Of a stretch of 64,000 bases of DNA, positions 1 through 64,000 are shown in pieces. The stretch lies in NCBI GenBank assembly GCA_964019415.1, contig OZ025874.1, positions 7,187,592 through 7,251,591 on the forward strand. The letters run 5' to 3'. A program made the translations under genes and the position numbers. Positions within the stretch are counted from its first letter, which is position 1. Every line of letters begins with the position of its first letter. Below the pieces are notes generated by a model, which saw nothing but the letters and a program-made list of their open reading frames with translations, did not search any database and was not told where the DNA came from. Origin of the DNA: Ianthella basta (Eukaryota > Porifera > Demospongiae > Verongiida > Ianthellidae).

Positions 1-181
1 GAGAGGGTGAGGGAGGAAGATGGAAAGGGGAGAGGGGGAGGGAGGGGGATGGAGAGGGGAGGGTAGGGAGGGGGATGGAGAGGGGAGGGAAGGGAGAGGG
101 AGAGGAACAGGGTGAGAGGACCTGATGCAGCAATAGTGGTATGCCATCTACGTCCTAGAGCATAATGTGGCTTGTACTTAC
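1..181. repeat. Purine-rich G/A tract and intron sequence of CDK5RAP3
   Basis: Positions 1-120 are an imperfect GGGAGGG/GGATGGAGAGGGG array. The rest leads to the splice donor of the last visible CDK5RAP3 exon (GTAAGT on the minus strand at 181-176). No other feature is seen. Confidence 0.7.
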
Positions 182-343
182 TAGGTCTAGGTGGAGTTGG
201 TCGTCATGGTGATTATATTCCTCAGTCCGCTGAGTAAGGAAGGACTGCAGCTCACTCAAGTCGTCCAGAAATATGCTCCGTGTTTCAGTGCACTCCAGAA
301 CAGTCAACAGATCAGACGGCTCCACACCTGAGCTGCCTACTGC

Positions 344-400
<57 letters not shown>

Positions 401-1272
401 CGTGTGCATGTGTGAGCACGGTAGTGTGTGGTATGAGTGTAGTGTGTGTGTTCGGTGCAATGGAAGCAAGGTTACAATTTGAATCACAGCCACTAAGCTG
501 TACTGGCTAGGCTCTGCAATAAAACCAACCATCAGCATCACTAGTTTCCACTTTGATTCCAAAATCACCCACTTCAGTCTGAGACCCCTCTCCAGTTGTT
601 TCCACGGTGATCCCATCCTCCTCTCCATCCACCAACATCGTACCTGACTCTTCCAGTGTGATGATATCAGAGAAATCAATGTCTTCTCCGAAATCAATGA
701 CATCATCGGTAGCAACTTGTTCTGCGATTTCATTGACTGGTGTAGTATTTGAATACCCCTGCCTAACAGCACACCCAACATTCTACACACGTTGTAAGAG
801 GAAAAGGAAAAGAAACCATCAGCAAACTGAGTGACAAACTTCCCCGAGAGGACTACCTGAGTGACAGTAATTGAAAGCCACCACCACCACCACCACCAAA
901 AACTCTGTTGCTGTAAATTGATAGTCCAGTTTGAGTTATGTATAATTATACATACTATAAAATTATTACAATAATACTAATGACTGCACTATGCACTGCA
1001 CACCACACACCTTCACCTCGTCTAGCCCGCTAGACCCTATTTCTTATTATCACACAGATGGGAAAGACTTCCCTTCTGTCTGTGTAATACTGTAATTCTC
1101 TCTAACCTCCTTAGGGTATGCTGTGATGACCTCCCCCTCCCCCCTCCCCCCACATGCACACAACTAACTGATGGGGCAGCTCCTGTCCGCCATTCAAACA
1201 CAGAAGTGTTTCCCTTTGCCATCACATGGCTCAGCAGTACAACAGTAGGACCTGGGTCTGACCCACTGCATC

Positions 1273-1311
<39 letters not shown>

Positions 1312-1354
1312 GGTACACAATGCCAATACAGAAACAAGTGCTGACACATGAAAC

Positions 1355-1385
<31 letters not shown>

Positions 1386-4300
1386 GCAATGCGGGCAAGC
1401 ACCAACAAATGGAGAAGATGAAGGAGACATGACAAACCCTGTAACTACTCAACTTGCTACTACTGAAGCTGGCCTTTGACTATGTACACACACTACACAG
1501 TACACTACACACTGCCAGTTATAAAGAGCTACAGTGAGCAGTGTCCAAAGGTGTATGATTTTGCATATGAACATATGTTTAATATACGGCTCCACAGTAT
1601 TCCCTTGTAAAACATACAACAAAGATACGTACGTACAGTGTGCATCACAGTACACGTGGTAGCAGCTGAAGCAGTGGTCACATACATACCCTCTGACGTA
1701 TTGGGAGAACTTGTGGTAGAAGTCCACTACAGACTGCAGTGCTCTTGTCTCCTCTGCCACTCCTTGCAGCGTTTGGGGCAGCTCATCAACAAGATGAAGT
1801 AACTCCCTCTTAGGGTGGTCCCCCTTTGCAGGGAACGGGAGGGAGAGGGAGGGGAGGGGAGGGAGAGGGAGGGGAGGGAGAGGGAGGTGAGGGAGAGAGG
1901 GAGGGGAGGGAGAGGGAGGGGAGGGAGAGGGAGGGGAGGGAGAGGGAGGGGAGGGGAGGGGAGGGGAGGGGAGGACAAAGGAGGGGAGGGGAGGAAGTGG
2001 TGAGGGGAGGGAAAGGGGAGGGAAGGGCGAGGACAAGGGAGGGGAGGGGGTGAGGTGAGATCAAAGAAGGTACTTTAATTTAAATCACTTCACTGAATCC
2101 AGTCAAGTGTCACATGATTCACACAAAGGCAGGCACACACCCAATCAACCACATACCCTCCACATGCACATGCACACACACACACGTACACATACAAACA
2201 CACTCATCCAATCCAAGGCCACACAAAGTCACATGACATGACACAATACACCTGTCACAACACACACACACAAGGGGCCAATGTTATATATGACTTCCAG
2301 GTTGCCATGGGAACTACAACCACAAACTCCTGATAGTCCTACACTAACAAATGACTTGTTGAACATGCAAAAGTGTAAATGTACACAAACTATCCCTCCC
2401 TCTCTCCCTCCCTGCCTCTCTCCCAACAAAGAGACACACAAGCTCAAGTCCCCAGATTAGCTTAAAGGGGTTGGACCACCACCTGTTACAACAACAAATT
2501 GCTATGGCATGCAACCAAGATCAGGTGTAGGGGTGGGAGGGGTATCCTATTAATCAACAGGCTATAAAAGACATTAGCCACAGCTGATCTGGCCAAGAGG
2601 GAGTGAAGCAAGAGACTAAGGGAGTCTCACCAGAGCAAGTTCCTTGTGGTGAGCATAAGCCATTAGCACTACCATCATCCTCATCTTCCTGTTACTGCCA
2701 AGTACTAACAAATGTCAAGAGAACAGTGCAGTAGGCCTGGATAAAGTGAATGCAATGGGTATGGGCTAGTGGTTCTAAAGGGAGTCCATGCCGAGAAGAG
2801 TTACACGTACAGAAAGCTATGTTTTGAAATAACTGTCTCTGTAATTCTTTTACAGAGTGTGTGCCTGTGTTGACTGGAGCTAAAGCGAAGCCGACAAGGA
2901 TGGGAGGGAACAGCTTCAGTGCACAACAGACGCTTTTCATCGCTGGAGGAACGGCCATCTTGTTGCTTGCTCTCACAGGTCAAAACGGCTGCCTGTTTCC
3001 TGGAGCCGATGCTTTAGGATACATCAGCACACACCCTCCACACGTTTGGTTTGCTGTCTCAGAGAAAGTATACAATGAGTCTCTGCACGCCTGTAACCTG
3101 TGGCAGGGGAACCTTACTGGGCGAGCCTGCTACCAAGACACTGACTGCATAGGAGGAAGTGTCTGCATGTCGAGGTACAGACTGAGAGAAGACAGCAGTA
3201 TTAGCCTGTGCTGTTGCAGGTTCCAACAGCAGGGAAGGTGTTGTGACCCTGAGGCAGTCTGTCCGGGCTGTAAGCGTTCCATGTGTCCAGACGGCTTTGA
3301 TCCTTGCGACTACGAAATCTGTTACAGACATCCAAATGCAACTTGCATGAAAGATGACATCTGTCGCGAATGTCGAGCGCGGTTCTTCTACAATGGAACG
3401 GAAGTCACCAACATCTGCCACGTCTTAATCTTTCCATCACGGGAGACTCCAACAGCAAGTGGATACATGCCAACAGAGCCAGACCCTGAGGGAAATGGTG
3501 ACGAGGAGCCCCCTTCAAGCATACAGCCTTCCAGCATGGTGGAAGAAGAAGTAGCGCCAACTTTGACATCACAGGCTACCACACCTCCCATTCCAACACC
3601 TTCCCCTTAATGCCTGATAAGATTACACACAGCAGATGAAAAAAGAACTCATTAATAACAACACTTGCTTTAATTAAGAAAATATAGCACTCTCTCAGCT
3701 CACAACCTATCTTATCACCACCATACTACACGTACGTATATATGTTACATCAAAATACACAAATTAGGCACATTTGCAAATTTTGTAGAATTTAACTTTC
3801 ATCAATAAATATGTCGGGACATTTGATCCTCAATGCAAAGCATACATACATACATACATACATACATACATACATACATACATACATACATACATACATA
3901 CATACATACATACATACATACTAAAGTTGCACCGATAATTGAATCGGCAATCGGTATCGGCCGACATTGGGTCTCTGTACCCTTATCAGTAATTGATTTT
4001 TTTCCTTCGTCCTCTACTGATTATGTCACCTCAAGCACGTGACGTGTGCAAGTAAAGTGTTATGTCGAGTGGTTACATTGTTGCAGCGTTTGCCGTTGAT
4101 TTGTTCTAGGTCTGCGGCGCATGGAATCAGCAGGAAGGAAGATGTCACCAGCGTGGGACTTCTCCGTCAATGAGGACCTCAACTTCGTAGTGTGCCAGGC
4201 CTGCAACAAGAAGGAATCCGCGCAGTGGTAGGAATTGCAAGAGTTATATTTATAATAATTATGGGATTATACAAATTTGGTGCAGCATCTGAAGGACAAG

Positions 4301-7300
4301 CACGCTCAACTACACAGAGAGTTTCAACAAAAGGTTGAGGTGCAGAATGCAGCGACTTTATCAAGTAGTCGAGCACCTTTCTAGCAAATATTGCTTCGAG
4401 CCTGAAAGTGAAGATCACGTATGTATCTGTAGAATCAATGATGCGCGTGCACAGTGTATTCACAGGAGAACTAGGGAGACGATTGCACTTGATTGTCAGC
4501 CGTTCTCTGTGACTGAGGACAAGGGCTTCAGGCAGTAGATCAAAGAAACTGAGGTACACATTGCGAAGCAAAAATTGAAATATCGGATCGGTATCGGCAC
4601 TTAAAATCGGAAATCAGATAATCGGTAAAAACCCATATTGCTGCAACTCTAATACATACATACATACAAGCATGCATACATACATACATTGGCTTCACAA
4701 GCAAATAATGCCATACACACAACATGTCTCCGTTTACATGTACTGCCCAACTGATGTCAAATGTTCTATAGCGCCTTTGACTGTTGAGCAATGGAATATT
4801 GGCTACATGACAGGGATACATACTACACAAGCAATTCTGACTGAATGAGATTCACTGTGTTAGTGCTAGCTACTTGCTTTAAGGATGCATGATTTGCATT
4901 CTTCATGAACTGTTAGCTACAGTACAGCTACAGGAGATGAATGAAGAGACTTCCAAGTTTTAAACTTTTGTAGCTAAATCTTCATTGCAAGTAGAAAAGT
5001 CTGGGTGGTACATCTCCATAGCAACTGCTTTGTACCAATCAAATTCATACAATGTCTTACCATTCTACAGTACATGGTTGCAATACAAGTGCCCCTTGGA
5101 CCCTTTGAGGTTAACTGCTTAATGACATTCATGAAGTCCTATACATAATTAGGTTAACTAATTATGAGATCACAAGACACATTCATGAGATCCTAAACAT
5201 ATTCATTGAATAAACAATAAGCACCAAACTCATTGTTGGCCACACACAATGTGAAAATGGCCGCAGTCAAGAGAGTAGTTCTGTTTGTTGCTGCATTTGT
5301 GACAGTTGTGGCAGTAGCTTCAATCCTGCTGGTGGGAAGTTTGACAAAGGAAGGTGTTCTCCAAGGCAGAAGTGCTGGTGCAGAAGACACATCCTTACTG
5401 GATGAAGGTAGAGGGAGACAGACACGGCAGCTGTCATACTATGAGTACTATCAATATAGGTTCTGTACACAGAGAGGTTATACAGTGATGGAAGATACTG
5501 ATTGTGGCCAGAACAACCCATGTGAAGGGGAAAAAGCCTATTGTCTCTTTGGAAAATGCTGCTGCCTCATACCACTCTGCAACTGTTCGAGGGCAGTTTG
5601 TAGGGCCATTCCTGAAGCTACGAAGGTCTGTGAAAATGAGGGGAAGTGTACCTTTGATTGTAGAGCAAAGTTTTTCTACAAAGGAGTGGACATCACACAT
5701 CTTTGCGAAACTTACAGTAGGGAGCAAGTTGAGGTCGAGGTGACACTTGGTCCTTGTAAGGAAAGTTGTCCTTTTCAAGACAAACCATGCTCGGTGGTGT
5801 CTTGCGCTGGTGCTCCGCAGGCCACATGTGAGGATCGCTGCATTGGCGAATGTGACGCTAAGTTCTTCCTCAGTGGGGTGGACATAACAAGTTTCTGCTA
5901 CCTTAACCCTGCGATCATTCAGTCCTATGTCGAATATATCCAGAAGATACAGGGTATAACAGACGACACTGAGGATGGTGACCAAGGGGATAATTCAGGA
6001 TCCGGCTCTGGTTCTGCCAGTGGTAATTCAGTTTAGAATGGAACTTAACTGTTTGTTTACAACCAGTCTGTCATATACAACTGGTCATCCCTAAAACCAC
6101 AGCTCTTTGCATATTGTAGTGAAGAACACTTTTGATAACACTATAACGTTAACTTGCTATGAACGTTTGTTTGTTGCCATAATTATGACAATGCTGGAAA
6201 AATCAGCCTTGTCAGCTGAGTGCTTTAAACTATCGAGGAGTTTGGGGCTAAAGGTGGATTAAAGTTGAGCGAATGCATACATACAAACGTTGCAGAATCA
6301 ATCACAACTGATTGCAGTACTGTTTTGGCTTGAATGGCGTCAGCTGAGATACTTTACTGGGCGTACCACAGAGTGAGACAGGTATTCTTATACATAGCAA
6401 ACAATGACACCACGTGTGTCCAGCGATGCAAGTTATTCATGCAATTATTTGTATTCTGGCACAGCAGGCACTGTCAATATCAAAATTAAGGATTGTATTA
6501 AGCAAACAATAGTTACGTACAACTTCAATTCATAGTCCCACTCCCATTCGCAATGGTACCCATACTGAATCTAGTCTCATTATTAGCCCAGTTCTGGCTG
6601 CCACATCTGTAATGGCCCAAATAGGATGCCTGGAAGTGGGCTGGGAATATACTGAATCCAACAACTGTGACCGCCTTATACTTAGTACAGTAGATTCTGA
6701 GTGACTACGTAGCTCCTAAGGCATGTAAGCACACCAACCAAACTGAAGTGGGCGCAGAGTGATGGCTGTCAGCGAACACTCCAACTCCTCTACTGTACAT
6801 GCAAGGCTGCAGGTTGGAGTAAACCTGTATAGGGACCACACAACATATCGTCAATGTGATAGACACGGCTAGTTACTAGTATACAGCTGCCTCACAAGGA
6901 TTAGACCCATACCCAGGCCGTCTGTGGACAATTAGCAGGGGCAAGGAAGCCGGTTCAAACCCACTAGGTATTGGGAAACCAAATAGAAAGAAGGGATTAA
7001 CTTTGGCATATGCACAGATTAGTCGGTTGACGGATGGTTGCACAGGGCCTGCGGTGGATGTGGCAACACTGCGAGACCGTTGCATGTGGTTAACAAGTCA
7101 CAAGATTGCAAAATTTATCACATTCTTTGCTCTCACATGCAGTGTCATACAGCAAAAACACACACATAAAAATACATGCAACACAAAAAGTACAAAAAAA
7201 TGTGAATACAGAGCAAGTTGCAGTATAATACATGTATTAGGATACTAGAATGTAATGTAATGTACAGTATAGGCACTTGTATGATAATGTATTGTAATGT

Positions 7301-9362
7301 ACAGCAGAAGGCACTTGTATGATAATGTATTGTAATGTACAGCATAAGGCACTTGTATCGTATTGAAAGGCATACGTATGGTGCTAATGCTGGTAGGGCA
7401 TAGGTGCGACAAGACAGAGCTTCAGTCTTATTCAAGAATGCACTCTTTAGATCTGTAGGAGCTATGGCAAGAACCACCAAGCTTTTCACATTTCGTAGGC
7501 CGGTAATAATAGTCCCTCAAACAACGTCTGTCGTAGCAGATACCACTTTGGTACACATGTTGCCGATCATTGCAGCACTCCTCAGTGATCTCTCGATTTG
7601 GGAGGTAGAACCGAGCCTTGCAATTCTTTGCACATGGCTCCACGCGACACTCTGCACTGGGGTATTGTGGACAGGTTGTGGTGTTACAAAGATCAGTGGA
7701 ACACGGCAGCTTACAGCCTGGGCATGTGGCAACTGAGTCGTTGCAGCAGCATTCTGCGAAACCAGAGAAACTATCATGGTCACAGTATGAACCAGGAGAG
7801 CACAGGTGCGATCCGCCCCAACAGTTTGTTCCCAATTGCATTCCCCCAGAACGGCTGCAAGCCTCTCTGGGAGTGTCACACATGCTCGTCACATCCTTGC
7901 CACCGCTGGTCACAAACATGACATTGCAGCTGCCACATCTCCTTTGGCATACAGCATCTGGATAAGCAGGGCACCTTTGAGAGTCACACGGGTTGGAACC
8001 ACATAACAAGGAGTCTTGACAGCAGCAAGTTGCAAAACGACCAAAGGGATCAACGTCACAATAGGACGACTCTGGACACAAATCTTCCTGGAGCCGGCCA
8101 CATGCGATACCCAAATCCCACCCACCGCGTCGAGAGCATGGCAGGAAGTCGTTACATGTGCTAGTAATGTCACTTCCTGCTCTGTCAACAAAACGAGCTT
8201 CACACCCAGCACAGTTATCTACCATACATGTGGCACTAGGAGAAGATCGACAGATGGCACCCCTACACGGATCGGCAAGGCACTGAAATGGCAGTGTACA
8301 GTTGGCACACACAGCCATTGGGTCAGAACAAGGCATCTCTGCACTAACAGGACCAACGACCGCCCATACCAGCCAAAGTAAGCAACACTGAAAGGTGCCC
8401 AGAAGGGAAAAGGGTGCCCTCATTGTTCTGTTCTCTCACACCTTCTGCACTCTTCAAGGTCCACTACAACTGAGACAGTACTACCAACTCTGAACTATCT
8501 TCTTTTTCGCTGTTCTCCCTGAAATGCCCCTAGTTACACAGAAGTTACTAATGATACTGGAGAGTCACTTTACAGGACAACTTTTTCACCAAAACCAGCC
8601 ACAATCTGTGGGTGTGACCCACCACACAGACATGTATGTTATGCTATTGGGAGGAAATTGGAATTATAAGGCCTCAAGTGATTTCCATATATGGTATGTT
8701 AGGGATTTTTTAGTGCTGAGGCAACTATATGTAGTCACAAGCATGCCACACAGAAACCCTATACCTTGCCATGCAGCTTCACAGATGTAATTGATTACAG
8801 CCTCCTTGTCACCTCATTAGAAACGCAGCTTACACTTAGCTACCATAGCCTGCTATCTTTGCATGAAGAGAATGGAAGAGACCAATTCAAGACTTAGATG
8901 ACAAGGGAAGGCAGGAATTCAATTCAAGCCTTTGATGTCCACTTATCAAACCAGAGTGAGGTTCCTAATGAAACATGCTTAATATAATTATACTTGGGTG
9001 CACCATTTCACAACCTGATGGAGCATTACAACCAACCAATGCCGGTTGACAGGATTCACTCTAGAGTACGCACAGCCAACAGAGCCTACAAGCAGGATTC
9101 GCATACTGCACTCCAGCACTTTAAGGTATGATGCATGTGTGCACATACACATGCATCATGTACACACAACACACATGTGCACGTGCGCACACACACACAC
9201 CTACAGTCAGTGAACCCACTTTAATTCCCATCTCATTGCACTTTGTATGGTATCGCTCTCGAGAGGCTTTTGCATTCAATTCACTGTCAGATTCTTTCTT
9301 GTCACACTCCTGTGCATTCACACACCCAAATAAGCATAAACACAGTGAATACAGCACATACG

Positions 9363-9394
<32 letters not shown>

Positions 9395-12278
9395 CTCAGA
9401 CACACACACACACACACACACACACTCCACACACGACGGCACCTGCTGCAGCTGCTGGGCCTTTGCAATCTGCCGCTTCAAAGCTGGAATCTCGTAGTTC
9501 ACACTTTTCATCAACATTTGCGCACACTCAGCTGTGGAATGAGGAAACATGATGCATTATACAGCTGACTTTTAGCCAATCAAATTGCTGCATTTGAACC
9601 CTTAAATCCTTTATGTAACACACCAAGATAAATATTCTGCTTTTCATATGTTTTCTGAATATCCAGCCATGCCTGTATACATACAAACAATGACACATAA
9701 CAGACATACATACACATTCACTTCCATCACAACTAGCTAGCACATGGGTCCATGTTTGGGTAGCCCAGCCTCCAGTACATTGGAAGTCAGTGGATGATCT
9801 AAAGTTGGAAGGTGCATTCTAATGCACGTATGCACGCACAGTGGAGCAAAGATGCAAACACACCACAAACTTCATGGTACGTAAACAACACTGTCCACAT
9901 GCGCTTGCCTCTAGGCATCTAAAACTGACAAATTTCAGAGGTTGTACTTTGCGTGACTGGCACACACACTGGTGTTATGATCAAACACAGTAAGGCAGAT
10001 GGCCACGAAGCCATGCCAGAGGGGCTGAGATGCTCCCAACCCCTGCAGAACAACTTGCTAGGCTACGTACTTTGTCCCAACATGATAGCCCCCGCCCACA
10101 TACATGCAATCTTCTCATGTTGGACAGCTACGAATGCACAGCATGTTGGGGATGAGTACAAACTGACCAACAGGCACACAAGAATGCTTATAATACAACA
10201 GAAACACAGCTATGAGTAGGGAGGCAATTGTTGTACAGTGGAACCTGTATAAGATGGTCACTGCATTAGGCAGCCACCTCGCTAAAACAGCCAGCCTCCC
10301 TGGCCCCAAATAGTGCTAAAACACTGCAATCTACCTCAGTAGAGCAGCCACCTCTCTATAAAGGTCAGTTAGAACTGGCCCACAGGTGGCTGCCTTAGAC
10401 AGGATTCACTGTACAATAGAGAATATTGCACTGACCAACATGGCAATACTCCTGCTATACTGATATCAGATTTATGGAGCGTTGATGAGCATTCATGTTG
10501 CTGTAGGTCTGGTTCCAGTAATGGTCCTGGTTCCAGTTCCAGTGGAGTTAGTTCAGAGGAAGAGGTTATTGAAACCAGACCTACAGCTATGTGAATGCTC
10601 ATCAACACTGGATAAATCTGCTAGACAATGTAGCATGAGCCTCTACCACATTGTCATACTGATATCAGGACAATACCATAGTGAGATTCTAGCAGGACTT
10701 ACTGACCTTCATTCTTTGAGAGGAGTACTGGCCAAAAATGTTCTTAGCACCATCTTCTTCTGTCTTCTTCAAAACCTCCGTAACTTTAACCACATGGAAG
10801 TAATTCAGGCCTGTAGAGAAAGTGAAGAAGGCACAAACTACTATACAGTGGGGTTAGTGCAGAGGAAGAGGTTAGTCTGCTTCTGCTGCACCTTCACCCA
10901 ACTCCCAGCACCCTCTCCATCTGCACTCACTGCCTCTCCACTTCTCCAGCACCCTCTCCATCTGCACTCACTGCCTCTCCACTTCTCCAGAACCCCCTCC
11001 ATCTGCACCCATCACTTTCCCAGCTCCCCAGAACCCCCTCCATCTGCACTCATCACTTCCCCAGCTCCCCAGAACCCCCTCCATCTGCACTCATTGCTTC
11101 CCAACTTCCCCAACACACCCTCCAAATGCAGCAATCCCTTCCCCAACCACCTAGCACCGTCCCTCTGTCCCCAACCCCTTTGCAGTGACTCCCTACCCCC
11201 ATCCTGCACTGACTCCCTACCCCCATCCTGCACTGACTCCCTACCCCCATCCTGCAGTGACTCCCTACCCCCATCCTGCACTGACTCCCTACCCCCATCC
11301 TGCAGTGACTCCCTACCCCCATCCTGCACTGACTCCCTACTCCCATCTTGCAGTGACTCCCTACCCCCATCTTGCAGTGACTCCCTACCCCCATCTTGCA
11401 CTGACTCCCTACCTCCATCTTGCACTGACTCCCTACCCCCATCTTGCACTGACTCCCTACCCCCATCTTGCACTGACTCCCTACCCCCATCTTGCACTGA
11501 CTCCCTACCCCCATCCTGCACTGACTCCCTACCCCCATCCTGCACTGACTCCCTACCCCCATCTTGCACTGACTCCCTACCCCCATCTTGCACTGACTCC
11601 CTAGCCCCATCCTGCACTGACCCAGCTCCCCTGCTTGGCTGGCCTCTTTCAGCTCATCTGGATGGGAGGGTAGCTGTGCTACAGCCTGCTGCAAGCTCTC
11701 CCGCACTGACCTTGCCTCTGATGCCCACCGGAGGTCACAGTGCCTACGGTCAATCAGCCAGTCTACAAAAATCAATGGACGAACAAAGGCAAGAAAATGT
11801 AGTCATTCAGAAAAACATTTTGCTGCTCTTATTGTGCCAAGCCCTTATCAAGGCAATGAATATCATTAAATGTTTGGCCTTTGGTCATAGAAGTGAGCAT
11901 ATTGCAATGCACTTCTGCTGAGTGCACAACTTATTGTCATAGTAATCACTCTATTGGAAACCTGTCTAATACAGCCACCTGCGGACCAGCTACAGTTGGT
12001 CTTTATAGAGAGGTGGCTGCATTACAGAGGTAGACTGCAATGTTTTAGTGCTATGTTAGTGATGATGATATGATGATGATAGTGCTATTTGGGTCCAGGT
12101 AGGCTGGCCGGGTTTAGAGAAGTGGGTTAGTTCGTGTGACCAGGCCAAAGCGACAAGCTACAGTGCAAGGCATGCTATATAAAATTAATAAGCTCCAATC
12201 TACGCGTCAACTACTCTTTACCTTACCTAACAGCTTGTTGTAGTGGATGTCAATTGGAATTAGCTGTTCTGCCGCCAT
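182..12278 (-). CDS. CDK5RAP3: CDK5RAP3 (C53/LZAP), 10 exons seen, C-terminus beyond left edge
   Basis: Exons, in gene order: 12278-12227, 11762-11622, 10810-10707, 9672-9624, 9531-9443, 9309-9220, 1823-1690, about 1229-1169, 758-530, 339-182; 1107 nt, 369 codons. All joins keep phase. The protein begins MAAEQLIPIDIHYNKLL and continues DWLIDRRHCDLRW, KNIFGQYSSQRMK, SVNYEIPALKRQIAKAQQLQ, GNTSVFEWRTG and LLTVLECTETRSIFLDDLSE. All of these match the animal CDK5RAP3 pattern. The family is a subunit of the UFL1-DDRGK1 UFM1 ligase at the ER and a receptor in ER-phagy, binding ATG8/UFM1 through IDWG-like motifs. Here exon 9 carries IDFG and IDFS in an acidic linker, followed by GDFGIKVE. The start of exon 8 is the least certain border: direct joining keeps phase but omits about ten residues present in vertebrates, so a small exon may be missing. 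The human protein has about 506 residues, so roughly 130 C-terminal residues lie outside the window. Confidence 0.93.
343..398. repeat. (GT)n microsatellite
   Basis: Nearly pure GT run in CDK5RAP3 intron 9. It ends a few bases from the exon 10 acceptor, so the minus-strand CA tract stands where a polypyrimidine tract is expected. Confidence 0.9.
1272..1387. repeat. Two (CAGA)n tetranucleotide runs
   Basis: CAGA runs at about 1272-1311 and 1357-1387, in the CDK5RAP3 intron between exons 7 and 8, separated by about 45 bp of ordinary sequence. Confidence 0.9.
1830..2058. repeat. Purine-rich minisatellite (GGGAGAGGGAGGGGA-like)
   Basis: About 230 bp of almost pure G/A made of variants of GGGAGAGGGAGGGGA. 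It begins within 10 bp of the intron 6 side of CDK5RAP3 exon 7, so on the transcribed strand it is a very long pyrimidine tract leading into the exon acceptor. Confidence 0.85.
2573..2580 (+). promoter_or_regulatory. TATA box of the first nested Cys-rich gene
   Basis: TATAAAAG lies about 320 bp upstream of the ATG at 2900. Between them, a donor (GTGAGC at 2650) and an acceptor (CTTTTACAG, ending 2855) would remove a 5'-UTR intron of about 205 nt. The spacing and the UTR intron are inferred. Confidence 0.55.
2900..3610 (+). CDS. Nested Cys-rich membrane-anchored or secreted protein A
   Basis: 236 codons from the first in-frame ATG at 2900. I do not recognise a named family. The N-terminus carries one hydrophobic segment (AGGTAILLLALTG), either an uncleaved anchor or a signal peptide. 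Residues about 70-120 hold a C...C....CCC block. Residues about 125-175 hold a second module, CPDGFDPC, ICYRHPNATC and CRECRARFFYNG, ending TEVTNIC. The tail is acidic and rich in Pro, Ser and Thr. NES, NLT, NAT and NGT are possible N-glycosylation sites. The gene lies inside CDK5RAP3 intron 6, on the opposite strand to its host. The second module recurs in the neighbouring nested genes at 5257 and 7428, so the three are paralogues. An AATAAA at 3804-3809 may be the poly(A) signal. Function unknown; an extracellular role is inferred. Confidence 0.75.
   Translation: MGGNSFSAQQTLFIAGGTAILLLALTGQNGCLFPGADALGYISTHPPHVWFAVSEKVYNESLHACNLWQGNLTGRACYQDTDCIGGSVCMSRYRLREDSSISLCCCRFQQQGRCCDPEAVCPGCKRSMCPDGFDPCDYEICYRHPNATCMKDDICRECRARFFYNGTEVTNICHVLIFPSRETPTASGYMPTEPDPEGNGDEEPPSSIQPSSMVEEEVAPTLTSQATTPPIPTPSP
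3840..3921. repeat. (CATA)n microsatellite, target of the hAT insertion
   Basis: About 20 perfect CATA units. The same repeat resumes at 4652-4690, on the other side of a transposon relic. Confidence 0.95.
3922..4651 (+). mobile_element. Decayed hAT-type DNA transposon with BED zinc finger remnant
   Basis: A 730-bp element inserted in a CATA microsatellite. The ends are inverted: TAAAGTTGCACC at the left and TGCAACTCTA at the right, with ATCGGTATCGG-like subterminal repeats in both arms. ATACATAC flanks both ends exactly (3914-3921 and 4652-4659). That is the 8-bp duplication size of hAT elements, though the microsatellite target makes the match weak evidence on its own. Inside, from ATG 4122, the reading frame gives SPAWDFSVNEDLNFVVCQAC and, after a stop and frame shift, NLVQHLKDKH: the C..C..H..H pattern of a BED zinc finger. 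No transposase catalytic region remains, so the copy is non-autonomous. Confidence 0.8.
5257..6036 (+). CDS. Nested Cys-rich protein B, likely type II membrane or secreted
   Basis: 259 codons from ATG 5257, which has a good start context (AAAATGG). Residues about 5-28 form one strong hydrophobic segment (VVLFVAAFVTVVAVASILLV), preceded by basic residues. This suggests a signal anchor, followed by a basic GRGRQTR stretch that a furin-like protease could cut. A CCC block follows, then two copies of the module seen in its neighbours: VCRAIPEATKVC with CRAKFFYKGVDITHLC, and SCAGAPQATC with CDAKFFLSGVDITSFC. The tail is acidic and Gly/Ser-rich. It is a single uninterrupted exon in CDK5RAP3 intron 6, antisense to the host. 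No family name can be given. The repeated Cys spacing suggests small disulfide-bonded extracellular domains. Confidence 0.78.
   Translation: MAAVKRVVLFVAAFVTVVAVASILLVGSLTKEGVLQGRSAGAEDTSLLDEGRGRQTRQLSYYEYYQYRFCTQRGYTVMEDTDCGQNNPCEGEKAYCLFGKCCCLIPLCNCSRAVCRAIPEATKVCENEGKCTFDCRAKFFYKGVDITHLCETYSREQVEVEVTLGPCKESCPFQDKPCSVVSCAGAPQATCEDRCIGECDAKFFLSGVDITSFCYLNPAIIQSYVEYIQKIQGITDDTEDGDQGDNSGSGSGSASGNSV
6037..7427. repeat. Gene-free stretch with a 42-bp minisatellite at about 7250-7362
   Basis: No coding signal is seen between the two nested genes. At 7250-7362, about three imperfect copies of a unit of about 42 bp (core TGTATTGTAATGTACAGCA followed by AGGCACTTGTATGATAA) stand in tandem. Confidence 0.7.
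7428..8423 (-). CDS. Nested Cys-rich secreted protein C with three repeat modules
   Basis: 331 residues in one exon, starting at ATG 8423. A signal peptide is evident (CCLLWLVWAVVGPVSAEMPC; cleavage probably near SAE). Three copies of the module shared with the genes at 2900 and 5257 follow: ICRSSPSATC with CEARFVDRAGSDITSTC, RCPAYPDAVC with CNVMFVTSGGKDVTSMC, and TCPQYPSAEC with CKARFYLPNREITEEC. Between them lie CCC blocks (YCDVDPFGRFATCCC and YCDHDSFSGFAECCC) that resemble WAP or granulin spacing, but I would not assign either. It lacks the membrane anchor of its two relatives and lies on the host strand in CDK5RAP3 intron 6. Probably secreted; substrate or partner unknown. Confidence 0.85.
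   Translation of the reverse strand: MRAPFSLLGTFQCCLLWLVWAVVGPVSAEMPCSDPMAVCANCTLPFQCLADPCRGAICRSSPSATCMVDNCAGCEARFVDRAGSDITSTCNDFLPCSRRGGWDLGIACGRLQEDLCPESSYCDVDPFGRFATCCCQDSLLCGSNPCDSQRCPAYPDAVCQRRCGSCNVMFVTSGGKDVTSMCDTPREACSRSGGMQLGTNCWGGSHLCSPGSYCDHDSFSGFAECCCNDSVATCPGCKLPCSTDLCNTTTCPQYPSAECRVEPCAKNCKARFYLPNREITEECCNDRQHVYQSGICYDRRCLRDYYYRPTKCEKLGGSCHSSYRSKECILE
8424..9219. other. Gene-free part of CDK5RAP3 intron 6
   Basis: No coding signal is seen. A short CA-rich stretch near 9130-9200 precedes the donor of CDK5RAP3 exon 6. Confidence 0.6.
9360..9430. repeat. (CA)n microsatellite
   Basis: Interrupted CA run just downstream (minus strand) of the CDK5RAP3 exon 5 donor. Confidence 0.9.
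10234..10413. mobile_element. MITE, family with CAGTGRAACCTGTCTAAGA ends (copy 1)
   Basis: 180 bp, starting TACAGTGGAACCTGTATAAG and ending in its inverted complement AGACAGGATTCACTGTA. The inner part is also palindromic (GGCAGCCACCTC / GGTGGCTGCC). TA at both ends suits a TA-targeting Tc1/mariner-type MITE. It lies in CDK5RAP3 intron 3. Confidence 0.8.
10459..10670. repeat. Small imperfect inverted repeat in CDK5RAP3 intron 3
   Basis: The arm at about 10459-10512 (GATGAGCATTCATGTTGCTG, TAGGTCTGGTT) is matched in reverse by about 10569-10625 (AACCAGACCTACAGC, GAATGCTCATC). Origin unknown; perhaps a foldback element. Confidence 0.6.
10890..11130. repeat. Minisatellite, unit of about 45 bp (CACCCTCTCCATCTGCACTC core)
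   Basis: About five diverging tandem copies in CDK5RAP3 intron 2, next to the 24-bp array. Confidence 0.8.
11185..11620. repeat. 24-bp minisatellite abutting the CDK5RAP3 exon 2 donor
   Basis: About 18 copies of ACTGACTCCCTACCCCCATC plus TTGC. On the transcribed strand each unit reads GAGTCAGTGCAGGATGGGGG, and the copy touching exon 2 supplies the actual splice donor GTCAGT (11621-11616). Confidence 0.9.
11952..12142. mobile_element. MITE of the CAGTGRAACC family, degenerate (copy 2)
   Basis: GGAAACCTGTCTAATACAGC, then the family interior (GGTCTTTATAGAGAGGTGG, ATTTGGGTCCAGG), split by a short GATGATGATAT insertion. The right end is worn. It lies in CDK5RAP3 intron 1. Confidence 0.65.
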
Positions 12279-12602
12279 TTTAAATCCGGCTAATGAAGGG
12301 GATAACCCGTACATATTCCAAGATCCGCCCACCCTGTGGGTTTGCTCTTCCAGCGCCCACTTCCGCAAAATTGCTGTCGCCAGACATTTTTGCGGAAGTG
12401 GGCTGGACAACCGACTACGGCCTCGCCCTTTGGCCCACAAGTGACCAATCAGTGTGCAACGTGTGTTCATATCGTGACCTAAGGGGAACCACCGCCATAT
12501 GCTATGGTTCACATTACTGCCCCTTACGAACCAGTGGTTTTGGAGATAGGACCCACGCAAACGCGGGAGGAAGACAGGGGCGAAGCGCAGGAGAGCTCAA
12601 TA
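12279..12602. promoter_or_regulatory. Divergent promoter of CDK5RAP3 and SLC35B1
   Basis: 324 bp separate the two start codons. At 12355-12370 and 12388-12403 lies a perfect 16-nt inverted repeat, GCCCACTTCCGCAAAA / TTTTGCGGAAGTGGGC. Each arm holds an ETS-like core, ACTTCCG. A CCAAT box in GACCAATCAG is at 12445-12449. There is no TATA box, as expected of a housekeeping bidirectional promoter. The binding factors are inferred. If translation of SLC35B1 starts at the upstream in-frame ATG 12504, the shared interval is shorter. Confidence 0.65.
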
Positions 12603-16952
<4,350 letters not shown>

Positions 16953-17642
16953 GAAATTGAATGTGACCACAACAGTGGAATTGTTTTATCACAACTTGAA
17001 CTTTTTTATATTTTTCCTCATTGGATCAAGTGCAAGTGTGTACTGTAATACACAAACCACAGCAAGTATGTGTTGCAGTGGTCCATTAGGCACTGTATAT
17101 GCAAGTCACTGAATAATATGTTTGCAAGTATCAAGTGTAACTCATTGTAAAATGGTTTTAACCACCAGTGTAAGTTACAGTGGGTCAGGCCAGCTTTCTG
17201 GAGCTGTTATATGTATAGCCCATTCATGATGCAGTAACAAACTGCAACTTTTGCAAGGGCACGCAGGAGTTCAATGGTGTACGTGCCATAGTGCAAGCTG
17301 CATTTGGTTGCTGCATCAGGCACGCCAGAGGCATGCAGCACGATGCTTGTCCCAATCCCAGGCCTCTGAAGCTTTTAAACTGTTGCAATTGGTCTTATTT
17401 CGCCATGAACTTATGCATATACTGCATGCATGGTGGGTACGTACATATATGTATTATAATAATGATCTGTATACTAAATCCATGTAGTCTCGCGTAGCCA
17501 GACCGCCATTTACGCGAGACTGAATCTATGAGCCAAGTGGAGCGGCCATTTTTGCAAGTTGTCATAGAGATAAGATGGCTTCTTATTCGTAGTGTGAAAA
17601 CGAACACTTGAGTTTTCAGTACGTAGGTTGACTGACTGAACG
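16953..17642. other. SLC35B1 to FAIM intergenic stretch
   Basis: SLC35B1 3' UTR sequence followed by FAIM upstream sequence. It contains a short foldback relic at 17485-17521 and GCGGCCATTTTTGC near 17550, which resembles a YY1 site. Nothing else is supported. Confidence 0.5.
17485..17521. mobile_element. Short foldback relic of the TAGTCTCGC family
   Basis: TAGTCTCGCGTAGCCAGACC is followed after a few bases by the complement GCGAGACT. It has the same ends as the 14299-14781 element but lacks almost all of the interior. It lies about 120 bp upstream of the FAIM start codon. Confidence 0.65.
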
Positions 17643-18719
17643 ATGAGTAGAGAAGGATTGAGCGAGCTTCACGCTGCAGGGATCATTGTGGATAGTGACG
17701 ATCTAGTCGCCGATTGGCAAGTTGGGCTGGCGGACAAAGTGCATCATGTCCAATTCCTGCACGGGACCATCAGCGGGAAGCGGGTGATTCTATTGGACGG
17801 CGAGGAGATCGCACGTAAGAACTGGATGTTCTCTCTGGTAGGTAAAGAAGAATTTACCGTTGCGGGCAAACATGCCGAGATATTCATCACCTGCAAGGGA
17901 TGGGATTTTGAGTACACCCTGGTCGTGGAGGGGAAAAGTTTGCGTCGCTTTATGGAGGGAAGGATGCGCAACACGCGAACGTGGTTGCCAGTACTGGATG
18001 GCGAGCAGCACAGGGTGGTGTTGGAGGTGGACCGCATGGAGGTCTGGGTGGACGGGGCGGCCACGGAGGCAATTGTGAGTGGTGGCATGTGATCATGGCG
18101 ATTTATGGTGTTTTAACATTATCGTGTGCATCTGATACTAAATGTAGAAGTTGCTTGTAATTAGCGCAGTATTTGACAGTCATTGACATGTGTAAGCAAG
18201 GCTGGGTGATGGAGAACTAGTGCTCTCTGGAAAATGAGGCACAATTAGTTTCCAGTGATTAATTTCATAATTGCTTAATCATTCAAAACAAGCAGAGGCC
18301 ATGTTGTAGATTGAGATCATGAAAAGTCGGAATTGAATGTGAGGTAGCCGATTGGTTCTTACAATTTAATTCCATCACTGATTTCTTCTGTATACACAAA
18401 AACAGGGTCTTACTCCTCTTCAGTAACCACAAACCCCTGTTTTGTCCCTTTTATTCATCTCTACTTTATCCCATTGTCATCTGTCTGTGCATTCTTGTCT
18501 CCTATCTTCTCCCCCGCCCCTTCCCCAAAGGGTGAGTTTGCTGACTGTGGCACTGAGACCCACTTCACGGTGGCTGGCTTACCAGTCTTCATTCGCGCCA
18601 TTAGCTCTGGGCACAAGAGAAAGGGGATTCTACACTTTCTTGTTATCGATGGCAAAGAGATGGATCCCTGTAATGAAGTGGAACTCCTCAACATTAAAAG
18701 CAGGCAAAAGCCAAAGTGA
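17643..18719 (+). CDS. FAIM: FAIM (Fas apoptotic inhibitory molecule 1), 2 exons
   Basis: Exons 17643-18074 and 18531-18719 (donor GTGAGT, acceptor CCCCAAAG, phase 0); 206 residues. The protein shows the family's two successive beta-rich units: WQVGLADKVHHVQFLHGTIS, GKRVILLDGEEIARKNWMF, EYTLVVEGKSLRRFME, VLEVDRMEVWVDG, then in exon 2 GEFADCGTETHFTVAG and KRKGILHFLVIDGKEM. FAIM is a soluble cytosolic protein that protects animal cells from death-receptor and stress-induced death. It is near the family length (human 179), with about 20 extra N-terminal residues comparable in position to the vertebrate long isoform. Its neighbours are unrelated. Confidence 0.96.
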
Positions 18720-20124
18720 CAATGCGATCACTATATATACCTCCATAAACCTCCTGCCAAGACCGTATTTCTCATCTCAACCCTTATTTTTTCAGTAAAG
18801 TTGACATTCACATTTTGTTGTAGGTAGTGTATGTTTGTTCAGTACGTGACAGTGTGTATACGTACGCTGTGTTTTGCTGTACACATCAAAGAGTCACTAT
18901 CCACTGTCAGCTCATGTGATTCAAGTGTTACTTTACCACATTGGCCCTGTCCCTGGTACGTTATGCTACAGCATACTAACCTGTGCCAATTGGAGCACTT
19001 CCCAACGTCCTGTTTCCTACTTTGAGTGCCATGTGGTGCATTCATGCTCACGAGGTTGTGACAGCAGTCACCTTGTACTCTTCCATTAGGATAACCGATT
19101 ACAATTAAGCCTATCACAGGCAGCCACCTGTTGGGTAGCTATGGTTGCATGGCACGTATATGGATTGTACGTATGCTGGGAAAGTAGTACTATTCCTGTG
19201 CAGGTTGTAAAACCAGTGAATGGCGTTTCCCATGAGAAAGAGTGAATTGAATGCTACATGCGTACACATTCTAAGCCAACCTTACTTATGTACGTCTGGG
19301 AGAAAGTGTACCTTGGTGTGGATGTACAGTGACCATTATTGAAGGGTTCATTGTGCGTACGTAGTAACACTGCTTTATTTCAATATGTAACTACCTGACA
19401 GTGTGTGTGTGTCTGTGTGTGTGTGTGCGTGTGTGTGTGGGTGGGTGGGTGGGCGTGTGGGACATATTGCAATGACAATTAATGTAACTTGCAATTGCAT
19501 GAAAGGGGCCAAACAATGCAAATGAAGAGCTGTCATGACGTAAAAGTTCCCCCGCCGAGATGGTTTCGCCGGGCCAAAAACGGCAGAAAATGGTTGCCGT
19601 ATTGGTTCCACCGTAGTGATAAAGTCCCTTTCGTCTCCCGATATTTGTTGTTGTGGTAGATCTTGAGCGCTCAGCGAAGACACGTCAGCTGAAAGCGTCT
19701 ATTCATTGAACAAAATCGTCCACTCATCGAACGAAATCGCCTATAAATTGAACCAAGGCGCCCCTTTAATGAACGAAATCGCTTTTTCATCGAACGAAAC
19801 ATGTTATCCTGGATTGAGAATGCGTCCCAACCTAGGGAAAGACGTCAGGGTACAAGTACACGATGAATCTGACCATCACTCCGCGCTGGCGCTGGTAATT
19901 TAGCAGAGGGGGAACCATTTCGGTTGCTGTTTCGGTTCCGCGGGGGCCTAATTATCTAATTATGGGGGTCTAAATTTGGCATGACCTATATAGAATGGCA
20001 CACAGATCCATGTTAAACGCCCAAAGTAGGGGTTGGTACGAAGTGGCACAAGCATACAGTGCATGACGGATTATTGTGTATTACTATAAGGATGCACGTT
20101 GTCTCTGTGCCAGTGGCCTGAACA
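18720..20124. other. FAIM to ABCC intergenic stretch
   Basis: It holds a TG-rich run near 19400-19450 and a tandem of about five imperfect 20-21 bp units at 19698-19800 (core TCATCGAACGAAATCGC). The presumed ABCC promoter lies just before 20125, but no TATA box is evident. No gene is seen. Confidence 0.55.
19698..19800. repeat. Short tandem, 20-21 bp unit (TCATCGAACGAAATCGC)
   Basis: About five imperfect copies about 300 bp upstream of the ABCC start codon. Confidence 0.7.
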
Positions 20125-30706
<10,582 letters not shown>

Positions 30707-33290
30707 TAATCTTGAGAACCCATTCCTAGTTACTGTAGAATGTGATAGGGAAGTCTTGTTATACAAAGAAAGCATCCAATTCCACTAGCTGCTACATTAC
30801 TTCTAATACCGCATTAGCTACACATTGCACTATTACTTCAAGGCACACAGCTTAGCTAGCTACTTTGGTCATTGTACAAGATAGCTAGTTACAGCTATGT
30901 GGGACAACCTGCTTGCACTGTGTATGGCACACCATTAATACTGTATTCAGAATAATAGTAAATCATGAATGTACGTATAGTGATGCATCATGAATGTGGC
31001 CGCACGGTATCATGCGCATGCGCATGTACATTGGTTACGCACTGGGCCACAGGTGGTATGCAACACCAAGGTTTTGGCGCGCTTTTGGCGATCACGTGCT
31101 CGCGCGTATATACTAGCATCTCTTCGATGATACAAGTAGCAGAAGACGCAACAGGTAAGAACTGCAGCAAACGAAAGAGCATATAATTGTGTGCATAGTA
31201 AATAATTTGTGTCGTACTGTAATGTAAGGTGCTACTGTTGCTCACAGCCTCATCACTATTAATTTTCTCTGAAAAGTTGACGCAACAAACTCGACTTGCA
31301 AAGGTGCTCAATTCCTGGAAGAAGATCAAGCGTCCTTGCAAATGTGCTTGTTGGTACGTACTCTTGAATCCTTCCACGCTTGCCCCATGCCCCACAATTC
31401 ATTAGTGATATCCATTCAGCGCATTGAACTGCCAGTGGCAGCACAGACCCTGCTGTAGGGTCTATGGCGGCAGTACGAGGCACCAAATGAACAACCAATT
31501 ACGGGTCAGGCCTGTGTCCGGAAGAGAAGGCAGTACGCGGTTTCAAGTGGACTACGACGCAGGTGGTCAGTACAGAAGTGCAAAGCCTTGCAGGCTGCGG
31601 TCGGGGCTTTGACCTGAGCAACCTACCGCGACCTGCACGGCTGTACAAGTGACTTGTCTGGCTACCTGCGCCGTTAGTCTAATCGGAGCCGCGTACTTCC
31701 TTTCCTGACTCAGGTATAGCTTCCCATGTCATGCGCCGGTGGCTCCCTGAGCTGAATAGGAACCGCTTGTGGGGCTTCAGCTTTAGGTTACAGGAAAGCT
31801 TTAGGAATCCATATATAGTGCGAAGTGCGAACAACCACATGCACTGTAACCTTCCCCATTTAGTATACATTAATTTAAAGGTTGCAATTATTTCACTACC
31901 CATGTGTCCATACATCTTACCTGTCACACAAAGAGAGCTCATTCTTGATGTAAAGTGTGTGGCAGTTGGCAGCATAATATTATGCATTTTATCCAGCATT
32001 GTTGTAAGATTATTTCAGCTGTAAGGCTTGGATTGGTATATGTGTTATGCAACAGCCACCAAACATGTTTGGACGAACTCAATGACTTAGACACTTGCAA
32101 GGGTTTGGTGCTCTAGTGTGTGTCCATAGACCTTGCATTCACAATGGAGTTGTTTGGACACCATGGCTTCTGTGGAATTTGTGTTTTGACAGCAAACACA
32201 CTCAATGCCATGAAGTAATAGATCTTGTTCACACGAGCCTGGGTATGTTGTGTCTACAGTTGCTACCTTGTCTGTTGGCGTGGGAGCAGTGCACGTGGCC
32301 TTTCCTAGCAATTTCTGTCTGCCTTCCACCCTGTGCTAGATGTTGTACAATGCATTAGAATTTAGTTCACTGGAGCACACAGAAAGTACCATTACTACTA
32401 CCTACATAGCCAGTTGCCTTCGATTATGTGCCATCAGCAAGTGCACTGTTGTGTTAGAATGAAGTTACCATGTCAACTACCATTTCCAGCAACCATGCAC
32501 TGGTCTCATGTGACCAAACCCTTTCCATTAATGGTAAAGCAGTCACTACATCTTCCTGCATCTATGGCACAATAACAGAGAAGGGGCTAGCCATGCCAGA
32601 CTTGCAGCAAGCCCCAGTCCAGATCTGCCATTGTGTGTATGAGAACTGCCTATTATCAAGGTTACCTGTATACAATTTATAGCTTAGCTCATTCTTGAGC
32701 AGCCATCACGAACAGGTTTGACTGTCAATGAGATATGCACATATTGATGTGCCAACTGTGTTTTGCCACCATTACTGCATCCTGAGGTCCTACGCTAAGC
32801 TAAGGAGCTGCCTGCACCACTCACATTGAAATGTCTCTGGGAATTCCCTGAAGCAGTGACAGTTTCTATTAAATTTTTAGCTAGCCTGCGAACTGCATGA
32901 GTACCATGTACATTATGCACACTAATGTTCGCATGGTGGAGGTGAACTATTGCAAATGTGCACACGTTAGATAAGCTTTGAGATTGTGTTTATGTATGTG
33001 TAATGCTATTTGCATGTTTCACAAGGCAAACTTTTGTGAATGGCATTTCTCTCTCATGAAGATGCAGAAAAAAGTCATTTGTTTGTACGTATGTACCCAA
33101 GAACCCCACTGCTTATTGGCCAAGAGTGTCCACTCCACACATTGTACATTAAAGCCTGACCACAGCCAGTGGTGCTCCTAGAGACAAAGGCATGGAGAGG
33201 TGGGCCAAACCACTGTAGTCAATGTACAATTTGTAGAACAAGAAATAGGGTTCTGTTGAGTGCATGATTGGACATAGCATCAGAACAAAT

Positions 33291-33386
33291 ATTATTTGTT
33301 ACTGGATATTTTGGCCCCGAAGGCCTTCATCAACAGTAGAACTCGGATGAAGGCCTTTGGGGCCGAAACATCCAGTAACAAACATA
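33291..33386. repeat. Hairpin element with GATGAAGGCC core (copy 2)
   Basis: The left arm TTGTTACTGGATATTTTGGC and CCCGAAGGCCTTCATC is mirrored by GATGAAGGCCTTTGGGGCCG and AAACATCCAGTAACAA. The arms are about 40 bp around a 16-bp spacer. Confidence 0.75.
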
Positions 33387-33590
33387 ACTCTGGTACTAAA
33401 CAGAATGAAAATCAACAGTTTGTTGTACCTCTGTTTGGTGCATGTATTAGCTCAGAAGCTTTCCATTTACAATGCCAATACATTGTTCAGGGTCCCCAAA
33501 CTGACTAAGACTCGGCAATTAATTTTTTAAGATACATGCTGGCTGCCTCTACACCTGCTCAGCCTGCCACTGTGTCTGTGTGTGTATGCG

Positions 33591-33602
33591 TGCGTGCGCG
33601 CG

Positions 33603-33658
<56 letters not shown>

Positions 33659-33700
33659 TGTGTGTGTATGCATGGTGTGTGTGTGTGTGCGTGCATGTAC
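33591..33700. repeat. (GT)n microsatellite with CG-rich start
   Basis: GT run after a short GCGTGCGCGCGCATG alternating purine-pyrimidine stretch. Confidence 0.9.
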
Positions 33701-35814
33701 ATATGTATGTATGTGTGTGCATGTGTGTATGAGCATGTACGTATGCATGAATATATGTGCTGCTAGGCATATGATATTCATACAAATTTCCCACATCTGT
33801 ATTACGTACATACATGCAGTTATATGGACAAGCTTGTCTATGAGGACTGACAATAAGTACGTATGTATGTAGATACATAGACATGTACCTTTAGCCATTC
33901 GCCTATCAATACTCATTAGCATACTCACAAAGTGCATTATCTAATGGCAGTTGATGTAGCAGGCTGAATGTTTCTGCTCAGTTGTAGTTCCTGGACGTGT
34001 TCACAAGTAATATGTAGTGGTTCACATCCCAACAATGCATTGTCCTGTTTGGCAATAGTGAAGTACAGATGCATGCGTGGCATCAGCATTTGTGAGGTGG
34101 GGCAGTGACACACTCATCAAACAATTCATCACCATCATCTGTTGTGTGCATTCCTTTGTTGAGCAATGTAGCCATGTGTGCACTACATTGCTCGATATGT
34201 GCACAAAGTAGCCTTGGAAGGCAGTTTATGGTATTACAAGAAGCACTGTTGTGTAGGCGTGTCACCAACAAATAGGTTGAGTCATTATGGGTGGGACCTT
34301 CAATTGTCCCTTAGTGCTTATGAATGTTGTGCTAAGAGGAAGGGAGGATATATATTGATATACCAATGGAAGCCTATAGAAGATCTGTTATGATTTCTGA
34401 TCATAACATAGACATTACACTGTCCCCAATGTACAGTGCTCCTGTACATTACTCCTGTGTTAGCATGAGGTCACCAAACCAAGGCATGACTAAGCATCCC
34501 TTGACTGATTAATCAATCAACTGGGTTATTAGACTTTACCTGAAGTGACATACCACCCCTAACACACAACTCTAAGCGTGACTTGATGTCACTGCCGTAC
34601 TTCCCTGTCTGAGGAGAGACCGTGCGCCTGTTAAACAGAGGTTAAGGTTTAGGTATGATCACCGCTGATTGATAGTGTAGGGTTCAATTAATGCATCTAG
34701 TCTCTTCCAGCTGGTGCAAGAGGTCAGGTACTGTCCTGCTGTGGCTGCTCAAAGACTACCTTCACCCTGTACTATTGCCCTCTTACATTTGCAAGAGTGT
34801 GAGCTAGTAAATTGGAATATGCAATTGTGCAGCCATGGTAATCTGGCCATGTTGCCACGGTGCTATCATCAGGATGTGTGAGCTGAACCATCAGCACTTC
34901 TAGTTTGAATATCTAAAAAAACGATCACAACCACTAACACCAGTGATGGCATGCATTTGTCTTGGGTAAAATGAGAATGACTTAGGGCATCACTTGACAC
35001 AGAAATGCATGATCACATTGCTCATGTGTGAGGCTGTTTAATGAAGGTCCTTTCCTACGTCAGGTATAGGTCTGCTTATTATCTTATGTGAGCCTCTTAA
35101 TTGCACAAATTCTACACTGCCGTGTGTGGAAGTGGAGTACACAGTACAGCAGTTTTATCAGATGTTGCCATATAGTCAACCCCTACCATCCTTTGTCTTT
35201 GAGTTGCATAATGTGCCTAATTATGTAGCATCCATTTGGTAGGGTTGGAGGGCCACCAAGTAAACGGATCATAGGAGGATCTATAAACATGACTGGATGT
35301 ACTGTACGATGTACTGGTATTCATGCTTTGGGCACTTAACTGACAATGTGCACTGCTTTATTTAGGGCATAGTTTACGCCTACCATTGCATTGCTTGCAC
35401 TATTGCTGTTGTGTGCCCTAAATCTCTGCCAATGTGAAAGGCTGTCCCTCACTGAATTAAGTGGTAGCTGGGTGCATCTCCTGGCATTCATCATGTCAAG
35501 CATCTGGCTCACAGATAATGCAGATAAAGGGTACAATCAGCGAACAGTCCATCTCAAGTATCAAGTGTGTATTATGACAGATTATATTGCTTGCCCGAAG
35601 ATTAGGTCACATGTGTCAAGTGCAAGTCTAATACACTATGTGCAGTGCACCACTGATTTCCCTGCTGTGTATATACCCATCAATCAGCAATAGTAAATTC
35701 CCCTGTGGCTGCACAGAAAAGCTGTCTCCATGCATAACAAGCAATTCTATAGTGTGTGTGCATGTGTGTGTGCGCATATGTATACGTATGCATGTGTATC
35801 TGTATGTTTATATG

Positions 35815-35932
35815 CATGCACATGCTAGCATTGTATGTACATACTAATGCATGTACATGTTAGCATTGTATGTACATACGAATGCATGTACATGTTAGCA
35901 TTGTATGTACATACGAATGCATGTACATGCAG
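35815..35932. repeat. Tandem repeat, unit of about 36 bp
   Basis: Three copies of GCATGTACATGTTAGCATTG followed by TATGTACATACGAAT. Each unit is itself largely palindromic (CATGTACATG, GTATGTACATAC). Confidence 0.8.
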
Positions 35933-36410
35933 ATTACTGCATTGATACCTAGCCTAAGTTAGTTACCTTTCATTTGATAGGTAATTGATAATTTGGTATG
36001 TCATGCTAGCAACACAGCCAGGTTTTATGGATGCAGCCACATAGGAGTTCAACAGAGATCCCAAATCATCAACAGGAAGTGTGTTACTGAACCTGAAGCA
36101 ACTAAGTACCTGAAGTTACCCTCTGTTGTATTGTACATATATGTACGTATATGGTAACACAGGAATTTTGCTGATCTTCCATTGTATTATGTAGTACCTA
36201 GACACACACAGCCATCACCACCCATACATACATAAACTGCACTTCCATGCTGTCTGATGCAGTAGTATGCACTAGGTAGAAACGAACATATAAATGGCTA
36301 CTGTGTACAAATAGTAGCATTGTTAAAACAGTTTGTGTCCTAACATGCAAGTCAAACAGTTGGGTGTGTGGGTGTGTGTGCAAGAGTGTTGAACCTGTGG
36401 CAGCAGTGAG

Positions 36411-36418
36411 TATATAAG
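36411..36418 (+). promoter_or_regulatory. TATA box of cluster gene D
   Basis: TATATAAG, 131 bp upstream of the start codon, followed by GCAGAAG and CTCTGCAAACCATC. The same block precedes the paralogues at 47146 and 50354. Confidence 0.8.
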
Positions 36419-36548
36419 CAGAAGTGGCCCTCTGCAAACCATCTCACCAGCAGGACTGGCAACTACCTTGAAAGATTTATTCCAGTGGATAACAAGAAGG
36501 GACTATTATCGTTTTGCACAGAGAGTCAGTCACTTCTGATTTCACAAG

Positions 36549-39500
36549 ATGAAGCTGATCGCAGCAACCTGTCTGCTGATCCTGGTTCAGGTGAGGCACT
36601 GCAGTGATGTGTGTAGGCATACCCCACTGCTGTGTGCACATGCTATCCTTGTAGTGAGTGCACATACCCCATTGCTGTGTGCACATGCTATCCTTGTAGT
36701 GAGTGCACATACCCCACTGCTGTGTGCACATGCTATCCTTGTAGTGAGTGCACATACCCCTCTGCTGTGTGCACATGCTATCCTTGTAGTGAGTGCACAT
36801 ACCCCACTGCTGCGTGCACATGCTATAGCATTGTTACTGCCCATTCAACTGAATTGACTTATGACATGTGTGTCCTTCTGGTTTTGCTGCAGTACTCTGT
36901 ATCAGTCCCTACCCCATACAAATGCCCACCTGGAACCACACTGAATGATGTTACTGGAGAGTGTGACTGTCAGTACGGCTATGTGCTCAATCGCAAGACC
37001 AACCAATGTGATTGCCCCAAGGGGTTGGAAGTGCGTTACAACTATGCTAGAGGACACCTGGAGTGCGGCTGTCCAGATGGACAGTATCTGAGCTATGGTC
37101 CTTCTCTCTATGAGTGCTCCCATTCATCTGGGTCACCAACTAGCCATCCTACCAAGGTGCCTACCCACCCTACCAAGGCGCCCACACACCCTACCAAGGT
37201 GCCCACACACCCCAAACCGACCGAAGCCCCTTCTTACTACTGCCCACCTGGCACCACACTGAATGATGTTACTGGAGAGTGTGACTGTCAGTATGGCTAT
37301 GTGCTCAATCGCAAGACCAACGAATGTGATTGCCCCAAGGGACTGGAAGTGCGTTACAACTATGCTAGAGGACACCTGGAGTGCGGCTGTCCAGATGGAC
37401 AGTATCTGAGCTATGGTCCTCATGTCTACGAGTGCTCCTACTCCTCTCCCAGCTACCCTCCCAAGACAACCAGCTACCCTCCCAAGACAACCAGCTACCC
37501 CCCTCACACAACCAGCTACCCTCCCAAGACAACCAGCTACCCCCCTCACACAACCAAGTACCCCCCTCACACAACCAGCTACCCTCCCAAGACAACCAGC
37601 TACCCCCCTCACACAACCAAGTACCCCCCTCACACAACCAGCTACCCTCCCAAGACAACCAGCTACCCCCCTCACACAACCAAGTACCCCCCTCACACAA
37701 CCAAGTACCCCACTTACACAACCAAGTACCCCGCTTACACAACCCGACCACCTCCACCTCCCTACTGCCCTCCCGGTACCTGGCTTAACAAGGTTACTGG
37801 AGAGTGTGACTGTCAGTACGGCTACGTCCTCAACCAGGCCACCTACCAATGTGACTGCCCTAAAGGACTGGAAGTGAGATACAACTACCATGCAGGACAC
37901 CTGGAATGTGGCTGCCCCAAAGGACGTGAGCTGAAGTATGGCCCTAACCTCTACCAATGCACTCCTTGCACTGGAGGCAAATACTGGGATGACAAATCCA
38001 GTGGCTGCATTTGCCAAAGTGGCAAGAGCTGGGACGACAAATCTAGCAGCTGCATCTGCCCTGGAGACAAGACATATGATGAGGACTCTTACAGCTGTGT
38101 TTGCCCCAAAGGCAAGAGCTGGGATGAGAAGTCGAACAGGTGCATCTGCCCTGGAGACAAGATCTATGATGCTAAGTCCTACAGCTGTGTTTGCCCTGGA
38201 AACAAGTACTGGGATGAAGCATCTTACAGATGCATCTGCCGTGGTGACAGGAGCTGGGATGACAAATCCTCCAGCTGTGTTTGCCCCAAAGGCAAGACCT
38301 ATGATGCCAACACCTACAAATGTGTCTGCCCTGGTGACAAGATCTATGATGCTAACTCCTACAGCTGTGTTTGCCCTGGAAACAAGTACTGGGATGAGAC
38401 ATCTTACAGATGCATCTGCCGTGGTGACAGGAGCTGGGATGACAAATCCTCTAGCTGTGTTTGCCCCAAAGGCAAGACCTATGATGCCAACACCTACAAA
38501 TGCGTCTGCCCTGGTGACAAGATCTATGATGCTAACTCCTACAGCTGTGTTTGCCCTGGAAACAAGTACTGGGATGAGGCATCTTACAGATGCATCTGCC
38601 GTGGTGACAGGAGCTGGGATGACAAATCCTCTAGCTGTGTTTGCCCCAAAGGCAAGACCTATGATGCCAACACCTACAAATGCGTCTGCCCTGGAGACAA
38701 GATCTATGATGCTAACTCCTACAGCTGTGTTTGCCCTGGAAACAAGTACTGGGATGAGGCATCTTACAGATGCATCTGCCGTGGTGACAGGAGCTGGGAT
38801 GACAAATCCTCCAGCTGTGTTTGCCCCAAAGGCAAGACCTATGATGCCAACACCTACAAATGCGTCTGCCCTGGTGACAAGATCTATGATGCTAACTCCT
38901 ACAGCTGTGTTTGCCCTGGAAACAAGTACTGGGATGAAACATCCTACAGATGCATCTGCCGTGGTGACAGGAGCTGGGATGACAAATCCTCCAGCTGTGT
39001 TTGCCCCAAAGGCAAGACCTACGATGCCAACACCTACAAATGCGTCTGCCCTGGTGACAAGATCTATGATGCTAACTCCTACAGCTGTGTTTGCCCCAAA
39101 GGGCTGGTATACAACGAGCGTACTTATCAATGTGAGTGCCCAGACAACCAGGTCCTCCGCCATGGAGTGTGCGTCTGCCCTGTCAAGGGTCAGGTGTACT
39201 CGGCTGGATATGGCTGCCACTGTCCTGGTGACAAGGTGGAGCACGATGGTGCCTGTGTGTGCGCTCACTGTCCCAAAGGCTATGACGTTGTGGAGAAAGG
39301 GGATCAATGCAAATGTGTCTGCCCTAAGTGCCCTAAAGGCTATGAATCTGTTGAGGAAGACTACAAATGTGCCTGCCAGTGTGCCAAGAAGTGCGACTAT
39401 GGTTACACCCTCAACAAGAAGTCATGCGAATGTGAGCGTAAGCAGCCTGTGTGTTCATGTCTGGCAAAACGCAGTGGCTACGATGCCCACTGTGCCAGGA

Positions 39501-39562
39501 AGAACACCCGTGAGTTGTGCCACCGTGTCCCTGGCTACTGCAGTTGGAGTTGCAAATATTAG
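36549..39562 (+). CDS. Cluster gene D: large modular Cys-rich secreted protein, 2 exons
   Basis: Exon 1, 36549-36590, encodes MKLIAATCLLILVQ. Exon 2, 36893-39562, follows in phase 0; 903 residues in total. After the signal peptide come three copies of a module of about 65 residues (CPPGTTLNDVTGECDCQYGY ... CDCPKGLEVRYNY ... LYEC), separated by Pro/Thr linkers. The second linker is a mucin-like array of SYPPKTT and KYPPHTT. Next is a run of 20-residue Cys repeats (CPGDKIYDANSYSCVC, CPGNKYWDEASYRCIC, CRGDRSWDDKSSSCVC, CPKGKTYDANTYKCVC) forming five near-identical 180-bp blocks. The end has KKCDYGYTLNKKSCEC, like gene H, and a terminal CSCLAKRSGYDAHC ... CSWSCKY domain. No family is recognised. 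Many Thr sites suggest O-glycosylation. I infer an extracellular structural, adhesive or mucus protein. Confidence 0.88.
36600..36826. repeat. 45-bp intronic minisatellite of gene D (5 copies)
   Basis: Unit: TGTGTGCACATGCTATCCTT, GTAGTGAGTGCACATACCCC, ACTGC. It fills most of intron 1. The same unit occurs three times in gene E and eight times in gene F. Confidence 0.9.
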
Positions 39563-40252
39563 GTGGACATCACTGAACACTCTCTTATGGAGTACCTTTT
39601 CATTGCACATGGCGTACATATTATTTAACTGCAAATAGACTATCCTGCTTTACTAATAGAGTTAGCAAGGTGATAATTTTTAGGCCATTACATATTGTAT
39701 TGATATTAATGAATCAATTCATTGAAGTTATATCAATCAGTCAATCTTCATTATCAAAGTGCACCACACCACAAGGTGCTAGGGCACACAAAAGGTCTCA
39801 TGTAGCACTAACACATATGTCAGAGACAGAGAGTGAAAGAAACACTGAACCCTGATCCACAGGGTATCTAAGTTTAACACAAGCAGCAGCATGAATCATG
39901 CACTAAGCCTGGCACACCACATACAGTAGCACTATATAACTGCTGTAAGCTCTAGCATGGCATATGCATATCATATCTAGCATATGCTAGCTCATAGCAC
40001 TAAGACATGTAGCTCAGAAGAATATGATTAGTGCATGCATGCTGTGGATAACACAAAAGCAACCTGGTTACCATCACAATGACTGACTTCTTCCACCAGG
40101 GGTAGCCTGAGGTGGCCCCACGCAGGGCACCATAACAGCTAATGGCAGATGTCTTCAACGCCTTCACTTTGGCTTTCCTTGCAGGTTCTTTCATTCCTCT
40201 CCACTAAGAGAGTAAGCACTTAATGGTGCATTTCACTATATACAAATATGGT
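39563..40252. other. Gene D 3' flank
   Basis: 3' UTR-like sequence. TTTTTAGGCCA near 39677 and the context around it match the 3' flanks of genes E and F, so the duplication unit included the 3' flank. No gene is seen. Confidence 0.6.
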
Positions 40253-40966
40253 AAGGTAGAGGCCTACCTAGAATCAGGAATATCGACCGCGAGGAGTGTT
40301 AGTGCAATACCTTTGCATTCTCTTGAGCTATTGTAGATTGCTTGGTATCATTTTATTGTGCAGAATAAGCTCTTTCCAATGATGTATAACAGTAACACTT
40401 TTGGCACAGCTGGTCTAAATGAGATTGCTGTGACTCAACTTGGACCGATTCTGTATGGTGGCAGCTCTCCTGGAGTCAGCTTTGCAAGCAGCAGCTTCAT
40501 TCCTCTTCAGTGTGTTCCCCAAGCATGTGTGTGTAATGAATAGAGTAGATATGGCCATATTAACAGTATAAATGTGCTAGCCACCTGCGAAGTCAGTGCG
40601 ATGGAATGGTGGCACTTCCTCTTATGGAATTGGCCCCATATGTGACAAAGGTCATAGGGAAGCCACAAAATGGCCTATTCATTGCACACACACATGCTTT
40701 GGGAACACACTGAAGAGAATGAAGCTGCTGCTTGCAAAGCTGACTCCAAGAGGGCTGCCACTGTACAGAATCAGTCCAAGTTCAGTCACAGCAATCTCAT
40801 TTAGACCAGCAGTGCCAAAAGTGCTACTGTTATACATCATTGGAAAGAGCTTTTTCTGCACAATAAAATAATACCGAGCAATCTACAATAGCTCAAGAGA
40901 ATGCGAAGGTATTGCACTAACACTCCTCGTGTTCCATATCCCTGATTCTAGGTAGGCCTCTACCTT
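40253..40966. mobile_element. Foldback element, arms of about 290 bp
   Basis: The left arm (AAGGTAGAGGCCTACCTAGA ... CAAGCATGTGTGTG, to about 40535) is repeated in reverse complement at about 40683-40966, with a spacer of about 150 bp. The arms are roughly 95 percent alike by eye. The flanks (AGTAAGCACTTAATGG at the left, ATTTGAGTATATGTAGTAC at the right) recur next to each other at 41430-41500 without the element, as a related empty site. No coding capacity. Confidence 0.75.
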
Positions 40967-41539
40967 AAGTATTTGAGTATATGTAGTACACACGTAGTAT
41001 ACACAGCATACCAGCATGCCTCCTTCCTATCTCTGTCTGGAATGCTGCCATGTCCCTCTTAGCTTGATCATCATTCTCCTGTCTCTCTTTCTCTTAAAAA
41101 ATGCACAACTCTGAACTCAAACTCAAGGGCCATAGTGTCCTTCATCATGCCCAGCTTTGGTCTCTCCTCTAACTCCTTCAAGAACATGCTCCTTACTTTC
41201 CTCCAAGCAATACTTGACAACATATCCCCATGCAATCTCTGAGTCAGTAAGGGTTTTAACAGCATCTCCTCCCATACCCTGCCACTCACTGTTAAAAATA
41301 GGGAGTGATGATCACACCCAAAATTGGTATGAATTGGTTGCCACAGTGAGCACCCCCTTTTGCAGTGTGATGTTCACTCCAACCATGCAGTACACAACAT
41401 ACCATTATGGGAACTGTTTGTAAGAGAGTAAGCACTTAATGGTACATTTCACTATATACAGATATGGTACACTACTTTAAGGATTTGAGTATACGTAGTA
41501 CACAGCACACCAACTGGCAGAATAGTTTGTGGGTTATGA

Positions 41540-43215
41540 CATTCGGATCCACTGTGCAAACATTGGGCATCTGGTACCCCAATGAACTTTACCGGGGAAT
41601 ACGGCATTCCCTGCAAACATTGGGCATGTGGTGCCCCAGTGAACTTCACTGGGGAATATGGCAGTCCCCACAAACATTGGGCATCTGGTGCCCAAGTGAA
41701 CTTCACCGGGGAATATGGCATCCCCTGCAAACATTGGGCATGTGTGCCCCAGTGAACTTCACCAGGGAATATGGCATCCCCTGCAAACATTGGGCATCTG
41801 GTGCCCCAGTGAACTTCACCGGGGAATATGGCATCCCTTGCAAATATTGGGCATGTGTGCCCCAATGAGCTTCACCAGAGAATACGGCATCCCCTGCAAA
41901 CATTGGGCATGTGTGCCCCAGTGAACTTCACCAGGGAATATGGCATCCCCTGCAAACATTGGGCATCTGGTGCCCCAGTGAACTTCACCGGGGAATATGG
42001 CATCCCTTGCAAATATTGGGCATGTGTGCCCCAGTGAACTTCACCAGAGAATACGGCATTCCCTGCAAACATTGGGCATCTGGTGCCCCAGTGAACTTCA
42101 CTGAGGAATACGGCATCCCCTGCAACCATTTCTAATTGGGCATCTGGTGCCCCAGTGAACTTCACCAGGGATTATGGCATCCCCTGCAAACATTTGGCAT
42201 CTGGTGCCCCAGTGAACTTCACCGGGGAATATGGCATCCCCTGCAAACATTGGGCATGTGTGCCCCAGTGAACTTCAGGGAATATGGCATCCCCTGCAAA
42301 CATTGGGCATCTGGTGCCCCAGTGAACTTCACCAGGGAATACGGCATCCCCTGCAAACATTGGGCATCTGGTGCCCCAATGAATTTCACCGGGGAATATG
42401 GCATCCCCTACAAATATTGGGCATCTGGTACCCTAGTGAACTTCACCAGGGAATATGGCTTTCCCTGCAAACATTAGGCATCTGGTGCCCCAATGAATTT
42501 CGCCGGGGAATATGGCATCCCCTGCAAATATTGGGCATCTGGTACCCTAGTGAACTTCACCAGGGAATACGGCTTCCCCTGCAAACATTGGGCATCTGGT
42601 GCCCCAGTGAACTTCACCAGGGAATACGCCATCCCTTGCAAACATTGGGCATCTGGTGCCCCAATGAATTTCACCGGGGAATATGGCATCCCCTGCAAAT
42701 ATTGGGCATCTGGGGCCCCAGTGAACTTCACCGGGGGAATACGGCATCCCCTGCAAACATTGGACATCTGGTGCCCCAATTAACTTCACCAGGGAATATG
42801 GCATCCCCTGCAAACATTAGGCATCTGGTGCCCCAATGAATTTCACCGGGGAATATGGCATCCCCTGCAAATATTGGGTGTCTGGTGCCCCAGTGAACTT
42901 CACCAGGGAATACGGCATCCCCTGCAAACATTGGGCATCTGGTGCCCCAATTAACTTCACCAGGGAATATGGCATCCCCTACAAATATTGGGAATCTGGT
43001 GCCCCAGTGAACTTCACCAGGAAATACAGCATCCCCTGCAAACATTGGGCATCTGGTGCCCCAGTGAACTTCACTGGGGAATATGGCAGTCCCCGCAAAC
43101 ATTGGGCGTCTGGTGCCCCAGTGAACTTCACCGGGGAATATGGCATCCCCTGCAAACATTGGGCATGTGTGCCCCAGTGAACTTCACCGGGGAATATGGT
43201 ATCCCCTGCAACACA
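41540..43215. repeat. 57-bp minisatellite, about 29 copies
   Basis: Unit: ACTTCACCGGGGAATATGGC, ATCCCCTGCAAACATTGGGC, ATCTGGTGCCCCAGTGA, with a shorter GCATGTGTGCCCC variant. Because 57 is a multiple of three, long frames appear on both strands. The variants break them, and no start or signal sequence supports coding. Confidence 0.92.
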
Positions 43216-43559
43216 AGTACCTAATGGTACAGTATAAATGCCCAAATGGTGTACTTAGTTTGAGGAGGTCCTCCCATTGTACACAATATATATACCATCA
43301 GGCCTAGCTGTCCCGGGTAGCTATGTACTTCAATAGCTTGTATAGGATTGCAAATAAACTCTTGTCATCTTTAATTTTGGTTATGAATTACTTCAAATTC
43401 TCTTAATCTATCAGAAATGGCATGACAGTGTGGATACTGGTGTCAGTGTGAATGTGACACTAAAGTAATGGTGTGACTAATCACAGCCTTGGACTGACTG
43501 GTGTGATGGTCACACCATATTTTTAACAGTGCTCAAATTCACCAACACACTTAGCTATG
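43216..43559. other. Gene-free stretch
   Basis: Sequence between the minisatellite and the retrotransposon fragment. ACCTAATGGTACAGTATAAATG at 43221 resembles the left flank of the minisatellite. Nothing else is seen. Confidence 0.5.
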
Positions 43560-44500
43560 TTCTTCATCCAGACCCCTTTAAGCTTGCCACACTCCACTGC
43601 TATTCTTGCTATCGTTCTCAGCAACCTCCCCTCATACATCTTACTACACCTTAAACCAGAGCTTCACACAGCACATCTTTGCCTCCCACACAACAGGCAA
43701 AGCCTCCGCTTCAAGCAACAATGAAGCCTTGGGGTGAAGTGTGCCTACTGCAAAGAACGTACTACGGAGACCACACAGCTGCACTTGTTCAATGGATTCT
43801 AAATGTATACTGCAGCCCTATATCTCTGCACCATACATCATGCTTGACTCCTCTAGTGATTCCCACAACTTCCTGAAAATTCCAATTCCTACTTCTCCAA
43901 TCTCTGCCTGACTTCTCTGAAGACAAGCTCCTAGAGCTCTTCTCCCAGCCTCTGCCTTATCCTCCACCATATCTGCCAGTGCCAGATACTCATGCACAAC
44001 AAAGCCTATACGGGAAGAAACCATCAGGACTGCCTTACCATTCGCCCCACTTCACACCTCTTGGCCTTTTTATTGTGGATATGCATAGTTCCAGACATGG
44101 CCACATTAATCTTCACTCCCCACTCCTTACACCGCTCCACCAACACATCCAAACTCTTTTTTATACCAGATGCATCAGAAGCCACCAAGCATCTGCAAGT
44201 AGCAGACCCGGATTGTCTCACCATGCACACTGTTGATGTATAGGGAGAAGAGTAATGGGGATAAGACGCATCCCTGGCATAGCCCTGTGTTCACTTCAAA
44301 CTCTTCACTGATCTGACCATTCACTTCTACCCTACACGCACTACCCTCATACAGAGCCTGTAGAAACCTTAGAAACCTGCTGTTCACTCCCACACTCTGC
44401 AGACAAGACCACAACTTCACCTGATCAACCTTATCATAGGCCTTCTCAAAGTCAATGAATACTACTAACATGCCTGCAGGCTTCTTCACCATTTCTGTTT
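43560..44500 (-). mobile_element. Broken non-LTR (LINE) reverse transcriptase fragment
   Basis: Read on the minus strand in three frames. VVFIDFEKAYDKVDQVKLW and GLCQGCVLSPLLFSLYINS are the palm and GxxQG...LSPLLF blocks of non-LTR reverse transcriptases. SLDVLVERCKEWGVKIN is the segment that normally follows the catalytic YADD. KAEAGRRALGACLQRSQ and KLWESLEESSMMYGAEI follow. The YADD motif itself is missing, and stops and frame shifts separate the pieces, so this copy is dead. The type looks L2/CR1/Jockey-like. Confidence 0.85.
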
Positions 44501-45515
44501 CTGTTTCTGTATAAACGTGTGTATGTATGGGTGTGTACATAGCTATTATGCCACATGCAGGTTCAATTGCCCATCGACTCCACATCACTAGTGTCCATCA
44601 GTCAGACACATCAATTGTGTGAAAAGTAGTACTATAATATATACAACAGAATTGGAAAACAAAATAATGATATGAAACTTAATATGGCAGTGTGTCAATA
44701 ATAACGGATGGACAAATTAACGTAATCAGTAGATGGTTGCTGCTGCTGTGCATTGATGGATGGATGCTGATCATAATAGAATCCAGTGGATACACTTGAT
44801 TAGCGGTTCAAACCATGCAGCCTAAACCTATTGCTGTGTATATATGTCTATGTAGTCTTGCATATCCAGACTGCCATTTTGTAGACTCCACCTCTACAAA
44901 TTGGTGGCCTGGCTATGCCAGACTAGCTAGTTATGCTGGGTTTCAGTAGAGTTATCACTGTAGTTACTTGAAACCTTACTGTAGCACTGTCAATAGAAGA
45001 ATTATGTGGTTGGTCACTTTGGAGCCAACTGTCCTGTTGCCATGACAACTTGTATGAATGCATTGCCAAAGGGGAGCTCGGTACCAAGACAATATCTTCC
45101 TTTACAGTTTTGTCATGTTTATGGACAGCACATGCAATGTGCCACATTCTGAGAGTTGCTGCTGTACAAGTTAGGAAGTGGGGATGGGAATGCTGGTGGG
45201 TAACTTCACTTGCGTGTAAACTGATATGGCAGAGGTACACCAAGGCATGCTGATTTTTGGGAGGTGTTTCTTGTTGTTATGATAGCTGGCAGTACTGCAC
45301 GTTGCAAGCTGTAATAGCAGAAAGTGTGATCCTAGTTAGTGATCTCATATATTGAAGTACCCTGCAGGGTTCTTCACAGGACTTGCTATGTGTACATGCA
45401 CCTCAGGTGCTAGATGTCCACATACCCAGGCATACATGCAACATACCCACACATTCATGTGTAATGTACACACACATGCACACTCAAGCCCTGTTACACC
45501 ATTGCTGTGCCTCAC
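44501..45515. other. Gene-free stretch with relics of the cluster
   Basis: ATCACTAGTGTCCATCAGTC at about 44583 resembles the 3' flanks of genes E and F (49017 and 52535). A small foldback of the TAGTCTTGC family is at 44852-44924. No open gene. Confidence 0.5.
44852..44924. mobile_element. Short foldback relic of the TAGTCTCGC family
   Basis: TAGTCTTGCATATCCAGACTGCC and GGCCTGGCTATGCCAGACTA are inverted ends around about 30 bp. Confidence 0.6.
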
Positions 45516-45660
45516 CTGAACAAGTATCAGCAGACTAGTTGCTACCACTAAGTTCATCCTGTTCTGTTTGAACCATGAGATGTGCTTGATTCCCGCGCTC
45601 TACAGTGATAAGCCCTTTTACTGTGTCTTGCCGATGGGATGGTTTATAGGGTGTTGTCTG
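45516..45660 (-). pseudogene. Orphan signal-peptide exon and promoter of a cluster D/E/F paralogue
   Basis: On the minus strand, ATG 45557 opens MNLVVATSLLILVQ followed by the donor GTGAGGCAC, closely matching exon 1 of genes D, E and F. Upstream, CGGCAAGACACAGTAAAAGG and a TATAAA (45643-45648) match their leader and promoter region. No exon 2 is found downstream on this strand before 44.9 kb, so the copy has lost its body. It shows that the family was once duplicated in inverted orientation. Confidence 0.75.
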
Positions 45661-46829
45661 TATTCCATAACCACTGCTGCTGCAGCACACACAAATACAG
45701 CCAGCAAGCAGTGGCAATTGTACTGCTAGTAGGAAGTAATCCCATTGTGTGCAGATGTTTATACCAATATTAGCATTCTCAGCTACCAAATGTACTGTGT
45801 ATATATGTATATATGTCTTTGACTAGGACAAATTTGTGTCTGTAACGGATCAAATTATTTTCAGTTGTAAGCTCTGTGTGAGCGGACACAGCATCAAATA
45901 TGGTATAGCAGGATCCTTGGAACAGTCTTTGTCAGCTTTCAAGAGTGCTGACTGTACAATACAGAGTCCTTACAAGATTGCATATGGTGGTAACATTAGT
46001 AGGAAGGAGGACCATAACAGTGAATACCTGAAGTGACCTTGTTGTATGTGAATACCATTTCTGTGGTCAGTCCTGGTCCCGCAGTGGCTTTATGCTAAAG
46101 GGCAAGTTAGGATTATTAGTGGAAGTCTACTGTGTTTGTTATGATTTCTGAACCATGACATAGACTGTTCTGTAATGTAAACTTTAAAGTACATTGCTAT
46201 GGTAGAGGTGACCAAGGCATGACTAAGTATCCCAGGTGTACTTTCAATCTGGTAGAATGCCCTCTCGTTACCATGAATTTAGCATACCGAGAGGAAGAGG
46301 AGGAGCAATTATTGTTGAGTTTTTCCATGCAGGGACGCGTGGTCTTCAGAGGCACTCGGCACCATCCCTACATCTCTCCTTGTTTTTGTGGAAAACCTTT
46401 TTACTTCCCTTACCTATTTGACCTCACACAGTATCTGCACTATCTGTGAGTCAATGGGCTGACATGTGAAAGAATGCTAGCAGCCAGCTGCCACCTGCAA
46501 TTCGGTGTGGGAATGATAAGAACTATAATATTGACAGACATTCAGTGACCTCAGCAGCAAACTGATTGCTGGGACTGACCTACTGTATAACAATTTGTAT
46601 GCCATAAATAGAAGCACACATATTGGAAATTCAGCGCATCAACTCAGCAACTGATAATAGGCCTAAAGTATGCCATTATGCAACTCAAGACAAAGGATGG
46701 AAGACTGACTGAGAAATAGTACAGTATGTTCAATTTAATATACTCCTGTACTGTGTAGTCCTCTTTGTTGCATAGTATTGCACTGGGGCAGGCATACATA
46801 CATGAGCATAGGATAATAAGGAAAAGTAT
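45661..46829. other. Gene-free stretch
   Basis: GTTATGATTTCTGAACCATG and CCAAGGCATGACTAAG, near 46138-46230, recur at 34388-34490, marking a dispersed repeat found upstream of both gene D and gene E. No gene is seen. Confidence 0.5.
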
Positions 46830-46839
46830 TTGAAGTGAA

Positions 46840-46841
<2 letters not shown>

Positions 46842-46933
<92 letters not shown>

Positions 46934-46952
46934 ATGCGCATGTGTGTGTGTG

Positions 46953-47012
<60 letters not shown>
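46842..47012. repeat. (GT)n microsatellite
   Basis: Long GT run preceded by GTGAAAGG. The same border precedes the run at 49967, marking the left part of the E/F duplication. Confidence 0.9.
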
Positions 47013-47015
<3 letters not shown>

Positions 47016-47145
47016 ACAAATGTGTGTATAGAGCACTGACAATAATGCCCATGTACGGAAACAGTATCATCAACATTGAATTGCTGCAGCTGCCTAGTTA
47101 CGAATCCGGGAATATTATTTGAAGCTAATAAATTGAAGCAGCGGG

Positions 47146-47153
47146 TATATAAG
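47146..47153 (+). promoter_or_regulatory. TATA box of cluster gene E
   Basis: TATATAAG in GCGGGTATATAAGCAGGAGC, 131 bp before the ATG. It is shared almost exactly with gene F. Confidence 0.82.
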
Positions 47154-47283
47154 CAGGAGCAGCGCTCTGCAAATCATCACACCAGCAAGACTACTGTAAA
47201 GATTATACCATTGCTGAAGGAGAAGGATCTATCAATACTAGATACTAGAGGGAGTCCGTCACTTCCAATTGGAGCAGAACAAG

Positions 47284-48776
47284 ATGAAGTTGATCGCAGC
47301 AACCTGTCTGCTGATCCTGGTTCAGGTGAGGCACTGCAGTGATGTGTGTGGGCATACCCCACTGCTGTGTGCACATGCTATCCTTGTAGTGAGTGCACAT
47401 ACCCCACTGCTGTGTGCACATGCTATCCTTGTAGTGAGTGCACATACCCCACTGCTGTGTGCACATGCTATAGCATTGTTACTGCCCATTCAACTGAATT
47501 GCTTTATGACGTGTGTGTCCTTCTGATCTTGCTGCAGTACTCTGTATCAGTCCCTACCCCATACAAGAAATGCCCACCTGGAACCACACTGAATGCTGTT
47601 ACTGGAGAGTGTGACTGTACGTATGGCTATGTGCTCAACCGCAAGACCAACCAATGTGAATGCCCCAAGGGATTGGAAGTGCGTTATGACTATGCTAGAG
47701 GACACCTGGTGTGCGGCTATTCTTCACATGTACCAGCCACCCACCCCCCTAAAGCAACCACGTACCCTCGAGATCCTTACGTTAACAACCATGTTCCAAA
47801 GCCAACCACGTACCCTCCTTACGTTAACAGCCATGTTCCAAAGCCAACCACGTATACTCCTTACGTTAACACCCATGTTCCAAAGACAACTACGTATGCT
47901 CCTTACGTTAACGCCCACACTCCTAAGCCCTACTACGCCCCTTACACAACCCAACCACCTCTAACCCGACCACCTCCACCTCCCTACTGCCCTCCTGGGA
48001 CCTGGCTGAACCAGGTTACTGGACAGTGTGACTGTCAGTACGGCTACGTCCTCAACCAGGACACCTACCAATGTGACTGCCCTAATGGACTGGCAGTGAG
48101 TTACAACAAGGAGCAAAGACACCTGCAGTGTGGCTGTCCCAAAGGACAGTATCTGAGCTATAGTTATAATAAGTATGGGTGCACCTACCACCCTGCTACC
48201 CCTGACCCCTATGCTAAGACAACCACATACTACGCCCCTCCCACAACCCGACCACCACCACCTCCCTACTGCCCTCCCGGTACCTGGCTGAACGAGGTTA
48301 CTGGACAGTGTGACTGTGAGTACGGCTACGTCCTCAACCAGGTCACCTACCAATGTGACTGCCCTAATGGACTGGTAGAGAGCTACAGCAAGGAGCATAG
48401 ACGCCTGCAGTGTGGCTGTCCCGAAGGATACCTGGTGAGCTATAGCCCCCATCTCTACCAGTGCGTCCCGCAGCCTTCTTGCTCCGGAGGCAGGATCTAT
48501 GATGCTAAACTTTCCAGCTGCGTTTGTCCAGCGAACCTGGTCTGGGATCCCAAATCCTACAGCTGCGTATGTCCTGAAGGACTAGTATACGATGTGTATT
48601 CCCGGAACTGTACCTGCCCCCATGGCCAAGTCTACAACGCATACTCAGGTCTATGTGAGCCTGCATGCTCATGTGTAGCATACAATTCTGGCTACGCTGC
48701 CCTGTGTGCCAAGCAGACCACTGAGCACGAATGCAACTACCAGTCTGCCCAGTGCAACTGGAAGTGCGCATATTAA
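47284..48776 (+). CDS. Cluster gene E: modular Cys-rich secreted protein, 2 exons
   Basis: Exon 1, 47284-47325 (MKLIAATCLLILVQ); exon 2, 47538-48776; 426 residues. The mature part has three CPPG modules. The first is cut short after HLVCGY and runs into a Pro/Thr linker with repeated HVPKPTTYPPYVN units. The second and third (CPPGTWLNQVTGQCDCQYGY, CPPGTWLNEVTGQCDCEYGY) are complete. A few 20-residue Cys repeats follow (IYDAKLSSCVC, VWDPKSYSCVC, VYDVYSRNCTC), then the terminal domain CSCVAYNSGYAALC ... CNWKCAY. It lacks the long 180-bp block array of gene D. It is the closest relative of gene F, 3.2 kb downstream. Secreted; function unknown. Confidence 0.87.
47334..47478. repeat. 45-bp intronic minisatellite of gene E (3 copies)
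   Basis: The same unit as in genes D and F, here with the lowest copy number. Confidence 0.9.
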
Positions 48777-49119
48777 ATGGATAACATCAGCCATTTTCAT
48801 TCAGAGTGCATACTCTACTGCACATGGATTACATATTTTAACTTGAAGTAGGATCCAGCGCTTATTTATAATTGAGTCATATTTCAGCTGAATTTTTAGG
48901 CCACAATATTGTACTGATTACTCTTATTGAATATTCCACTGCAGTTTGTTACAGTCAAATGCATGTATGGGCATGTACTGTAGCTCTATTGTGCTACTTG
49001 CAAATACAAATGCATATCACTAATATCCATCAGTTGTGCAGACACATCAATACTGATGCCATAGAGGCTCATCAATGCATGCAATAAATTTGGCACTGAC
49101 TTTCAAGTGTAAACATATG

Positions 49120-49205
49120 TAGCAGGGAACAACAGCACAGGACATTTCAGCTTTGAAGGCCTGAGAAAGGCCCTTGTGAAATGACCTGTGTTACTGTTCC
49201 TGCTA
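49120..49205. repeat. Hairpin element (copy 3)
   Basis: TAGCAGGGAACAACAGCACA, GGACATTTCA / TGAAATGACCTGTG, TTACTGTTCCTGCTA around AAGGCCTGAGAAAGGCC. Confidence 0.75.
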
Positions 49206-49966
49206 TATTCTGCTTGAACATCAATACCAAGTCTACATCAATACTGTACTGATAGATGGATAGTGATCGTAATGGAATATGGTGGATGCATGAGGTGAAT
49301 GGCTGGCAAAAATGTGCAATCGAAACCTACGTATTGCTATAGTCTACATCAATACTATCAGTACAGCATTGATGTAGACTTGATATTGATGAGGTGTGGG
49401 GGTGCTGGTGGTCTGGTGGTCTGGAGCTGAAGCACACGCTTCAAGATCCATGATTATGGGATGTTTCCAGTTCAAGCTCAAGCCCAGGCCATGGCAGAGA
49501 AATTTCAGTGGCAGCACCCCCTGACAACAAGCAGCCCCACTGAACAAATAACAAACTGATCTTACTGTATGTGTGTCTATGTTGTTTGTACTATGTATGT
49601 GTTGTGGGTGCCTGGAAGAGTAGCCTTCTGGCTAAAGGTTCCCCACAGTTAATAAGATCAATTATTATTATTATTATTGATGTTCAGAAATATAGCAGAA
49701 ACAGTAACACAGGTCATTTCACAAGGGCCTTTCTCAGGCCTTTAAAGCTTAAATGTTCTGTATTGTTGTTATTATTATTATTATTTTGCTACAATATTAC
49801 TAATAAATAGGATAAGTAAATAAGTGACAACTAAAGCAGAAACTATTAAGAACATGCAGCCTAGTCATCAACAGTATAATCCCCGCATAGGGGAAATGTG
49901 ACTTAGTCAATGTCAGTGGCAGGGAGTGATCCCAGCATGGAGGCCACATTGCCCACTTAGAGTGAA

Positions 49967-50010
<44 letters not shown>

Positions 50011-50048
50011 GTGCGTGTGTGTGTGTGTGTGCATGTGTGTGTGTGTGT
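49967..50048. repeat. (GT)n microsatellite
   Basis: GT run with GC and CA interruptions. Its right border (GCACTGACAATAATGCCCA) is the same as after the run at 46842-47012. Confidence 0.9.
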
Positions 50049-50353
50049 AGTGCACTGACAATAATGCCCAGTGTACTGTGTTGATACCTCACCAGTACTG
50101 TAAGCTATCTTTCATTTGGTGACTAATTGATTGGAGTAGCAGTTAACTGCATGCTATCTGACTGTGGTAGCCTGCTGTCTGGTGACAGCTAGAATATAGG
50201 ATTGCTGCTGCGTTTGGAAGCTAGCAGAGGTCATTGCTGGCTTCCTGAAGCAATACAAACTACAGGAAAGAGTATCATCAACATTGAATTTCTGCAGTTA
50301 CCTAGTTCAGAATTGGGGAATTTTATCTGTAGCTGGTAAATTGAAGCAGCGGG

Positions 50354-50361
50354 TATATAAG
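50354..50361 (+). promoter_or_regulatory. TATA box of cluster gene F
   Basis: TATATAAG with the same flanks as in gene E, 124 bp before the ATG. Confidence 0.82.
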
Positions 50362-50484
50362 CAGGAGCAGCGCTCTGCAAATCATCACACCAGCAAGACT
50401 ACTGTAAAGAGTATACCATTGCTGAAGGAGAAGGGTCTATCAATACTAGAGGGAGTCCGCCACTTCCAATTGGAACAGAACAAG

Positions 50485-52281
50485 ATGAAGTTGATCGCAG
50501 CAACCTGTCTGCTCATCCTGGTTCAGGTGAGGCACTGCAGTGATGTGTGTGGGCATACCCCACTGCTGTGTGCACATGCTATCCTTGTAGTGAGTGCACA
50601 TACCCCACTGCTGTGTGCACATGCTATCCTTGTAGTGAGTGCACATACCCCACTGCTGTGTGCACATGCCATCCTTGTAGTGAGTGCACATACCCCACTG
50701 CTGTGTGCACATGCTATCCTTGTAGTGAGTGCACATACCCCACTGCTGTGTGCACATGCTATCCTTGTAGTGAGTGCACACATACCCCACTGCTGTGTGC
50801 ACATGCTATCCTTGTAGTGAGTGCACATACCCCACTGCTGTGTGCACATGCTATCCTTGTAGTGAGTGCACATACCCCACTGCTGTGTGCACATGCTATA
50901 GCATTGTCACTGCCCATTCAACTGAATTGCTTTATGACGTGTGTGTGTCCTTCTGATCTTGCTGCAGTACTCTGTATCAGTCCCTACCCCATACAAATGC
51001 CCACCTGGAACCACACTGAATGCTGTTACTCAAGAGTGTGACTGTCAGTACGGCTATGTGCTTAATCGCAAGACCAACCAATGTGATTGCCCCAAGGGGT
51101 TGGAAGTGCGTTACAACTATGCTAGAGGACACCTGGAGTGCGGCTGTCCAGATGGACTGTATCTGAGCTATGGCCTACATCTCTATCAGTGCAGTGGGAT
51201 ACCAACCACCAGGCCCACTAAAGCAACCACGCACCCCACTACTGCTAGCACTCACGCCACTAAGCCAACCACGTACCCCACTTCCGCTAGCACCCATGCC
51301 ACTAAGCCAACCACGTATCCTACTTCCGCTAGCACCCATGCTACTAAGCCAACTACCTACTCCACCACCACTTACACAACCCGACCACCTCCACCTCCCT
51401 ACTGCCCTCCCGGTACCTGGCTAAACAAGGCTACTGGAGAGTGTGACTGTCAGTACGGCTACGTCCTCAACCAGGTCAGCTACCAGTGTGAATGCCCCAA
51501 AGGACTGGAAGTGAGATACAACTACGCTCTGAAACATCTGGAGTGCGGCTGTCCTGATGGACAGTATCTGAGATATGGTCCTCATGTGTATGAGTGCGCC
51601 TACTACGTTGCATCACCTACCACTAGCCCAACTAAAGCAACCACATACCCTACTACCACTGGCACCCATGCTACTAAGCCAACCACGTACTCCACCGCCA
51701 CTTACACAACCCGACCACCTCCACCTCCCTACTGCCCTCCCGGTACCTGGTTGAACAAGGTTACTGGAGAGTGTGACTGTCAGTATGGCTACGTCCTCAA
51801 CCAGGTCACCTACCAATGTGACTGCCCTAAAGGACTGGTAGTGAGTTACAACTATGCGCAAAGGCACCTGCAGTGTGGCTGTCCCAAAGGACATCAGCTG
51901 AGATTTGCCCCCCATCTCTACCAGTGCATCCCGCATCCTCCTTGCTCCGGAGGCAAGATCTATGATGCTATCCATTCCAGCTGCGTTTGTCCAGGGAACA
52001 AGATCTGGGATGCCAAATCTTCCAGCTGTGTCTGCCCAGCGAACAAGATTTGGGACAACAAATCCTCCAGCTGCGTATGTCCCAAGGGACTAGTATACAA
52101 TGTGTATTCCCGGAACTGTACCTGCCCCGATGGCCAAGTCTACAATGCATACTCAGGTCTATGTGAGCCTGTATGTTCATGTGTAGCATACAATTCTGGC
52201 TACGCTGCCCAGTGTGCCAAGCAGGCCACTGAGTACGATTGCAACTCCCAGTCTGGCTACTGCAACTGGAAGTGCGTGTAA
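50485..52281 (+). CDS. Cluster gene F: modular Cys-rich secreted protein, 2 exons
   Basis: Exon 1, 50485-50526 (MKLIAATCLLILVQ); exon 2, 50968-52281; 451 residues. It has three complete CPPG modules (CPPGTTLNAVTQECDCQYGY, CPPGTWLNKATGECDCQYGY, CPPGTWLNKVTGECDCQYGY). They are separated by Thr-rich linkers built from ATKPTTYPTSASTH units and a TTRPPPPPY joint that also occurs in D and E. Four 20-residue Cys repeats follow (IYDAIHSSCVC, IWDAKSSSCVC, IWDNKSSSCVC, VYNVYSRNCTC), then CSCVAYNSGYAAQC ... CNWKCV. Promoter, leader, intron and 3' flank are shared with gene E, so E and F are a recent tandem duplication. Secreted; function unknown. Confidence 0.88.
50534..50902. repeat. 45-bp intronic minisatellite of gene F (8 copies)
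   Basis: The longest of the three paralogous arrays. One unit carries two extra bases (GTGCACACATACC), which shifts the reading frame relative to exon 2. Confidence 0.9.
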
Positions 52282-53185
52282 ATAGACAACGCATCAGCCA
52301 ATTTCATTCAGAGTGCATACTCTACTGCACATGGATTACATAATTAACTTGAAGTAGGATTCAGCATTTGTTTATAATTGAGTCATATTTTAGCTGAACT
52401 TTTAGGCCACAATATTGTACTGATTAATCTTATTGAATATTCTACTGCAGTTTGTTACAGTCAAATGCATATATGGGCATGTACTGTAGCTCTATTGTGC
52501 TACTTGCAAATACAACTGCCCAACAAATGCATATCACTAATATCCATCAGTCATGCAGACACATCAATACTGATGTCATAGAGGCTCATCACTGCATGCA
52601 ATAAATTTGGCACTGACTTTCAAGTGTAAACGTATGTAGCAGGGAACAACAGCAGAGGACATTTCAGCTTTGAAGGCTGAGAAAGGCCCTTGTGAAATGA
52701 CCTGTGTTACTGTTCCTGCTATATTCTGCTTGAACATCAATATCAAGTCTACATCAATATAGTACTGATAGATGGATAGTGATCATAATGGAATACGATG
52801 GATGCATGAGGTGAAGGGCTGGCAAAAGTGCGTGGTCTGTGCTACTGTGCTATGCCTGCTTGTAGAGTTCGTGCTTCTGGGTTGACTACTTTTGCTCAGT
52901 GTGGAGCCAAAATAGTGCAATAATTTGCTAGCGGAAGTGGAGAAGAAGAATGTGTACTTGAAGAAGGATGACTAGGAGCACAGTCATGCAACCTGACACC
53001 TTCAATTGTGACTAACCCATCTAAATGAATAACTATACATGTAACTTATAATTAGTAGTGCCTCATTAAGTAACAGATGGAGTATCAGAAAAGGTTTACA
53101 TGTTTGATAGCAACTATATTAGAAATCAGCTGTTGTAAGTCTATTTATGGAGGTGTGGGCTGAATCGATCAGAAATGTTTTGTGT
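52282..53185. other. Gene F to G spacer
   Basis: Duplicated 3' flank with a hairpin element at 52637-52721 (copy 4, matching 49120-49205). The last 380 bp before gene G hold nothing recognisable. Confidence 0.6.
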
Positions 53186-56086
53186 TTAGCACTCATTCCA
53201 GTAGCATTTGTTGGGTGAGTGGTTGCAGTCCCTCTCTGTAGTCTGGGTGGCACAAGCATATCTGTGATGTGGGTACCAAGCATGATTCACACAAGATGCA
53301 GAGCAGCACTTCCAGTGACAATCGAACCGGTCATTCGGGTCACTACACTTTTGGTAGGTCCGTATAAAGGGACATGTCCATCTATGGAAGAAGGTGCGCG
53401 AGTTACCAACACACTTTCCAGGGCAGGTGGTTACCGTTGCTGGGGCGGAAAGAGTGCAAGTGCAGGAGTCAGAGTTCAGTGTGTATCCAGCATCGCATGA
53501 CCTTGTACACTCACAGCCACACCCCTTCCCTGCCGAGCGGGTGTGGTAGGCTGGGCATGGTGGACACACACACTCGCACGTGTCTTCATTAAGCGTGGCG
53601 CCATCTGGGCACTCTGCACATTCACACTTGCATGTGTCTCCCACCTCTGTCACTATCAGACCATCTGGGCATGAAGTTGGGTCACACATACACAATCCAG
53701 CAGTTTCATTAATTATCTTTTCACCAGGACAGATGCACGTCTGTATCTTTGGATCATATTCCTGTCCCTTGATTGGGCAGACACATTCATTTGTTAAGGG
53801 AACAACTAGCTGGTCACCCTCGCACACACAGCTGTCTGATGAGGCATCGTAGTAAGTCTCTCCAGGACACTGGCACCCATAGTCTGTCTCCTCATACCCC
53901 TTCGGGCAGTAGCATTCACACTGGTCGAGGTCAAGCACTGCCGGGCGTTCACAGTTAATTGAGCACTCACACACACATGTATCGTTGTCTACCTTTGCTG
54001 TGTACTCACTGGGGCACACGGGGCAGTTGCAGGCTTGCAACTCTTCATTGAATATCTGACCTTTTATGGGGCAGATGCACTCTTCATTGTATGGGTCATA
54101 CAGCTGATCTCCCGGGCATTTGCAGGTACTGGTGTAATCATCATAATACTGTCCAATGGGGCAGGAGCAGTTCTTGTAAACACTGCTGTAAACATAGCCT
54201 TTTGGGCAGACGCAACTCTGCACTACACTATCCCAAATCTGAATTCCTGGACATAGACAGCTTCTTGTGGCTGGATCGTAGATCAACCCAGGATGGCAAT
54301 TGCAAGTGCAAGTCTTCAAGTCGAGAACTTCTCTGTCATTGGGGCACTCCAAATCACATGCACAATTACACCTTTCCTTATTCAGCACAAAGGGTTGATC
54401 ACACTGCCTATCACAGACGCACTCACACCTGTCATAATCAAGGTGATAGCCATCAGGGCATGTTTTTAGTCCACACTCACACTTACACTTCTTGTCATTC
54501 AGAGCATAAGGGTAGTCACACTGCTTATCGCAGATGCACTTGCATCTCTCATAATCAAGCTGATAGTCAGTGGGACACGTTTTCAGTCCACATGTGCACT
54601 GACATTCCTTCTTGTCCAATACATAACTGCCCTCGCACTGCCTGTTGCAGATGCACTGACAGTTACCATAGTCAAGTTGCTGTAGGGAGAAAGAGTGAGG
54701 TGCAGATGTATTCTTAGCATAATTACATTGGATACCATTTATGCACCAATTTGTTGACTATTTTGATGAAGCTCATGCTATAACGTTTACAGACTCAATT
54801 GATTTTGGCTCTAGTGGTTAGAACATGATGGATAAATCTGGTAAATAGTAGCTTAACATGTTGTTGTGGCTGAGTGCAGACGTACGTGTACCCAAGTATC
54901 CTTTACTTACGTATCCACTGGGGCACTCCTTTTCTGGACACACACATCTGCCTCCATCGTTGAGAACTTGGCCTGGAAAGCAGCATTTGTAGAGGTGCCA
55001 GCCGAGCACACGATGGTAGGCAGATGGACATACACATTCCCACTGTCGCCTTCGGTAGTTATATCTCTGCAGGTGTCCCCTGGGACACACGCATCGGTTC
55101 AACTTCCAGTTGAAGACTTTTCCAAATGGGCAGTCACAGAGCCCTGTTATGGTGTTGTACTCATATTGATGTGGGCAAGTGGGTGTGGTTGGAGGGGGTG
55201 TGGTCGGATGGACTGTGATTAGAGGGGGCGTAGGTGTTGGCTTAGTCGTTGAAGGTGGACTTGTGCACCAGCAAGTGTTGTACTTGTAGACCAGTACCCA
55301 ATCTCCACTACATTGGACATGGAAACGCTCCCAGCACAGTGTTTCTATCTGTGCATCAGTAACTGGTAAATCACCATAAGATACCTGAATCATTGAGAGA
55401 GTGGGGATGCAGTAAACAGTGTGTTCTTCACATACTTAGTAAATACATACGTATAAGGTCACAAAATATGCTGATTTAGCATCGGAGTCACTTAGTAAGG
55501 AAACAAGGTAACAGCTGTGTAACAACATGCCTGTGTATGATGTTTCGCCTTTGGTAATTTCACCTACATCAGCCTCATACCAAGGACCTTTTGATTAATT
55601 ACGTGGCCTTGCATCTGCAGACGGCCTGTGTATACTGGCCTCCCTCCTTATTATCCGCAGACAGCCTGTGTATACATGGCCTCCCTCCTTATTAACCGCA
55701 GGCGTCCTGTGTATACTGGCCTCCCTCCTTATGAACCGCAGACGGCCTGTGTATACTGGCCTCCCTCCTTATTATCCGCAGACGGCCTGTGTATACTGGC
55801 CTCCCTCCTTATTATCCGCAGACGGCCTGTGTATACTGGCCTCCCTCCTTATTATCCGCAGGCGTCCTGTGTATGAGGCTACTCCTACGTATTTATCATG
55901 TGTATGGCTACTTAAAGTTGTAACCATGCAACAATAAACATTTACGCTAGCATCAACAATCTGCTGAATCTAGTGCTCCCAAACAATGCCCCTACGTATC
56001 TCCTGTCCCATGCTGCACTATGTATTTACCTTGGTTTGTGCTAGCAGGCAGAAACAGAGTAGCACCAGGTCACGGTAGAGCTTCAT
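53186..56086 (-). CDS. Cluster gene G: chimeric modular Cys-rich secreted protein, 3 exons
   Basis: Exons 56086-56030 (MKLYRDLVLLCFCLLAQTK, signal peptide), 55384-54911 and 54679-53186, all phase 0; 674 residues. Exon 2 starts VSYGDLPVTDAQIETLC, a region with no counterpart in D-F. A Thr/Pro linker and one CPPG-type module follow (YEYNTITGLCDCPFGKVF ... RYNYRRRQWECVC ... LYKC). Exon 3 begins with gene H-type repeats (CDYPYALNDKKCKCECGLKT, CPDGYHLDYDRCECVC). Then come D-type 20-residue repeats (LIYDPATRSCLC, YYDDYTSTCKC) and two terminal domains (CHWKC and CVNHAWYPHHRYAC ... CYWNEC). It therefore joins the module sets of D/E/F and H in one protein. Secreted; function unknown. Confidence 0.87.
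55613..55874. repeat. Minisatellite of about 40-42 bp in gene G intron 1 (about 6 copies)
   Basis: Unit: GCAGACGGCCTGTGTATACT, GGCCTCCCTCCTTATTATCC. Confidence 0.9.
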
Positions 56087-56257
56087 CTTGCCTGCAAACA
56101 CCCTACAGGATGCCACCAAAGGTAGAAGTGAGTGATACTGCACCTTGACGTATCTCTTAATCTCTTATTAAACAGTGGCATTACCTCTACAAATACACTG
56201 CTCCAGAAGTAGAGGCTGAACAATCGAGTGATCCTTACTCATCCTGATTGCTTCTAG

Positions 56258-56265
56258 CTCTTATA
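56258..56265 (-). promoter_or_regulatory. TATA box candidate of gene G
   Basis: TATAAGAG on the minus strand, about 170 bp upstream of the start codon. Confidence 0.55.
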
Positions 56266-57594
56266 CTACAGTATGGCGTGCTATCTGCTGATCATTCATG
56301 AGGTGTGGCAGATTGTTGGTGTGTGTAACACAATGGAATTTGTAGTGTAGGGCTTTGACGCTGCTGAGTAGTGAGACATTACATGAGCCACGCCCTGTGT
56401 GTGTGTGCATGTGTGTATATGTGTACGTGTGCGTGTGTGTGCGTGCGCACGTGCGTGTGCATGTGTGTGCATGTGTGTGTGTACGTGTGTGTGTGTGCCT
56501 GTGGGTTATTTGCCTTAAAGTTTATGATTTCTTATCATGTGTTGGGCTGTACATGTGAATACACTATGGCAGGGCCGGGGGAACCGCTCCGGCCACTCCG
56601 GCCATGGCCGGACCAAAGTTTTGTGAGCCAGCTAGGAAATTGTCAGCTAGAGCTAAAATTAACGTTAGCCGTCAGGAACTTACTATTAGTTGCCAAAGAG
56701 ATCATGAATTGAAAGCTCTAACTGCTTTCAAATGGAGTAATCCAATTGCAGTGAGTAACCACTTTGGGAATTAGCTAATATTCAAGCGAGCTGCAGGTGC
56801 AACTATGTTGCGAGGTCGCCGCCGCCATTTTGATGACGAATTATGACGTGTTAGAGAACACAATGGCTGCCGCCGCGACAGAAGAAGCTTAAAACCAAGG
56901 ATAACTCCAAAAGACTTAAAGGAAGGTGCCCTATATCCTAGGAAGACACTTTCTGGGTCGTGCTCCATAATCTTTAAACGTCTTGGATGTTTAACTAGCA
57001 CTTAGGCTTTTCTAAGCTGAAATTCTTTACAATTTGTAGTCCTAAAGGGCATGAGGATGGGAGAGGGAAGCTTTCCCGCAAACATTCAGGCTCTCCCCCC
57101 TTCCCCCAATGTTTTCAAATTTCAGTAAAAATATGACATTAATGTGCAGTTAATGTATGAAAGAAAAGTGCTTTTGGACCGCACAGAGTGCACCAGAACC
57201 AATCTTGGAGGACATAAACCCCAAAACTTTCCTAGGGACACGAACTTGAACTATGTATCCGTTCCCCCTCCCCTTTTGTCTATCTTGCTATAATCCTGTC
57301 TGTTGTGTAGCTACACCATCAAGATGAGTAGCTACGTAGTATTGCTTAAACGATGTCTTGGCATTCCAAATGGCCTGAGCAAATGTGCCAACCTTCCCCC
57401 GGCCCTGTATGGGGAGGTTGAAGGACTGGTCTCAATAGAGAGGTGGTCTTGTAGCATGTACTGTGTTGATTGTCCAGTGACCTGCACACACCAGTGTCTG
57501 ACAGAAGCACATTTGGTTCATAGATGGGAGTTACTGCACTTTCTACACGACTGTATGATTTCTGTTGTTGCTCTAATCTATTCAGGCAACCTAT

Positions 57595-57724
57595 TACAGT
57601 GAAACCTGTCTAAGACAGCCACCTGTGGGCCAGTTCTAACTGGTCTTTATTGAGAGGTGGCTGTTCTATAGAGCTAGATTACAATGCTTTAGTGATATTT
57701 GGGGCCAGGGAGGCTGAAAGGTTT
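57595..57724. mobile_element. MITE of the CAGTGRAACC family (copy 5, right end lost)
   Basis: TACAGTGAAACCTGTCTAAG and the interior up to TTTGGGGCCAGGGAGG; no matching right terminus. Confidence 0.75.
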
Positions 57725-58669
57725 TGTACGTAGCCTCCCCCACCCCGTACTCTCCCCACCCCATTGCTTGGCAGGAAGTGGTGTAAGGTATGTGTACAAA
57801 CAGTGAAGTGTATGCAAGCAGTTACACTTAATTGAGCCCCAACTTTGGAAATGGGTGTGAGGTGTCCTCAGCAGACTGCCACCCACACTCCAGACCACAA
57901 TAAACTATGCACTTCCCAGTTCTTGGCTTAGGCCTTCAATGTGAGAGTACTCCTGCGCTAGGAACCCAATAGGAAGGAAGTGCACAAACATAAATCTATA
58001 AGTAAGATGGGAGAAAATAGATTGTCTGTTAGAGATAACAAGTAGAGGTCAATATACTATGCTGTGTTAGTAAAATAGCGGACTGTGTCAATTTCCTAAG
58101 ATTTCTCATTCCATGCACTGCAAAATCTCTGAGGCTTACATTAGACGATGATGTAATGGCATGGTTAGCAACCAGCAGCACAGTGGTGGATGAGTGCACG
58201 AAAAATAAAGCTATGAATGTAGTTGGGAGATATGGGGTTTACAGTACTTGTATCATGGCACTCTGTAGCACCACTGGCCCCACCTGCTCCCAGCTATTCT
58301 ATATGTTGCCTAGCAACGGGCATGGACACCAGTGCCGTGGTTAGCCTATGTTTGCAAACACATAATTCACACAAGTGGTTTGTAGGTCAGTGATATCAGT
58401 GATATGCTTACTTGGAAATGGGTGTGGAGCGGGAGTGAAGTCAACAGCTTCTACTGCCCATGCTCATGGCTCAAGACGGCAACTGAGTTGTATTAAACAG
58501 TTGCGATTCAGTTTGCTCAAGAAAGTTGATACCATTGATTCGCCAGTGCAACAGCATCATAGTGATGAGATCTTATAAGGCATTCACCTATTGATTTCAC
58601 AGATAGTGAACTTAGCCTAATCTGCTGGAATATATTTGTGTTTGTATGATGGTGGTGTGTACATACGTA

Positions 58670-58849
58670 TACAGTGAAACCTGTCTAAGACAGCAACCTG
58701 TGGGCCAACTCTAGCTGACCTTTATAGAGTGGTGGCTGCTCTACTGAGGTAGATTGCAGTGCTTTAGCACTATTTGAAGCCAGGGAGGTGGGCTGGTTTA
58801 GAAAGGTGGCTACCTAACCCAGTGACCATCTTAGACAGGTTCCACTGTA
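58670..58849. mobile_element. MITE of the CAGTGRAACC family (copy 6)
   Basis: 180 bp from TACAGTGAAACCTGTCTAAG to TTAGACAGGTTCCACTGTA, full length with both ends. Confidence 0.82.
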
Positions 58850-59536
58850 ACAATAGTTCATCCTGTAAAAATCACAAGTCATTGGCTGTCCCTCTAATGA
58901 CTCCAGGTTTGGAATATCATCAGTCTGTGTCCAGGTTCTCCAGGTTTGTGTCCTGTAGAATTATGCATACTATTCAACTTGTGTTAAAGTGTGGGTGATT
59001 TTCAATTGTTCCACCCCATCTAGACTACCTCTAGCAGCATACCTCCCTCCATAGGATGCACATGATGATCAAATGGGGGTGGGAAAGGTGCTAGTTAATA
59101 TCATTGAGAGCTTAGGTGTGAGGCTACACTGACCTACAACTAACTGTAACTGTACTAAATAATTAAAAGCAGGCAGTTAATGACCAGATTTCTATTGTTT
59201 GTTTTGCCCTTTATTGATAATCAACCAGCCTGATCTATGGCACAAGTGCAATTTGGCACTTCCCATGTCCGATTGATCACTCCCACTATTACAAACTCTA
59301 TAGAATAGTCAAGCATGCAAGATTCTATGGTACTACCCCTTTAATGCAACTCTCTTCGACTGTTAGATTAATTAATTCATAGGCAAGAGAATAACAAGGT
59401 CACTTGCTATAGTAAAGTCCTTGAACAATAGTACCATAGCCTATGTATATTTGCTGTATGCATGTATATACGTACTGTACGTATGTGTATATCTTAGTTA
59501 TCTCCAATGGAATCGATTGCCTTTTGCTCTTGGTAT

Positions 59537-60814
59537 TTAGTGGCAGCCTTTCTTCCAGTAGCATTTCCATCCATCCGTAGGATGGTTGCATTTTCCTTTC
59601 GTTGTGAAAGAGCGACACTTGGCAGCGTGATGGGGGTACCATTTGCTGTTGTAGCAGCACTGAGGCTTTCTGCATTCCCTGGCCCAGTAGCACTTGTACC
59701 CATCAGTGGGATGTTTGCACTTTTTCTCATTGTCACTGAAGGACGCACAGATGTCTGCATGGTGGCCATACCTAGCATAATTGCGACAACAGTGACGCTT
59801 ACATTGACAGTCCTTACTGTCTAGATAGTAGCCGTAGTCGCATTTCTTGTCACAGACGCACTTGCATTTATCGTAATCGAGGCTGTAATACTCAGGACAC
59901 TTTTTCAGGCCACACGTACACTGACATGTCTTTTGGTCCAACACGTATGGGTACTCACACTGCTTGTCACAGACACACTTGCATTTATCGTAATCGAGGC
60001 TGTAATACTCAGGACACTTTTTCAGGCCACACGTACACTGACACTTTTTCTGGTCCAACACGTATGGGTACTCGCACTGCTTGTCACAGACGCACTTGCA
60101 TTGATCGTAATTGAGGCTGTAATACTCAGGACACTTTTTCAGGCCACACGTACACTGACACTTCTTCTGGTCCAACACATATGGGTACTCGCACTGCTTG
60201 TCACAGACGCACTTGCATTGATCATAATCGAGGCTGTAATACTCAGGACACTTTTTCAGGCCACACGTACACTGACACTTCTTCTGGTCCAACACGTATG
60301 GGTACTCGCACTGCTTGTCACAGACGCACTTGCATTTGTCATAATCGAGGCTGTAATACTCAGGACACTTTTTCAGGCCACACGTACACTGACACTTCTT
60401 CTGGTCCAACACGTATGGGTACTCGCACTGCTTGTCACAGACGCACTGGCATTTATCGTAATCGAGGCTGTAATACTCAGGACACTTTTTCAGGCCACAC
60501 GTACACTGACACTTCTTCTGGTCCAACTCATATGGATACTCACACTGCTTGTCACAGACGCACTGGCATTTGTCGTAATCGAGGCTATGATACTTGGGGC
60601 AGTATGTGAGGCGACAAGCTGGCGTACATTGACAGCTCTTGTAGTCAAAGTGAGAGCCAAGGGGACAGTATTGCTGTTGGCACACACAATCGCACTTCCG
60701 CCAGCTAAAAACATAGGGTTTACGGCACCATTTGTAGAAGCATCTTCCTTCTGCTAAATGCATGGAGACACAACCCAGCAGCACCACGACAAGTGCTACC
60801 TGCTTCAGCATCAT
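59537..60814 (-). CDS. Cluster gene H: tandem-repeat Cys-rich secreted protein, single exon
   Basis: 425 residues from ATG 60814. A signal peptide is evident (LKQVALVVVLLGCVSMHLAEG). After two irregular N-terminal units, a repeat of about 39 residues (CEYPYVLDQKKCQCTCGLKK, CPEYYSLDYDKCKCVCDKQ) occurs about seven times. At DNA level this is a 117-bp tandem that is nearly identical from copy to copy. The end holds two copies of the terminal domain found in all cluster genes: CCRNYARYGHHADIC ... CKHPTDGYKCYW and CCYNSKWYPHHAAKC ... CNHPTDGWKCYW. Repeats are rich in Lys, Tyr and Cys. A possible TATATACA lies about 95 bp upstream (60908-60915). The in-frame upstream sequence MYNTSNPSLP is judged 5' UTR because it would bury the signal peptide. 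Function unknown; Lys/Tyr/Cys repeats suit a cross-linked or adhesive matrix protein (inference). Confidence 0.88.
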   Translation of the reverse strand: MMLKQVALVVVLLGCVSMHLAEGRCFYKWCRKPYVFSWRKCDCVCQQQYCPLGSHFDYKSCQCTPACRLTYCPKYHSLDYDKCQCVCDKQCEYPYELDQKKCQCTCGLKKCPEYYSLDYDKCQCVCDKQCEYPYVLDQKKCQCTCGLKKCPEYYSLDYDKCKCVCDKQCEYPYVLDQKKCQCTCGLKKCPEYYSLDYDQCKCVCDKQCEYPYVLDQKKCQCTCGLKKCPEYYSLNYDQCKCVCDKQCEYPYVLDQKKCQCTCGLKKCPEYYSLDYDKCKCVCDKQCEYPYVLDQKTCQCTCGLKKCPEYYSLDYDKCKCVCDKKCDYGYYLDSKDCQCKRHCCRNYARYGHHADICASFSDNEKKCKHPTDGYKCYWARECRKPQCCYNSKWYPHHAAKCRSFTTKGKCNHPTDGWKCYWKKGCH

Positions 60815-61760
60815 CCCTCTGTTTCTTCGGAATACCTCAGACTGCTGCTTGAAGGAGAGTGAACAGATGAAATATTCCAGTTGCAGTAGCTGATGTTCTG
60901 GCCAATGTGTATATACCTTTGGTAGAGGAAGGGAGGGGTTTGATGTGTTATACACATGTCCAAATATGTAGGTGAGCCCCCTTTAGTTGCATCCTTGCCT
61001 GTATACATAACACAAAGGGGAGGATTATAGGTTCCCACTGCCACGACTGTTTGCATAATATATATACAATAGATAATGTGCAGCCATTTAGCTGATGCTG
61101 TATTCTGTATTATATACTGCCACATGGTTGTAGCCCCAACACTGTCACTGATGAATCCATATAGCTAATGCAGTTAGTGGCCTCAAACTAGTTGTTACTG
61201 GCTCCTATATTGTGTTGTAACAATACAGTAGATAGGTTCAGAGTGATAGTTTTATTGATGTGCCTGCATGGGAAGGCGTGGCTCCTCACTGTTAATTGAT
61301 TCTCAAGACTCCTGAAATTTTAAGGAGTCCATAGAACTATTGTGTAGTGTGGGCTGTATGTAATGTGTTCAGGTTATAAGTTATTTGGACAACTGAGGTG
61401 TTTTGACATTTGTTGTTATGGAGTTTTCTGCCTCAATTCACCCTTGTTCCTTCCCCTCCTCTCCTTCCATCCCATTCTCCTCTTTTTTCTACCCCATGCA
61501 CATTCTTCCATCCTTGTCCTTCCTTTTCGTCCTGCCCTGTCCCTGCTTATGCCGCTTCATGCGGTTATTCATGTGCACTCCGGCAGGAGGAAAAAAAGAT
61601 GGTGTCTCCTACTTTCGAACTCGCGCGCTCTTGCACCAGAGGCGGTAATGTACACGTTACACCTCCTGAGCTTTATAATCCATTCACGCAATTATACAGC
61701 TTTTGTATGTACGCAACCAAACGATCTTTGACGCAATGGCCATTCATCACATGACACAAA
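60815..61760. other. Gene H to ATP6V1F divergent spacer
   Basis: Upstream regions of two divergent genes. C/T-rich sequence at 61445-61530 and no TATA on the plus side. Nothing else is recognised. Confidence 0.5.
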
Positions 61761-62105
61761 ATGGAGGGCAGAGGAGGAGGTAAACTCATTGCTCTCATTG
61801 GAGATGAGGTACATTTGCATGCCACGGCATACTCATTTGCGCCAGACATGTCTCTATACTGAACAATGTCGTGTGTACAGGACACGTGTACTGGCTTCCT
61901 TCTTGGAGGAATCGGGGAGATAAACGCCAAAAAGAAAGCGAACTTCTTGGTCGTAGACAAAGACACCTCTGTCACTACCATTGATGATACCTTCAACGAC
62001 TTTGTAAGGAGAAGCGACGTTGCTGTGGTGTTAATTAACCAGCATGTGAGTTCAGTGCAATAGTGACGGCTCGAGGAGGGAGGGGTGTACCTGAAGTTTG
62101 TGTTT

Positions 62106-62181
<76 letters not shown>

Positions 62182-62216
62182 TGTGTGTGCACGTGAGTGT
62201 GTGTGTGTGTGTGCAC

Positions 62217-62254
<38 letters not shown>

Positions 62255-62320
62255 ACGTGTGTGTGTGTGTGTGTGTACACGTGAGTGTGTGTGTGTGTGT
62301 GTGTGTGTGGTGTGCGTGTG

Positions 62321-62363
<43 letters not shown>

Positions 62364-63467
62364 ATGTGGTGTGTGTGTGTTTGTGTGTGTGTGTGTGAGA
62401 GAGAGAGAGAAAAAGAGAGAGCAAATACATGAGAACCAGCTGCCTGTGTAAAAGTATTACCCAATCTGCTCCCTGGTGACAGACAACTCTGGGGAAGCTT
62501 ATGCAACCATGCAACAATCTGTTATGTGAGTAGCTAGTCTAATTTATCTACAGTGTCAAGTTGCTACGCTGACTAAAAGCTGTCATTTCCCTGGCAACAG
62601 TTTGGGGGAGCTAGTTTAACTGTTTAACGACCCCTTCCTCCAGCAACAGATGGGAGGCTGAGCTGAATGTTTTGCAAGTCACTTAACCCTTTCCCGTGCA
62701 ATTACTGCCATAGATTGCAGAGATGATTCGTCACATACTGGATCGTTATGATCAGGCCTCACCAGCTGTCTTGGAAATTCCCTCCAAGGACCATCCCTAC
62801 GACCCTACAAAGGATTCAATCCTTAGAAGGGCAAAGGTGCGTCTGTCACTTGCAAGGCTTGTGTGCCGTTGTATTGTTTTATAAGGAATCTATCCCACCA
62901 TGGTTGGCAACAGTCAGCTCTGAAAGCCACTCCCTTTCAGGACCACCTTGGGTCCTGTTACTCCTCCAGTGGTGAAAGCACCATGCAAGGTGTCGCCTGA
63001 TATTTCAGTGCTGGAATACTGGCACTAAATCTGTACCATGTCCACCTGTTTCCATGTGCATGTATGATATGGCAACAATTTGGAATTGAACCATGTCTGC
63101 AGTTTCCAAAGTAACTGATTATTTCCTAGGTTTTATTTCCAAGAGATTTAGTGAATGGGGTCTTCAACACTATCGTTGAATTGGAATTACCAAATGATCC
63201 AAGCGGTGTATTCAGCCACTTCTCGAAGTAACTAGGCCATATCTAAGTGCTTTTTATACTGTGGCTGTGGCTTTAATTTATTCAAGACATGACTTCTTTT
63301 CATACATTCAGCTCCAGTATGTTACATGTTAATATTTGAGTGTTGTGTGTTAAATGTGCATGCCTGTCACATGACCATAACATAACCATGGTATTATAAC
63401 TCTCTATGCTTCCAACCCTTTTGTACGTGATATGCAGGGGTTATTCAATGCTGAGGATTTCAGGTAG
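61761..63467 (+). CDS. ATP6V1F: V-type proton ATPase subunit F, 4 exons
   Basis: Exons 61761-61808, 61881-62045, 62714-62836 and 63438-63467; 121 residues, all introns phase 0. The sequence follows the family closely: [89 protein letters not shown]. Subunit F is part of the central rotor stalk of the cytosolic V1 sector, which couples ATP hydrolysis to proton pumping into endosomes, lysosomes and Golgi. It matches the normal length (about 119). Intron 2 holds a 290-bp GT-rich tract. A second possible terminal exon lies in intron 3 at 63130-63232. Confidence 0.96.
62110..62410. repeat. (GT)n tract, about 300 bp, ending in GA repeats
   Basis: The largest GT array of the window, with ACGTGA interruptions and a GAGAGAGAGA tail. 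It lies in ATP6V1F intron 2. Confidence 0.9.
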
Positions 63468-63763
63468 CTAATGAAAGAAGACCTTATTAATTATAATAAT
63501 TATTTAGTTTATAGTTTATATCTACAATGTGGATGCCTATAAGTTATTACCTCACTGTAGTAATCATGTAAATGCAATCGTGCAATAATTGATATCAAAG
63601 TAGTGTCAACAGCAAGAGTATAGTGCTATTGTGCATGTTAATGTTCAGCGATACAAATCTTATATAACATGATATAGATGTCTCCGTGCATACACATGCT
63701 TACTCTCTATGTGTGACACTGCATGCTAATAGTAAGCTCGGCCAAAACCCTGAAAGTATATAG

Positions 63764-64000
63764 TTAGTCTTGGCTTTTTGCCCGCTTGATGTAGGCGGAG
63801 TAAATGTTGTCCGAGTCTGCCAGAAGTGCTTCAAGTGCTTTTGTGTCAATCTTTGGGACTGATTGCTGTGAACTGGCTTTCGGCATGTACCCAACCTCAG
63901 GCGTCGGCTGACTGTGCTCTTGTGGTCTGCTGCTGGGAGTTGTTGGCCAATCACGTGACGGCTGTCCCTGTTGGGTATGGTTACGCTGGTCATGTGACTG
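63764..64000 (-). CDS. C-terminal exon of an unidentified gene (cut by right edge)
   Basis: 79 codons including the stop, open from the window edge to TAA at 63766-63764. The last part reads VGYMPKASSQQSVPKIDTKA, LEALLADSDNIYSAYIKRAK, SQD, a soluble, helix-prone tail. The earlier part is rich in Ser, Pro and Gln. I do not recognise the family. Support is the open frame and protein-like composition only; an intron border could lie inside. Confidence 0.5.
   Translation of the reverse strand, partial: QSHDQRNHTQQGQPSRDWPTTPSSRPQEHSQPTPEVGYMPKASSQQSVPKIDTKALEALLADSDNIYSAYIKRAKSQD

Follow-up and report, generated by a model that had tools for sequence, protein, structure and literature searches.

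In this study, we identified five clustered genes (D, E and F on the plus strand, G and H on the minus strand) in a window of 64,000 nucleotides from the demosponge Ianthella basta, all encoding Cys-rich proteins that share a repeat unit and a C-terminal domain. On balance, we favour the view that D to H make up a demosponge family whose members are secreted and serve as structural or coat proteins, rich in Tyr and laddered by disulfides. The repeat unit is kin of a known silk-type Cys repeat, and the end-domain had no named-family match above cut-off in the libraries searched. A demosponge source is also indicated by the mitochondrial contig.

Gene models of the cluster

The arrangement proposed in the initial annotation, three genes on the plus and two on the minus strand, was confirmed, and each of the five models runs without interruption from its ATG to its stop codon. 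Gene D (36549..39562, plus; exons 36549-36590 and 36893-39562) encodes 903 aa in an open spliced frame, with a hydrophobic N-terminus, three CPPG modules, Pro/Thr linkers, a long array of 15-residue repeats and the C-terminal domain. Genes E (47284..48776, plus; exons 47284-47325 and 47538-48776; 426 aa) and F (50485..52281, plus; exons 50485-50526 and 50968-52281; 451 aa) have open spliced frames as well. The open spliced frame of gene G (53186..56086, minus; exons 56030-56086, 54911-55384 and 53186-54679; 674 aa) encodes a hydrophobic N-terminus, a Pro/Thr linker and two C-terminal domains, besides a single diverged CPPG module and units of the CXCXC and the 15-16-residue kind. Gene H (59537..60814, minus) is a single open exon of 425 aa with a hydrophobic N-terminus, a CXCXC repeat array and two C-terminal domains. 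Introns begin with GT and finish with AG wherever their borders were inspected. Judged by eye, the hydrophobic N-termini of D to H fit the signal peptides previously suggested. Linkers described as mucin-like were recovered in D, E, F and G as Cys-free stretches of at least 25 residues with 47-83% Pro+Thr+Ser, but H has no such stretch. Cys makes up 8.7-18.1% of the five proteins and Tyr 6.1-11.5%, the latter about 10% in four of them. Open frames alone are little proof of coding, since the repeats give rise to long open frames on the antisense strand too (762 aa opposite D and 310 aa opposite H). Chance low-complexity reading frames are disfavoured by the register of the repeat units and by dN below dS among like copies.

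One repeat unit of several lengths

Three module types had been distinguished in the cluster. All three are seen as Cys-rich repeats, but they are not independent: on sequence evidence, the CPPG module, the 15-residue repeat and the H repeat are variants of the same unit in different lengths. The CPPG module consists of 15+15+19+about 15 residues and the H repeat of 20+19, and the repeat originally given as 20 residues long measures 15. In a unit register test on the pooled proteins, none of 5040 permutations scored better than the natural register; with H compared to D/E/F alone, it was reached by 4 of 5040, itself included. Loose units number 33, 9, 10, 18 and 15 in D, E, F, G and H, against shuffle means of 0.01-0.14 (1000 shuffles each). 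The 15-residue unit array of D (37967..39139, plus) includes a higher-order repeat of 60 residues (180 bp) built from 15-residue repeats. RGD is present in five copies of it (aa 464, 524, 584, 644 and 704), which represent one event because a single tandem amplification gave rise to them. In G, a stretch of CXCXC (BR3P-type) units occupies 54296..54679 (minus) in exon 3, and H carries 117-bp (39-residue) CXCXC tandem repeats at 59834..60594 (minus; 6.5 copies, 95% matches).

The like repeat copies are under protein constraint, and the last array copies have diverged. Five like copies of the H repeat have dN of 0.010-0.031 and dS of 0.055-0.401, and copies 1-4 of the D 60-residue repeat are separated by 0-1 codon changes that alter the amino acid and 1-4 silent ones. 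Compared with any of these four, the fifth D copy has 10 codon changes that alter the amino acid and 5-6 silent ones, and over all 15 copy pairs of H the codon differences add up to 47 silent ones and 62 that change the amino acid. Of 28 computable pairs of CPPG modules, 27 have dN below dS; in one pair dN slightly exceeds dS (0.212/0.211), and a further pair is at parity. For E and F compared as whole proteins, dN/dS is 0.155/0.219 = 0.71, which counts against a structural-protein reading.

PF03128 is the Balbiani ring protein 3 / VEGF-C/D silk homology domain repeat. H passes this Pfam family with 58.5 bits at E 4e-16 (gathering score 15). No Pfam match to it was obtained at E <= 0.1 in the D, E and F stretches and the G exons (scanned one by one, unjoined), nor at E <= 10 in the G exons and part of D. 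The accessible part of PMC10328876 defines the BR3P motif as tandem C-X10-C-X-C-X(1,3)-C. H has 16 and G 8 such strict BR3P/CXCXC ("silk homology") motifs, versus shuffle means of 0.11 and 0.13, and the units of both proteins are of the BR3P type. D, E and F contain 1, 0 and 0 strict motifs; their 15-residue unit, C-x12-C-x-C, fails the strict motif, and we class it as related to BR3P/CXCXC and as a non-member. A further difference is that the sponge genes add Pro/Thr linkers (not in H) and the C-terminal domain. The earlier view that the modules match no named family therefore falls for the H repeat, with the other modules as variants of the same unit, and holds for the C-terminal domain. BR3P-like sponge proteins had already been noticed, since 5 of 11 Porifera hits are named BR3P or BR3P-like in that part of PMC10328876.

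AlphaFold predicted one beta-hairpin per 15-residue unit for exon 2 of F, with strands at 331/338, 346/353, 361/368 and 376/383. The hairpin stretch has pLDDT 73-84 within a model that is weak overall (mean pLDDT 53.5, pTM 0.27; most linkers and the C-terminal domain below 50). The model of the H tandem tail is weak as well (pLDDT 57.4, pTM 0.35). Neither of these weak models gave a Foldseek match in the PDB at E <= 0.001, be it to EGF, TNFR or furin-like hairpin folds, and such a lack of a significant fold match is no evidence for a new fold. According to the available text of PMC12419799, galaxins and calcarins, which occur in coral skeletons and calcareous-sponge spicules, are beta-hairpins tied by disulfides with di-cysteines 10-15 residues apart, and are defined by 10-23 regularly spaced di-cysteines (CC). 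The modelled hairpin array of F resembles this published ladder, with C-x-C in place of C-C and a presumed pairing of the cysteines. Secretion, clustered genes and hairpins with regularly spaced Cys pairs (modelled for F) are features that D to H would share with the galaxins and calcarins described there. However, the Cys pairs of D to H are C-x-C, and CC occurs 0, 0, 0, 2 and 2 times in D, E, F, G and H, fewer than the definition demands; D to H moreover come from a demosponge, and we do not claim membership.

The shared C-terminal domain

All five proteins end in the common domain that had been noted before, present once in D (39452..39559, plus), E (48666..48773, plus) and F (52174..52278, plus) and in tandem in G (53189..53425, minus) and H (59540..59791, minus). 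When all copies are aligned together, six Cys columns and one Trp column are identical in 7/7 of them. By tblastn, the tails form two subfamilies, as those of D/E/F match each other and those of G/H match each other, with no cross-matches between the two groups at E <= 1e-3. Profile comparison of the D/E/F and G/H tails (hhalign) aligned 24 columns with a score of 26.7 and a probability of 86%. Shared Cys inflates the E-values of hhalign: even Cys-fixed shuffles of an H tail reached E 0.0015 with the G/H tail profile, at a score of 16.8 and a probability of 17%. Kinship of the tails was therefore judged on 200 Cys-fixed column shuffles, and the score of 26.7 exceeded 200/200 of them (best 22.4, mean 11.1).

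No Pfam family reached its cut-off for this domain in the tail-bearing stretches scanned, and PDB sequences gave just two chance-level matches to the tail profile (E 0.88 and 3.9). The tandem tail of H shows a sub-threshold likeness to the Paramecium surface antigen domain (PF01508, Paramecium_SA; 19.6 bits, below the Pfam cut-off of 21.2; E 0.0013). This match was absent from Cys-fixed H-tail shuffles (0/22 at E <= 1), and no match to PF01508 came from the tail of D or of G when scanned by itself. We regard it as a lead only, because the E-value counts one protein while 17 were scanned.

With the five proteins and five pieces as queries, tblastn at E <= 1e-3 returned 128 rows with SEG on and 96 with SEG off in the window, and no matches in 45 further loci, 21 of them from flanks of 110 kb to the right and 100 kb to the left (partly N). 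A permissive search (E <= 1, no composition correction) gave, among the first 80 of 451 matches, mostly simple repeats or chance matches and some ordinary EGF-like matches in locus L004. Relatives were confirmed neither in viral contigs (query H only) nor in prokaryote genomes (queries H and CPPG profile). Sequence searches of the PDB with the CPPG profile and H had no matches, and NCBIfam yielded one chance match only (0.088). Pfam matches to ECR1_N, BppU-like_C, zf-Nse and YycE-like_C were below cut-off and treated as chance. Membership of CBM_14 (PF01607) was rejected (F 18.3, E 14.4 and part of D 7.1, cut-off 22.1 bits), and EGF and TNFR membership was set aside. No description of the five-gene set was found in the titles and abstract openings of open-licence PMC papers, and the accessible parts of PMC3447736 and PMC4633127 contain nothing matching it.

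Possible functions

Motif statistics show each chain to consist of successive Cys-pair units, 15-20 residues long and of the BR3P/CXCXC type. Each unit probably folds into a small beta-hairpin, as modelled for the 15-residue unit. Neighbouring hairpins may be tied via C-x-C knots into stiff rods, which in D, E, F and G would be connected by flexible, probably O-glycosylated Pro/Thr linkers. The six-Cys/Trp domain capping every chain could serve end-joining or docking to cell or matrix. Potentially, the Tyr content of about 10% in four of the five proteins allows Tyr cross-links, and the five RGD sites of D might permit integrin contact. The product would then likely be tough and non-collagenous, and would lie outside the cells as a coat, a fibre sheath or a material for attachment. 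The initial guess of a structural matrix, adhesive or mucus agrees with this in so far as matrix, coat or adhesive use of secreted modular Cys-rich proteins fits the data, but the missing match to a named family was only half right.

Cys-hairpin chains are also found in receptors and growth-factor tails, so that a binding or signalling role is possible for D to H. The rods might act as mucus or immune decoration, with their C-terminal domains and variable linkers displayed towards particles or microbes. We consider such secreted binding or defence proteins unlikely, as no lectin or other binding domain was found at Pfam cut-off and the like repeat copies are conserved rather than diversifying. 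That BR3P tails hold a ligand on matrix or heparin, as in VEGF-C/D, is suggested by the motif of H and G, which is the same as in VEGF-C tails in the accessible part of PMC10328876; yet that text rates all 11 Porifera hits as false positives for PDGF/VEGF, and Pfam scans of the five genes (G by exon) revealed no PDGF/VEGF growth-factor domain in the scanned stretches, a difference from VEGF-C/D that makes growth-factor-like signalling proteins highly improbable. Matrix proteins specifically of a silica or carbonate skeleton, a demosponge stand-in for galaxins and calcarins, would follow the same predicted ladder principle (F model) and would likewise be encoded by duplicated genes in a cluster, as are the calcarins, and the available text of PMC12419799 reports that galaxin-like sequences are lacking in Ephydatia muelleri and Tethya wilhelma. 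However, the knots are C-x-C rather than C-C, and the same text lists four galaxin-like transcripts from the demosponge Vaceletia, so that galaxin-type sequences are present in some demosponges; we rate a skeletal stand-in as quite unlikely.

Returning to the structural or coat proteins, it is tempting to speculate, as a long shot, that a C-x-C hairpin-ladder family, combining the BR3P/silk-homology unit with an undescribed six-Cys/Trp cap, is a main non-collagenous structural or adhesive polymer of demosponges, a counterpart of galaxins/calcarins and midge silk from one ancient animal repeat. To our knowledge, little is known about the non-collagenous proteins that sponges use in fibres, cuticle, mucus and attachment. 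The cluster, whose five genes have a repeat and an end-domain in common, provides concrete sequences for proteome and single-cell searches, and links what is probably a sponge material to CXCXC repeats of the silk type and to galaxin-type ladders; the 15-residue unit is short, regular and suited to structural work.

The abundant product expected earlier is a putative one, proposed from TATA boxes. TATA promoters had been attributed to the whole cluster, but no TATATA was found within 260 bp upstream of the G ATG. The element is present in H at -101 and -252, and its position is conserved in D (-138; 36411..36416, plus), E (-138) and F (-131).

The repeat unit and its named relative

Cutting the proteins of the five neighbouring genes D, E and F (plus strand) and G and H (minus strand) at their C-x-C knots gave the unit lengths: 15-residue runs in D, E, F and G, a 20+19 pattern shared by H and G, and, within the Cys-rich CPPG module of about 65 residues, 15+15+19. 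Distinct unit cores of 14 letters (n = 24) and 16 letters (n = 49) were compared, with Pro at +1 (13/24 and 33/49, respectively), Gly at +3 (8/24 and 31/49), and Leu/Tyr/Trp at +6 and Asp/Asn at +7 (each 20/24 and 41/49). Over positions 1-7, the expected BLOSUM62 score was 3.89 in the natural register versus a permutation mean of -7.11. For the pooled units this score was reached by 1/5040 permutations, the natural register itself. When the 11 units of H were set against only the 36 of D/E/F, 4/5040 permutations, the natural register included, attained the observed value. These fractions are not probabilities, since tandemly copied units do not count as independent. The initial annotation had proposed three module types; since the classes share a residue pattern and the natural register scores best, their sequences are best read as one repeat with altered length.

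H scored 58.5 bits against PF03128 CXCXC (cut-off 15). The BR3P motif, published as C-X10-C-X-C-X(1,3)-C (excerpt of PMC10328876), occurs in strict form 16 times in H and 8 times in G (shuffle means 0.11 and 0.13), whereas D, E and F nearly lack it (1, 0 and 0). In the same excerpt, 5/11 Porifera hits are called BR3P or BR3P-like, and thus, on its account, sponge BR3P proteins as such are already known. The earlier statement that no named family applies therefore fails for the H repeat (39 residues), which passes PF03128, but holds for the C-terminal domain, since no Pfam family passed its cut-off in the tail-bearing stretches that were scanned. The repeat kind is known; the domain and structure libraries and the open-licence literature searched yielded no description of its 15-residue form, of the architecture of rods and linkers, or of the domain that caps the chains.

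The C-terminal domain

Six Cys and one Trp are common to seven copies of the small C-terminal domain (tail) in the five proteins, which bears out the shared domain proposed initially. With tblastn at 1e-3, no cross-matches between the D/E/F and G/H tails were obtained. Their hhalign score was 26.7 (probability 86%, 24 columns), higher than in all 200 shuffles in which the columns of one side were permuted with Cys kept in place (best 22.4). The tandem tail pair of H matched PF01508 Paramecium_SA at E 0.0013, below the family cut-off, and 0/22 of its Cys-fixed shuffles did so at E <= 1; this apparent resemblance is no more than a lead. AlphaFold gave a weak model for the two domains (mean pLDDT 57.4), which matched no PDB structure at E <= 10.

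Gene models, constraint and possible function

D (36549..39562), E (47284..48776) and F (50485..52281) each consist of a 42-bp exon coding for MKLIAATCLLILVQ, a phase-0 intron and one long exon; G (53186..56086) has three exons and H (59537..60814) one. The first introns of D, E and F hold a common 45-bp minisatellite (36618-36826, 47353-47471 and 50554-50899; 4.6, 2.6 and 7.6 copies, 96-100% matches). Upstream, TATATAAGCAG is common to D (-138), E (-138) and F (-131), and H carries TATATA at both -101 and -252. TATATA-type elements that could serve as the proposed TATA promoters are present for these four genes; for G, TATATA was not found in the 260 bp before the ATG. A search of the window at E <= 1e-3 turned up no extra pieces of the five proteins. 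Open frames by themselves are weak evidence, because the repeats also keep long antisense frames open.

dN and dS were computed for nine CPPG modules, excluding the shortened first module of E; of 36 pairs, 8 involving G yielded no dS. dN was below dS in 27 of the remaining 28, from 0.027/0.127 (D25/D131) up to parity at 0.134/0.135 (E259/F270), and D306/E259 gave 0.212/0.211. Five like H repeat copies showed dN 0.010-0.031 and dS 0.055-0.401; the sixth, adjoining the tail, is diverged, as is the fifth 60-residue copy of D. Full-length E versus F gave 0.155/0.219. Taken together, these values suggest that the core repeats are under constraint as protein and that the whole chains are looser.

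D, E and H contain 10-11.5% Tyr, F 9.5% and G 6.1%. Given their probable secretion, Cys ladder, Tyr content and Pro/Thr linkers, together with duplicated genes and the expansion of repeats within them, D-H would best be read as a family of structural proteins of the extracellular space. RGD occurs five times in D, all from one tandem amplification, and may only hint at cell contact.

Neighbouring features and the mitochondrial contig

The window occupies 7187592-7251591 of its contig in a genome of 209 Mb and 96 contigs. An ordinary conserved gene is represented by a FAIM1 exon (17640-18089, plus; PF06905, E 8.2e-45). Between D and E lie a 57-bp minisatellite of 29 copies (41555-43211) and a reverse transcriptase fragment (44178-44597, minus; PF00078, E 8.5e-14), likely a piece of a retroelement. 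A second Cys-rich family, probably secreted, has the approximate motif A-x-C...C..C-x-A-x-F...[DE]-[IV]-T-x-x-C in six copies (plus, 3338-3418, 5617-5706 and 5821-5898; minus, 7572-7655, 7878-7955 and 8154-8234) over three reading frames, for which Pfam gave no row at E <= 0.1.

In the first 6 kb of the mitochondrial contig of the same genome (its last contig, 21,233 bp), ARAGORN identified tRNA-Phe, -Gly, -Val, -Thr, -Ser and -Pro; between them both rRNAs (small and large), an atp9 frame and the nad4 start were read by eye. The presence of atp9 on mitochondrial DNA in such an order of genes is a demosponge feature and would point to that class. The nad4 frame is open with codes 4 and 5 and interrupted with code 1. 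GC-rich hairpin-like repeats, also judged by eye, lie between genes on this contig.
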